Source: Cephalotus follicularis
Taxonomy: Eukaryota; Streptophyta; Magnoliopsida; Oxalidales; Cephalotaceae
Assembly (NCBI GenBank): GCA_001972305.1
Contig: BDDD01002359.1
Coordinates: forward strand, 165,674-229,673
Direction: 5' to 3'
DNA length: 64,000 bases
Shown here: positions 1-64,000 of the stretch, piece after piece
How the letters are laid out: every line of letters starts with the position of its first letter
Numbering within the stretch: the stretch's first letter is position 1
Notes under the pieces: model-generated
Databases searched by the model: none
What the model was told of the DNA's origin: nothing
Seen by the model: only the letters and a program-made list of their open reading frames with translations
Program-made: the position numbers and the translations under genes

Positions 1-16
1 GTTCCTTCCGCAATAC

Positions 17-1783
17 CTACAATACAATCTGCAAGTGCTGCATGTGTTCCTCAACACTCTCTGAGTAGATCAAGATGTCATCTAAAAATATCACAACAAA
101 CTGATCAAGATACGGTTGGAACACTCTGTTCATGAAGCACATAAAGGCTGCAGGAGCATTTGTCAAACCAAACGGCAATATCAAGAACTCGTAGTGCCCA
201 TATCTGGTTCGGAACGCGGTTTTCTCCACATCACCTTCTCGGATCCTCAGTTGATGATAGCCTGTTCTTAAGTCAATCTTGGAGAACACGGTTGAACCTT
301 GCAATTGATCGAACAACTCCTCAATATGTGGCAGAGGATACTTGTTCTTTACCGTCACTTGATTCAGCAGTCTGTAATCAATGCATAGCCGCATTGATCC
401 ATCCTTCTTCTTTACGAACAGAACCGGTGCTCCCCATGGTGACACACTCGGTCCGATAAAACCCTTATCAAGGTAGTCCTGCAGTTGAACTTTTAACTCC
501 TTCAGTTCAGCAGGAGCCATTCTGTATGGTGCTTTTGATATAGGAGCAGTCCCAGGCTGTAGTTCAATACTGAACTCAATATCTCTCTCCGGTGGTAGTG
601 AAGTGAGATCATCTGGAAATACATCAGGAAAATCACATACAACTGGAACTTGCTCTATACTAGGCGTACCTTTCGTATGATCAATCACATACGCCAAATA
701 GCCTTCACACCCTTGCTTAAGATACTTCTGTGCTCGGGTATATGAGATGATCGGAGCAGTGACATTCTTCTCTCCGATAAACTTGCACTCTGTCCCATCT
801 TGCAAGTAGAACGTCATCACCTTGTTGTAGCAATCAACACAAGCATGATGAGTATATAACCAGTCCATCCCCAAGATTACGTCAAACTCTCGGATAGGCA
901 ACACTATCAGGTCAGCGGACAACTCAATCCCAGCTAACATGATTTCACAGTCATTCAGAACAGTATCGGATAAAAGACAAGTACCCGCAGGAGTACTCAC
1001 CTCCAAAACATATGGCAATCTAGCAGTAACACCATGCAATTTACGAGCAAAGCTAGATGCAATAAATGAATGTGTTGCACCAGGGTCAATCAACACATGT
1101 GCTAATATGCCAGATATGTAAATGGTACCTCCCACAACAGTAGTGGATTCTGGCACATCATCCTTGGATAAGGTGTAGACCCTACCTTTCATGATCCCAT
1201 TACCAATGTCAATACGTGGTTGAGCAGCTGAAACACTACCGCTAGCACCAGCACTCCCCTGTTGGCCGCGTGCTTGCTCCCTCATCATCGGGCATTTATT
1301 AAGCATATGATCTTGCGATCCACATCGCAAACACTTCCCCATTCTTTTCCAACATTCGGCCTCACCGTGATTCTGACGGCCGCAAAAAGTACATCCACTT
1401 GCATTCTGTTGGTTACTTCGGCCAGGTGTCCTTGATCGGTTACGTCTAGAACCACCTTGCCCTCTATTATCAGACTTGTTTGATCGAGCAGGATTATTGC
1501 TTCCCTGACCTTGTGACTGTACGGCTCTCGATTGAGTAGCTCGAGACCATTCTGTCCTCCTCTCATTAGCATCTACCTCGAGAATCATTGCCCTCTCAGC
1601 AACTTCAACAAAAGATGTAAGCTGCAGCGCCAACAGTTTGGATCTGATATATGGTCGAAGGCCTTTTAGGAACCTCCGAATCATCCGGAACTCTCCCTCC
1701 ACTAGATAAGGCGTGTGTATGGCCAGCTCTACAAATCTGGTCTGGTACTGGGCTACCATCATGTCTCCTTGACGTAGCTCCAT
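17..1783 (-). CDS. gypsy gag-pol fragment (gag C-part, protease, RT)
   Basis: An open frame of 588 codons that would give capsid C-part, nucleocapsid, protease and RT of a retrotransposon polyprotein. Two CCHC knuckles lie at residues 131-144 ([14 protein letters not shown]) and 151-164 ([14 protein letters not shown]). The protease site is [10 protein letters not shown] at 231-240. It has D-P-G rather than D-S/T-G; the sister copy also has it, so it is a family trait and not decay. RT has [19 protein letters not shown] and the FLDD catalytic motif at 566-569. The first Met is not the true start: the same frame continues upstream across TAG at 1814-1816. Confidence 0.88.
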
Positions 1784-2297
1784 CAGCTCTGTCTCCCATC
1801 TGTCACGCTCTATCTACGGTACATAAGCATTCAGAAACTCGGACTAAAATCTGTCCCAAGTTCTGTTGAGTCCACGGGATTCCCATTTCGCTTCTGTTCT
1901 CTCCCACCAGTACGTCGCTTCGCCCCATAGGCGGTACACAGCAAAACTGAGCTTCTGCTCATCTGTACAGTCTAGAGCAGTAAAGATCTTCTCCAGATCT
2001 CTAATCCATCTCTCAGCAGCATTAGCATTCAGCTCGCCATTAAAGGTCGGAGGATTCTGTCGCATGAACCGCTCCAGATCTCGGCCAAATCCACCTGCAT
2101 GACAAGCATCCGGTGCTAGCTGGTATGCTCGGTTAACCTCATACATCTGCCGGATCTGCTCCATGTTAGCTGTATTAGCTTGCATCTACTGTCGGAAGAG
2201 ATCCGCCAGATTATCAAAATTACTTCTGTCATCATGGACTGGGGGAACATTTTCGGGTACTGGCGGAGCATTGAATCCGCCGTCGGCTCTTGGTGTC
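1784..2297 (-). pseudogene. gypsy gag N-terminal part, interrupted
   Basis: N-terminal gag in the same frame as the downstream gag-pol, broken by three in-frame stops: TAG at 2186-2188, 1844-1846 and 1814-1816. The open part 1844-2185 has the usual plant retrotransposon gag look, with FMRQNPPTFNGELNANAAER, then WIRDLEKIF and YWWERTEAKWES. The homologous copy at 19606-19921 shows the same segment. No start codon is visible: the codon where one would be expected, near 2297, reads CTG. Confidence 0.85.
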
Positions 2298-2715
2298 AGT
2301 AGCACCAAACAGTATGTATATACTAATATAAGTAGTATATATGGTAACATTAATCAAAACAGTAGTTTTGTAATCGATAGTTTCATCAGAAATGATGTTT
2401 AAACCATAATTTGTACACATAGTACTTAGCTTGATCAATCATTTAAAATATCAGTAATAATGGTGTTAAATAGCACCATACAGTAGATATATCCTAACAT
2501 AAGTGGAATATACAGTAACATTTAATTAAAACAGTAGTTTCCATAAATCGTAGCATTCACTTGAAATGGTGTTTAAGCCATAATTGGTGCATATAGCACA
2601 TAATCCGTTCAATCAGTGACATTTCAGTAGTAATGATGTTAACTAACCTCAAACAGTATGTATTATATGATGGTATCATATACAGATCAGTAGCATTACA
2701 AATCAGTAGCAATTC
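2289..2715. repeat. Tandem repeat, about 170-bp unit, 2.5 copies
   Basis: Units begin near 2289, 2463 and 2636. Each starts with a variant of GTGTYARTAGCACCAWACAG, followed by a TATAT-rich stretch, an AAACAGTAGTTT segment, and an ATGGTGTTTAARCCATAATT segment. The third copy is partial. It sits at the gag-proximal end of the L2 LTR. Confidence 0.7.
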
Positions 2716-2743
2716 ATTGATGTTATGCAGTTCCAGCCCAGAA

Positions 2744-2814
2744 CAGTCGACTGCCCTCAAGAACCAGTCGGCTGTCGGGTTGAGTAGTCGACTGCATTCT
2801 ATGCCAGTCGACTG
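2744..2814. repeat. GTCGAC palindrome cluster, type S
   Basis: Four CAGTCGACTG-like sites in 71 bp (about 2744, 2764, 2785, 2805), one with the variant core GTCGGC. It lies about 1260-1330 bp from the LTR start, where the other L2 copy has a G-type cluster. Confidence 0.85.
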
Positions 2815-3823
2815 GTTTTGCCCAGAAATGTGGCAGATCAGTTTTGTGTAATGCAATTCCAATGTCAAATCATTCCAATGCAAGGAGAAAATTAACACAC
2901 ACATATGCATGATCATATCTTCCAAAACATAACACTACCCCTACCTCAATTTGCTATCCCAAGATCAATTGTGTGATCTTTCTCTTTAAAGCTCCCAAGC
3001 CTTTTCCAAGCTTTCACCAATCAATTCCTTTAATTTCAGTAGGTTCAATCTATGCATGTTATAGGTACATGCAACAATTCAGTAAATTCAGTAAGCATAA
3101 TAGCAAATCCAATCAGTAACTTAAGTCCTTATTTCATTAAGCTTTATATCCTTCCATTTACTACTTCTTATGCATGTTCAACTATTTCAATTCAAATCCT
3201 CTTAGTGAACAGTAGGTGTACATGGATACCATGAAGGAATTCAGTAGGTTATGAGGGAACTACAACAACCTTCTAATTCATTCTAGATCCCATACTCCTT
3301 TATTTGAGCTAGGTGTTGCATTCCATATAATTCCATCACTTAGAAGGTGTTAACTAATCATTTACAGTAGATTAACATTCCCTTAACCTCCATGTCAGCT
3401 TACAACAACACAGGAAGTTAGAATCGAACTTACCAGGAGGAGTCACAAGCTTGCCCTTTTTCCTTCTTTGAGGTTTAAGTTCCAAACCTTCCAAAGCAAG
3501 CTTTCAATCAATCAAGCAATTCTTTCAGTCATAAGTGTTTCCAACACTCATAATACCCTCACATTCAGATGATATAGGGCACGAATTTGCCAGAGAATCA
3601 TTTGTTCCACATTTCTCATCTTTCCTTCTCTCCCTCACATCTCATGTTTTCTTATCTTTCTTTCTTGATTCTTGCAGATGGCAGGCTTGCAGGTTGCATA
3701 GCACATCCAAGGGCTCTCCTTGCATGTCATGGTCGGTTGTGTATGTCTATGACACCTGTCATTAAGCATGCCACGCCTCAAGCTCAGTTGACACCTGCAC
3801 AGACACATGTTCTGTCGAATTTA

Positions 3824-3903
3824 CAGTCGACTGGATTCATTGGACAGTCGACTGTCCTCAACACGCAGCAGGCAGTCGACTGATCCCCTGTGTCAGTCGG
3901 CTG
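3824..3903. repeat. GTCGAC palindrome cluster, type S
   Basis: Perfect CAGTCGACTG at 3824, 3845 and 3873, plus CAGTCGGCTG at 3894. Offset from the LTR start is about 170-250 bp, the same as in the solo LTR at 42308-42968. Confidence 0.88.
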
Positions 3904-4076
3904 TTCTGGTGAAATAAGGGTTTCATAAGTTCGGTTTTCACCAAACGAACCTCCATTCATTCTAAACATAATTAATCACAGGAGAACATAACAATTGGAC
4001 AATAATTCAATTAAAATGTATATTTTATTTCAATAATCGGATCAATATACATCAAATTGAAATTGCGGTTATTACA

Positions 4077-4960
4077 TATACATTAAAGGATTTAAAACCT
4101 CTCCCCATGTTTAAAAATTAGATTTGTGGGATTGTTTACTCCCTCTCGAAACACAAATTTGTCATTGGAGAGCTAAAACCATTGCAGCCAATTGGGACCA
4201 TTTTGAACTACCATATCGCACCAAGTTAGTAACAGAAGACCAAATCCTAAAAAATTACTCAAGCAATGCCATAGTGATATTCGTTTCAACATACAAACCA
4301 ATTTCCTCCCATTGATACAAAACTATGAGAAAGATTTAACCCAAGATGCAACTCTTTACAAAGAAGACAAAAATTTATGGCCACACCACTTCAATAATAA
4401 CAAAAGATTGAAACAAAGATGGTAACCAATGTCATCACAACAAATTATGGCAGAGACGTCAACATCGTAGACGCCATCACTACAGATTCGGACAAATTGC
4501 GGCAGAAACGTCAACATCATAGCCGCCATTCACTATTTCAGGCACTCAGAAGACAAGATACTATTCATAAATAGTAACTCCACCAGACAAGTTACTATTC
4601 ATAAATAGTAAACCCACTCAATAAGACTTATATATACTAAGCCTTCCTTAATCAAAAAAAAAAAAAAGGAGTTCCACACACAAGTCTTTATTTCCTAAGT
4701 TTGTATTCTTACAAACCTAGTTTCCCTTTAACAAGTGTTTCAATTCTCCAACCAATTTCTCTCAACCATTTCTCTCTAGTTGTAAACACTTAGAGCCTAA
4801 GTGTAAACACTTAAGTGTTGTAACCATCCTGCAGTATTGAAGTATTGTAAGCATTACAGCATAAGTTCAAGCAATCATTTCAAGTAAGTTTTGTACATAC
4901 TCCATGTCCATGTAAGTTTTTATTTTATGTAAGCTTTGTACATATTTTATATAGGGATGG
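4077..4960 (+). other. Probable pararetrovirus intergenic/promoter region
   Basis: About 0.9 kb without a long ORF. On the plus strand a decayed coding tail up to about 4425 is followed by two diverged copies of a unit with a TGACGT-like element (GACGTCAAC near 4446 and ACGTCAACATC near 4506). Next come two copies of the self-complementary ACTATTCATAAATAGT (about 4560, 4594), a TATA box (TTATATATACTA, 4628-4639), an A14 tract, and an inverted repeat around 4785-4830. This order suits a caulimovirid-type promoter and leader. The call is inferential and no database comparison was made. Confidence 0.42.
4440..4612 (+). promoter_or_regulatory. Repeated TGACG-type and hairpin elements upstream of a TATA box
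   Basis: Two about 34-bp units near 4443-4478 and 4498-4534 share GGCAGARACGTCAACATC. They are followed by paired copies of ACTATTCATAAATAGTAA. TGACG elements upstream of TATA are typical of pararetroviral and plant stress promoters; activity here is unknown. Confidence 0.4.
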
Positions 4961-6244
4961 TTAAATATTTTTTACGGTATTTTCTATTCTAGATAGTTGT
5001 GCTCCTAATGTCTGAAGGTGTCTGTTTGTATAATTATTTTGTTGAATAATTTTATTGGTCTCATTTGTTGTTATTTGATTATTACTTGCTTTGAAAGGTG
5101 CATCTTGAATTTGATTATTTTGAATGTTAATTTGAATTTTTTCAGATGGTGGATGAATAGCTTCTATAATTTTATTATCAGAAGTTATCCATGTTGTAGA
5201 GATTTTTTGATTCATAAATATTTTAACTTCTTTATTATTATTTTGAATTTTTGGTGTGTCATTTTCTTTAATAATTTTTTCTATTGAAATTTGTTTATTC
5301 TCAGGGATTTTTTCTTCTTCATTTTTTTTTTATTTTCTTGTTGGTTAAGGTAAATTGATAAATAGTCAAAAAAACATAACATGAGCTTTGATTTTAATAA
5401 TGTACTCATACCATGCTGTTCGAATATTATTCTGTTCAATCTCAGAATATTTTTTAAAGAATCTGTGTCTTTTACGTAAATATTTTTCTTGAAAAAAATC
5501 TCTTCTTATTAAGTCTTTATTAATTTCAAATGGTTCATTAATTATAATTGCCGTAAGCTGAGAAGGAGGTTTCATCTCAGAATATGTTGGAGAAATAGGT
5601 TCATTAATTTCTTGCGAATCATTTTGAGAATTTTGAGAATCACATTGTGTATAAATTCCTTTTAAAATACTTGACTGGCTTGAAATTTTAGATAATTTAG
5701 TTTTAGTATCAAAATAATTTACTTTTTCAGATCTAATACTAGAAGTTGAAGCTCTATGTGGTTGAATTTGATAATTTTTATCTAATTTTTCATCACAAAT
5801 ATTTAAATAATTAAAATTTTCTTTTAAATCTTCTTGTGCTGAATGGGTTTTGATGGTTTTATCAAACCTAACTTGTTCTAATCTTTCTTTATCTGATTTA
5901 ATTTGTAATCTAGAATAACAATATTTTGCAATATGATTAGGCTTTCCACAATAATAACAATTGTTATAAATTCTTTGATTTGGTATTTCTAATTTTTTAT
6001 CTTGCTTTATCTTTTTATCTAATAATTGAATATTTTGTTTATTCTTAGTAATTTTTATAGTTTGATCAATTCTTTGAATTCTTTCAGTAAAATTAAACGG
6101 ATTAAATGTATTATATTTATAAATTTCTTTGTTTGAAATCTTTGGGGGTTTCCAATTTTGCCATTGTTTTATTCTTTCATCTAATTATTTATCTCTAATT
6201 GAATTATTACTAGTTTCTGAACCACTATATGATCTCGAAGACAT
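4961..6244 (-). pseudogene. Endogenous pararetrovirus-like coding remnant (zinc-knuckle protein)
   Basis: AT-rich minus-strand coding relic starting at an ATG at 6242-6244 and broken by several stops, the first about 20 codons in. It carries one CCHC knuckle, CYYCGKPNHIAKYC, near 5915-5960. This suggests a capsid-type nucleic-acid-binding protein. The piece at 5366-5575 has a basic stretch with a tryptophan motif (IRTAWYEYI), and the piece at 4961-5215 ends in a short coiled-coil-like segment. Low GC and lysine/asparagine-rich composition differ from the neighbouring retrotransposons. I read it as old Caulimoviridae-type sequence. A diverged LTR-element gag is the alternative. Confidence 0.45.
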
Positions 6245-6261
6245 AGCTCTACATAATTGAT

Positions 6262-7497
6262 TGAAATAAGCACTCTTGCAATATACAAGAGTGGTTCTCC
6301 GATTTAGAGTGGTTCGGCTAACTCTTGCCTACGGCCACTTTTCCCAAGGGGGCTCCTTGAGTTTCCACTATCTCGAATTGATTACGGTAGCAATTCGTTA
6401 CACCTTACAATTTCGTGATTGACCTCAATCACAAGACCTTGACCTCAAGACCTTAAAGGATTCTCCTCTTTTACAAGTGGTTGTGAATTTGTGTTTACAA
6501 GATAACCTCTCAAATAGGTTTGATATGGCTTATACAGAACACAATATGAATCTCCCAGAATAACTCAAGATATGGAGCTTTGAATCTTTTTAGAACACTA
6601 TGGAGCACTTGAGCTTTTTGACACTAGAATGCTTGAATTTGATTTCTCTCTTGATGTTGTGTAATTCTTGTTGAATTGATGTAGTTCAGTTGTACTTCTC
6701 TGAGATTTGAATCTTCCTTTTATAGGCAGAAGAGTCTTATAGCCGTTGCATAAATCCTGGAAGGTTTTGATTTAAAAATGTGTTGATGCAACTTTGTCTT
6801 TGTCTCTGCTGGCAGAAAGACGTCGATGTCTTTATAAAGGCGTCGATGTCTTTGACTGTTACTAGCCGTTGTAAGTGCGCTAACTAGTCGTTCCGTGTTT
6901 CCCGGGTCAATCATTTGAAAAGACGTCGATGTCTTCAGAAAGGCGTCAATGTCTTTGCTGGGAATTTGTCCAGGTATTTGAACTTATGAGCATCACATCA
7001 ACTTCTTCTTCAAGGGTCGATGTCTTTTCTAGATTTTACAGATTGGTCTAGAAAGACATCGATGTCTTTTGGAAGGGATCGATGTCTTTTGTTGGACGTC
7101 GATGTCTTCTGAAACAAGGACTGATGTCTTCATTCAAACTTGACCTGTAACTTTCGAAGCCTAAGACGTCGATGTCTTCTTGAAAGGGGTCGATGTCTTA
7201 TGGATAAACGTCGATGTCTTTGCCTGTAAGGATCGATGTCTTTGCTCAAATTTGACCTGTAACTTTGGACACTAAAGACGTCGATGTCTTTCTTCAAAGG
7301 GATCGATGTCTTTCTCCAAATTTGGCCTGTAACTTCGATGGCTTCAAGACGTCGATGTCTTCTTCAATGAGGGTCGATGTCTTTCTTCTTGTAGTTGATT
7401 TTTGCCTTTTGTACATCTTTCTAATAACTTGCACATCAAGTAAACTAAATGCAAATATGTTATCATCAAAACAAGGATTGAGACTAAATCGTCAACA
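6262..7497 (-). mobile_element. Sirevirus-type solo LTR, D-palindrome variant
   Basis: The outer edge at 7497 reads TGTTGACGATTTAGTCTCAA on the minus strand, matching the LTR start of Sireviruses A and B (TGTTGACATTTATGTCTCAA). The far end (6262-6420) matches the A LTR ends: AGAGTTAGCCGAACCACTCT, and the AGTGGAAACTCAAGGAG segment of the 3' LTR. There is no coding region on either side, so it is a solo LTR. Left edge is approximate; a weak duplication (TTGAT against TTTAT) fits 6262. Confidence 0.75.
6815..7385. repeat. GTCGAT palindrome cluster, type D, in higher-order repeats
   Basis: About 17 sites of the AAGACGTCGATGTCTT type, often alternating between a GACGTCGATGTC form and a GGATCGATGTC form. 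A spacer resembling CAAATTTGACCTGTAACTTT recurs near 7139, 7247 and 7318, so the cluster is itself a tandem array. It lies about 110-680 bp from the LTR start, where Sirevirus A carries type G. Confidence 0.88.
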
Positions 7498-7721
7498 TTT
7501 ATTCATACCTAAATCAAATTTTTAAAGTTTTAGTTTCACTACATGCAAGTATATGACCCCTCTAGCTAACGACAGAGTGTTTCGATGGTCTACTTGGACT
7601 TACACTCCGTCTGCCCTAACACCCCAATTCTCTAACTGCTAGAATATGATCTAATCCTACACTCACATAGGCACCCTACCCAGAAGCTTAGAAACTTTGA
7701 CTCCAAAATTTTATTAGGGCG
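7498..7721. other. Unassigned spacer
   Basis: 224 bp between the solo LTR and the copia C LTR fragment. I see no ORF, terminal motif or repeat. It may be remnant LTR or original flanking DNA. Confidence 0.4.
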
Positions 7722-7791
7722 TATATATATATATTAGGGTTTTATGCATCTAGATATTTTATTGCTTAAACGCCATAAGGTTTCAACAAAA

Positions 7792-7803
7792 TGGTATCAG
7801 AGC
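7792..7803 (+). other. Primer-binding site of copia C
   Basis: TGGTATCAGAGC, complementary to the 3' end of initiator methionine tRNA, 3 bp after the LTR end (CAACA). Confidence 0.9.
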
Positions 7804-7920
7804 TGGATTTAATGCATATATATAGTTAGAAACATGTTGTTGATGATATGCTTGAATTGTTTGGGTTTAATCCGTGAGACGGAAGTATGAGATGCAATTT
7901 ATGATTCACTGCAGCTGCGC

Positions 7921-8195
7921 AACCGTCGGCGGTTTCGATCAAACCGTCGACAGTTACGTGATACCACTGCACCTAATCGCACGAAGACGCTTAGGCGCTA
8001 AAGCGCTGGTGCTTTTGAGAAAAGCGTCGACGCTTAGGCGCTAAAGCGTTGACGCTTTTGAGAAAAGTGTCGACGCTTGCGACGTTAAAACTGCACCATT
8101 ACTCGACAAAAGCGTCGACGCTTCAACGCATGAGTGTCGACGCTTAAACGCATGAACGTTGACGCTTTGTATTGAAGCGTTGACGCTTTGGCGTG
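7921..8195. repeat. GTCGAC palindrome cluster, type G, in the copia C leader
   Basis: About ten sites of the AAGCGTCGACGCTT type with CpG-decay variants (GCGTTGACGC, GTGTCGACGC) and AGGCGCTAAAGCGCTG-like variants, in the leader after the primer site and outside the LTR. Confidence 0.88.
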
Positions 8196-8938
8196 AAAAA
8201 GACAGAAAAATAGTTTTTCTAATTACCCAATCAAGTGTTTATATTTGTAGAAACATATCAATCAAGTTTATTAGTTAATTCAATAATATTGAATATGCAT
8301 GATGGTATGGCTATGGACTTGACCTAGTTTGTCTTATTTTAATTCAAGTGTTGAATGTATGTATTTATTCTTCATTATTTTCGGGTTGTAATATTTTTGA
8401 GACTTGCATGTCTCTCTTCTCTCTCTTAATTTGTATCTGTAATTCTTCTTCACCTCCTTGTAACTCCCCTTGATTTATTTCAAGGTTTATGTAGTTTATA
8501 GTTGGTTTATGTAATTGAAGAGCGAGAGTTACAGTGGAAGCAAATTTGAGAAGAGCGAAGATATTACAAGATCCATGCATGTATGGGAGGGAATGTATGA
8601 TTGCAATAACATACCTAGGAATGAGACCAGCAGCTTGTTTGAGAGTCAAACAAGTTGCAGTAGTAAAAGTCCATAAGTTGCCATTAGTTTATAGTATGTA
8701 TGTGATGCATGTCTAAATTTTGCTCTTGGGGTTCCAATGACCTCCCCATAATATGCCATATATCTGTAATTTGATTAATAAAGGGTTGGCTAATAATAAT
8801 AATAATAATAATGAGACTTATATTATTATTGCTCAATTATACCATGATATCAAGTTAAAGCAAAACGGGCACAAGAGAGTGTTCGGTCGTTGCCTTCTGC
8901 CATTACAACTGATATAGATGCTTTTGGAAATTGTGAGT
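8196..8938 (+). other. Copia C leader, no recognised gene
   Basis: Noncoding stretch between the palindrome cluster and the leader repeats. A minus-strand ORF at 8365-8649 has no recognisable features and is antisense to the element. A TAA microsatellite occupies 8791-8813. Confidence 0.5.
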
Positions 8939-9238
8939 GTTTTGGCCCCCGTCAAGGCTTACCTTTTCTGGGAACATCTATATAAGTTGAACATGAGATG
9001 TACATGCATATGAATTGTGAATGTGAATGTTTTGGCCCCCGTCAAGATTTAAAGTCATTGATTCATCGTGTGTTTAATTGTAGGTTAAGCTTGACTAGAA
9101 TACATATGACGTTTTGGCCCCCGTCAAGGTCATGCGTAAACTAGAGGCAAAAGCAATGATCGGGAATCATGCTATTGTATGGTTGGCAAGAGTTTGCCTA
9201 ACTACAAGATTCAATATGGTGTTTTGGCCCCCATCAAT
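8939..9238 (+). repeat. Four leader repeats with GTTTTGGCCCCCGTCAA
   Basis: Copies at 8939, 9029, 9111 and 9221 (the last with one change), spaced 82-110 bp with unrelated DNA between. They lie between the primer site and gag. Function unknown; leader repeats could act in packaging or translation, but nothing in the sequence proves this. Confidence 0.85.
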
Positions 9239-9472
9239 GTTATATTGAATATGTTGTAGGACACCAATCCCCACTCGGAAATAAGATCCATGAGACCTGG
9301 ATTGTTATTTCTCGTCTCCTATAATATTTGAAGGTTATGAGATTCACGTAAAACAGTGGGAGCCTGAGAGGAAAAATACCTAAAAGATTAAAGAGCAAAT
9401 CTTTATGGTTATAAACATTTAAAATTGAATTTACCTGAATGTTGTCTTTTTTTTATATCTGTCGAAATCGCA

Positions 9473-11302
9473 ATGACAAACCCTTTTACTGTAACTCTTG
9501 AGAAGAAGCAGTTGATAGGTCCAAATTATGTGGACTGGCTACGGAATGTCAAAATAGTTTTGAATTCTGATTACATGGATTATGTCCTAAAGGCCCCTAT
9601 GCCAACACTGCCTGGTAAAGATCCCTCAACTAAAGATCATGCCATTTATAAGAAATGGGTGGCTGATGAAAAGAAAGTCAGAAGGTACCTAATGGCATCA
9701 ATGAGCAATGCCCTGCAAGTCCAGCATGAATCGATGCGAGAGTCTAGGGAAATTCTCCTTCGTCTCCACAAGTTATACGGAGAGACTAGTAGGGATGCTC
9801 GGTTCCAGCTCACAGCTGAGATGTATGGCACTAAAATGACTGAAGGATCTTCTGATAATGATCATGTGCTTAAGATGATCAATGCGATTGAACGTCTTGC
9901 TACTCTTGGCATCATTCAGGATGCTGAATTAAGCACAGATCTGATCCTTCACTCGTTTCCACCTTCCTTCTCTGGTTTCATCACCAATTTTAACATGAAT
10001 AGGATATCAACTACTCTGGCTGAACTTCTAAACATGCTGAGCGAAGCCAAAGTGAACATGAATAAGGGCAAGGCGCCAGTCATGATGGTAGGGCAGTCTC
10101 GTAGGCCCAAGAGGAAGGGCAAGTCCAACCTTGAGAAGGAGAAGGCTAAAAATGGGATGATACCACCACGACCGGCATTTTTCAAACCAGGGAAAGCCAG
10201 ACCACCTAATCAGACAAAGCAGCAAGTTGTTGTTGCATCGGACACTATCGCAAGAGTTTCACCTGCTGAGGAGTCTGCCTCAGAAGCTCCTTCTAAGGGA
10301 CCGTGCTTCCACTTTGGAAAGCCAGGACATTGGAAAAGGAACGGTGTGACATTCCTTAGATCAATTGGCAAAGGTATGCCCTATTTATCTTATATAGAGG
10401 TGAATATGAATATTTCTGATTCATCTTCCTGGATTTTAGACAGCAGATGTGGTACTCACAAATGTTCTAATTTACAGGCCCTCATGGACATAAGAAACCT
10501 TGAGAAGGGTGAGGGAGATCTACGGCTTAGGGATGGTTCCGTTGCTGAAGCCATCACTATAGGACCAGTTTATATTTTGTTGCCTTTGGGCCAGAGTTTA
10601 GAACTCAATCATTGTGTTTATTCGCCTCACATTTTTCATAGTATTATTTCTACTCCAGTATTAGATGCTGATGGTTTTCATATTATTTTTAAAGACAAGT
10701 ATTGTTCTATTTTATCTAATAATATGATTTATGCAAAATGTTTCCTTCATGATGGATTATATATATTGAGTAAACATGAGACTGTTTTCAATATGCAAAA
10801 AGACAATAAAAGCAAGAGAGATGAATTTAATCAATCCTACCCATGGCATTGCAGACTTGGTCACATAAGTGAGAAAAGAGTCTGCAGGTTGATCTCGGAT
10901 GGATACTTTGATTTTTCAACCTATCAACCGATTCCAACTTGTGAACCCTGTCTTAAAGGTAAAATGACCAAATCTCCTTTCACTACGAAAGGGGAAAGGA
11001 CCCTAGAACTGCTAGGTCTAATACATACTGATGTATGTGGACCGATGATAGTTGATGCAGGAGGTGGATATTCCTACTTCATAACCTTTACGGATGATCA
11101 TTCTCATTTCGGTTATTTGTACCTAATGCAGCACAAATCTGAAGCCTTTGAAAAGTTCAAAGAATTCAAACATGAAGTAGAGAAACAGATTGGTAAAAGT
11201 CTGAAAACTATTCGATCAGATCGAGGTGGTGAGTATCTCTCCACCGAGTTTTTAACTTATCTCGGAGATAATGGGATTATCTCTCAGTGGACCCCTCCGT
11301 GA
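9473..11302 (+). CDS. copia C gag-PR-INT fragment
   Basis: I chose the ATG at 9473 (MTNPFTVTLEKKQLIGPNY), which starts the usual copia gag; the frame is open slightly further upstream. Order: gag, degenerate zinc knuckle CFHFGKPGHWKRN (second and last cysteines lost), protease site WILDSRCGTH where D-S-G has become D-S-R (AGA for GGA), the GAG-pre-integrase region (WHCRLGH...CEPCLKGK), then the integrase core with HTDVCGP and RSDRGGEY. The frame ends at TGA 11300-11302, apparently GGA mutated in the conserved PPGTPQHNG motif. Coding similarity continues to 11390. Not functional as it stands. Confidence 0.9.
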   Translation: MTNPFTVTLEKKQLIGPNYVDWLRNVKIVLNSDYMDYVLKAPMPTLPGKDPSTKDHAIYKKWVADEKKVRRYLMASMSNALQVQHESMRESREILLRLHKLYGETSRDARFQLTAEMYGTKMTEGSSDNDHVLKMINAIERLATLGIIQDAELSTDLILHSFPPSFSGFITNFNMNRISTTLAELLNMLSEAKVNMNKGKAPVMMVGQSRRPKRKGKSNLEKEKAKNGMIPPRPAFFKPGKARPPNQTKQQVVVASDTIARVSPAEESASEAPSKGPCFHFGKPGHWKRNGVTFLRSIGKGMPYLSYIEVNMNISDSSSWILDSRCGTHKCSNLQALMDIRNLEKGEGDLRLRDGSVAEAITIGPVYILLPLGQSLELNHCVYSPHIFHSIISTPVLDADGFHIIFKDKYCSILSNNMIYAKCFLHDGLYILSKHETVFNMQKDNKSKRDEFNQSYPWHCRLGHISEKRVCRLISDGYFDFSTYQPIPTCEPCLKGKMTKSPFTTKGERTLELLGLIHTDVCGPMIVDAGGGYSYFITFTDDHSHFGYLYLMQHKSEAFEKFKEFKHEVEKQIGKSLKTIRSDRGGEYLSTEFLTYLGDNGIISQWTPP

Positions 11303-11390
11303 ACACCACAGCATAATGGTGTGTCTGAAATGAGAAATCGTACCTTGCTTGACATGGTACGTAGCATGATGAGTGATGCTCGACTTCCAT

Positions 11391-14315
11391 TGACACGCCC
11401 CATTCTCGAGCACCCCCACCCGAGGACGGGTGTGCCAGGTGGAAGGATCTCCCACCTGGATCCCTAACCAAAACCCCAACAAACAAAGACTAACACTAGG
11501 GCCAAGGGCAGGCGTTAAAACACGCTACCGAGGAGAGCCACGCACCCCAGGCCAAACACACTTAAGGTATAGAAACAAGAAATGCCCGTGCATAAGGAAA
11601 CGACAACGTTTAACATAAGCTAAGCCTGGGATCAAGACAAGGGCCCGGGGACAAACGCCAAGCATGGGACAACTACCCGAGGTCCCTCCAACACTCAACT
11701 TACACTAAGGAGATGGAATCTAACCCCGGCCCAGTACCCAAGGGATCCACCAGGGCTCACCCGGCAAAACATCTTTAGGGACCGAGCTAGTCCGAGGTCT
11801 GGAGGATAGGCAAAACTATGGAAAACTCAACTCTCACTTAACGCCTACGAGCATGCCCGGGGACAAAAACTCAGGGACACCACCAGACCTCAGCTTAGGG
11901 TCAACCAACCCGAGCTGCGATGTCAACCTAAGGTTTGTCTAACCATGAACATAGCCACCCCTCCCCCGGTATCTCCGCAGAGGTGCTACGCACAAAAGGC
12001 CTCGGGGAGAAACCTTGAAGTTTCACCAAGGCCAAGGCTGGGGTGACCTACTCCTCTACCCAGGGTCAAATGACCCCCGAACTCATACGTCATCCCTGCA
12101 CCCTATACACTTAACATAAACAACGATAAGGCCGGGTAAACAACTCATAACAACAAAGTATATAAAAGAACAAGTGAATTATATACGGTCCCGGGCAAAA
12201 TGCCAAGGACCCACAACATCCAAGAAGTCATATACATGTTTACAAAAAGAGGATTTACAAGACATAGACATCAACAAGTCTATACAAAAACCCCAAGAAT
12301 GTCCCCAAATGCATGAAGGTGCCTCTGGCCGAGGTGCCATCCTAAGGTGCTACGTCAGGCGTCTACCGCTTTCAACACGCTATCCTTAGTGGATCTCAAG
12401 AACCCTGCTGCCCCGCTTCCTCTGCACACAAAATGAGAGGGGATTAGTCCAACTGACTAGTGAGTAAGATCAAGGAATATCCTGGGGAAACCCACTTCCA
12501 CCAGGGTGCCACGAGCCAAGGTAAACGTGCCCTGCCCCAACTGGGCCGAAGGACAACCCATATCCACTGCTCAAAAAAACAAGGCTGAGGTGAAAATATA
12601 CAAAGATATCGATAAAAAGGAAACCCGGGGGGACGTCAGAGCTACCAACTCAATGACCGACCTTAAGGAAAGAAGATAAACAACAGGTTATAAGTCAGAA
12701 CATGCCAAGGATCCAAAGATCAAGAAAAGATCGTACTCTAAGGATCAACATTTATTAAGGGACTACTGGTACTGTATCAATCACAAGCACATTCCATAGA
12801 CGCACATGCACACATCATACTCACACACTTCCATAGCCAGAACCACCTCGGCAAGGACAAATAACAACTCCGTTGAAGATCCATCAACGTGGTCATAGGC
12901 TATAGGACTGTACACATCCCTCATATACGCATATAGATACCCACTTCCAGAGCACCGCATGAACATCGGCAGAAGGGATACTCAAGCACTCCTTCCCCGG
13001 CAATCACACGTTGGCGTACCTCATTACATGAACATCGATCGAGGGGCTACGCAAGCCCACCCCCATCGGTAATCACAAGCTCAACACTACACAATATGAA
13101 CATCAATCGAGGAGCAACCTCATCGGCAATCACGTAGAATTAGTATCATCCAAGGGGCCCGCGAATCACCTCTCAGCTCTACCCTTGACTAGATGACAGA
13201 GGAGAACATCGGCTCAGACGTAAGTGTATCACTACTTAGACCATCTTGTGCCGGCAATCTCATGCCCGAGGACTCCATTATGGCATGAGCAGAGAAGATA
13301 GCGGATCCTCGGCTACCCCCACACATCATTCCATCATAGACCAATAAAATGAGCAGATTCGGGTATGGAACCCAGGCATAGTCACACTCAACAGTTCATC
13401 ATAGACAATGGCACTACTGAATGGAATAGGGATTGAACGCCCACTCCTCCATTAACCACAATAAGTCTCATACATAACCAAGTAACCAATAACCAGTACC
13501 AATGGACAACAACACATGATATCAAAATAAAGTATGAATACTTAAACAGAAAGGGGGAAACAACAGGTTCAACCCGGGCATTGAGTCCTCAACTCGGAAC
13601 AACAGTATTCACATGGAAAATCAACAGATGACAGGAGAAGGAATCCTAGTCAAAGATAATATCATATAAGGGCATATGAACAGTAAACTCTCAGTTATCA
13701 ATTGATAGAAAGAAGAACATCCCACTCACTACTATCAGTAGCTTCCTCAGCTAGCTTCCTTGTTGTGCGGACTCCGTGCCTAGATCCTCCTCTGCAAGAT
13801 CAACACACAACAATGCTTAGCCACCATGAACAAATATTTCTGAAGTCATGCATGAACGGCGAAGCTCTTCCTCGGCCTCATAGATCGTCTCAACTCCAAC
13901 AAAGAAATGTACCACAACATACCGAGGAGAACTCTTACCTGCTAGACGCGTAGATGGGTAAGGAAAGTCCCAACCTTAAACAGCGATCGAAGCTTCAGAA
14001 GAAAGACGAAGAAGAAAGAAGAAAGAATAAAGATGAAAGCTCACTCTCTCAAATGCTTCTTCAGGCATGAGATGATGGATGTGATGTCTACCAAAAGCCA
14101 ACGGCCAAGCTTCCTAAGTAAGCTTTGCACACTTCCAACCACTAATCAAATATCTCTTATCTCTTATCACATTGGGCCTCAACCAAGCCCAAAGCAAAAC
14201 TAACACTTCTCCAAAAAAAAGAGCCCAAGCCGTCCACAACCAAGGAGAAAAAGAAAAAAAAAATTCCCCCAGCCCCAAACATCAATTTAGCCAAAAATTA
14301 ATGCGGGTCGTTACG
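11391..14315 (-). mobile_element. Gypsy solo LTR (G4-related) inserted in copia C
   Basis: 2,925-bp insertion between integrase codons. It begins TGACACGCCCC and ends CGGGTCGTTACG on the plus strand, that is, TGTAACGACC to GGGGCGTGTCA on the minus strand with one end base changed. The flanking TCCAT (11386-11390) and TCCCC (14316-14320) look like a mutated 5-bp duplication. Removing the insert restores a normal integrase reading. Scattered homology with the G4 3' LTR includes about 13020-13150 against 23440-23580 and 12230-12400 against 24150-24300. ORFs inside are not credible. Confidence 0.8.
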
Positions 14316-16419
14316 TCCCCTGTCTTTATGGGGTTATGCTTTATAGACCGCTGTTCTCTTATTAAACAGGACTCCAACGAAATTTGCTCTCAAAACCCCA
14401 TATGAGATATGGAATGGGAAGAAACCCAATCTTAGTTATCTAAGGATATGGGGCTGTCCTGCATATGTTAAGCAGGCAACAGCAGATAAATTGGAATCTG
14501 GGGCCATAAAATGTAAACTTGTGGGATATCCTAAAGAAACAAGAGGATATTACTTCTATTATCCACCTGACAACAAAGTGTTTGTACCCAGGTATGCTAC
14601 TGTTCTTGAGAAGGACTTCCTATTGAAAGAAAGTAGTGGGAGTATGATAGAGCTAGATGAATGATCTAAAGAACCACAAGTTGAGGACCTATCCAAAATT
14701 GTTCAAATTGATATTCCTGAAATGTCAGCTACCACAGATACACAGCCTCTATGTAGAACTGCCCGAATACCTAAGGAACCTGAGAGATACTATGGTAGTT
14801 TTCTCATTGAAGGTACCCAAGAGGTAAATCTCATGAATGATGATTTGGTAAGCTACAAAGAAGCCATATGCGATATGGACTAGAAGAAAAGGCTCAAAGC
14901 CATGAATTTCGAAATGGAATCCATGTACTCCAATAAAGTTTGAGATCTAGTGGATGCACCCGAAAGGGTTAAACCCTTAGGTTGAAAATGGATTTTCAAA
15001 AGAAAGCTTGGAGATGATGGAAAGGTGAAGACCTTCAAAACTAGGCTCATAGCCAAAGGTTACAACCAATGGGAAGGGATTGATTATGAAGAAACTTTCT
15101 CTCCCATAGCCATGCTTAAATCCATTCGGATTTTACTTGCTATAGCTGCACATTTTGACTATGCGATATGGAAAATGGATATGAAGACTGCTTTACTCAA
15201 TGGAAACATTGATGAAGACATTTATATCACTCAACCTGGGGGTTACATATCCGCTGGTGAGGACCAGAAAGTGTGCAAGCTTCAGAAGTCCATTTATGGA
15301 CTGAAGCAAGCTTCAAGAAGTTGGAACATCTGATTTGATGAGACAATCAAAGAGTTTGATTTCATTAAGAATCAAGATGAACCATGTGTGTATAAAAAGG
15401 TTAGTAGGAGCTTAGTGACTTTTCTAGTCTTGTAAGTTGATGACATACTCCTTATAGGAAATGATGTGATCATGTTGTCGAACGTAAAAGCCTGGTTATC
15501 TATAGTTTTCTCCATGAAAGACTTGGGAGAAGCCTCCTATATCCTGGGAATAAAGGTCTATAGAGATAGATCAAAAAGGATGATACAGTTGTCCCAGTCT
15601 TTGTACATTGACAGAGTGCTTAAGCAGTTTAGCATGGAAAATTCCAAAGGAGGTTACTTGCCTCTTTCTCATGGGATTTCACTTTCTAAGCAAATGTCTC
15701 CTAAGGAGGCTGAAGAAAGACAGAGGATGATGCACATTCCATATGCTTCAGCAATTGGAAGAGTCATAAATGCTATGCTTTGCACTAGACCAGATATCGC
15801 ATATGCTGTAAGTGTTACAAGCAGATATCAGTTAGATCCCGGTGAGCAACACTGGAACGCTGTCAAAGATATCCTAAAGTACCTTAATAGGTCTAAGGAT
15901 TTATTATTGATATATGGAGGAAAAGGTTTGAAGATTGAGGGTTATACTGACTCTAATTTTCAGACAGATGTGGATGATTCAAAATCAACATCGGGGTTTG
16001 TGTTCACCTTGAATGGTGGAGCAGTGAGCTGGAAGAGTTCCAAGCAACCTACCATTGCGTATTCAATGACTAAAGATGAATACATTGCGGCATCAGAAGC
16101 TTCCAAGGAAGGTGTATGGATGAAGAAGTTCATTGAAGATTTGGGTGTAGTTCCTGACATTGATGATCCGGTATCTTTGTACTGTGATAACAATGGAGCG
16201 ATAGTGCAATCCAAGGAGCCTAGATCGTACTCAAAGTCTAAACGCATTCTTATGCATTTTCATCTTATACGTGAGATCCTTGATCGGGGAGATATAAAGG
16301 TTGAAAGAGTTCCAAGTGAAGACAACATTGCAGACCCGCTTACTAAAGCATTACCAAAGGCGGTGTTCGATAGACACCTTGATCCTATGGGTGTGAGACA
16401 CTGTGGCAACTGGCTTTAG
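14316..16419 (+). pseudogene. copia C integrase C-part, RT and RNase H
   Basis: Continuation of pol after the solo LTR. It begins with the integrase tail (NRTPTKFALKTPYEIW, GCPAYVK), then RT and RNase H. In-frame stops include those near 14350, 14664, 14883, 14943, 14983, 15334 and 15434; the last falls inside the YVDD catalytic motif. The longest open part, 15466-16419 (317 codons), holds the RT connection and RNase H, with TKDEYIAASEASKEGVWMKK, YCDNNGA and the ADPLTKALPK tail. Confidence 0.9.
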
Positions 16420-16424
16420 CACAT

Positions 16425-16434
16425 GGTGGGAGAT
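16425..16434 (+). other. Polypurine tract of copia C
   Basis: GGTGGGAGAT immediately before the 3' LTR; the usual plus-strand primer site. Confidence 0.8.
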
Positions 16435-18169
16435 TGTTAGAGATAAAGTCTTACAAGCCAGTGATAAGCTTGTATTTATTATATCTTGTATAACCGATTT
16501 ATAAATTCAATAAAGTTGTTTGTATTTTATCAATGGCTATGAGTTCGTTTCATTAATACATGCTTAATTAATTGTAAATGAATGTCCTGGAGTAAAGTTA
16601 GAGAACCAAGTTCATGATGAGATCGTGATGTGAGAATTGGAATCTCGGTATTCTTTATTTTAAATCTTCCTGGTCATAAGATTGACACTCATGGCATGAT
16701 CAATCCGGACAGACCAATACATACTGTTAGATTGGTAAGCAGAGGCCGACTGATCTCACACTCACTCGCATGGTTGACGCTATGACAACTACGTGGGTGC
16801 TCATTTAATGAGTTCACTGAAGGTGACTATTGATAGAATATTTGTATGGAGTTTTACTTTCGAGTTAGGCAGAATTCTAGTTTTATAGCAGTGCATGTGG
16901 TCCTTGGACATGAGCCGTCACTGGATGTCTTGTGCATAGGGTATTGTGTTTTGATGATGATTAAATACACATTCTATAAGGTGTATACATGCATTAGTTA
17001 GACATAGTGCGCTATGTATGGAGGCAAGTGAACTGGCAACAATGAATCCATTGCTTCTAGTAAAAGAAGATTATGCCCAGGATGATTTTCGTTAGCGATT
17101 GAGGGCCTAGTCAGGCTAGCCACAATATCAAGAGTGTGATATGATTGGTTGAATATTAGAGGGGCACCTCTAATATCATTTAGGCTAATGAAAGATAGTT
17201 ACGAGGCTAAATATTAAATTATTGGGGTCTGACATAATCCGTACCCTAGATTTAATCAGAGCATTGTCAATGGTGGGACTATATGTGCATGTACCTGTAA
17301 AAAGTGGTTTGCAAATTATTCATATTACCTGGGGGTCATTATGCGTTGCTAAATGTCGATGTCGACCTGTAGGATGCCCGAGATTAAATTGATAAATTAA
17401 TCTTGGAAGAAAAGAATTAAAAGAGTTTTAATTCGATATGTTTAAGAGAATATTTTTTATGTGATGATAAATATTTAATTGGATAATTGTGAGTGTCACA
17501 ATTTAATCCCACGGTCAGCGTAATAGTGAACCCATAGGGTCACACACAATACGGACTAATATTTCCAACACGTAATGAGAGAAAAATAATTAGGATAATT
17601 ATTTCCTAATTATATTTAATGAGATTAAATATATATATATAATGAGATTAATTATATTAAAGGAAAGAGAGAAATTTAAAAGGAAAGGAATTCCTTTTAA
17701 AAAGGGCTGGTTGAATTAGGAGATTGTGTTTAAGTGAGATATATAAACACATCTATCTCCATCTTAGATAACTTTTGCTACCCTAGCCTCCTCCTCTCTC
17801 TCTCTCTCATAGGAAATCAAGTGTTGATAGCTTGCGAAGCTTACGTGTTGGAGATTGAAGCTTGGTGTGGATACCTCGGAGGCCTTCTACACTTGGAGGC
17901 TAGAACCGTTCTACACTAACAACAAGAAGCTGGGCTTTTGAAAGCAAGAAGACTCATAGGAAGAAGGAATGAGCCACTCCATTGATGTGAGCAGTTCTGC
18001 CTCCTCCTCCTTATTGATTTCGATATATCTACCTATATATGCATGTTCAAAAGATCCTGGAAATGAACCATATGGATTGATAATCATGAGATGATAACAC
18101 TATATATATATATATTAGGGGTTTATGCATCTAGATATTTTATTGCTTAAACACCATAAGGTTCCAACA
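16435..18169 (+). mobile_element. 3' LTR of copia C
   Basis: 1,735 bp starting TGTTAGAGATAAAG after the polypurine tract and ending GGTTCCAACA. The last about 67 bp match the 5' LTR remnant. It contains a CT microsatellite (about 17790-17810) and AT dinucleotide runs near 17630 and 18100. It is one of the few LTRs here without a GTCGAC cluster; the cluster of this element is in the leader. Confidence 0.88.
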
Positions 18170-19921
18170 GTCAACCCAAACGGTAATATCAGGAACTCAT
18201 AATGTCCACATCTGGTTCAAAATGCGGTCTTCTCAATATCACCTTCACAGATCCTCAAATGGTGATAACATGTCCTCAGATCAAGCTTAGAGAACACAAT
18301 TGAGCCTTGCAATTGATCGAAAAAATCCTCAATATGTGGTAGAGGATACTTGTTCTTCACAGTCACCTGATTCGACAGCCTATAATCAATACACAACCGC
18401 ATCATTCCATCCTTCTTTTTCACAAACAAGACCGGTGCTCCCCCGGTGACACACTGGGTCTGATAAATCCCTTGTCAAGATAATCCTACAATTGAGTCTT
18501 CAACTCCTTCAATTCAGCAGGAGCCATTATGTACGGAGCTTTAGAGATAGGAGCAATTCCCAGTAGCAAGTCAATACTGAACTCCATATCTCTCTCCAGC
18601 GGCAGCGAAAAAAGATTAGCTGGAAATACATCAGGAAATTCACAAGCAATAGGAACTTGTTCCAGACTAGGTGTACCTTTTGTATGATCAATCACATACG
18701 ACAAATAACCTTCGCATCCCTTCTAGAGATACATCAGTACTCGAGTATGAGAAATAATTCGAGTAGACATTTTCTTCTCCCCCACGAACTGAAATACGGT
18801 TCCATCTGACAGATGGAAAGTCACCACCTTATTATAACAATCCACGTATACTCAATGTAGGTATAGCTAGTCCATCCCCAAGATAACATCAAAATCTTGG
18901 ATCGTCAGTACAACCAGATCAGCAGATAACTGAACCCTAGCTATCGTGATCCCACAGTCTTTCACTACAATATCAGTCAATAAAGAGCCTCCGATTGTAG
19001 TATTCACTTCCAACACGTAAGGTAAGCAATCCGTCACACAATACAAGTTGCACATAAAATATGATGCAATGAATGAATGGGTGGCACCAGGGTCAATCAA
19101 TACATGCTCCGATATACCAGATGTGATAATGGTACCTCCCACAACAGAAGCAGACTCTGGTACATCTTCCTTAGATAAAGTGTAGACCCTACCTTTCATT
19201 ATTGCTTTCCTAGTATCTCTTCGTGATTGAATAGTACAACCACTTCCACCAGCTCCAGCACTACTCTGTTGGACCTTCACTATAGAAAAATCCTTCAACT
19301 GATGCTCTTGCAAGCCACAGTTCAAGCATTTCCCTGACTTCTTCCAACAAGCACTTTCATTGTGGCCCTGCAAACCACAAAAATTACAACCCCCAGAATT
19401 CTTTTGGCCGCTTCAGTTTGGAGTTCGGGAACGAGAAGTATTTCTTCGAGAGCTTCCTTGTCCCTTATTCCCAGACTTTGATGATCCAGCAGGTTTATTG
19501 TTTCCCTGCCAGTTTGAAGCAGCAAGGCTCGATTGAGAATTACGAGACCTCTCCATCCTCTGCTCATTTGAATCCGCCTCCAGAATCCTTGCTTTTTTAG
19601 TAACATCAGGAAAAAAAAGTCAGCTGTAGTACCACCAGCTTAGATCCGATATCTGGTCTAAGCCCCTTCAAAAATCTCCTTATCTTCCTTGATTCGCCCT
19701 CCACTGGATAGGGTGTGTTTCTAGCCAGCTCAATGAATCTGGTCTGATATTGAGCTACCGTCATGTCTCCTTGACGTAACTCTAGTAATTCTGTCTCCCG
19801 CCGGTCACGCTCCATCTATGGAACATAAGCATCATTGAACTCAGACTAAAATCTGTCCCAAGTTTGGTCAACATCCAGAGATTCCCACTTCGCTTCAATC
19901 ATTTCCCTCCAATGGGTAGCG
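18170..19921 (-). pseudogene. Ty3/gypsy G1b, gag to RT fragment
   Basis: Second copy of the G1 family, colinear with about 163-1920 of the window. Pieces in order: gag (19606-19815, [16 protein letters not shown]), knuckle region (18867-19606, CLNCGLQEHQLKDF with the last cysteine lost), protease [10 protein letters not shown], and RT (18217-18704) with [16 protein letters not shown]. Frames are broken by stops and indels. The copia C LTR cuts it at 18169/18170 and plus-strand gypsy G4 abuts it near 19921. The RT remainder is not found beyond copia C, so that flank has been deleted. Confidence 0.87.
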
Positions 19922-19950
19922 GTCCAGTGGTAGCTTCTCTTCAGGTGAGG

Positions 19951-22276
19951 TCAGTTTTGGTATACCGAATTCGTGAAGTTCAAGAGAAGGATTGGAGATT
20001 GGTTAAGCTCATGAGGCAAGTCAGAGAAGGAGCTCAATTTGATTTCCACATCAGAGAAGATGGTGCTCTGATGCATTGTTATAAAAACTGGACCAGACCG
20101 GACGGTCCAACAGGAAAAACCGGGAACCGACCGAACATCCGAATCGGTCTCCTCTATAAAACCATTTTTGGTGAAAACCGTAATTAACCCTTTGATGACA
20201 TCATCAACCCGTTTGAACCGTCTGAACCGGTAACGGTTCAACGGCTTATACGATTCAATTTTTAAAAAAAACATATATTTTTTAATATTTTTTTCTTTTT
20301 ACTCCCTTAATTTAATACCGAATAACCTAATTTGACACCTAAGCCCCTAATGTAAACAACTAAACTCATTTTAAACAAAATCCATAATTTAGCAATCCTA
20401 AACAAAAAAACGTTCTATATTCTCTTTCTCATAGACGTTCTCCCTGGCCATCTCTCCTTCAGGTTTTTTTATTTCAATATTTTTTTTCTTTTATTGGTGA
20501 TTATCTCTGTTGATCAACAATGGTTGGTTATGAAATCATAAATATTCTTGTATTCTTTAAGCGTTAATTATTTGGATAAACACTATTGAAGCTTTATAAT
20601 CTTATAATATTTTGATGAAGTCTCTGTCACTAAGTTTTTTTATAACAATGATAATTTGTAGTATCTATCTTATAATCTTTTTGTTGTTTTAAATTTGTGA
20701 AATGTTATTTAAACATGGAGAATGTTAATTTTATATATACAAAGAACAATAAAATTTTTTTAATGTTGTTGTTACTTATTATATGTGTTAATGTCATTAA
20801 ATATATATTTATTTAAAAACTTAAGGTTCAACCCCGGTTCGACCCTGGTTGAACCTCAAACCCTTGAACCTCTAGACTTTACGGTTCGATGACCGGTCCG
20901 ATTTTAATAACATTGCTCTGATGTTTGGGCCAAGGATATGCATGCCGCATGTGGTAGAGCTTAAGAAGGAGATTTTGGATGAAGCTCATTGTTCTGCTTG
21001 GTCGATGCATCTTGGAAGTACCAAGATGTATCGCAACCTTAAGTCCCATTATTGGTGGTGTGGAATAAAGAGGGAGATTGCCAGGTTCGTGGCAAGATGC
21101 CTGACCTGTCAACAGGTGAAGGCGAAAAGACATAAGCCATTAGGTCTTTGACAGTCTCTTCCTATTACTAAATGGAAGTGGGATCATATTTCTATGGATT
21201 TCGTCTCTGGTTTTCCCGTCACACGGAGGAAACACGATGCTATATGGGTCATAGTGGATCGACTGACCAAGTCGGCTCACTTCTTACCGATACGGATGGT
21301 GTATAGTCTGGAAAGGTTAGCGTCATTGTCCGTGGACGAGATCGTTAGGTTGCATGGAGTCCCCAGCAGTATTGTTTTGGACAGAGATCCCAGGTTCACT
21401 TCGAGATTTTGGCAGAGCTTGCAAACAGCGCTGGGTACAGAGTTGTGACTCAGTATGGCGTATCATCCTCAGACTAATGGACAGTCCAAGCGAACGATCA
21501 AGATTCTTGAAGATATGTTGAGAGCCAGCGTGATGGATTTCAAGGAGAGTTAGGATTCTCGGCTGACCTTGATCGAATTCGCCTACAACAATAGCTACCA
21601 GACCAACCTTGGTATGGCACCGTATAAGGCTCTGTATGGAAGGCATTGTAGGACTCCATTGTGTTGGGATGAAGTTGGGGATCATAAGTTGTTAGGTCCT
21701 GAAATGGTTCAAGACACAGTAGACAAGGTGAAACTTATCCGAGGACTTTTGTAAGCAGCACAGAGCAGGTAGAAGAGTTATGTTGATCGACGCCGCAAGG
21801 ATTTGGAGTTCTCTGTGGGAGATAGGGTGTTCCTCCATGTATCGCAATTCATAGGAGTGGTTTGTTTTTGTAAGCGTGCGATGCTTAGTCCGAGGTATAT
21901 AAGTCCTTTTAAAGTTTTGAAGAGGATTGGGCCAGTGGCCTATCGTCTAGCTTCACCTCTGAATTTGGCTCGTGTTCACGACGTCTTCCACATTTCTATG
22001 CCGAGGAAGTATGTGGCTTACCCTTCTCATGTTTTGGAATCCTTGGTAGAGTTTTTCGAGGAAGAGTTGCCAACCTTAGCTTATGAAGAAATGCCAGTGA
22101 AGATTTTGGATCGTCGGGATCAGGTCTTGAGGAGCAAGACCATCCGCTTGGTGAAGGTCCGATGGAGAAACCAAGTAGCAGAGGAAGCTACCTGGGAGCG
22201 TGAAGAGGACATGAGGAGTCATCACCCTAACCTCTTTGGTGTTTCCGTGAGAAATTCTGAGGATGAAATTTCCTGA
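19951..22276 (+). pseudogene. G4 integrase with chromodomain-like C-terminus
   Basis: Spliced around the insertion, the reading runs from SLQVRSVLVYRIREVQEKDW into the H2C2 zinc domain (HCSAWSMHLGSTKMYR, ARCLTCQQVK). The integrase core follows ([24 protein letters not shown]), then GLMAPYKALYGR-like motifs. The C-terminal ORF 21803-22276 ends with VKVRWRNQVAEEATWEREED, the chromodomain-like ending of plant chromoviruses. In-frame stops occur at 21149-21151, 21446-21448, near 21551 and near 21752. Confidence 0.87.
20074..20914. mobile_element. Non-autonomous MULE-like element
   Basis: 841-bp insertion flanked by the 9-bp duplication GCTCTGATG (20065-20073 and 20915-20923). Removing one copy restores the G4 coding frame exactly (DGALM to FGPRICMP). 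The ends are imperfect terminal inverted repeats: CATTGTTATAAAAACTGGAC at the left, and at the right the reverse complement of ATTTTAATAACATT preceded by CCGGTCCG. There is no transposase ORF. A 9-bp duplication is characteristic of Mutator-like elements. Confidence 0.82.
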
Positions 22277-22287
22277 GGTGGGGAGGA

Positions 22288-24972
22288 TGTGACGACCTAG
22301 GACCATTTTGGTATTGGACTTGTTGTTTTGGGCCTTGGAATTTTTTTTTTGTGAAGAGTGGGCCTTATGTGGTTTGGGCTGGTTTTTGGTTTTGTTTTGG
22401 TTTCTTCCGTTTTGGCGCATTGGCGTTGAGGCAGTATGCCTGTGGGTGTGGTAGGTTGTGTAAGGGATTTCAGTGTCCCATCTTGTCAAGCACACAACCC
22501 ATTCACGTCAAAGTCAATATGAGTAGGTGAATGAGCCATTTTATCAGTTGTTTGTGCCAGAAGAGTGTTAGTTGAGAGAGGTGTGTTTTCTTTGTGCCTA
22601 TTCTTCTTTCTTCAGAAGTTTTCTTTAGTGAAGGTGAGTTTTCTTTGAAGATCTTGGACCTTGAGTTCGTCGAGGTGAGTTCTTCTTTCTTTGTCTTCTT
22701 CCCTCTGTAAATTTGGCAATGAACGTGCTAAACCTCCCATTCACTGTGGAGACAGAGATAACGATGGTGATTGTGGGGTGATCCATGGTGGAATCATGAG
22801 CGATAAGGATGGTCAGGACGACTATCCGAGGAGACGATCATGCATGTAGGCTTCATGCATGTTTTGGTCTATTTTCATACAGACTGTGCTAAGTCTGTGT
22901 TTGTTGTTGTTCTTGTAGCCGAGGAGCCGAGCGTTGATCCAGAGCTATAGGAGCTGTGCGAAGGAGAGTGGTTAAGTGGTGAGTGGGACATTCCTTTCTT
23001 TATTTTGGAACAGTTGAGGGTTCTTATTTTCTTGTGTCCTTCCTTTCCATGGTGTCTTAATTCTGGGAGTTGTTCCTCAGTTGTGTTGACATATTTCTTG
23101 ATAATGATTTATGCTTGAGGTTTCTGGGTTAATTTGTGTTTCCCTTTCTTATCATATAAATATGTCATAACTCTTTTGATACCATGTGTTGTTGGTTCTG
23201 GATACTGGGTACTAGAAACTGTGATGACTGAGCACGACATGGTGAGGGTGAGTAAGCGTGGATTTCCCTCTCATTACTGCAGTGGCATTGTCTATGATGG
23301 TCTGTAAGTGTGACTACTCCCAGGTTCCTACACCTGGATCTGTACATTCTCATTGTCTATGATGGGGTGTTAGTGTGAGTGCAGCCGAGGATTCGCTCCT
23401 CTTCCCAACAGGCCTTGTAGGATGCTCTACTATGAGATTCCCGATGATGGTTTGTTCGTGAGGTGATTCGCCTACCACTTAGTTGATGTTCTTATACGCG
23501 ATTGCCGAAGAGGGTGGTGCCTTAGTGGTGATTAGTTGGCCCCTCAGTCGATGTTCGTGATCTGCTTATCTCTCAGGGGTTGGGTTCGACACTGATCCGT
23601 CGGCACCTCTTATGGAAGACCAAGACAAGTGGCTCTCTGTACTCGTATATGACAGGTGGGGCACTTCTTGTAAGCCTATGATCTTCATCTCCAGTTTTTG
23701 GTGGACTGTGTGAGATTACCGCCGTGAAATTCGGCGCCAGCAGATTTATTTTGCTATGGCCGTGGTGGTTTCGCCATGGTGTTTGGGTAAGGTGACAGGT
23801 ACCAGTGTTCCTCTGATTTATTTGATCCTTGTAGTCGTAGATCCTTTTATTTGGGTCCTCTAGATATGGATTTCGACATTTACTTCATTTTGTCTCTCTT
23901 ATTATTGTTCCTCAATATTGTTGGTTAGACATCTTTTGCTATGTTTATACTCCAAGTAGTCTACTTGATTCTTGTTGAGTATCCTCGGGTGATGAGCCGT
24001 GGTTATTTGTTGGCCAGTTGGGCATAGCCTTTTGCTCAGCGTCCAGTGCTCGTCAGGCGCTTAAGGAATGCTTCTTTCCCCTCTCACTAGTCTTTGGGCT
24101 AACCCCCTCCAAGGTTGTTTTGCAGTTGAGGAAGCAGGTGACGTTTTCTTTCGTCGGGCCACTCTAAGGACGTTTTATGAGGTAGACCGCGGAGCAGGCA
24201 CCTCCCCTGGCCTTCTGGGCTAATTCCCCCTTCATGCATTGGGGAGATTCTTTTGGGTAGTTTTGTAATTGTTTTTGTAAACATCTTATGCATAAACCTA
24301 TAATGGATATTGATGTATGATCATTTTTATGATTTATGAAATGATATATTTCTCCTCGGCCTTTGTTTTCTTGGTGATGCTTGAGGTATAGATGGTGTTG
24401 ACCTTAGTTTTGAGCTCCTAAGCCGAGGTAAGGGTGAGTGTTGTTGCCGAGGATAGTGGTCGAGTGTTGGAGTGACCTCAGGATAGATCTTGGTGCTCGA
24501 CATACTTCCTCGGCAGGAAGTCAGACCATCTCGGTCGTTATCTGACCATGTTTCGGTCCTAGGGAAGCATAAGTCAAACCACTAGGTTAGTTGGCAGTCC
24601 TCGGATTTTCGTGAGTCCCTAGACATTGGGTGAGTCCTCGGACTTTGGTGTGTCCTCGGGATTTTGGCGAGTCCTCGGGCATTTTCAAAGCACTTGGGTT
24701 CCTCGGGCATATAGTTCGTGTTGAGGCTTGAGGGGTTTGGTTTACCGAGGTGAGGAACGTAGTGTTTGGTTCCTTGGGCTTGTGCTAAGGTGGTTTGTTG
24801 GTTTGGAGGGTTATTGGCAGGTGTGCCTTCCCCAGCAGGGCTCCTCTCACGGGTGGAACGGGAACCGATCCTGTTAAACGGCTTCAGCAGCTCGTGCAAT
24901 CCTTCGCTTCAATATGAAATAGTAGGTTTTAGCCTTTGTCCTCACTCGGCTAAGTAGGAAGTGTGCATGACA
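22288..24972 (+). mobile_element. 3' LTR of gypsy G4
   Basis: Starts TGTGACGACCTAGG right after a polypurine tract (GAGGTGGGGAGGA, 22275-22287). It shares blocks with the inverted solo LTR at 11391-14315. No coding region; ORFs here are short and unsupported. A CCTCGG-rich minisatellite lies near its end. Right end about 24972, uncertain. Confidence 0.72.
24592..24715. repeat. GAGTCCTCGG minisatellite
   Basis: Five diverged units of about 25 bp with GTGAGTCCTCGGACTTTGG as typical unit. CCTCGG/CCGAGG words continue at lower density on both sides (24350-24760). Confidence 0.7.
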
Positions 24973-25879
24973 ATGAATATAAAGATGCAATCATGCATGA
25001 CTGTTTATCATTTTGAAAACATTAATATATATATATATATATATATGCAATCATGCCAAGTGACTACAATCACTCATGTACCAATCATACCGCACAAGGG
25101 TACAAACAATCAATCACTTTGTCCGAACGCCACTGGTGGGTGTCATCTATCGCTACCTACTAGCACCAACGATGCACCACCTGACTACCACCATGCACTC
25201 CAATGATGATAGACTAGGTAAACACTACTACCGGCACTTGGCGGGCAGTTAACACTCACTATCTGCATTGCATATAAGTTTGGTGAATAAGCTCTAGCCA
25301 TAAACTCCTGGCACATAGGCTCACCGCCGTAGTCAGTGACATTCTCCGATCACTAGACCATCAGCATCACTTCAATTGAAATCAATTCATTGATATTACA
25401 TATATGCAATTTAACATAATAAGTTCTCTTTGGTAAAGAAAACAATAAAATGTTAATTCACTTTGGAAACAGTAAAACAATATTTTGCTCAATGGCATCA
25501 TAACACTTGTCATTGATTCTCATTGTAGAGAAAACACTTGAACACTTGCACTTTTGGAAACACTTGGAACATTTTCAATCATTTAACACTTTCCACATCT
25601 TGGGAAAACACTTGAAACAATTCTGGAAAACCACTTGAAACCGTAGTAGTTTGGTGAAATACTTTGTAACATAAATCAATTGTATGATATGCAATGCATA
25701 CTAACAATTCAATCAATTCCAGAACAACAATACAATCAATCTCAATATGTACAATCAAACAGTAGTTATAAAGCCGTTACAATCCTCTATTCTGATTATA
25801 CCAAGCCAGGAATGATTATGGAAATCCTCCTCCTTGGAACCTAGTGTAATTCTATGTGATTTAGTCAAACAGTGCACTT

Positions 25880-26045
25880 AAGTGTCGATAGTTTCGACTA
25901 AAGCGTCGCCACTTATATCCAAAGCGTCAACAGTACGCCTAAAGCGTCGACAACATTACTTCACTTAGGTATCGACATTTTCTACTCTAAGTGTCGACAT
26001 TTAGCTTAAAGCGTCGACGGTCAATATCTAAGCATCAACGCTTTA
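25880..26045. repeat. GTCGAC palindrome cluster, type G
   Basis: About nine sites of AAGCGTCGACG type with decay variants (AGTGTCGATAG, AAGCATCAACGC). Offset from the LTR start is about 1090-1255 bp, equivalent to the S-type cluster at 2744-2814 in copy 1. Confidence 0.82.
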
Positions 26046-26802
26046 TAGCGTACAGGCAATTTCCAGAAATCAAAGCATGCATTTGTAATTCAATCCAACC
26101 CAATTGACAGCATGAAATCATATAGTAATTATCCAGACATGATATACATACTATATGTTCAAAATCATGTCAAGGTTCCTACCACAATCGCTTATCCCAG
26201 AATCAATTGGTTTGATTCTTCTCTTTATAGTTCAAAGCCTTCACTCACCCAATCCAACTTCACTTTTTCCAGAATCTAATCCATCCAGGTTTGCATATTC
26301 AACAGTAGATATAGGAACGAAATCAACATGTATGTGTACTAATTAACTAAGATAATATTATCGGAGTTCAGATCAGAAGCTTAACAATAAGAACTTAAGC
26401 TTCAAGACTCACTTTGAAACTCCATTGCCAACATGAAATCTCCATTGATTTCCTAGAGTAATTCCTCTCCTTTACAAGTATTTCTAACACCCTACTTACT
26501 CACTCAACACTGATATAAATGGTTTCAATCCCGTATCAGTGATTCAGCAATTCTTTAACTCAAACAATTGGATTTTTCCTCTCTCTCTCTCCTACCATAT
26601 TCTTCCATCTTTTGTTTTTCTCTCTTTTGTTTTGCAGGTAACAGGTGCACAATCAACACTTAGAGACTCATGCGTCACATGGTAGCAGTTGAGGACACGT
26701 TTAGGGTGTTTTGACACGCTCTTGGACACTTGCCATACAAAGAAACCATTTCAACACCACTGTTTTGTTGCAAATGATGCTTAGCATACTCTTGACACCG
26801 TG

Positions 26803-26932
26803 CAAAGCATCGACGGTATGCGCTTTGGCGTGGATGGTTAGCGCGCCATAATCTCGTTCTCCTTGACACGTGGTGAATATGTTTCTAATCTCAAAGCGAC
26901 GATCGTATGGTGTTGGGCGTCGACGGTTTGGC
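26803..26932. repeat. GTCGAC palindrome cluster, type G, decayed
   Basis: Sites such as AAGCATCGACGGT, GCTTTGGCGTGGATGGT and GGGCGTCGACGGTTTGG, about 200-330 bp from the LTR start. The equivalent place in L2 copy 1 has type S (3824-3903). Confidence 0.68.
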
Positions 26933-27135
26933 ACTAGAATCCGTTTTTAAAGTTTCCTTAAGTCAACTTTCGATTTCTAACATTTAAGTCCACATGCCAT
27001 GCAATTAAACTCCTAACATAATCCAATAGCAACAATTAGCTCAATCATGAGGACAATTCAGCTTCAATTTCAAATCAATGTATATTTTATTCATTAATTG
27101 TACAATATACATTAATCGAATTTGCGTTTATTACA

Positions 27136-27724
27136 GTCAATGCCTTCATAGGTGATTTGACATAAATGCCACGTGTTCAAACCATGATGCGAACGCTCTA
27201 AAAGGAGGTCTTTAAAACGTTCCATACATTGAGAGAATGATTTGTTAGGTCTTTGGCAAAACTAGAGAATATCGTTCCTAAGCTTATTTGTTTTATGAAG
27301 CAGAAATAATTTCTTTAGGAATGAAACAATGAAATGATCCCATGTAGAAATGGAACAATTGGGTAAACTGTAGAGCCCCTTCTTTTCTCCATCTTTAAGA
27401 GAGAAAATTATGAATCGCAACTTGATAGCATCATCAGACAATTGCTGGAGTCATGAGGGCATATACCTCCTTGAACTCACGGAGGAAGAGATATGCATTC
27501 TCGTTAGGTAATTTGTGAAAGTGCGGGAGCATACTAATAAATTGGGATTTCAACTCGAAATTGTTCCCTTGAGGTGCAGGCAACAGGATACAGGACGGTT
27601 GCGGTGTCCTCGCAGAATAGAATCTATCGAGGAGAGTTTGTATGGGTCGTTCGTTCGCCATTGGTGCTTGTTGATGGTTAATTCTTTCGAGACGATGGTT
27701 TGGACTACGAACCCAATCAGTCAT
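27136..27724 (-). pseudogene. Athila-type gag, N-terminal part
   Basis: The ORF 27434-27724 has HFHKLPNENAYLFLREFKEV, the conserved start of Athila/Tat gag. A frameshift near 27434 leads into a second frame with DDAIKLRFIIFSLKDGEKKG, SISTWDHFIVSFLKKLF and FSQCMERFKDLLLERSHHG, the rest of the capsid-type domain. One stop lies in that frame. The part after 27136 is cut off. Confidence 0.82.
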
Positions 27725-27910
27725 AAACTAAGGGAAACCACTAATGAATGTAAAACACAAATTAAAAGGAATGAACACAAAGGTAAAGCAAACTAACGAA
27801 CACAGGACGCAAAACTAAAGCAGAAAGCACAAATTAAAGTAGGCCAGAATTTTTTTTTAAATAAATACTACGAATCAGTTGAATAAATTAAAACTAATCT
27901 AAAACGTTGT

Positions 27911-27930
27911 CTCCCTGGAAACGGTGCCAA
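27911..27930 (-). other. Primer-binding site, tRNA-Asp type
   Basis: Minus strand reads TTGGCACCGTTTCCAGGGAG, close to the TGGCGCCGTTGCCGGGGA site usual in Athila/Tat elements. It lies a few bases inside the LTR end. Confidence 0.8.
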
Positions 27931-27935
27931 AAACT

Positions 27936-29227
27936 TGTTCATGTGTTTTGAATGTTTTAAATTTATACCGCAAGTGCACGGTTGTGCAGTAACGGGTCGA
28001 ACGCTAGAAAACAAGCTAAATGAATTTTAATCTATCCAACCTAGGCGAATTATGCAATCTTGAAGGAATATTAAATTAACAAAAATACCGCACGCAACAT
28101 TATGATTTTAATCAAGCAGGAAATAAACTGAATAAAATATATAAGAAAAAATCGGTTTTAGGGTGTAAAAACTCACCATATATTATACTGAAAAACTCAC
28201 TTACTTGATTGCTCAAACATTGATAACCAATGACAGCTAGGTTGATACGGAGTGTGACTGTGATAAAAAATTGTATGAGTGGTCATGCTAGGTCTATACG
28301 GAGTTTTGTAGTGGCGACAAATCGTATGAGTAGACATCCTATGTCTATACGGAGTGTGTTCGGTGTGACAAACCGTATGAGTAGACTCCATTGATTGCAT
28401 TAAAAACCATTCATTCAACTATATTCTTATTCACTGACAAAGTGTTTGTGGATTTTAATCAGACAGACAAAGTTATGTGAAGGCAGAAAATTGAATAACA
28501 AATCAAAACTTCAAGGATTTTATTAATGGAGTTGGATCAATACAATATAGGCTTTGTTCTAACCCTAAAAACCTTGAAAGGTTAGCTAGAAAACATTGTA
28601 ATAAAACTACAAAAATTGAAGAAGAAGAAAATGGCTACTCTCAACTCTACACTTTCATACTATTATGGCTAGCTATTATATATATATAATTACAAAACTG
28701 ATTAAAAACAGAAATAAAGTTAACCTAATTATAAAACTAACAAAAATCTGAAACTTTCTAATTTTGCTGTCAGGCATCATAAGCGTCGACGCTTCCGTTC
28801 TGAGCATCAACGGTTTGTAGCTTTGGCGTTGACGCTGTGATGTTATGACATGAACTCTTTATGCGCTTTAGTTGCTAAGCATCGATGGTAATGAGCAAGG
28901 CGTCGAGGCTTAAAGTGTGTAATTCGATTGTTAAACTTTTGTACCAAAGCATTGACGCTTTAATCTTAATTGCTGGCGCTTTCAGTCTAAGCGTCGACGC
29001 TTACAAGCAAGGCATCGACGCTTTGCTCTGTTTTTCTGCAGAAAATTTCCATTCTTCAAGTTTTGATCTTTTTGTCTCCAATTCGTGCCAATTTGACTAG
29101 TATTAATGCACTTTGATCTTTATGGCCATATACCTGAAAATCAATGCAACACAACCAAAGTAGTCTATTCCAAGTATAAAAATATGACAAATAAATCCTT
29201 AAAAATAACATATTTTTATGCTAAACA
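27936..29227 (-). mobile_element. Athila-type LTR, left copy (G-palindrome variant)
   Basis: 1,292 bp from TGTTTAGCATAAAAATA (29227) to CATGAACA (27936) on the minus strand. It matches the right copy (58008-59248) throughout, except in the palindrome cluster. It also contains a tandem block (28240-28390) of about 57-bp units with GTATGAGTRGACATSCTA and CTATACGGAGT, present in the right copy too (58910-59060). Confidence 0.85.
28776..29041. repeat. GTCGAC palindrome cluster, type G
   Basis: About ten sites (AAGCGTCGACGCTT and decayed forms) 190-450 bp from the LTR start. It ends with CTTTGCTCTGTTTTTCTGCA at 29021-29040, identical to the edge of the Sirevirus B spacer cluster (41750-41769). 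Confidence 0.87.
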
Positions 29228-29944
29228 GCGTAATCCATTCTTCAACCTTAATCCATTCAAATAACAAGCATACAATCTTTACTGTTCATTACAAATCTAT
29301 AATAATCCATATCATATTTTTTTGAACCTTGCGATTCAAACAGTTCAATACTTATATTAAAACCATAAAATCCATCAGCAGTATCCTTGTATCCATAGTC
29401 AATCCCTTTATGCTCTCACTGATCCTCATGCTCATGAGGACTGTTACTAGCTCCAGATTTATCTATTCCTAAACACATATAGATGCCCCGTCCTGAAGGA
29501 TGGGTCAGCCGAAAGGCCTCGCATAAACTTAACTCCGATGTTGATGATATGAGCAGATATCACAATAATCAATGCATGTCATGGCAATATTCATGTACAA
29601 TTGTGGTTAATGAATCCATATATACAGCCATTCTATACCAGCATATATGCAGGCTATTAACCTAAATCATACACTCCTATCCATCCATCTATCAGACAAT
29701 CGGGTTGTTAACTAGGATATATACACTGTCCCATACATGTATATAAAAGTAGTTAACCAACCATCAATATCTGTAAGTCTAAATTCAGGTGCCACACAAC
29801 TCAAGGTATAGAACATCCAGGTTCTTACTGTAAATGGTTAGTTCAATTAGAACTAATCGCCTATAGGAGACCCATAGGTCCTCGACTAGTGACAGATTCA
29901 CTCAATCAATCACATCAATCAATCAATCACTTTTGTAGCTCTTG

Positions 29945-30245
29945 CAAGTCTCAAGACCTCCGAGGTGGCACATAGCTCTCGGACGAGAACGCTAACCTCC
30001 CGAAGGTGGCACACGGCTCTAAGGTTATTTATGTGGCTTCACTACATCTATGTATAACCCTCTTGAAGGTGACACATGGTTCTAAGGTTACAAATCCCCC
30101 CGTAGGTGGAACACAGCTCTAGAATTAGACATAACCGTCTATCGTTCCATATAAAGTAGCTACGTGGTCTCAGGTCCCCCAAAGGTGGCAACCAGCTCCA
30201 AGACGAGGACATCTAATCTCCCAAAGGTGCCACATAGCTCTAGGT
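29945..30245. repeat. CCAAAGGTGGCACACAGCTCT imperfect repeats in G3 LTR
   Basis: Six diverged copies of CCTCCCGAAGGTGGCACAC plus GCTCTAAGGTT at irregular 40-60-bp spacing. Such blocks are frequent in long gypsy LTRs; meaning unknown. Confidence 0.7.
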
Positions 30246-30411
30246 TAGTCACGAAGCTCGACTAGATATTACTATATTCACTACCCTTTTTGCCATGCCA
30301 TACTATCTTTAAAACTTGGGAACAAACCCAACTATCACTATACACGGGCCTAGGAAAGGTCTCGGTAAAAAACCCTTTGAAAATCAGTTACAGAAAAACT
30401 AACAGACAAAG

Positions 30412-30655
30412 TGGTGATGCCTTGATCTTAAGCGGTGATGCATAGCGCTTAAGCATCGTCAATCAAGTTTCAAGCGTCGAAGCTTTGAGACAGTGTTGAA
30501 ATAATTTTGGAGGAAAGGTCTAAGAGGCAATGCTTAAGGACTAAGCATCAGCGCTTAGACTAAGTGTTGCCAAAATGGCAAAGTGCCTTTGGTTTGAAAT
30601 CAATTCCTTTTGAAAACGCGATCTAAGCGGCGATGCTTTTGGAAAAGCGGTGATG
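30412..30655. repeat. GTCGAC-related cluster, type G with GGTGATG variants
   Basis: Sites such as AAGCGGTGATGCTT, AGCGCTTAAGCATCG and CAAGCGTCGAAGCTTTG, about 720-970 bp inside the LTR. Most have lost the CG core, consistent with decay. Confidence 0.65.
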
Positions 30656-31381
30656 CTTAATCTCGCAGAACCTAGGGTTCTACTTAACAAATATTTTCAA
30701 ATTCAATTCTTTTCTTTAAGACTTTTCAATCCAAGTTCAATACAAGTCCTATTAGTCAATTCTATGCCATTGAAACTATTTTCAATAATTTAAATCCATC
30801 CTATCAATTTCAAGGCCATAAACCCCCAATTTTCCACTTCATACCCTAACTCTCTATGAATTTAATATCAATCACATTCAATCAATTTTAGTCAATACAA
30901 ACAGTTCATACATGTGCATATATGTGTATATCATAGCATATTTAGGTAGAGAAGGTTTCTACCAATGACTAGAGCTTGTTCTGGGTCTCTAGAGTGAGAA
31001 AACCGAGAAAGAACTCAAGTTCTTAGCTTGTGGAGCTTGTGCTAATCAAGTCTCTATGCAATCTACTATCCTTCCCCTTCAATTCCCCGTGTCAAACAGA
31101 TAATTTGGGTGAGTTTTGAAAATGTTTTGGTAGAGAGAAAAGAGAGAAGAGGAAATAATAAAATGATATGTCATTTGGTTCTATATATCTAGGTTTCTCA
31201 CTAACTCTATCCCCATGCACTATCAATATAGTAAACAAACATGCAATACCACTATATGAGTATTGGAAATACTTCACTTCATCAATATCCATATGCACAA
31301 TCATTATTCAATATATCTATATACAATGACAATTAATGCAATATATGCTAAAACACTAAGGGGGAAGTTTCAGGGCGTTAA

Positions 31382-31735
31382 ATCCTCTTCCCATTATAGA
31401 GAATATGTCCTCAAATGCTCTGTCCATATCTATAACTGTAACTTTACCTCTTTGTGCAGTACCATCATTTGTAACATTGCCCATGATCATGTTATACAAA
31501 CGATTCTGACCGCTCGCTAGCTATTTCCCTTTAGAATGTCCTGTCCCTCCAGAAGAACTCATTGCACTAGCAGTCCATGCAGGAGGACTTTGATACTATG
31601 TCAATGTGGCTGATACTGAGGTTGTGCCTGTGATGTCGGCTGTAGCAGATGTCCTGTCGCAAACTGTGACTATGTCCAATCATCCCTCCTCTGTGGGAAA
31701 TCTCTAACCATTTGTCCCATATCTCCATATACCAG
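31382..31735 (-). pseudogene. Gypsy G3 gag C-part fused to 3' untranslated region
   Basis: The minus strand reads a degenerate knuckle (VYGDMGQMVRDFPQR), then a glutamine/proline-rich linker (LLQPTSQAQPQYQP) and SSGGTGHSKGK. It runs within about 250 bp into the 3' motif before the LTR. All of pol is missing, so G3 is an internal-deletion derivative. The N-terminal gag continues on the far side of G2, at 57004-58007. Confidence 0.65.
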
Positions 31736-32631
31736 TGACAGTTACCAAAACCAGCATGTAACTTATATGTGATGCCTAATACATGTTGACAGTTTCAAGG
31801 ACCATGATGGAGCATAAGATGACAGGAATCAAAACAACAAAACTCTAACAGACTATATGAACATAAAACCGGATGACATCAAGATTAAAACCAATTTACT
31901 ATACCATAACCACAAAGGAGACAAACCTGAAGGATGCCAAAACAATGGAAAAGATGCCAAAATTAGTGGTGTACAACGGTTGTTTCAACATAAAACAAAA
32001 GAACGAAAACACACATTCACAACCTGCCATTCTTATGTATATCAAGTAAAAGAATCCTTAAACCGAATTATGAATAACAAACCTTATTTTGATGAAGACA
32101 CTTGCGCAAGAACAAAACGAATTCCAAATTGCAAAATTGGTTACCAACAGGCGATATAGGAGGATATGACAAAGTGGTGTGGCTAACTTCATACTTAAAC
32201 AGAAAAGGAGAGGGTATTTCGGCTAGAATAAGGAAATATGGAGACAAAATCTGACTAGATAAGGAATGAGGAGGATTTTTAAGAGAAGAGAATGGAAAGA
32301 GGGAGAGAAATCGGTGAAGTAGATAAGGGGGAGAGAAACTTACGGGAAAGATAGGAGAGAGAGAGAAGAAAAGAAAAGAAATTTTTAAACAAAAAGAAAG
32401 ATTTTGTTTTTGATAAGTTTCAAAATAACAAAAATTACAAAATTTGATTTATTTAAAAGAAATAAACATGACCAATAAACATAACCCTTACCAAAACACA
32501 TACACATACTAACATACCCAAAGTCTAATCTGGTATCAGTTAGCCCATAACACGTAACCCAACATAAACCAAATAGGCTACATAACAAAACAGATTAAAA
32601 AGTCTGAAAATATGCACACGGACAAACAGAG
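31736..32631 (-). mobile_element. 3' LTR of G2, truncated
   Basis: Matches 56107-57000 of the 5' LTR closely (for example TATGTGATGCCTAATACATG). It ends at 31736 inside the LTR, directly against G3 gag, so the distal two thirds are deleted. Confidence 0.82.
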
Positions 32632-32646
32632 TCCCCCCCCTCCTTA
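32632..32646 (-). other. Polypurine tract of G2
   Basis: Minus strand AAGGAGGGGGGGGAC right before the 3' LTR, preceded by the gypsy GACGAAATCC motif. Confidence 0.78.
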
Positions 32647-32685
32647 AAAAGGATTTCGTCCTGAAATCATAAACATACTCATACC

Positions 32686-35013
32686 TTAAGCAAACAAGCG
32701 TGGATATTGCTCCCGAATGTGCTTCTCCAACTCCCATGTAGCTTCACGTACGGGATGGTTCCTCCACAAAACTTTCACAAAAGGAACGGTCTTCCTACGT
32801 GTAACCCATTCCTGTCTATCCAGAATAGTCTCAGCCTCCTCATCATAAGATAGATCCTCCCGAATACTGTCCAGAGGATAGTGGACCACATGCAGGGGAT
32901 GATACTGATAACCCCTCAACAGAGACACGTGGAACGCATTATGGACGTGTGCTAACTACGGAGGCAAAGCTAACCGATATGCAACTGCGCCCACCTTTTC
33001 TAGAACTTCAAAGGGTCCAATAAACCGTGGACTCAAATTTCCCTTCATCCCAAACCTTCGAACTCCTTTCCAAGGTGAAACTTTTAAGAACACATGTTCA
33101 CCTACCTTGAACTCCAAGTCCCTCCGATGTCTATCCACATAACTCTTCTGTCGAGATTGTGCTGCCTTCAATCTCTCCCTTGCTATAGCCACTTTTTTAG
33201 TAGTGATCTATACTAGCTCGGGTCCCTCAATAACTCGTACTCCGCTCTCATCCCAACACGTTGGAGCCCTACACTTCCTCCCATATAAAGCTTCAAACGG
33301 AGCCATACAGATACTAGCGTGCCAACTGTTATTGTAGGCAAACTCCACCAAGCTCAAGTACTCATCCCAGCTCCCAGTCCAATCAAAAGCACAAGACCTC
33401 AACATATCCTCTAAGGTCCGGATGGTCCTCTCAGTCTGCCCATCCGTTTATGGGTGAAAAGTTGTATTGTAACTGAGCCTCGTACCCCACGCCTTCTGAA
33501 ACCCTTTCCAAAGCCATGAAGTGAAACAAGGATCTCCATCCAAAACAATGGATACAGGAGTCCCATGGAGTCTCACTATCTCCTGCTGGAACACCTCTAC
33601 CAAATGCTCCACAGAGAAATCCTCTCGAATGGCCAAAAAGTGAGCCGATTTAGTCAATCGATCCACAACTACCTAGAAAGCATCGTTCCTCCTGAAACTC
33701 CTTGGAAAACCAGTAACAAAACGCATCGAAATACTTTCCCATTTCCAAACTGGAATGTCGAAGGGCTATAACAATCCACTCGCTCGCTGGTGTTCAATCT
33801 TGACCTGCTGACAGGCCAAACATCTTCCAACGAATTCAGCTACATCCCTCTTCATTCCATTCCACCAGAAATTTTTTCTTCAAATCTCTATACATTTTTG
33901 TAGAACCTGGATGTATAGAAAATGGAGAACTGTGCACCTTAGACAAGACAGCTTCTCTGATAGTAGGATCAATCGGCACACACAACCCACTACCCAACCA
34001 TATAACACCATGTTCATCCACACAGAACTCTGACTGCTTACCCTTATTAACATTCTGGACTAAGGCCCATAACCCACCATCGTCACTCTGAGCCTCCTTA
34101 ATCGGAGAAATAAGAGTAGGTTCTATATTCATACCAGCCATATAACCTCCCGGACCCCGAACATACAAATTCAAATCCAACGGCTCCATGTCTGCTCTCA
34201 GCTGCGGCTGAGTAAGCAAAGCCGCTACACTCCCAAAACTCTTTCTACTAAGAGCATCAGCTACCGTGTTTGCTTTACCATGGTGGTACTGAATATTCAT
34301 ATCACAGTCCTTTAAAAGCTCCAATCACCTTCTTTGACGCATGTTCAACTCTTTCTGCGTGAAAATGTACTGAAGACTCTTATGATTGGTAAAAACGTCA
34401 CAAGTTTCTCCGTACAAATAGTGCCTCTAGATGTTCAATGCAAAGACAACCGCCGCTAACTCTAGATCATGTGTAGGGTAATTCACTTCATAAGGCTTCA
34501 ACTGTCTCAAAGCATAAGCTATCACATGACCATACTGCATTAAAACACGTCCCAAAGCCTTCTTAGAAGCATCACTGTAAATCTGGTATCCACCCGACCC
34601 GGATGGTAAATGAAGAATCGGTGCCGACACGAGACCATTCTTCAACTTCTCAAAGCTCGCTTCTCGTTCTTCATTCCACTCAAACTTGGCTCCTTTCCTC
34701 ATAAGTTGAGTCAGTGGTAAGGCTATGGAGGAAAAGCCTTCCACAAACCGCCTATTGTATCCAGCCAAACCCAAGAATCTGCCAACCTCCGTCACTGTGG
34801 TAGGTCTCAGCCATTTAGTAATAGCCTCAACCTTAGCAGGATCCACACTAATACCTTCCACTGTAACCACATTGCCCAAGAACGCCGCCTGTTTCATCCA
34901 AAACTTGCACATTGAAACTTTGCGTATAGCTAATTCTTCCTCAGAATACCCAGCACTATATGAAGCTATTCTTCATGCTCCTTCTTTGACTTGGAATGCA
35001 CAAGGATGTCATC
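32686..35013 (-). pseudogene. G2 pol: RT end, RNase H, integrase, chromodomain-like tail
   Basis: Starts at the split DD of RT ([15 protein letters not shown]), then 34427-34912 with RT thumb and RNase H ([30 protein letters not shown]). 33836-34324 has the YHHGKANTVADALSRK motif. The integrase zinc domain (FVGRCLACQQVK) lies near 33776-33833. The core 33208-33666 has [12 protein letters not shown] and IVLDGDPCFTS. 32956-33192 has the C-domain (LSPRFIGPFEVLEKVG). 32686-32928 ends with VKVLWRNHPVREATWE, chromovirus-like. Several stops and shifts. Confidence 0.88.
35009..35013. repeat. Target-site duplication of Sirevirus A, left
   Basis: TCATC, repeated at 51952-51956; removing one copy restores the RT reading frame of G2. 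Confidence 0.92.
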
Positions 35014-35132
35014 TGTTGACATTTATGTCTCAATCCTAAGTTTTGATGATAACATATTTGTGTTTAACAAAGTTTCTTGATGTGTAAGAATGCCATAAAG
35101 TGAGCAAAACAGCAAGAATTCTGCAGATACAG

Positions 35133-35506
35133 GTCAGACCGTCGACGCCCAAGGTTAAAGCGTTAGCGCTTTAGGAGGTAGTCGAGACAAGGGCCTAAGC
35201 GTCTACTGGTGGAGCGTTTGGAGAAGTGGAAGAAACACTCAAACCGTCGATGCCCAGATTCAAGCGTCTGCGCTTTGGGGTACTAAGCGTCTGCTCTTAG
35301 TGCAAAGCGTCTGCCGTCTAAACCAGTGAAGCCAATTGGAATTAAAATTGTCCCAAGCGTCGACGCCCAAGACTAAGCGTTAGCGCTTTGAGGTGCTGGT
35401 CGACTCCAACATTTTGAATGCCTGCGCTTTGAGCTGATAATTTGAATTTGAGATCCCTAACGGTCACATGACCGTCGACGCTTTAAAGGTGACAGTCGAC
35501 GCTTTG
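35133..35506. repeat. GTCGAC palindrome cluster, type G
   Basis: About 14 sites (CCGTCGACGCCC, AAAGCGTTAGCGCTTT, AAGCGTCTGC, ACCGTCGACGCTT), 120-490 bp from the LTR start. Includes GCGTCTGC variants that have lost the palindrome. Confidence 0.88.
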
Positions 35507-36082
35507 GTGGTGATCAAGAGGCTTATGTTAAGGCCCACGATAAGCCATGTGGAAACACTAACTTGAGTTAGTGAATGTTGTGAGAACCCAAGTGAGGGGT
35601 TAAAGAGAATCCCAAGTGAGGGGATAATGTTAGTTCTATTTACTTCATCACAAAAATAGATTTGGAGAGTGTCCAACCTATAATGTTCTATTTTAACGAG
35701 TTTATTTCACTCTTGTTGTTTCCGAATTTTACATCCTATTTTCGAAAATCTACTCGGAAAAAATAAACTTACGAACCTCATACTAAAGAAACTTACTAAA
35801 CTATAGAGAACACAACGTGAAGATAAAAAGAAGGTTTGTAAGCACATATATATAGAACAACGGAGTATCTAGGCAACCCTTACATAACCCTAACTAAGGT
35901 ATTACCTTACAGGTGATTTTGAGACAGTCTTTGACAAGGTCGGCAAGAGTTACGCCGAACCACTCTAAACTAGTGTTTGCAATCTCTCTAACTCTATCTC
36001 TTTTTATTGTTGGTTAAATTGCTATTGCTTGATTTTGTTGTTCATTGTTTTAAATTGCGAAAAGTTTAGATAATTTTTAGAA

Positions 36083-36120
36083 ACTACAATTCACCCCCCC
36101 CCCCCCCCCCCTTGTAGTTT
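36083..36120 (+). other. C18 tract in the loop of an 8-bp inverted repeat
   Basis: AACTACAA (36083-36090) and TTGTAGTT (36113-36120) flank TTCA plus 18 C. It lies 5 bp from the LTR end. C-rich tracts near LTR ends occur in other Sireviruses as I recall; the flanking inverted repeat is seen directly. Confidence 0.8.
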
Positions 36121-36127
36121 ATTCAAT

Positions 36128-36138
36128 TGGTATCAGAG
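36128..36138 (+). other. Primer-binding site of Sirevirus A
   Basis: TGGTATCAGAG, initiator methionine tRNA type, 2 bp after the LTR. Confidence 0.92.
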
Positions 36139-36190
36139 TGGTAGGCTTATTATTCTTAATTGTTAGAGCCTTTGACGATCTAGATTGACA

Positions 36191-38098
36191 ATGAACTCAA
36201 ACGTAGGAGAGAGCCAAAACATCTCTAAACCCCCTTATTTCGATGGCAACAACTATAGCCATTGGAAAGCAAAGATGACCATTTTCATCCAATCCCTTGA
36301 CTACAATTTATGGGACCTCATAGTTGATGGTCCAAATCTTCCCACCATTACTCTTGAAAATGGGGATGTAGTCTCCAAGCCTAGGAATCTCTATGACGAC
36401 AATGATAGGAAGAGAGTCCAAATAAATGCTAAGGCTAAGCATATCATTATTTGTGCTATAAATTCTAATGATTTTAATAGAATTTCGTCTTGCGTTTCCG
36501 CCAAGGAAATGTGGGATAGACTTGAGGTCACCTACGAAGGGACTAATCAAGTTAAGGAGGCCAAAATTAGCATGCTTGTACATGATTATGAAATGTTTAC
36601 TATGAATGAGAACGAAGATATTAAATCCATGTTCTCTAGATTTACAAACATTATCAATGCTTTACAAGCTTTAGATAAGACATTTTCTAACAGTGAAATG
36701 GTAAGAAAAATTCTTAGGTGCTTACCAAGGACTTGGATGCCGAAAGTCACAGCAATTGAGGAAGCAAAGAACCTCAACGTCCTTCCACTTGAAGATCTTC
36801 TTGGGTCATTAATGACTCATGAATTATCAATGCAAAAGAAGGATGACGATGAAGAAAAGGAGAAGAAGAAGAACAAGATAGTGGCCTTAAAATCATCCCA
36901 AACCGAAGATTCCGAGGATGATGATGATGATGATGAAGAGCTAGCATTTATCACCCGAAGGTTCAAAAAATTCCTTGCCAGCAAAAAGAAATTTGGTGGA
37001 AGGCCAAACAAGAAAATTCACTAAAAAGGAGAACCAAGCAAGCTCGAAGAAATTATATGCTTCGGGTGCAATAAACTGGGGCACTACAAAAGCGATTGCC
37101 CTCACCTCAAGAAGAAGGACTTATACAAGAAGAAGAAGAAGGCCATGATCGCAACATGGGACGATAGCGATGAGTCTAGCTCGGATGAAGACTCAAATGA
37201 AGAGGTGGCTCAAATAGCATTGATGGCTTTTGAGGAACAAGAAGAAGTAGAAAGAAATGAGGTAACATATGACGAACTTGTTCTAGTGGTAGAAAAGTAT
37301 AGCTCTATAATTGCTTCATTAAAGAAAAAGGTTAAGTCTTTGGCAAATGAAAATGATGAACTAAAATTGGCTAAGGAAGAAACCTCAAATAAAATAGAGG
37401 TAGACCTCCTGGAAAATGAAGTAGCATACCTTGTAAAAGAGAACAAAAATCTCAAGGAGGAAATAGAAGCTTTAAAGAAAACCTTCTCAAAGTTTTCTAA
37501 TAGTAGTGAGAAGCTTGAAAATCTCCTTGGGATGCAAAGATGTGTATTTGATAAAGCCGGCCTAGGATATGAGGAAATGAACAATGTTAAGCTTTATCAA
37601 ACATTCTTTGATTGGAAGGAGAAAATAGAAAAAGAAAAGGTTGAGAAGGCTAAGATTAAAAAGAAAACCATGTGTGACTATTGTGGTAAAATTTGACACA
37701 CATCTTTTACTTGCTTCCATAAAAAGAATGCCATGTTTAGGAAGAATTTGATTAGATCATGCAATTTTTGTGGTAAACATGGACACACATCTTCACAATG
37801 CTATCATAAGAAAAATGCCATGAGTAAGAAAAATGTCTTGTGTACACATTGTGGTAAGTATGGTCATACATATTCATCTTGTTTTCATAGAAGAAATAAT
37901 ATGTATAAAAGAAGAGTTGTTGCTTTTTGCAATAATTGTGGTAATAATGGACATACCTCTACATCATGCTTTTATAAAGGAAATGTGTTGAATGACTTGA
38001 ACTTCTCTAGAACAAAAAGAAGTTGGGTTCCGAAAGGAACCATTTTGACTAACCCCAAAGGACCCAAAGTTTGTTGGGTACCTCAAAAGAAAATTTGA
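36191..38098 (+). pseudogene. Sirevirus A gag
   Basis: Starts at ATG 36191 (MNSNVGESQNISKPPYFDG). N-terminal capsid-like domain with YSHWKAKMTIFIQSLDYNLW, an acidic and lysine-rich linker, and knuckle CFGCNKLGHYKSDC. A coiled coil (SSIIASLKKKVKSLANENDE through EEIEALKKTF) and the LLGMQR...GLGYEEM motif follow, then three or more knuckles (CNFCGKHGHTSSQC, CTHCGKYGHTYSSC, CNNCGNNGHTSTSC). Two nonsense codons, TAA 37022-37024 and TGA 37694-37696, are sense codons in copy B. The natural end is TGA 38096-38098. Confidence 0.9.
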
Positions 38099-38113
38099 AT
38101 TTTGTGTTTGTAG

Positions 38114-38730
38114 GTGTGCTTGAAGGCATTATCGAATAAGAGACAATGGTACTTGGATAGTGGATGCTCCAAGCATATGATGGGCGACAAAAGTCTCTTC
38201 GTCAAATATGAATCAAAGGAAGGAGGAGAAGTAACTTTTGGAGACAATGCAAAAGGGAAGATCAAAGGTGTTGGCTCCATAGGTAACCCTAAAACTTCCA
38301 TTCATAATGTGTTGTTTGTTGATGGACTTAAGCACAATCACTTGAGCATAAGCCAATTATGTGACAAGGATTGTACAGTCGTTTTTGAAAAGGACTTATG
38401 TAAAGTGATAAATATAAATGATGATCAAGTAAAGTTTATTGGACATAGACATGGAAATGTATATGTAGTAGAATAGTTGATTTAGTTAATATTAAATGTT
38501 TGGTTTCCATGAATGATGACAGTTGGCTATGGCATAGAAGATTAGGTCATGTAGGAATGTCAACCATTTCAAAGCTTTTGAAACATGAACTAGTTAAAGG
38601 ACTTCCTAAGATTAGTTTTGAAAAGGATAGAGTTTGTGATGCATGTCAATATGGAAAACAAACTAGAGCCTCTTTTCAAAGCAAGAACATTGTATCTACA
38701 ACTAGGCCTTTGCAACTTTTACATCTAGAC
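38114..38730 (+). pseudogene. Sirevirus A protease and GAG-pre-integrase
   Basis: Begins after a second in-frame stop (TAG 38111-38113). The protease site WYLDSGCSKHM is intact. A frameshift near 38476 separates it from [17 protein letters not shown] and the pre-integrase cysteines ([12 protein letters not shown]). It breaks at 38730 in the LLHLD motif, where the inverted B LTR begins. Confidence 0.87.
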
Positions 38731-39447
38731 GCTTAAAATGTAGGATAAAAGCTTTTAGATGAGCCTTTTTTATTTGAATGCTTGGAGTATGATTTCTTTG
38801 AATGATTTGATATCTCTTGTGTTGCTCTTCTATTTTTCTTCCAAACATTCGTGTATATATATCCTCTTGCCTCATAGATCCGTTGGGAATGTATTGGGAT
38901 TGATTCCATAATGGAATGTCCACTAAAACTCTGTCAGAAACTGTTCCAGCCGACCAAAGCGTCGACTGTCACCTTTAAAGCGTCGACGGTCATGTGACCG
39001 TTAGGGATCTCAAATTCAAATTATCATCTCAAAGCGCAGGCGTTCAGAACGTTGGAGTCGACCGGCACCTCAAAGCGCTGACACTTAGTCTTGGGCGTCG
39101 ACGGTTTAGACAGTTTTAATTCCAATTGGCTTCACTGGTTTAGACGGCAGACGCTTTGCACTAAGAGCAGACGCTTAGTACCCCAAAGCGCAGACGCTTG
39201 AATCTGGGCATCGACGGTTTGAGTGTTTCTTCAACTTCTCCAAACGCTTCACCGGTAGACGCTTAGGCCCTTGTCTTGACTGCCTGTTAAAGCGCTGGCG
39301 CTTTAACCTTGGGCGTCGACGGTCTGACCTGTATCTGCAGAATTCTTGCTGTTTTGCTCACTTCATGGCTTTCTTGCACATCAAGAAACTTTGTTAAACA
39401 CAAATATGTTATCATCAAAACTTAGGATTGAGACATAAATGTCAACA
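38731..39447 (-). mobile_element. 3' LTR of Sirevirus B, truncated
   Basis: Minus-strand LTR start at 39447, matching the A 3' LTR (50998 to about 51712). It ends mid-LTR against A integrase at 38730. Confidence 0.86.
38950..39327. repeat. GTCGAC palindrome cluster, type G
   Basis: Inverted equivalent of the A LTR cluster, including AAAGCGTCGACTG, AAAGCGTCGACGGT and TTAAAGCGCTGGCGCTTTAA. Confidence 0.86.
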
Positions 39448-40246
39448 ATCTCCCCCTTTTTGATGATGACACAATTTGTTTCATTTTAAGCATAATAATC
39501 GTTAAGTTAAAAACATCAACACATAAAGTACAAAAGTAAAATTTAGGAACTTGTTAAGTTCCCAAAAGCATTTGCTCCCCCTGAATTTATTACCTCCCCC
39601 TTAGTCATATAAGGGGTATTTTTACTTTGTCATTAATTCCCTTATGCATTATTATGCTATCTCTCACAAATTTTCAATTTTATCCCAATCTCACAATATT
39701 CTCCCCCTTTTTGTTATCATCACAAAAAGGGATTAAAATGCTATCTTCAAAATCAAATTCCATATTCTAATTCTTAAAATCATTCCATAACTTTCACATT
39801 TCATGCATGTTTTACTCATTACTACAAGATTGTCACTTCTTATTACAAAATGGTAAACATGCTGCAAAAACAATCATTCCAACTCCATAATCTTTAAACC
39901 AGTGCATATTGAGTTCAAAACAGTACATAGTCCACAATTGAACAAACTACTAATCCAAACATACCAAAAACAAATATTTCAAAGCTAGAGCACCAACACA
40001 CAATCTGCATATAGAATCTTTCATCATTTCAAATAACAAGCTGCAAATGACAAATTCAAGTCGAAGCATTCCAAATCCACAATGTTTAAACCAGTACACA
40101 TTAGAACTAAAACAAAACATAGTCATTTCACATTACACAATGGAACTTGTTACAAATGTCACTTTCAATTTATACAAGCTGCAAACCAAACTACAAATCC
40201 AAGCAGAAAACAACAGAAAATGCAAATGAAAATGAGATGCATATGC
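39448..40246 (-). other. Sirevirus B 3' untranslated region
   Basis: About 800 bp with no gene. Three polypurine-type tracts on the minus strand: next to the LTR (39448-39460), near 39595-39605, and near 39705-39720. The arrangement is the same in A. Multiple polypurine tracts are a reported Sirevirus trait, from memory. Confidence 0.7.
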
Positions 40247-41497
40247 TCATTCGTCCATGTGAGTGACCTCATCGTCACCACCGACGTCTCCCTCCATGTC
40301 GTCGGTTGCTGCATCATCCGGGGGATTGTCGTCGTGGCTAGAGGATGAAGAGATGAGCCCTCCATATTCGATAATGCCTGTGTCAGTAAACTTTTTAGCA
40401 ATTCTCTTCTAACGCCTCTTCACGGACTGCATATTCATCTTCATTTCCTCAACATTTTTCTGTAGCCCTTTGATAGCATCAAATATCTCATCTAGCCTAT
40501 CCCTTGGAAGATGGACATCCGGGATTGGTTCAGCTTGAGGTTCGATTTGTAGTGGTATGTTTTCAGCTTCTTCCCCTATCTCAGCTTCTCCTTCCTCTTC
40601 CACTACACGGTTGGAGTCCTCGTCCCTTGGAATCCATGTACCGAGCCTCTTGTGCTTTTTGAACCCCATCCTCCCAAGGGTTCTTTTCCCAAGTTTGTCT
40701 GCACTTTGGAGATCATGGTGTACTTCTCCAGTAAGGTCAATATTGAAAAAGTGGAGAATCTTTGTTATTATATTGCTATAACCTAATCTCGCGTTCTCTT
40801 GGTCGTGAATCGAATGCATATGATTGAGCATCAGGAAGAGAACGTTTATTCTTCGGCCAGTAATAAAGTGATACATCGTGTAGGCTTCCATGTGGGTCAC
40901 CTCGTCAAACCTACCGGCTTTTGGTAGAATGTGCGTACATACCGCACAGTGTAGGAATCTATAATCCAAGGGGAGGTTCCTAATATACATTCGCTGAACA
41001 TGATCAGCGTTCTCACAAAATAACACACGCACGCAGTCTTGTCGGTCAAAATCTGAACTAGTCACCCAAGACCTTTGATTCCAACCCATAGCACCACCAT
41101 TTGGTACATTCAAGATAATGTTTAGTCTCCTTAAGTCTAAATCAATAGTCTTATTTTTAACCATAGTGGTTAAGCTATCCATTGAGCTACCTCGTATGTG
41201 TACATAGAATTCTTTCATGAGTTCGGGACAGCTAGGCAAATTCAGAAAGAAAAAAGGTTCTAAACCTTGAAACCTAATCCATTCCACAATGGGAAAACCT
41301 TCTCTAGAGCAAAAATCAAAATCTAATACTTTTCCTACAAGTATTTTTCTATTGAAATAAGCCTCAGGGTACCTAGGAATGGATGGAATGACCTCTGGTG
41401 TGGTGGATGGAGCAGCAATCCCCTTGCCCTTTTTCCCAGCTGACTTCTTCTTTGCCTTGGAGCCTTGGCCTGCCTCAAAATTGTTGGTTCTAGTCAT
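40247..41497 (-). pseudogene. Sirevirus B third ORF (plant-transposon-protein-like)
   Basis: 416-codon reading from the ATG at 41497 (MTRTNNFEAGQGSKAKKKSA) to TGA 40247-40249, identical in length to copy A. The only lesion is TAG at 40409-40411; the frame is also open upstream to 41548. Basic N-terminus, then a domain resembling the putative plant transposon protein family (FYVHIRGSSMDSL, LPLDYRFLHCAVCTHILPKA, MYHFITGRRINVLFLMLNHM), a C-terminal coiled coil (LDEIFDAIKGLQKNVEEMKM) and an acidic tail. No signal peptide or membrane segment is visible, so it is not obviously envelope-like. Function unknown. Confidence 0.78.
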
Positions 41498-41644
41498 GAT
41501 TGATGTTGTATGAAGGTCAATCTGTGTTTTTCGAGTGATTATCGCCAAGAAATCGTCGGAGATATGTGTTTTTGAGTTTAGGGTTTAATGTTTTGTGCGT
41601 AAAACCCTTGGCAGACGGTGCTTTTTAACTTAAAACGCGATTAA

Positions 41645-41770
41645 AGCGTCGATCGTTTGGGGTTAAGCGTCGGTGCTTAGACCAATTTCCCCAATTTTGA
41701 ACCCTAATTTTTCTTTAAAGCGCTGACGCTTTAAAAGCAACAGTCGGCGCTTTGCTCTGTTTTTCTGCAG
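41645..41770. repeat. Palindrome cluster, type G, between pol and third ORF of B
   Basis: AAGCGTCGATCG, AAGCGTCGGTGCTT, AAAGCGCTGACGCTTTA and CAGTCGGCGCTTTG, ending in CTTTGCTCTGTTTTTCTGCA (41750-41769). Internal spacer, not LTR. Confidence 0.85.
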
Positions 41771-41873
41771 TTTTTCCGTAAATGCGCGAGAATGAATGCA
41801 AATGATGCATAAATGAGAAAACAAGCACTTTGAGCAAGCATACATATTCACAACAATCATAGAAACATGTTAA

Positions 41874-42307
41874 TCACTCAATTTCACACAAACCTAATTC
41901 CAATCTAAATTTCAAAAACGTTTGTTCATCTAATGGTTTGGTGAATATGTCCGCAACTTGTTCTTGGGTCAGGACGAATACTAATTCGATATCATCCTTT
42001 TCTATGTGATCTTTTATAAAGTGATATCTAATGTCAATGTGCTTAGTTCTAGAGTGATGAACTGGATTTTTCCCCAATCATATAGCACTAGTGTTATCAC
42101 ACCTAATTGGCACTTTTACAAAGTTAAACCCTTAGTCAAGAAGTTGTTGCTTCATCCACATGATTTGTGCGCAACAACTGCCTGCGGCAATATATTCGGC
42201 TTCTGTAGTCGAAAGTGCTACCGAATTTTGTTTCTTGCTAAACCAAGAAATAAGCATATTGCCTAAGAATTGACATGTGCCACTTGTGCTATTTCTATCC
42301 ACTTTAT
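41874..42307 (-). pseudogene. Sirevirus B RNase H, C-terminal part
   Basis: Ends with QVADIFTKPLDEQTF...LGLCEIE. Upstream is NHSRTKHIDIRYHF-type sequence and the DRNSTSGTCQFLG motif, split at 42307 by a solo LTR. Minor stops and shifts. Confidence 0.86.
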
Positions 42308-42968
42308 TGTCACACCCCGTTTTCCATTCACGTACAATGGACCAGCATATGTGGTGATATCAGAAATAAGCATAAAATAATATTCCAGCAATATCATTAA
42401 ATACATAAACAATTTGCGGAAGTAGTTATTAAGCTGAAATATAAGCCGTCCGCACGCATCCCATACTACGTGCGGGTAAAACAACAGTTATCCTTACATT
42501 ACATCATAACGGGGTAGGAACCGTTCAATACAATACCAAAACAGTACATCAACAACATTAAAATAACAACCTTAAGGATAAAGTGGTTGTTAGATCTGCA
42601 GAGAACATGCAAACATTCCCCTTTTGCATGTTCTGGCAGGTGGTGAGACATAAGTGCCATTCCCATCTGTCCATCATTGTCTTGCACATGCCAGAAAATC
42701 TGTTCTGTCAAAACCAGTCGACTGCTCATAGTGGGCAGTCGACTGCCCTCCTCACGTGGCAGACAGTCGGCTGTTGCCCTGTGGCAGTCGGCTGTCTGAC
42801 CCAAATTAGGGTTTCTAATCTTTGATACATCCCTAATTGCACATTTAATCACCCCTCAACAATTACCAATCATATAAATCAATAAAATTGGACAATTAAC
42901 TCAAATAAAATGCATATCTAATTTAAATATTAGATCAAAATGCATTAATTAAAGTTGTGGTCATTACA
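42308..42968 (-). mobile_element. Solo LTR inserted in Sirevirus B RNase H
   Basis: 661 bp, TGTCACACCCCG to ATTACA on the plus strand, flanked by TTAT at 42304-42307 and 42969-42972. Removing it restores the RNase H text seen intact in copy A near 48100-48125. On the minus strand it starts TGTAATGACCACAAC, like L2. Its cluster offset equals that of L2 copy 1, so it is an L2-related short LTR. Confidence 0.9.
42714..42792. repeat. GTCGAC palindrome cluster, type S
   Basis: CAGTCGACTG near 42716 and 42738, and CAGTCGGCTG near 42764 and 42782; about 175-255 bp from the LTR start. Confidence 0.87.
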
Positions 42969-44727
42969 TTATATCCTCCGAAATCGGCATCGGAGTAAGT
43001 GTGTAGGTCAAAGGATGATTTCCTAGGATACCATAGTCCTAGAGACGGTGTATATGCTAAATATTTAAAGATGCGTTTTACGGCTTGAAAATGCGATTCT
43101 TTTGGACATGCTTGAAATCTAGCACACAAGCACACGCTAAACAAGATATCCGGCCTACTTGCCGTTAAATAAAGCAAAGATCCTATCATACTTCTATACA
43201 ATTTTTGATCGATTGACTTACCTTGCTCATCCTTATCAAGCTTTGTAGTTGTGCTCATGGGTGTCTTGCTCTTTGTGGCATTCTCCATCCCGACTCTTTT
43301 AAGTAGATCCTATCATACTTACCTTGAATTCTACCTGCATGATCTTAGCAAAACTCTTGCACAAGTTCTTGTTAGTAGAATCAAAAATAATATCATCTAC
43401 ATATACTTGAACAATTAAAATTTCATCATCGACGGTTTTTGTAAAAAGGGTAATATCAATAGTGCCTCTCTTAAAATCATTTTCAAGTAGATATCCACTT
43501 AGCTTTTTATACCAAGCTCTTGGAGCTTGTTTCAAGCCATATAGAGCCTTTGAAAGCTTAAAAACATGGTCGGGAAAATGAGGGTTTTCAAACCCGGGAG
43601 GTTGTTCCACATACACTTCCTCCTTTATTAACCCATTTAAAAAAGCACTTTTTACATCCATTTGAAAAAGAGTAAAATCCTTAAAAGAAGCATATGCAAG
43701 CAACATACGTATAGATTCTAATCTAGCTACGGGTGCATATGACTCCTCAAAGTCGATTCCCTCTTCTTAGGAATATCCCTTAGCAACTAGTCTAGCCTTG
43801 TTCCTAATTACTATACCTTGGTCATCTACCTTGTTCCTATAAACCCATTTTGTTCCTATTATGTTTTGGTTACTAGGTCTAGGTACTAGGTTCCATACTT
43901 CACTCCTTTCAAATTGATTCAATTCTTCTTCCATGGCATTAATCCAATTTTCATCCTTTTCGGCCTCGTTTATATTTTTAGGCTCAATTTGAGATAAGAA
44001 TGCAATATAATTATGATTAATGCTAGATCTAGTAGAAACACCTAATCTAGGGTTACCTATAATAGNTATGAAAATAACTAATGTTCGGCTTTCTCCCCCT
44101 CCATAATTCATATGGAGTCTTTTTGAGAATAGGCCTAATTGATATTCGATTTAGGATATAACATGAAGTATTCATTGCTTCCGCCCAAAAATATTTTGGT
44201 AAATTATTTTCATTTAAAAGTGTTCTACACATTTCTTGTAATGTTCTATTCTTCCTTTCAACAACCCCATTTTGTTGAGGTGTTCTAGGAGTGGAGAACT
44301 CATGTATAAAACCATTTTCATTTCAAAAGTTTTCAAACAAATGATTTTCAAATTCTTTTCCATGATCACTTCTAATTTTAGAAATTGTAGTGTCTTTTTC
44401 ATTTTGAACGGTTTTGCAAAAGCTTGAAAATTCTTTAAAAGATTCACTTTTGTGGGCTAGGAAAATAGTCCATGTATATCTTGAATAATCGTCTACAATA
44501 ACCATGGCATATGATTTTCCTCCTAGGCTTCTAACATCTATTGGTCCAAATAAGTCTAGATGTAAGAGTTGCAAAGGCCTAGTTATAGATACAATGTTCT
44601 TGCTTTGAAATGAGGCTCTAGTTTGTTTTCCATATTGGCATGCATCACAAACTCTATCCTTTTCAAAACTAATCTTAGGAAGTCCTTTAACTAGTTCATG
44701 TTTCAAAAGCTTTGAAATGGTTGACAT
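42969..44727 (-). pseudogene. Sirevirus B integrase, RT and RNase H N-part
   Basis: 44323-44727 carries the pre-integrase and integrase core (LFGPIDVRSLGGKSY, KIRSDHGKEFEN). The 43767-44447 frames hold the integrase tail and RT start (WVYRNKVDDQGIVIRNKARL). 43299-43706 is the RT palm with YVDD intact ([12 protein letters not shown]). 42969-43288 is the connection and RNase H start (YSDADFGGY). Shifts and stops separate the frames. Base 44066 is N in the assembly. Confidence 0.88.
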
Positions 44728-45171
44728 TCATACATGACCTAATCTTCTATGCCATAGCCAACAATCATCATTCATGGAAACCAAACATTTAATATTAACT
44801 AAATCATCTATATCTACTACATATACATTTCCATGTCTATGTCCAATAAACTTTACTTGATCATCATTTATATTTATCACTTTGCATAAGTCCTTTTCAA
44901 AAACGACTCTACAATCGTTGTCACATAATTGGCTTATGCTCAATAGATTGTGCTTAAGTCCATCAACAAACAACACATTATGAATGGAAGTTTTAAGGTT
45001 ACCTATGGAGCCAACACCTTTGATCTTCCCTTTTACATTGTCTCCAAATGTTACTTCTCCTCCTTCCTTTGATTCATATTTGACGAATAGACTCTTGTCG
45101 CCCGTCATATGCTTGGAGCATCCACTATCCAAGTACCATTGTGTCTTCTTGGATAACGCCTTCAAGCACAC
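44728..45171 (-). pseudogene. Sirevirus B protease region
   Basis: Protease site WYLDSGCSKHMTGD intact, followed by LLSISQLCD and [10 protein letters not shown]. Follows gag after TGA 45187-45189 and TAG 45172-45174. It ends at a stop where copy A has GGA (HVGMSTI). Confidence 0.86.
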
Positions 45172-45186
45172 CTACAAACATAAATT

Positions 45187-46677
45187 TCAAATTTTCGTTT
45201 GAGGTACCCAACAAACTTTGGGTCCTTTGGGGTTAGTCAAAATGGTTCCTTTGGGAACCCAACTTCTTTTTACCCTTGAGAAATTCAAGCCATTCAATAC
45301 ATTTTGTTTATAAAAACATGAGGTAAAAGTGTGTTCATTATTACCACAAATATTGCAAGACACAACTACATTTCTTTTATGCATATCATTTCTTCTATAA
45401 AAACAGGATGAAAATGCATGACCATATTTACCACAATGTGTAGACATGACATTCATTCTTTTCTTATTAATGGCATTCTTCCTATGATAACATTGTGAAG
45501 ATGTGTGTCCATGTTTACCACAAAAATTACATGAAGTAATCAAATTCTTCCTAAACATGGCATTCTTTTTTTGGAAGCAAGTAAAAGAGGTGTGTCCAAC
45601 TTTACCACAATAGTCACACATGGTTTTCTTTTTAATTTTAGCCTTTTCAACCTTTTCTTTTTCTATTTTCTCCTTCCTATCAAAGAATGTTTGATAAAGC
45701 TTAACATTGTTCATTTCCTCATATCCTAGGCCAGTTTTATCAAATACACATCTTTGCATCCCAAGGAGATTTTCAAGCTTCTTACTACTATTAGAAAACT
45801 TTGAGAAGGTTTTCTTTAGAGCTTCTATTTCCTCCTTGAGATTTTTGTTTTCTTTTACAAGGTATGCTACTTCATTTTCCAGGAGGTCTACCTTAATTTC
45901 ATTTGAGGTTTCTTCCTTGGCCAATTTTAGTTCATCATTTTCATTTGCCAAAGACTTAACCTTTTTCTTTAATGAAGCAATTATAGAGCTATACTTTTCT
46001 ACTACTAGAACAAGTTCGTCATATGTTACCTCATCGCTTTCTTCTTCTTCTTGTTCCTCCAAAGCCATCAATGCTATTTGGGCCACCTCTTCATTTGAGT
46101 CTTCATCCGAGCTAGACTCATCGCTATCATCCCATGTTGCGATCATGGCCTTCTTCTTCTTCTTGTATAAGTCTTTCTTCTTGAGGCGAGGGCAATCGCT
46201 TTTGTAGTGCCCCGGTTTATTGCACTCGAAGCATATAATTTCTTCGAGCTTGCTTGGTTCTCCTTTTTGGTGGAATATCTTATTTGTCTTTCCACCAAAT
46301 TTCTTCTTGCTAGCAAGGAACTTTTTGAACCTTCGGGTGATAAATGCTAGCTCATCATCATCATCAGAATCTTCGGTTTGGGATGATTTTAAGGCAACAA
46401 TCTTCTTCTTCTTCTTCTCCTTTTCTTCATCGTCATCCTTCTTTTGCATTGATAATTCATGAGTCATTAATGACCCAAGAAGATCTTCTAATGCAAGGAC
46501 ATTGAGGTTCTTTGCTTCCTCAATTGCTGTGACCTTTGGAATCCAAGTCCTTGGTAAGCACCTAAGAATTTTCCTCACCATTTCACTGTTAGAATATGTC
46601 TTATCTAAAGCTTGTAAAGCATTGATGATGTTAGTAAATCTAGAGAACATGGATTTAATATCTTCGTTCTCATTCAT
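45187..46677 (-). CDS. Sirevirus B gag, N-terminally truncated
   Basis: 496 open codons, colinear with A from MNENEDIKSMFSRF onward and free of the nonsense codons of A. Contains knuckle CFECNKPGHYKSDC, the long coiled coil, the LLGMQR...GLGYEEM motif, and four further knuckle-like repeats (CDYCGKVGHTSFTC, CNFCGKHGHTSSQC, and two with one changed residue). About 137 N-terminal codons are missing because the frame is fused to LTR DNA at 46680. Confidence 0.9.
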   Translation of the reverse strand: MNENEDIKSMFSRFTNIINALQALDKTYSNSEMVRKILRCLPRTWIPKVTAIEEAKNLNVLALEDLLGSLMTHELSMQKKDDDEEKEKKKKKIVALKSSQTEDSDDDDELAFITRRFKKFLASKKKFGGKTNKIFHQKGEPSKLEEIICFECNKPGHYKSDCPRLKKKDLYKKKKKAMIATWDDSDESSSDEDSNEEVAQIALMALEEQEEEESDEVTYDELVLVVEKYSSIIASLKKKVKSLANENDELKLAKEETSNEIKVDLLENEVAYLVKENKNLKEEIEALKKTFSKFSNSSKKLENLLGMQRCVFDKTGLGYEEMNNVKLYQTFFDRKEKIEKEKVEKAKIKKKTMCDYCGKVGHTSFTCFQKKNAMFRKNLITSCNFCGKHGHTSSQCYHRKNAINKKRMNVMSTHCGKYGHAFSSCFYRRNDMHKRNVVVSCNICGNNEHTFTSCFYKQNVLNGLNFSRVKRSWVPKGTILTNPKGPKVCWVPQTKI

Positions 46678-46680
46678 AGT

Positions 46681-47208
46681 TCCATAATGGAATGTCCACT
46701 AAAACTCTGTCAGAAACTGTTCCAGCCGACCAAAGCGTCGACTGTCACCTTTAAAGCGTCGACGGTCATGTGACCATTAGGGATCTCAAATTCAAATTAT
46801 CAGCTCAAAGCGCAGGAGTTCAAAACGTTGTAGTCGACCGGCACCTCAAAGCGCTGACGCTTACTCTTGGGCGTCGACGGATTAAACAGTTTTAATTCCA
46901 ATTGGCTTCACTGGTTTAGACGGCAGACGCTTTGCACTAAGAGCAGACGCTTAGTACCCCAAAGCGCAGACGCTTGAATCTGGGCATCGACGGTTTGAGT
47001 GTTTCTTCAACTTCTCCAAACGCTTCACCGGTAGACGCTTAGGCCCTTGTCTCGACTGATGCTTTAACCTTGGGCGTCGACGGTCTGACCTGTATCTGCA
47101 GAATTCTTGCTGTTTTGCTCACTTCATGGCTTTCTTGCACATCAAGAAACTTTGTTAAACACAAATATGTTATCATCAAAACTTAGGATTGAGACATAAA
47201 TGTCAACA
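46681..47208 (-). mobile_element. 5' LTR of Sirevirus B, truncated
   Basis: LTR start at 47208 (TGTTGACA on minus). It runs 528 bp, then joins gag at a deletion junction (CATAGT/TCCATAATGG). It lies against A RT at 47209. Confidence 0.86.
46720..47085. repeat. GTCGAC palindrome cluster, type G
   Basis: Near-identical to 38950-39327, with a short deletion around AAAGCGCTGGCGC (near 47060). Confidence 0.86.
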
Positions 47209-48537
47209 GTTGCTAAGGGATATTCCCAAGAAGAGGGAATAGACTTTGATGAGTCATATGCACCCATAGCTAGATTAGAATCTATACGCGTGTTGCTTGC
47301 ATATGCTTCTTTTAAGGATTTTACTCTTTTTCAAATGGATGTAAAAAGTGTTTTTTTAAATGGGTTAATAAAGGAGGAAGTGTATGTGGAACAACCTCCC
47401 GGGTTTGAAAACCCTCATTTTCCCGACCATGTTTTTAAGCTTTCAAAAGCTCTATATGGCTTGAAACAAGCTCCAAGAGCTTGGTATGAAAAGCTAAGTG
47501 GTTATCTACTTGAAAATGGTTTTAAAAGAGGCACTATTGACATTACCCTATTTACAAAAACTGTCAATGATGAAATTTTAATTGTTCAAGTATATGTAGA
47601 TGATATTATTTTCGATTCTACTAACAAGAACTTGTGCAAGAGTTTTGCTAAGATCATGCAGGTAGAATTCGAAATGAGCATGATGGGTGAGCTAAACTAC
47701 TTCCTTGGACTTCAAGTCAAACAATTAGAGGAAGGTATCTTCATCAACCAATCGAAGTATGTCAAGGACTTACTCAAAAGATTCGGGATGGAGAATGCCA
47801 AGAAGGGCAAGACACCCATGACCACAACTACAAAGCTTGACAAGGATGAGCAAGGTAAGTAAATCGATCAAAAATTGTATATAAGTAAGATAGGATCTTT
47901 GCTTTACTTAACGACAAGTAGGCCGGATATCTTGTTTAGTGTATGGTTGTGTGGTAGATTTCAAGCATGTCCAAAAGAATCCCATTTCCATGCTGTAAAA
48001 CGCATCTTTAAATATTTAGCATATACACCGTCCTTAGGATTATGGTATCCTAGGAAATCATCCTTTGACCTACACACTTACTCCGATGCTGACTTCGGAG
48101 GATATAAAGTGGATAGAAAGAGCACTAGTGGCACATGTCAATTCTTAGGCAATATGCTCATTTCTTGGTTTAGCAAGAAACAAAATTCGCTAGCACTTTC
48201 GACTACCGAAGCCGAATATATTGCCGCAGGCAGTTGTTGCACACAAATCATGTGGATGAAGCAACAACTCCTTGACTATGGGTTTAACTTTGTAAAAGTG
48301 CCAATTAGGTGTGATAACACTAGTGCAATATGCTTAGGGAAAAACCCAGTTAATCACTCTAGAACTAAGCACATTGACATTAGATATCACTTTATAAAAG
48401 ATCACATAGAAAAGGGTGATATCGAATTAGTTTTCGTCCCGACCCAAGAACAAGTCGCGGACATATTCACCAAACCATTAGATGAACAAACCTTTTTGAA
48501 TTTTAGATTGGAATTAGGTTTGTGTGAAATTGAGTGA
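47209..48537 (+). pseudogene. Sirevirus A RT and RNase H
   Basis: Starts at [20 protein letters not shown] directly after the B LTR. RT with [31 protein letters not shown] and YVDD ([12 protein letters not shown]). One nonsense codon TAA at 47860-47862. The remainder 47875-48537 has DRKSTSGTCQFLG and STTEAEYIAAGSC of RNase H and ends LGLCEIE. Apart from the stop, this half is well preserved. Confidence 0.9.
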
Positions 48538-48640
48538 TTAACATGTTTCTATGATTGTTGTGAATATGTGTGCTTGCTCAAAATGCTTGTTTTCTCATTT
48601 GTGCATCATTTGCATTCGTTCTCGCGCATTTACGCAAAAA

Positions 48641-48772
48641 CTGCAGAAAAATAGAGCAAAGCACCGACTGTTGCTTTTAAAGCGTCAGCGCTTTAAAGCA
48701 AAATTAGGGTTCAAAATTGGGGAAATTGGTCTAAGCGCCGACGCTTAACCCCAAACTGTTGACTCTTTAATC
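48641..48772. repeat. Palindrome cluster, type G, between pol and third ORF of A
   Basis: CTGCAGAAAAATAGAGCAAA edge, then CACCGACTGTTGC, AAAGCGTCAGCGCTTTAAAG, AAGCGCCGACGCTTAA and ACTGTTGACTC. Same place as in copy B. Confidence 0.85.
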
Positions 48773-48913
48773 GCGTTTTAAGTTAGAATGCGCCGTCTGC
48801 CAAGGGTTTTACGCACAAAACTTTAAACCCTAAACTCAAAAACACATATCTCCGGCGATTTCTTGGCGATAATCACTCGAAAAACACTAATTAACCTTCA
48901 TACAACTTCAATC

Positions 48914-50164
48914 ATGCCTAGAACTAAGAATGTTGAGTAAGGCCAAGGCTCCAAGGCAAAGAAGAAATCAGCTGGGCAAAAGGGGAAGGGGACAGCCACT
49001 CCATCTGCAACTCCTGAGGTCATCCCATCTCTTCCTAGGTACCCTGAGGCTTATTTCAATAGAAAAATACTTGTAGGCAAAGTATTAGATTTTGATTTTT
49101 GCTCTAGAGAAGGATTTTCCATTGTGGAATGGATTAGGTTTCAAGGTTTAGAACCTTTTTTCTCTCTAAATTTGCCTAGCTATCCCAAACTCATGAAAGA
49201 ATTCTATGTACATATACGAGGTAGCTCAATGGATAGCTTAACCACTATGGTTAAAAATAAGACTATTGATGTAGACTTAAGTAGACTAAACACTATCTTG
49301 AATGTACCAAACGATGGTGCTATGGGTTGGAATCAAAGGTCTTGGGTGACTAGTTCAGATTTTGACCGACAAGACTGTGTGCGTGTGTTATTTGGTGAAA
49401 ACGCTGATCATGTTCAGCGAATGTATACTAGGAACCTACCCTTGGATTATAGATTCCTACACCGTGTGGTATGTACGCACATTCTACCAAAAGCCGGTGG
49501 GTTCGACTGGGTGACGCACATGGAAGACTGCACTATGTATCATTTGATTACTGGCCAAAGAATCAATGTTCTCTTCCTGATGCTCAATCATATGCACTCA
49601 ATTCACGACCGAGAGAACGCAAGACTAGGATATAGCAATATAATAACCAAGATTCTCCAATTTTTCAATATCGACCTTACTGGAGAAGTACACCATGATC
49701 TTCAAAGTGCTGACAAGCTTGGGAAAGGAACCCTTGGGAGGATGGGGTTCAATAAGCACAAGAGGCTCGGTACATGGATTCCAAGAGACGAGGACTCCAA
49801 TCGAGTTATTGAAGAGGAAAGAGAAGCTGAGATAGGGGAAGAAGCTGAAAACATACCTCTACAGATCGAACCTCAAGCTGAACCAATTCTGGATGTCCAT
49901 CTTCCGAGGAGTAGGCTAGATGAGATATTTGATTCTATCAAAGGGCTACAGGAAAATATTGAGGAGATGAAGACGAATATGCAATCCGTGAAGAGGCGTC
50001 AAAGGGGAATTGCCAAAAAGTTTGCCGACACCGGCATTATCGAATATGGAGGACTAATCTCTTGATCCTCTAGCCACGAGGACAATCCCCCAGATGATGC
50101 AGCAACCGACGACATGGAGGGAGAGGTCGGTGGTGACGATGAGGGCACTCACATGGACGAATGA
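48914..50164 (+). pseudogene. Sirevirus A third ORF (plant-transposon-protein-like)
   Basis: 416-codon reading, ATG 48914 to TGA 50162-50164, broken by TAA 48938-48940 and TGA 50063-50065. Both positions are sense codons in copy B. The open part 49124-50065 (313 codons) holds the domain with FYVHIRGSSMDSLTTMVKNK, LPLDYRFLHRVVCTHILPKA and MYHLITGQRINVLFLMLNHM, then the coiled coil. The acidic tail ends HMDE. Equal length in A and B, with different lesions, argues that the ancestral ORF was real. Confidence 0.8.
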
Positions 50165-50997
50165 GCATATGCACCTCATTCTCATTTGCATATTCTGTTG
50201 TTTTCTTCTTGGATTTGTAGTTTGGTTTGCAGCTTGTATAAATTGAAAGTGACATTTGTAACAAGTTCCATTGTGTAATGTAAAATGACTATGTTTTGTT
50301 TTAATTTGAATGTGTACTGGTTTAAAACATTATGGCTTTGAAATGCTTGGACTTGAAATTTGTCATTTGCAGCATGTTATATGAAATGACGAAAGATTCT
50401 ATATGCAGATTGTGTGTTGGTGCTCTAGCTTTGAAATATTTGGTTTTGGTATGCTTGGTTTAGTAGGTTGTTCAATTGTGGACTATGCAATGTTTTGATC
50501 TCAATATGCACAGGTTTAAATATTATGGATGCTTGTTTTTGCAGCATGTTGTAAAGGGAAGTGACAATGTTGGGCTTAAGCTCAATGTGTAAAACATGTT
50601 TGAAATGTTTGGTTTTGTAGCTTGTTCACAATGGTAACACTATTTGTTGTAAAGTTAAAATTGGAGCATGGATTGTTCTGCTCAAATGACTTTACTTATG
50701 TTTTTGGGTATAGCTTTTTAAATCCCTTTTTGAGATGATAACAAAAAGGGGGAGAAAATTGTGAGTTTGGGAGAGAAATTAATGGGAGATAGCATAATAA
50801 TGTATGAATTAATGACAAAGTAAAATACCCCTTATGTGACTAAGGGGGAGGTAATAAATTCAGCGGGAGCAAATGCTTTTGTGAACTTAACAAGTTCCTA
50901 AATTTTACATTTGTACTTTATGTGTTAATGTTTTTTAACTTAACGATTATTATGCTTAAAATGAAACAAATTTTTTCATCATCAAAAATGGGGAGAT
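50165..50997 (+). other. Sirevirus A 3' untranslated region with three polypurine tracts
   Basis: No gene. Tracts AAAAAGGGGGAG (50743-50754), AAGGGGGAGG (50842-50851) and AATGGGGAGAT (50987-50997); the last abuts the LTR. A TTGAAATGYTTGG-type phrase recurs around 50335-50610. Confidence 0.75.
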
Positions 50998-51951
50998 TGT
51001 TGACATTTATGTCTCAATCCTAAGTTTTGATGATAACATATTTGTGTTTAACAAAGTTTCTTGATGTGCAAGAATGCCATAAAGTGAGCAAAACAACAAG
51101 AATTCTGCAAATACAGGTCAGACCGTCGACGCCCAAGGTTAAAGCGTCAGCGCTTTAGGAGGCAGTCGAGACAAGGGCCTAAGCGTCTACTGGTGGAGCG
51201 TTTGGAGAAGTGGAAGAAACACTCAAACCGTCAACGCCCAGATTCAAGCGTCTGCGTTTTGGGGTACTAAGCGTCTGCTCTTAGTGCAAAGCGTCTGCCG
51301 TCTAAACCAGTGAAGCCAATTGGAATTAAAATTGTCCCAAGCGTCGACGCCCAAGACTAAGCGTCAGCGCTTTGAGGTGCCGGTCTACTCCAACGTTTTG
51401 AACGCCTGCGCTTTGAGCTGAAAATTTGAATTTGAGATCCCTAACGGTCACATGACCGTCGACGCTTCAAAGGTGACAGTCGACGCTTTGGTCGGCTGGA
51501 ACAGTTTCTGACAGAGTTTTAGTGGACATTCCATTATGGAATCAATCCCAATACATTCCCAACAGATCTATGAGGCAACAAGATATATATACACAAATGT
51601 TTGGAAGAAAAATAGAAGTGCAACACAAGAGATATCAAATCATTCAAAGAAATCATACTCCAAGCATTCAAATCAAAAAGGCTCATCTAAAAGCTTTTAT
51701 CCTACATTTTAAGCCTTTGCTGTTCTCACTTTATTTGAGCAATTTTATCTTGTAATATCCAACCTGTGAGAGGTTTAGATAAAAACACTACTTCATTTAT
51801 CTTGATTGTAATAGGGGAGTGAACCCTAAGAGAAATTGGGGAGTGAACCCAAGAGTGTTGTAAGTGATTGAGTTCAATCACAAAGGTGTACCGAGTAGCA
51901 CCCGGAATTGTATTCGGAGAACTAGTGGAAACTTAAGGAGATCCTTATTCA
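50998..51951 (+). mobile_element. 3' LTR of Sirevirus A
   Basis: 954 bp, TGTTGACATTTATG to CCTTATTCA, followed by TCATC. It lacks the distal about 190 bp (GCCGAACCACTCT region and C-tract) seen in the 5' LTR and the solo LTR. Confidence 0.86.
51121..51495. repeat. GTCGAC palindrome cluster, type G
   Basis: Same array as 35133-35506, nearly identical; includes GACCGTCGACGCTTCAAAG and GACAGTCGACGCTTTGG. Confidence 0.88.
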
Positions 51952-53354
51952 TCATCTATAAACACAATCACAAACTGATCCAAGAACTCATGAAACACCC
52001 GATTCATCAGATCCATGAAGACTGCCAGTGCATTAGTAAGTCTGAACGGCATCACCATAAACTCATAATGCCCATACCGCGTACAGAAAGCAGTCTTAGG
52101 CACATCTTCATCCTTTACATGTAGCTGATGATATCCAGATCTCAAATCGATCTTAGAAAAATACTGTGCACCTTGGAGTTGATCAAATAGGTCATCAATC
52201 CTAGTCAAAGGGTATTTATTCCGAACCTTAATCTGATTCAACTCTGTAGTCTATGTACAGCCTCATAGAACGGTCATTCTTCTTCACGAAAAGAACCAGA
52301 GCACCCCACGGTGAAACACTCGACCGGATAAAACCCTGATCTAACAGTTCTTGTAATTGTTCCTTCAGTTTTTGCAACTCAAGAGATTCGATCCTATAAG
52401 GTGCTTTAGATATAGGTGTCGCCCAAGGAATGAGCTCAATGGTAAACTCCACTTCCTGTTGCGGTGGCAAACCCGGTAACTCCTCTGGAAACACATCTGA
52501 AGACTCTCTAACTACAGGATAGTCCTCAAGGCGAGGATCATCCTTAGCAACATCTTTCACAATAACTAAGAATCCCTCAACGCCCTTAGCCACCAACTTC
52601 TGAGCCTTCAAAGCAGAAATAATCTTAACTTCGTTCTTCGGTCGAGAACCCTGATAAATAAAATCAAGTCTATCCACATCCCCAAACAGAATCCTCCGAG
52701 CGTGGCAATCAATCGTAGCTCCATGGCGATCCAACCAATCCATATCTAGAATCATATCAAAATCATACATATCGATAGGAAAAAGATCTGTATCATGAAT
52801 CCGATCATCAAAAACAATTGGGCAAGCATAAAAACACTCAGATATCACAACAGATGTCCCCATAGGGGTCAAAAGAACCAGAGTTGGATTAAGCAACTAT
52901 GAAGTCATTCTAAGATGCCAAACAAAAGATCTCGCCACTACCGAGTGAGTCGATCTAGTATCACATAAAACATAAACCCTACGGTTACCAACAGAGATAA
53001 AACCCAAAATAGTACCTGGTGCGTTAGCAGCCTGATGTGTTGTGATGGCAAAAACTCGACCTCCTACATTACGTTGTCCAGCATCCGCACCATTTCCCTT
53101 CCTTTCCTTTGCACGAGGATTGGGACAATCTTTCACAAAATGACCTTTCTGACCACATACAAAGCAGGCTCCAATGGCCTTATAACAAGTCCCCACTGGA
53201 AGATTTCTACCACAAGTATCACATCGGGCAATCTGAACATTGGGGTCACGCCCACCTGTAGCTCCCTGAAACTGCCTATGATCGTTTCCAGGTTGTCGTT
53301 GTTGTCCCCGATTATCATTCTTCCTTTGCTGTTTGCCATTTCTGCCCTTACCAT
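51952..53354 (-). pseudogene. G2 zinc knuckle, protease and RT N-part
   Basis: Knuckle CFVCGQKGHFVKDC (near 53130-53175). Protease site LCDTRSTHSVV has D-T-R where D-T-G is expected (AGA for GGA). 52228-52896 carries the protease tail and RT start (LPPQQEVEFTIELIPWATPI, SPWGALVLFVKKND). 51952-52241 has [13 protein letters not shown] and ends in the split FIDD motif. A frameshift lies near 52235 and a stop near 52897. Confidence 0.88.
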
Positions 53355-53355
53355 G

Positions 53356-54193
53356 CTATCCAGAATTTAGCCCCTGAGAATCTCCCCTGTCCCTCTTCCT
53401 TTCACTTTCCTGCCAAGCTGCTTGGAAGTCTAACCTCTCCATTTCTATATTCTTTTTTGCATTGGCAACTTCAGACACATCAGCAAATCTAGCATTGACC
53501 AGCTTACCCCTGAGCTGATTGTGTAGCTTCCATTTGAATTTCTCAGCTTGTTCCATTGCTGTCCTCGTCGTGGACCCAGCAAAACCAGCCAGTCTAGTGA
53601 AACGGGCCAAGAAATCCATAACTGATTCTCCATCCTTCTGTCTTGTGTTAACAAACTCTCTTGCATAGGCCTCCATATCAGCAGCGGGAAAATACTGCTG
53701 GTAGAAGACTTCACAGAACTCCGACCATGTCAAAGCATCGATGTAGTCTCCACCCTTAGCTAGTCTCAAGGTCTTCCACCATTTTTTGAGCATCACCTTC
53801 AAGCTTGTAGGCAGCCAACCTCACTTTCTGCTCGTCGCCACATCCCAGCACATCAAAAATTTTATCCATATGCGTAATCCAATGCTCAGCTTCCACAGGA
53901 GTCACAGCTAAACTAAAAGATTACAGCCTTTGTTTTTGGAACCGCTCAAGCCAAATGTAAACAGGAGTGTCAGGCCTCTCCCCAACTTCTCTACAAATCT
54001 GAACATCAGCCGGTACATTCTCCTCGGCCACTTGCTCCCTATGACCTTGTCCCGGATTCTGTTGATGCATCACTGGACGTACCTCCTGAGCAACTGCCTG
54101 TTGTACCAACTCTTCCATAGAAGGCTCATTCCTGACTTCTTCTTGAGCCCCAGCTGGTGGAGTTCTCTGAGGAGTGTTCCTTGTGCGTACCAT
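53356..54193 (-). pseudogene. G2 gag
   Basis: Starts at ATG 54193 (MVRTRNTPQRTPPAG). A stop follows about 91 codons in (near 53918); then TPVEAEHWITHMDKIFDVLG and EQKVRLAAYKLEGDA in the same frame. A frameshift near 53790 leads into 53356-53802 (LTWSEFCEVFYQQYFPA, ESVMDFLARFTRLAGFA). Typical chromovirus-type gag. Confidence 0.86.
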
Positions 54194-54339
54194 CTACGGA
54201 ACGATATCGAAACATAAACTAGCAAACAAAAACAGAAAAATCAATCAGAAGACATATCAAAAAGACCATAACCCTAACCCAAGTCTATCCAATCTCACAG
54301 GTCAAACCTAGTTAGGTCTTCTAAGGAACAAAACCTATT

Positions 54340-54350
54340 CTCTGATACCA
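54340..54350 (-). other. Primer-binding site of G2
   Basis: Minus strand TGGTATCAGAG, five bases from the 5' LTR end. Confidence 0.9.
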
Positions 54351-54355
54351 CAATC

Positions 54356-57003
54356 TGTAACACCCCCGAACGGTGGGAGCCTTTACAGGTCAAAATTACT
54401 GAACCTAACAAAACATATCTTAACTGAACATATGCAAAATTTTATTTCCAAAATACGTGGTCCTCAAAACATAACATATTCTGATAACATAAATGAACTA
54501 AACATAGTCTGAAATCTTAAACATAATCCATAAGTCAAATACTGAAATCATAAATCAAAAGTAACTTATTGTTCACAGACTAGTCCTAACAGAAACATAG
54601 TAGGATCGCACTCCTAGAAGATCCTCTGACATAAGGTGTACATCTCTCATCACACATTGCCCCGTTGCCCCTGATAACCTGCCGCATGGAAACAAAAACG
54701 CGGCTGAGCAACCCTCAGTACATATATAGAATGTCAAAACAGTAAACGATACTTTATAAGCAGTAATATTTCAAAGCTTACTTCAAAACAAAAATCTTAA
54801 GCAATAATAAGTTTAAACATTCTTTATAAATTGCTTCAGCATTTTCGTATAAACCAATTCCATAAATTTCAAAAACATAAGCATACCTTTCAAAACATAA
54901 ATTCCATACTGAGCCACATAACATATCACATATCAGAACACATATAGCAAGGGAGGTGCCACTTCCACATGCCAAATGGAATTGATCCATACGCTTCTAT
55001 CGTAAATAGCGAATCCATAATCCTCCTCATGGGATTATCATAACATAGAGAGACGTCGTACACTAATCACACCGCTACGGAAGTGTCATGTCCCCGTGCC
55101 AAGGCTACGACATGCCTATGGTACGCCTCATAGGTCGGTACGAATACTTAGTACTTTGCCATTTCAAAAAGATTGATCTTATTAATTTAAAACACATAGG
55201 GAAAGGCTTTTTCGAAACATATTCAAAAATTGTTATCAAGCGATATCATTTGCACATTGCACATATTTTCAGAATCGGAAATCAACTCATTTATTTTCAC
55301 CATAAAGGAGATGATCATATCATAAATCATAGCAAAATATAAAAACAGGAACATTTAATTTCGTAAAGGTGTCAAAAACTGACTTTATTTCTGAAACATA
55401 TCAAGGAATGAACATCCATTCACAAAACAAAACTGAATTTATCGAAGAGAGTGTCAAAGAGCAGAAAATATCCGAACCTTATGCGATCACAGAATATAAC
55501 TTACGAAATGACTGATGAATTCTAACTGCCCCTCATAACACAAAAAATCTAAAAGATACAAAATCATTCATATAAGGATCTGAAAAACATTGTGGACATT
55601 ATTACGGTGTTTAAAACAGACCCCGATTCATCGAAAGAACAAACGGATAAGAGAACTTGAAAACAGAATTTCCTGGACAAACCACCCGACTATTACAGAG
55701 CTCCAGTTGACTATTGGAAGCTTGGTAGGCGACTATCCCACAGCGCCAGCCGACTACATGAACTGAACTGCAGCTAGTCGACTATGATAGGGGTCCCGCT
55801 GGCTGTGCAAGACATATCAGCCGACTGATCATACAGACAGCCGACTACTCAAGGCTTAACAGCGGACTGTTCTGAACGACCGAACAACAAAAACTCTAAC
55901 AATCATATGCAGAAATCTGTCAAAACCTGAATAACATTATACCAGGGTACTATAACCATTTCAATATGACATTATACGGTATTAAAATAGTAAAAGAACA
56001 CTGAATTCATGCGGAACAACACAGACAGTGGTTAAGTTTTGAAAAGAGAGATGACTTCTAATCACACGCATACATATTTATAGTCCAATTTTCTGTCAAA
56101 TGCCATTAACAGTTATCAAAACTAGTATGTAACTTATATATGATGCCTAATACATGTCGACAGTTTCAAGGACCATGACGGAGCATAAGATGACAGGAAT
56201 CAAAATAACAAAACTCTAACAGACTATATGAACATAAAATCGGATGACATCAAGATTAAAACCAATTTACTAAACCATAAACATAAAGGAGAAAAACTTG
56301 AAGGATGCCAAAACAATGGAAAAGATGCCAAAATCAGTGGTGTACAACGTCTGTTTCAACATAAATCAAAAGAAGGAAAACACACATTCACATCCTGCCA
56401 TTATTATGTATATCAAGTAAAACAATCCTTAAACCGAACTATGAATAACAAACCTGATTTTGATGAAGACACTTGCGCAAGAACAAAGTGAATTCCAAAT
56501 TACAGAATCGGTTACCAACAGGCGATATAGGAACGGATGACAAAGTGGTGTGGCTAACTTTAGACTTAAATAGAAAAGGAGAGGGGATTTAAGCTATAAT
56601 AAGGAAATATGGAGACAAAATCTGATTAGATAAAGAAAGAGGAGGATTTTTAGGAGAAGATAATGGAAAGAGGGAGAGAAATCGGTGAAGAGATAAGGGG
56701 TAGAGACTCTTACGGGAGAGACAGGAGAGAGAGAAGAAAAGAAAAAAGATTTTTAAACAAAAATAAAGATTTTGTTTTTGATAAGTTTCAAAATAACCAA
56801 AATTACAAATTTTGATTTATTTTAAAAGAAACGTGACCAATAAACATAACCCTTACCAAAACACATACACATACTAACATACCCAAAGTCCAAGCTGGTA
56901 TTAGTCAGCCCATAACACATAACCCAACATAAAGCAAACAAGCTACATAACAAAACATATTAAAAAGTCCGAAAATATGCACACGGACAAACAGGGTGTT
57001 ACA
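54356..57003 (-). mobile_element. 5' LTR of gypsy G2 (family L3)
   Basis: 2,648 bp from TGTAACACCCTGTTTGTCC (57003) to GGGGGTGTTACA (54356) on the minus strand. Related LTRs on the plus strand lie at 59249-61783 and from 62274. A shared block has GCACGGGGACGTGACACTTC (about 60917 here inverted at 55083). No gene; the plus-strand ORF at 56228-56491 is antisense and only shared because the LTRs are copies. Confidence 0.88.
55685..55872. repeat. GTCGAC palindrome cluster, type S, decayed
   Basis: About eight sites (CAGCCGACTAC, TAGTCGACTATG, CAGCCGACTGATC, CAGTTGACTATTG), 1,130-1,320 bp from the LTR start, the same offset as in the LTR at 62274. Confidence 0.82.
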
Positions 57004-58007
57004 TTAGTCCTCTGAGAATGTATGTAGAACACTGGTATAGGCTGGTTCCTCGCATCGAAGAATCTAGACTGAGTACCTTGGCTGGGTGCTCCAGACTTGT
57101 TCTGTTGACGGGAACTGCACGAGTGTCTCCTATCACCTGTGAACCGCATATGTCCTCTGCTACTTCTAGTGCCAGCATGGAAGTCACCCTAGAATAACCC
57201 TTCTGTAAATCTCACCGGTGATCCACTCGGCAAGCCACTACTGTCAGTCTTCATTGAATTCCCACTAGGAGAACCACTCTGATCACTCTGCTGTAAGAAC
57301 TGTGGTCCACTACCTATCTGGATCTTAAGCATCCTGAAATCCTCTGATAGGTCCTCTAATTGTCTGGCTCTGGATGCTACATCATCCATAGTCCTCAATC
57401 CCTTTGTAACTAACTGACCCCTTATCTCAATCCTTAAAACCCTCCAGTAACTTCTTTGCTCTCATTGCCTTACCTTGCACAAGGTACAGAGTTGACTGAG
57501 ACAGCTCCATAAACTTACTCTTGTACTATGCTACAGTCATGTCCCCATGTGTCAGGTTGGTAAACTCTTGTTTCCTCTTGTCCTTAATATCCTCGGGGTA
57601 GAATCGAGCATTGAAATCTTTCACAAAAGTGTCCCATGTCCGTGGTGTTTCATTAAGTTCCCAAGTAGCCTGAACCATCGTCCACCAATGTTCATCTTCT
57701 CCTTGTAACATGTAAGCTGCCAAGGTAGGCTTCTGTCCATCTATAGCGTCCATAACTGTAAAAATCTTTTCCAAATGCATAAGACACCCCTTAGATGCCA
57801 CTGGATGCAACTCTCCCTTGAAAACCGGAGGATGTCGCTTCATAAACCTTGCTAAAACATCATCTCTCCCTTGACAGCGTTCATTCCTTGCGTCCCGTCT
57901 CAATAACAGTTCATTCATCCTTTCCATAACTGCGTACATATCTCTCCATGTATCATGATCATATCCATGAGGTGGAGAGTTTTCATCTAAGGCTGGTGGT
58001 TCGTTCT
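57004..58007 (-). pseudogene. Gypsy G3 gag N-part
   Basis: 57526-58007 has DDVLARFMKRHPPVFKGELH, LMHLEKIFTVMD and DTFVKDFNARFYPE. Broken frames continue through 57189-57398 to HSQRTN at the G2 boundary. The ATG at 58015-58017 belongs to the Athila LTR, so the true N-terminus is lost. The remaining gag lies at 31382-31735. Confidence 0.82.
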
Positions 58008-59248
58008 TGTTTAGCATAAAAATGTGTTATTTTTAATGAGTTATTTGTTATATTTTTATGCTTGGAATAGACTACTTTGGTTGTGTTATATTGATTTTCA
58101 GGTACAAGTGTAAAAGGATCAAAGTGCAAGAATACTACCCAAAGTTGGGCAAATTAGAGCTTGAAAGTGTAGAGATTGAAGAATTGACAAATTCTACAGA
58201 AATAGAGCAAAACGCATCGATGTCTTTCATAGGGATCGACATTTTTCTGGGTTTGCATGAAACGCATCGATGTCTTTTGTTGGGGATCGATGTTCTTTCT
58301 GGGATTGCAACTTATCTTCAAGAGCTATGACAAAGACATCGACGTTTTTCATCAAACAGATCGACTTCTTTGTGCAAATTCAACCTGTAACTTTTGGATC
58401 AAAACGCATCGACGTCTTTTAGCAAAAGGATCGACGTCTAATGCGCATCTCAGCAAAACGTGATTTTTTTTACAAAAGACGTCGACCTTCAACCAAAGGC
58501 GTAGACGTCTTCTTCTACAGCAGAAATAGAAAGTTAGATTTTTTTTGCCAGATTTTGTAACTAGGATTGATTTATTTCCGTTTTTGATTAGTTTTGTAGT
58601 ATAAAAACAATGCAATGCCGGCCAAATTAAGAGGAGATTGTGTAGAGGCTTGTAGAAACCCTATTTTTTTTTTATGAATTTTAGTTTTGTTTCATAATGT
58701 TTAGTAGCTAAACTTCTCAAGGTTTTGGGGGAGAACAAAGCCTAGATTGTTATTGTTTCAATTCCATCAATGAAAATCCTTGAATATTTGATTTGTTCTT
58801 CAATATTTCTGCCTTCGCACACACTTTGTCTGTCTGATTAAAATCCACAAACATCTTGTCGGTGAAGCTGAAAGTTGGTGAATAAATGGTGCTTAATTCA
58901 ATCAACGGAGTCTACTCATACGATTTGCCACAACGAACACACTTCTTATAGACCTAGCATGTCTACTCATACGTCTTGCCGCCGTTGCCGTACTTCGTAT
59001 AGACCTAGCATGTCTACTCATACGTCTTGTCAACACAGTCGCACTCCGTATCGACCTAGCTGCCGCTGTTTATCAAGGTATGATCGTTCAATTAAATGAA
59101 ATTGTTCAATACAATCTACGGTGAGTTTCTATACCCTAAAACCGCTTTTTCATTATATATTTTCTTAGCTTCTATTCATTGGTTTGATAGTTTATCTCAA
59201 AATTGGTATACTTCACCTAGGTTGAATATACTAAAACAATTTATTTTT
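58008..59248 (+). mobile_element. Athila-type LTR, right copy (D-palindrome variant)
   Basis: Starts TGTTTAGCATAAAAATG and matches the left copy (29227 to about 28000, inverted) through GCTTGGAATAGACTACTTTG, the CTATACGGAGT-type tandem block and CACCTAGGTTGAATA, with type D palindromes replacing type G. The last about 60 bp and the primer site are missing where an L3 LTR joins near 59248. Confidence 0.83.
58194..58515. repeat. GTCGAT palindrome cluster, type D
   Basis: About twelve sites (AACGCATCGATGTCTTT, AGGGATCGACATTTT, AAGACATCGACGTTTTT, AAAGACGTCGACCTTC), 190-500 bp from the LTR start. Block 58373-58440 resembles the spacer-plus-palindrome unit of the Sirevirus solo LTR (7243-7314). 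Confidence 0.87.
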
Positions 59249-61783
59249 ACTTTAAAAATCCTTTTTGTTTTATTTATTTTAATTATTTATTTATTTCCTT
59301 TTTATTTTTATTTTCCTTTTCTTTTCTTCCCTATTTCTTCTTCCTCCTTATTTCTTTCCTTCTTCTTTCTTCCTCACCCGAAGTCTCCCTCTCCCTCATT
59401 AAATTCCACACATTTTCTACATTCTTTTCCTTTCTAATTCCCCACAAATCCTCTCCTTTTCCTTATGTGGGCATATTTGGTCTCCCCCTTTTTCCTTTTG
59501 TTGTGCCATTGCCATTCTATAATTGCTTCTTTCTTTTTCTGCCTTGTGCACTGCCAATTCTGCCTTGTTAGTGTGTGATCATCTGCTGTGTAATTCGTTC
59601 TTCAAAATTCGAAGAGGTAATCTTGATCCTTAGTTGTTTCTTTTGGGTTGAATTCACTTAGTTTGTTATGCATGTATAAGCATGTTCTTGTTTTGTATTC
59701 TTCTTCCTCTGTTTTTGTTCACAGCCGAATTGTGAGTGTGTGCTAGTGTTCCTTCTACTGTTTTTGTGTTCTGGGAATCATTACAGGTCAGTTAATTCAT
59801 CTCCTCTAATTATGGTTTTGTTTCAATGGCATACATTGAGTTTTTATGCTCTCTATGTCCTTTGGGTCTTGATTCCTGCCTAAACATGTTGTCATTGTGT
59901 TAGTAATATTGTCAAAACGTTTAATGCACCTAGATATGTCACAAACTGGGTTTATAACATCTAAAACTGATAAAAGACAGAATCTGGACACCCATGTATA
60001 AATTTCTTCTTGCTTCCTTTTTAAAGCTAAGCCACTGCTGAATTGTTTATATGTCATTTCTGTGTTTCTATGTCACCTACAAGTCATATATAATCATATG
60101 TTTATGACCATATGTCTCTGGGTTAATGTAGAAACCATTTGAACCATTTTTAGTAGTGAATTGTTGAATTTCCAACTGTTCTGTCACCCAGAACAGTCGG
60201 CTGTCTCTGTGGACAGTCGGCTGGAATGGTTGAGTAGCCAACTGCCATATGAATGCAGTCGACTACCTTAGGTTGAGTAGTCAACTGGAGGTATGAACAC
60301 AGTCGACTGCCTGCACTTTAGTTTGAGTAGTCGACTGTCTTGCTTCCCCATTCGACTGGAGCCCTGTTTTAGTCGATTGTTTTGCCCTGGAATGTACTGT
60401 TTTCAACTGTTTTGATTCGTTTGATCCCTGAATCAATCTGAATCTTTTCTAAAGATGGTTAAGAGTCTGTTTCATACTTCTGGTGTGTTTTAGACTCTTA
60501 TACGTATGTTTTTGAATGCCTTTTAGATTGTTGTGCTTCAAGTGGATTCCGTTTCAATTGTCTATTCGTAAGTACTTTGTGAGCGCATAGGGTAAGGATT
60601 TTCTGTTCCTTGGCTATTTGATATTCGAACTGAAAACTGTTTTGCATCTTCATTTATGAAATCAACGATGTTTTATGATTATGATACGTTTCAAATTTAA
60701 AGTTGGTTTGACGTTTTTAAATGATTTCGACTTTAAACGTATGATATGTTATGATACGATATGTTATGATACCGTTGTGAGAGGTTTTCGAATATGTTGT
60801 GTGAAAACATATGTTATGTGATTTTAAATTGATTTTGATAAATCAATAATTTTGAAATAATTACTGAGTATTGTACCCACCTATGGGGCGTATCCACAGG
60901 CACGTCCTAGGCCTGGCACGGGGACGTGACACTTCCGTAGCAGTGTGATTAGACTACGGCATCTCTGAGTGTATGAACAAATCCCATGAGGTGGATTTGT
61001 GGATCTTCTATGTATGGTAGAGGCGTATGAATCGATTCTAGTTTATGTGATCTGGGGTGAATTCAGATATGTGATCTGAGGTGAATTCAGATATATGGTC
61101 CGAGGTGTGATCGGATATGTGTATGTGAGAATTGACTTGTGTAGTGCCGTACACTTTAATTCTAGTGGGCATGTGGAATTAGCGCCTCCCTTGCCAAAAT
61201 TTATTTTATGTGATATGTATATGGCTCAGTATGTTTTATGAACTATGATTCTGATGTTTTGAAATGTTCTGTAATTGTTTCAAAAGATGTGCAATTGATA
61301 TTTGAATATGATTAAACTGTTTTATCCGTTAAAGATTTCTATTACGTTATTATTGAAATATTAATGTTTTTGAATTACCGTTTACTATTTTATTTCCCTT
61401 ATCCGTACTGAGGTTTGCTCAGCCGCGTTTTTGTTTCAATGCCGTAGGTTTGCAGGAGCAGCGGTGGAAAGTGTGATTGAGTGATGACCACCCTATGTGT
61501 TGGATCCTTAGGAGAGTGATCCTTATGTTATGTTTAGTGCTCAGAAACATTGATTATTATGTTTTATGTTTTTAAATTGAAACTGAATTATGTTTTGAGC
61601 TTTTCGCAACTACTTAATATGTTAAATGGTTAAGGGTTAATGTTTTGATAAGACTGCCACGTTTTTGGCTGTTATTGGTTAATAAAGCAAACTTATGATT
61701 TGATAAATAATGTATATGCTCAGATAAGTAATGTTATGTATGATATGACCCTGTGACGACTCCCGCCATCCGGGGGTGTTACA
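59249..61783 (+). mobile_element. L3-family gypsy LTR, 5'-truncated
   Basis: Ends CCGGGGGTGTTACA at 61783. It matches the LTR from 62274 after its first about 170 bp, and the G2 LTR inverted. It has a pyrimidine-rich stretch (59270-59400), a palindrome cluster, and ATGTTATGATACGATATG repeats near 60740-60780. No credible gene in 2.5 kb. Confidence 0.78.
60187..60385. repeat. GTCGAC palindrome cluster, type S
   Basis: Eight or nine sites (CAGTCGGCTGTC, CAGTCGACTACC, TAGTCGACTGTC, TAGTCAACTGG) ending in GTTTTGCCCTGGAATGT, a tail shared with the L2 cluster at 2805-2845 (GGTTTTGCCCAGAAATGT). Confidence 0.86.
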
Positions 61784-62273
61784 GTTCACCTCGTACACTA
61801 ATGAAAACGAGGCACGAAATTTCCTTTTAGATTTGCGTGAGCGAACTAAAGAGTGGTAGTCAGCTCAAGTTTCCGAGAGAGTTTTACCAAATAAAGGGTA
61901 CGTGGTAGAAGGAGCAGTTGCTAAAGAAGCACAGCTAGAAAGTCTCGTGACTAGACTAGAATCACTAATTAGGGGTACCACAAAAGTAAATCAAATCGAT
62001 CAAAACACCCCTATGTGTTCCTGGTGCCAGTCCCCAAACCATGTTTTTGAAGAATGCCAAATTTATATTGACAGCCAATATGCTCCTGAAAATGTGTCTG
62101 CTATGAACCAATACAACCCATATAGTAATACTTACAATTCGGGTTTGCAAAATCATCCAAATTTCTCATGGAGTCAAGGGCAAAACATGCGAGGACAATC
62201 CAGCTTTTCGGGGCAGCCTTCTAGAGTTGGTGCCCCACCTTCACACTTTGTGGGATAACCTTCGAGCTTCGCT
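61784..62273 (+). pseudogene. Athila-type gag, C-terminal part
   Basis: The ORF 61902-62258 has CSWCQSPNHVFEEC, a variant knuckle, then NQYNPYSNTYNSGLQNHPNF, the motif well known from Athila gag (usually NPGWRNHPNFSW). One in-frame stop lies upstream (near 61856). It is cut off on both sides by L3 LTRs. It probably belongs to the same element as the LTR at 58008. Confidence 0.85.
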
Positions 62274-64000
62274 TGTAATACCCTGTTCATTCGTAAATAT
62301 ATTTTACAAATTATTATCTGTGTTTTCGGGCTGTTAATTGTGTTTGATTTTAAAGTCCGGTTGCCTTACGATTCGGGTTTATGTGAATTGTTCGGACTAA
62401 TACCGGTCCAAAATCTGGGTATGTTATGCTATGTTGGGTTTTATAAATTCTTATTTTAATCCAAAACTTATTTTATTAAAATCAAATTATTATTCTTTTA
62501 TTTTAATATTCCTTATTCCTATTCATTATTAATTCATTTTATTATTATTTCTTTTATTTCCTTTTTCCTATTTTATTCTTTTTCTCCCACTTTTCTTCTA
62601 CCTCCTTCCACCATCCTCCTTCTTTCTAGTAAATCCCACCATCAAAATGCCATGTTCACTCTCTCTTTTCTATATCTAATTCCAGAAAAGTTCCTTTCAT
62701 CCTCCTTTTGTCAAATCATGTCTCCTCATTTTCTTTTTTTTGAGTGCCATTGTCATTTTTATATGATGCCACCATCCTTATTGCAAACCACTCCGAATCT
62801 GCCTTGTTAGTGTGAAATAATCTGTTGTGTGATTCATTCTTCAAAGTTCAAGAGGTAATCTCAACCCTTAATTGATTCTTTTGGGTTAAATTCTCTTAGT
62901 TTGCTATGTATGTCTAAATATATCATGGTTTTGTATTCTTCTATTTTTGTCACAGCTGAATTGTGTGTTGTGTTTGTGTTCTTCCTACTATTTTCTGGGT
63001 TCCTTAACATCACTACAGGTCAGTGAATTCATGCCCTTTAATTATAGTTTTGTTTCAATGGCTTACTTTGAGTTTTTGTGCTCTTGGTATCTTAGGGTCT
63101 TTTATTCTTGCCGAAAAGTGTTGTCATTGTGTTAGTGATGTTATCTGCACGTTTCATGCACCTATATATGTCACCAACTTCTTTTATAACATCTGTAATC
63201 AATTAGAAACAAAATCTGGACATGTTCATGCAATGTCTTCTTGCTTCCTTTTGCAAGTTAAATCATTGAAACGTCGTTTCCTTGTCAAATTTGTGTTTGT
63301 AAGTCACCTACAAGTCATATATAATCATATGTTTATGTCCATATGTCTCTAGTTTAATGTAGAAACCATTTGAACCATTTTCAGTAGCAAATCGTCGAAT
63401 TTCAAACTGTTCTGTCGCCCAGAACAGTCGGCTGTCTGTGTGGACAGTCGGCTGGAATGGTTGTGTAGTCGACTGGAGGGAAGAACACAGTCGACTACCT
63501 GTATTTTTTATTGTGTAGTCGACTGTTCATATGGTCCAGTCGACTGCCAAGCATCCCCAGTCGACTGGACCCCTGTTCTAGTCGACTGTTTTGCCCTGGA
63601 ATGTGCTGTTTTCAACTGTTTTGATTCGTTTGATCCCCGAATCGATCCGAATCTTTTCCAAACACTGTTATGAGTATGTTTAATGCTTCCGATGTGTTTT
63701 AAACTCTTATACATATGATTTTGAATGACTTTTGGATTGTTTACTTCAAAGGAGAATTTGTTTTTGATCGCCTATTCGTAAGTACTTTGCAAGCGCATAA
63801 GGTACGGATTTTCTGTTCCTTGGCTATCTGACCTTCAAACTGAAACTGTTTTGATAAATATCTTCGTTTAAGAAATCAATGATGTTTCATGATTTTAATA
63901 CGTTTTGAATTTAAAGTTGGTTTGACATTCTATTTGATTCCGACTTTATCTATACAATATGTTATGGTACGATATGTTATGATATGATATGTTATAATAC
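62274..64000 (+). mobile_element. L3-family gypsy LTR, 5' part, runs off window
   Basis: Starts TGTAATACCCTGTTCATTCG against Athila gag. Nearly parallel to 59249-61783: pyrimidine-rich block 62450-62640, GATTCTTTTGGGTTAAATTC block, palindrome cluster, and ACGATATGTTATGATA at the window end. No gene seen. Confidence 0.8.
63422..63592. repeat. GTCGAC palindrome cluster, type S
   Basis: Eight sites (CAGTCGGCTGTC, TAGTCGACTGG, CAGTCGACTACC, CAGTCGACTGCC, CAGTCGACTGGAC) ending in GTTTTGCCCTGGAATGTGCT. About 1,150-1,320 bp from the LTR start. Confidence 0.88.

What the first reader, a model, noticed from the sequence alone, without database searches (positions are those of the whole stretch)
2744..63592. 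A family of GTCGAC-core palindrome clusters shared by unrelated LTR retrotransposons
I count about 19 clusters, each 70-570 bp with 4-17 imperfect palindromes of 10-16 bp. They come in three flavours: S (CAGTCGACTG), G (AAGCGTCGACGCTT) and D (AAGACGTCGATGTCTT). They lie only in noncoding parts: LTRs of Sirevirus copia, Athila-type gypsy and chromovirus-like gypsy, one copia leader, and a pol-ORF spacer. Palindromic LTR motifs are, from memory, reported for maize Sireviruses. A common core across superfamilies in one genome is not something I recognise. It could be a host-factor site, a hairpin or siRNA source, or a recombination hotspot.
Basis: partly seen in the sequence, partly recalled or inferred. 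Interest (0 to 1): 0.9.

Follow-up and report, generated by a model that had tools for sequence, protein, structure and literature searches.

The report
Phased palindrome arrays in retrotransposon LTRs
In this plant genome, unrelated families of jumping genes carry the same kind of DNA array, short mirror-image sites repeated about every 21 letters outside their genes, which looks like a shared and partly swapped set of control sites; related arrays were known in one group of plant retrotransposons.

Summary
A scan for the three stated motifs finds 152 sites (28.4±6.2 in 40 resamples); 137 form 18 clusters, none in coding-homology intervals. The window lies in a 1.58-Gb plant assembly, by protein hits Cephalotus follicularis. 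There CAGTCGACTG occurs 197,377 times (control 939) and GTCGAC pairs 20-22 bp apart 166,339 times (control 1,742). S and G sites rarely neighbour each other (153 against 107,493 SS and 14,867 GG). Homologous Athila-type LTRs carry G in one copy and D in the other. A non-palindromic D spacer occurs 895 times (control 7) and is shared by a copia and an Athila LTR family. Palindromic LTR arrays are known from Sireviruses (PMC2829016), including CGGTCGACCG in Vitis, so this is a new variant of a known kind. Best explanation: U3 arrays of dimer-binding sites, in part exchanged as cassettes between superfamilies. The factor is unknown.

The parts
2735..2822 (.). S array, 4 sites at 21/20/20 bp, noncoding LTR-like sequence
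3815..3912 (+). S array, 4 sites (21/28/21 bp); array and 3' flank to 4077 match the end of the solo LTR
6810..7390 (+). D array before the PBS (TGGTATCAGAG at 7792) of a copia element, read as its 5' LTR; groups of sites about 21 bp apart separated by a repeated spacer
7915..8195 (+). G array in the leader of the same copia element, between PBS and gag ORF (9392)
25875..26050 (.). G array, 7 called sites; 3' flank 65% alike over 188 bp to 2822-3003 beside an S array (weak)
27945..29227 (-). Athila-type LTR (TGTTTAGC start; degenerate tRNA-Asp-type PBS at 27917); lower end inferred
28775..29030 (-). G array inside that LTR; its edge shares 23 bp with the Sirevirus spacer at 41748
30420..30665 (.). 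weaker G array, 6 sites
35130..35510 (+). G array in Sirevirus 5' LTR (homology from 35010; PBS 36128; poly-C run 36094-36111)
38950..39330 (-). G array, second copy of the Sirevirus LTR
41640..41760 (-). G array in the Sirevirus spacer between pol and the PF20167 ORF
42308..42968 (+). solo LTR (TGTCACACCCC to TTACA, TTAT duplicated) inside Sirevirus pol; holds S array 42719-42789
46725..47090 (-). G array, third copy of the Sirevirus LTR
48664..48765 (+). G array in the Sirevirus spacer before the PF20167 ORF
48941..50065 (+). ORF with Pfam PF20167 (Transposase_32), best hits Cephalotus follicularis proteins
51115..51495 (+). G array in Sirevirus 3' LTR (starts 50998 after GGGGAGAT)
55695..55875 (-). 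weak S array in a gypsy LTR region (LTR end TTACA, PBS TGGTATCAGAG near 54343 on -)
58008..59170 (+). Athila-type LTR homologous to 27945-29227; end approximate
58205..58515 (+). D array inside that LTR; shares spacer CAAATTCAACCTGTAACTTT (2 mismatches) with the copia D array
60185..60385 (+). S array, 8 called sites, LTR-like sequence related to 54914-56748 (-)
63415..63595 (+). S array, 8 sites, related copy

Best explanation
The clusters are cis-regulatory arrays in the U3 part of LTRs, and in two cases in front of internal genes. Each palindrome is a site for a dimeric DNA-binding protein. Sites are placed about two helical turns (21 bp) apart, so neighbouring dimers lie on the same face of the DNA and can bind together, upstream of the LTR TATA box. 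S, G and D are different site specificities. Arrays grow by tandem duplication, S and G arrays stay apart, and at least the D array has passed between copia and gypsy LTRs as a cassette. Shown here: arrays, phase, conservation concentrated in the palindromes, separation of S from G, flavour switch in one Athila-type LTR pair, and a D cassette shared by a copia and an Athila-type LTR family. Inferred: protein binding, transcriptional effect, the factor (host or element-encoded), and how cassettes move.
For: Phase: 68 of 151 consecutive gaps are 20-22 bp, 0 in 40 resamples; genome-wide 166,339 of the 211,993 GTCGAC pairs found with 9-27 bases between have 14-16 between. Footprint: palindrome positions hold 0.58-1.99 bits; positions outside hold 0.3 or less, except 0.53 one position beyond the D 16-mer on either side; 64 of 69 S, 128 of 138 G and 52 of 53 D 26-mers are distinct (calling by consensus inflates the inside values). 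Purity: 153 mixed S/G neighbours against 107,493 SS and 14,867 GG. Position: TATA-like boxes start 84 and 82 bp past the array bounds in the two Athila-type LTRs. Switch: flanks of these LTRs align on both sides while the array is G in one and D in the other. Cassette: D spacer plus half-site 895 times, control 7; the 4 copies fetched were 1 copia-type and 3 Athila-type, and between the types similarity at E 1e-8 was confined to the arrays.
Against: No factor identified; no binding, expression or methylation data. TATA placement is telling only for the Athila-type pair: one of them has a further candidate at 39 bp, the copia D LTR has its first at 329 bp, and none lies within 700 bp past the S60 array on +. 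Sites were chosen by consensus. The 28-bp step of S arrays is not a whole number of helical turns. Rows show neighbouring sites with G-like and D-like arms, so purity is shown for S against G only. The reversed-pattern control is itself rich at 20-22 bp (1,742 of 3,019), so GTCGAC may not be the only phased core. After masking, a Sirevirus G spacer and the S solo LTR also share an 11-mer on opposite strands, so one shared word alone proves little.
Confidence: 0.62

Rival explanations
1. Anti-silencing targets: the arrays are dense binding sites for a protein, perhaps element-encoded, that removes DNA methylation, like VANC proteins of Arabidopsis VANDAL elements. Site density gives specificity and different flavours keep families apart.
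For: VANC targets are short motifs in noncoding tandem repeats that differ between related elements, and VANC6 also acts on an unrelated repeat (PMC5735166 passages). Similar pattern here: flavour switch between related LTRs and sharing by unrelated ones. Changes at CpG positions of G sites are mostly of deamination type (43 of 48), so methylation has acted on the sites.
Against: No candidate protein: the model of the PF20167 ORF was uninformative (mean pLDDT 45.1). The passages read do not describe VANC motifs as palindromic or helically phased ('palindrom' 0 occurrences). Deamination shows the sites have been methylated, not protected.
Confidence: 0.2
2. RNA hairpin or siRNA source: palindromes fold in LTR transcripts and feed small-RNA silencing, as reported for maize Sirevirus palindromes.
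For: Fold energies below resamples in 9 arrays or parts of arrays on both strands, z -1.2 to -7.7, 25 resamples each. Maize Sirevirus palindromes are small-RNA hotspots (PMC10760457, PMC5311732 passages).
Against: No excess of paired changes: 24 double changes against 34.5 expected in 119 G site types, 2 against 3.65 in 20 S types (sums; the mismatch limit biases against doubles). Hairpins need no 21-bp DNA phase and would let arm sequence drift. May still be a side effect.
Confidence: 0.1
3. Neutral minisatellites: tandem duplication by slippage made the arrays and nothing selects them.
For: Tandem Repeats Finder reports units of 20-22, 43, 70 and 112 bp in the arrays.
Against: Spacers have diverged far more than palindromes; same phase in unrelated LTRs; S and G seldom adjoin.
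Confidence: 0.05
4. Convergence only (about origin, compatible with the best explanation of function): unrelated LTRs evolved sites for the same factor independently, with no exchange of sequence.
For: Apart from the D pair and the Athila-Sirevirus edge, arrays of unrelated elements share little beyond the motif once palindromes are masked.
Against: For D, a 20-bp non-palindromic spacer and its order relative to the palindromes are shared by copia and Athila-type LTRs. For G, one Athila-type LTR and the Sirevirus spacer share 23 bp at the array edge.
Confidence: 0.12

Closest known systems
Sirevirus LTR repeated motifs (RM boxes), Bousios et al. 2010, PMC2829016 (section 9 read in full; passages of other sections)
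   Same: Palindromic, many copies per LTR, CpG-rich, before a TATA box, extra copies before the envelope-like ORF; the Vitis motif CGGTCGACCG holds GTCGAC.
   Different: Authors give CGG-CCG as signature (except Tnd-1) and the motif as absent from classic retrotransposons; here the core is GTCGAC/TCGA without CGG-CCG, also in gypsy LTRs and a copia leader, with a 21-bp phase and a flavour switch. The passages read do not describe these.
Maize Sirevirus palindrome clusters (Bousios et al. 2016; not held, known only through passages of PMC10760457 and PMC5311732)
   Same: Palindrome-rich LTR regulatory region; the same palindrome also tops Helitrons (PMC10760457), so sharing across element orders has a precedent.
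   Different: CACCGGAC-GTCCGGTG motif; no phase or flavour switch in the passages read.
VANC target motifs of VANDAL elements, PMC5735166 (passages), PMC10398659 (abstract and outline)
   Same: Short motif in noncoding tandem arrays, differing between related elements, reaching an unrelated one.
   Different: DNA transposons, motif YAGTATTAY, known element-encoded binder.
Repeated enhancer sites of other LTRs, such as HTLV-1 21-bp repeats or Tnt1 BII boxes (recalled; no call)
   Same: Protein-binding sites repeated in U3.
   Different: Animal virus or other plant family; few copies.

Membership tests
Sirevirus (host element of the 35-52 kb arrays) | PPT followed by AT/TG at the 3' LTR start | tested here: met
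   AAAATGGGGAGAT then TGTTGACA at 50998; definition from PMC2829016
Sirevirus | C-rich integrase signal near the LTR end | tested here: met
   18 C at 36094-36111, 16 bp before the PBS at 36128
Sirevirus | copia gag/RT with an extra ORF between pol and 3' LTR | tested here: met
   PF14223, PF07727, PF20167; identity of the ORF with ENV not tested
Sirevirus RM boxes | palindromic repeats in the LTR and before the extra ORF | tested here: met
Sirevirus RM boxes | CGG-CCG core signature | tested here: not met
   G consensus AAGCGTCGACGCTT
Sirevirus RM boxes | restricted to Sireviruses | tested here: not met
   arrays in Athila-type and other gypsy LTRs
Sirevirus RM boxes | define CpG islands | tested here: inconclusive
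   CpG o/e 1.11-1.98 in 8 G/D arrays (flanks 0.19-0.54), but 0.56-0.87 in 6 S arrays, not above flanks in 4 of them
Athila-type gypsy (27945-29227) | tRNA-Asp PBS TGGCGCCGTTGCC (recalled) | tested here: inconclusive
   2 mismatches at 27917; coding domains not tested
VANC-type anti-silencing target | bound by an element-encoded VANC protein | not testable with these tools
   no binding data

The most novel reading that the evidence does not exclude
One small set of dimeric DNA-binding factors governs most LTR retrotransposons of this genome. Copia and gypsy elements swap phased binding-site cassettes like interchangeable enhancer parts and switch specificity (S, G, D) repeatedly, as in an arms race with silencing.
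Probability: 0.3. Interest if true: 0.88.

Novelty: new variant of a known kind. Interest (0 to 1): 0.72.

Why it matters
If the arrays are binding sites, one DNA-binding assay on short probes could reveal what controls a large part of the retrotransposons of a 1.6-Gb genome. The shared D cassette gives a direct case of what looks like regulatory DNA passing between copia and gypsy elements. A flavour switch between otherwise homologous LTRs makes the arms-race idea for LTR control regions testable by comparing copies.

Tried and rejected
Generic palindromes: the window's excess at 20-22 bp disappears once TCGA cores are excluded, so the phase there belongs to these motifs. In the 50 kb sampled by then, exact palindromes were too few to say.

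Structure of the PF20167 ORF as a possible DNA binder: mean pLDDT 45.1; no fold search made.

Alignment of the 2.7-4.1 kb and 25.8-27.1 kb LTRs over full length looks random over most of its length, so a possible S/G switch there rests only on 188 bp at 65% and 71 bp at 82% and is not claimed.

A copia-like LTR in L038 with a G array and a 75-bp flank 80% like the copia D LTR: a suggestive further switch, not claimed.

Shared edge CTGCAGAAAAACAGAGCAAAGC: 455 forward and 490 reverse copies within 1 mismatch, control 0; the 10 copies fetched are all Sirevirus spacers, so it is Sirevirus sequence and the Athila match is known from one copy only.

First D-spacer pattern was mistyped and gave 0 hits; corrected. 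Paper searches: (GTCGAC with palindrome, LTR, retrotransposon, motif) 0 papers; (chromovirus) 2 papers, listing only; nothing relevant in the listing; (Cephalotus) listing only; Retand paper PMC11963269 passages describe tandem repeats between pol and 3' LTR, a different place.
Full report
WHAT WAS CHECKED. The window is 64 kb of nested LTR retrotransposons. An ORF at 48941-50065 has its best database hit, at 89% identity, in a Cephalotus follicularis protein, and the window lies in contig C2359 of a 1.577-Gb assembly. This gave 152 sites against 28.4±6.2 in 40 first-order Markov resamples. Starts with at least four sites in 150 bp numbered 78; none occurred in any resample. Grouping sites within 150 bp gives 18 clusters with 137 sites; none of these 137 lies in intervals with coding homology, which cover 36.8% of the window. 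One Sirevirus LTR is present four times and one Sirevirus spacer twice, so about 14 arrays are distinct, and some of those sit in related LTRs.

THE PHASE. Of 151 consecutive gaps, 22 are 20, 35 are 21 and 11 are 22 bp; no resample had any gap in that range. Gaps of 24-27 and 29-38 bp are absent, and 28 occurs five times. Genome-wide, GTCGAC followed by GTCGAC with 9-27 bases between occurs 211,993 times (reversed-pattern control 3,019); with 14-16 bases between, that is 20-22 bp centre to centre, 166,339 times (control 1,742). The control is itself rich at 20-22 bp, which I cannot explain; another phased core may exist. CAGTCGACTG occurs 197,377 times (control 939) and AAGCGTCGACGCTT 18,108 times (control 15). 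These counts come from many copies of a limited number of element families, so they show abundance, not independent events. In 20 stretches of 5 kb from other contigs (95,844 readable bases) 11 of 20 held a cluster, 16 clusters in all; ten resamples gave 0 or 1. Within these 16 clusters 57 of 106 gaps are 20-22 bp.

WHAT IS CONSERVED. In the window plus these 20 stretches, positions inside the S, G and D palindromes carry 0.58-1.99 bits and positions outside carry 0.3 or less, except 0.53 one position beyond the D 16-mer on either side; 64 of 69 S, 128 of 138 G and 52 of 53 D 26-mers are distinct. Site calling by consensus inflates the inside, but the contrast with diverged spacers is what a protein-binding array would leave and a plain minisatellite would not. 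Of 48 changes at CpG positions in 40 G sites, 43 are C to T or G to A; the 40 were picked by me from the 83 called G sites, leaving out duplicate Sirevirus copies, lone sites and some weak ones. Much of the imperfection is thus decay of methylated CpG. Double changes of paired positions are not in excess (24 against 34.5 expected in G, 2 against 3.65 in S; sums), so nothing indicates selection on base pairing, though the mismatch limit works against doubles. The arrays fold better than resamples, z from -1.2 to -7.7 over 9 arrays or parts of arrays and both strands.

WHERE THEY SIT. G arrays lie in a Sirevirus LTR (5' LTR homology from 35010, PBS 36128; 3' LTR from 50998 after GGGGAGAT) and in the Sirevirus spacer between pol and a PF20167 ORF. 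A copia element with PBS at 7792 and gag at 9392 has a D array before the PBS, in what I read as its LTR, and a G array in its leader. S arrays lie in a solo LTR with TGTCACACCCC and TTACA ends and a short target duplication inside Sirevirus pol, in sequence matching its end (3.8 kb), and in LTR-like copies related to that of a gypsy element with PBS near 54343 on the minus strand. I call these LTRs gypsy by their neighbours and ends; a chromodomain was not tested for them. Two homologous LTRs beginning TGTTTAGC, at 27945-29227 (-) and 58008-59170 (+), are Athila-type by a degenerate tRNA-Asp PBS of the first (2 mismatches; motif recalled). In both, a TATA-like box starts 84 and 82 bp past the array bounds, with a further candidate at 39 bp in one. 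For other LTRs the TATA evidence is weak: 329 bp in the copia LTR and none within 700 bp of the S60 array on the plus strand.

FLAVOURS. S and G 8-mers at 20-22 bp: S-S 107,493 (control 336), G-G 14,867 (control 31), mixed 82 forward and 71 reverse (control 0). S and G arrays are thus kept apart. G and D are less exclusive: rows show neighbouring sites with G-like and D-like arms, and a few clusters mix calls. In the Athila-type pair the flanks align on both sides (79% and 78%), while the array between them does not and is G in one, D in the other.

CASSETTES. After masking the palindromes, five pairs of arrays share an 11-mer: copia D with Athila D (ACCTGTAACTTT), Athila G with the Sirevirus spacer (GCTCTGTTTTTCTGCAG), two pairs among S arrays, and the Sirevirus spacer with the S solo LTR on opposite strands. 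The last may be chance. CAAATTTGACCTGTAACTTT occurs in the window with up to 2 mismatches at four places, all in the two D arrays. The spacer with a following D half-site occurs 460 times forward and 435 reverse in the genome, control 3 and 4. Of 4 copies fetched, chosen by me as different variants, L055 has copia-D flanks and L056-L058 have Athila-type flanks, and between the two groups similarity at E 1e-8 is confined to the arrays. L052 and L037, from the random sample, are further copies of the two families with D arrays. So the D cassette is present in several copies of both a copia and a gypsy LTR; transfer between superfamilies is the simplest reading. The shared G edge is weaker: the 10 genome copies fetched are all Sirevirus spacers, and only the window's Athila-type copy is known to share it.

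COMPARISON. Bousios et al. 2010 (PMC2829016; section 9 read in full, passages of others) describe palindromic repeated motifs in 13 Sireviruses: LTR clusters before a TATA box, CpG islands, extra clusters before the envelope-like gene, a CGG-CCG signature, and CGGTCGACCG in the Vitis element. They call it absent from classic retrotransposons and could not name a common binding factor. The maize case (Bousios 2016, not held; cited in passages of PMC10760457 and PMC5311732) links palindromes to small RNAs, and PMC10760457 reports the same palindrome in Helitrons. The Sirevirus arrays here follow that plan but lack CGG-CCG. I did not see gypsy or leader arrays, the 21-bp phase, S/G separation, the flavour switch or a shared cassette in the passages read of six papers or in the titles and abstracts listed by searches; subscription papers are mostly outside that library. 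VANC targets in Arabidopsis (PMC5735166 passages, PMC10398659 abstract) are the closest functional analogy for switching motif arrays.

VERDICT. Real, genome-wide, and structured far beyond chance; an extension of a known kind rather than a wholly new one. Most likely phased dimer-binding sites in LTR control regions (0.62). The anti-silencing variant remains open (0.2).

Noticed in passing
window 38731-47208: A Sirevirus copy lies inverted inside another Sirevirus of the same family, with its gag joined directly to an LTR piece at 46680; a solo LTR sits in its pol at 42308-42968.
   Followed up: partly
window 5366-6184 (-): ORF of 272 aa with Pfam PF24496 (DUF7588), element type not worked out.
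   Followed up: no
genome G000: The reversed control CAGCTG-CAGCTG is also concentrated at 20-22 bp (1,742, of 3,019 with 9-27 bases between), which suggests another phased palindrome core.
   Followed up: no
L057:1378-2486: An Athila-type LTR match ends at 1747 and Sirevirus gag-like coding sequence starts at 1752: a junction of the two superfamilies near a D array.
   Followed up: no
window 58910-59060 and 28237-28386: Both Athila-type LTRs hold a tandem repeat of 51-bp units with GTCTACTCATACG-like sequence downstream of the palindrome array.
   Followed up: no
window 48941-50065, 40409-41584: PF20167 (Transposase_32) ORFs placed where Sireviruses carry an envelope-like gene; the 117 relatives listed for the first bear Cephalotus follicularis names.
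   Followed up: partly
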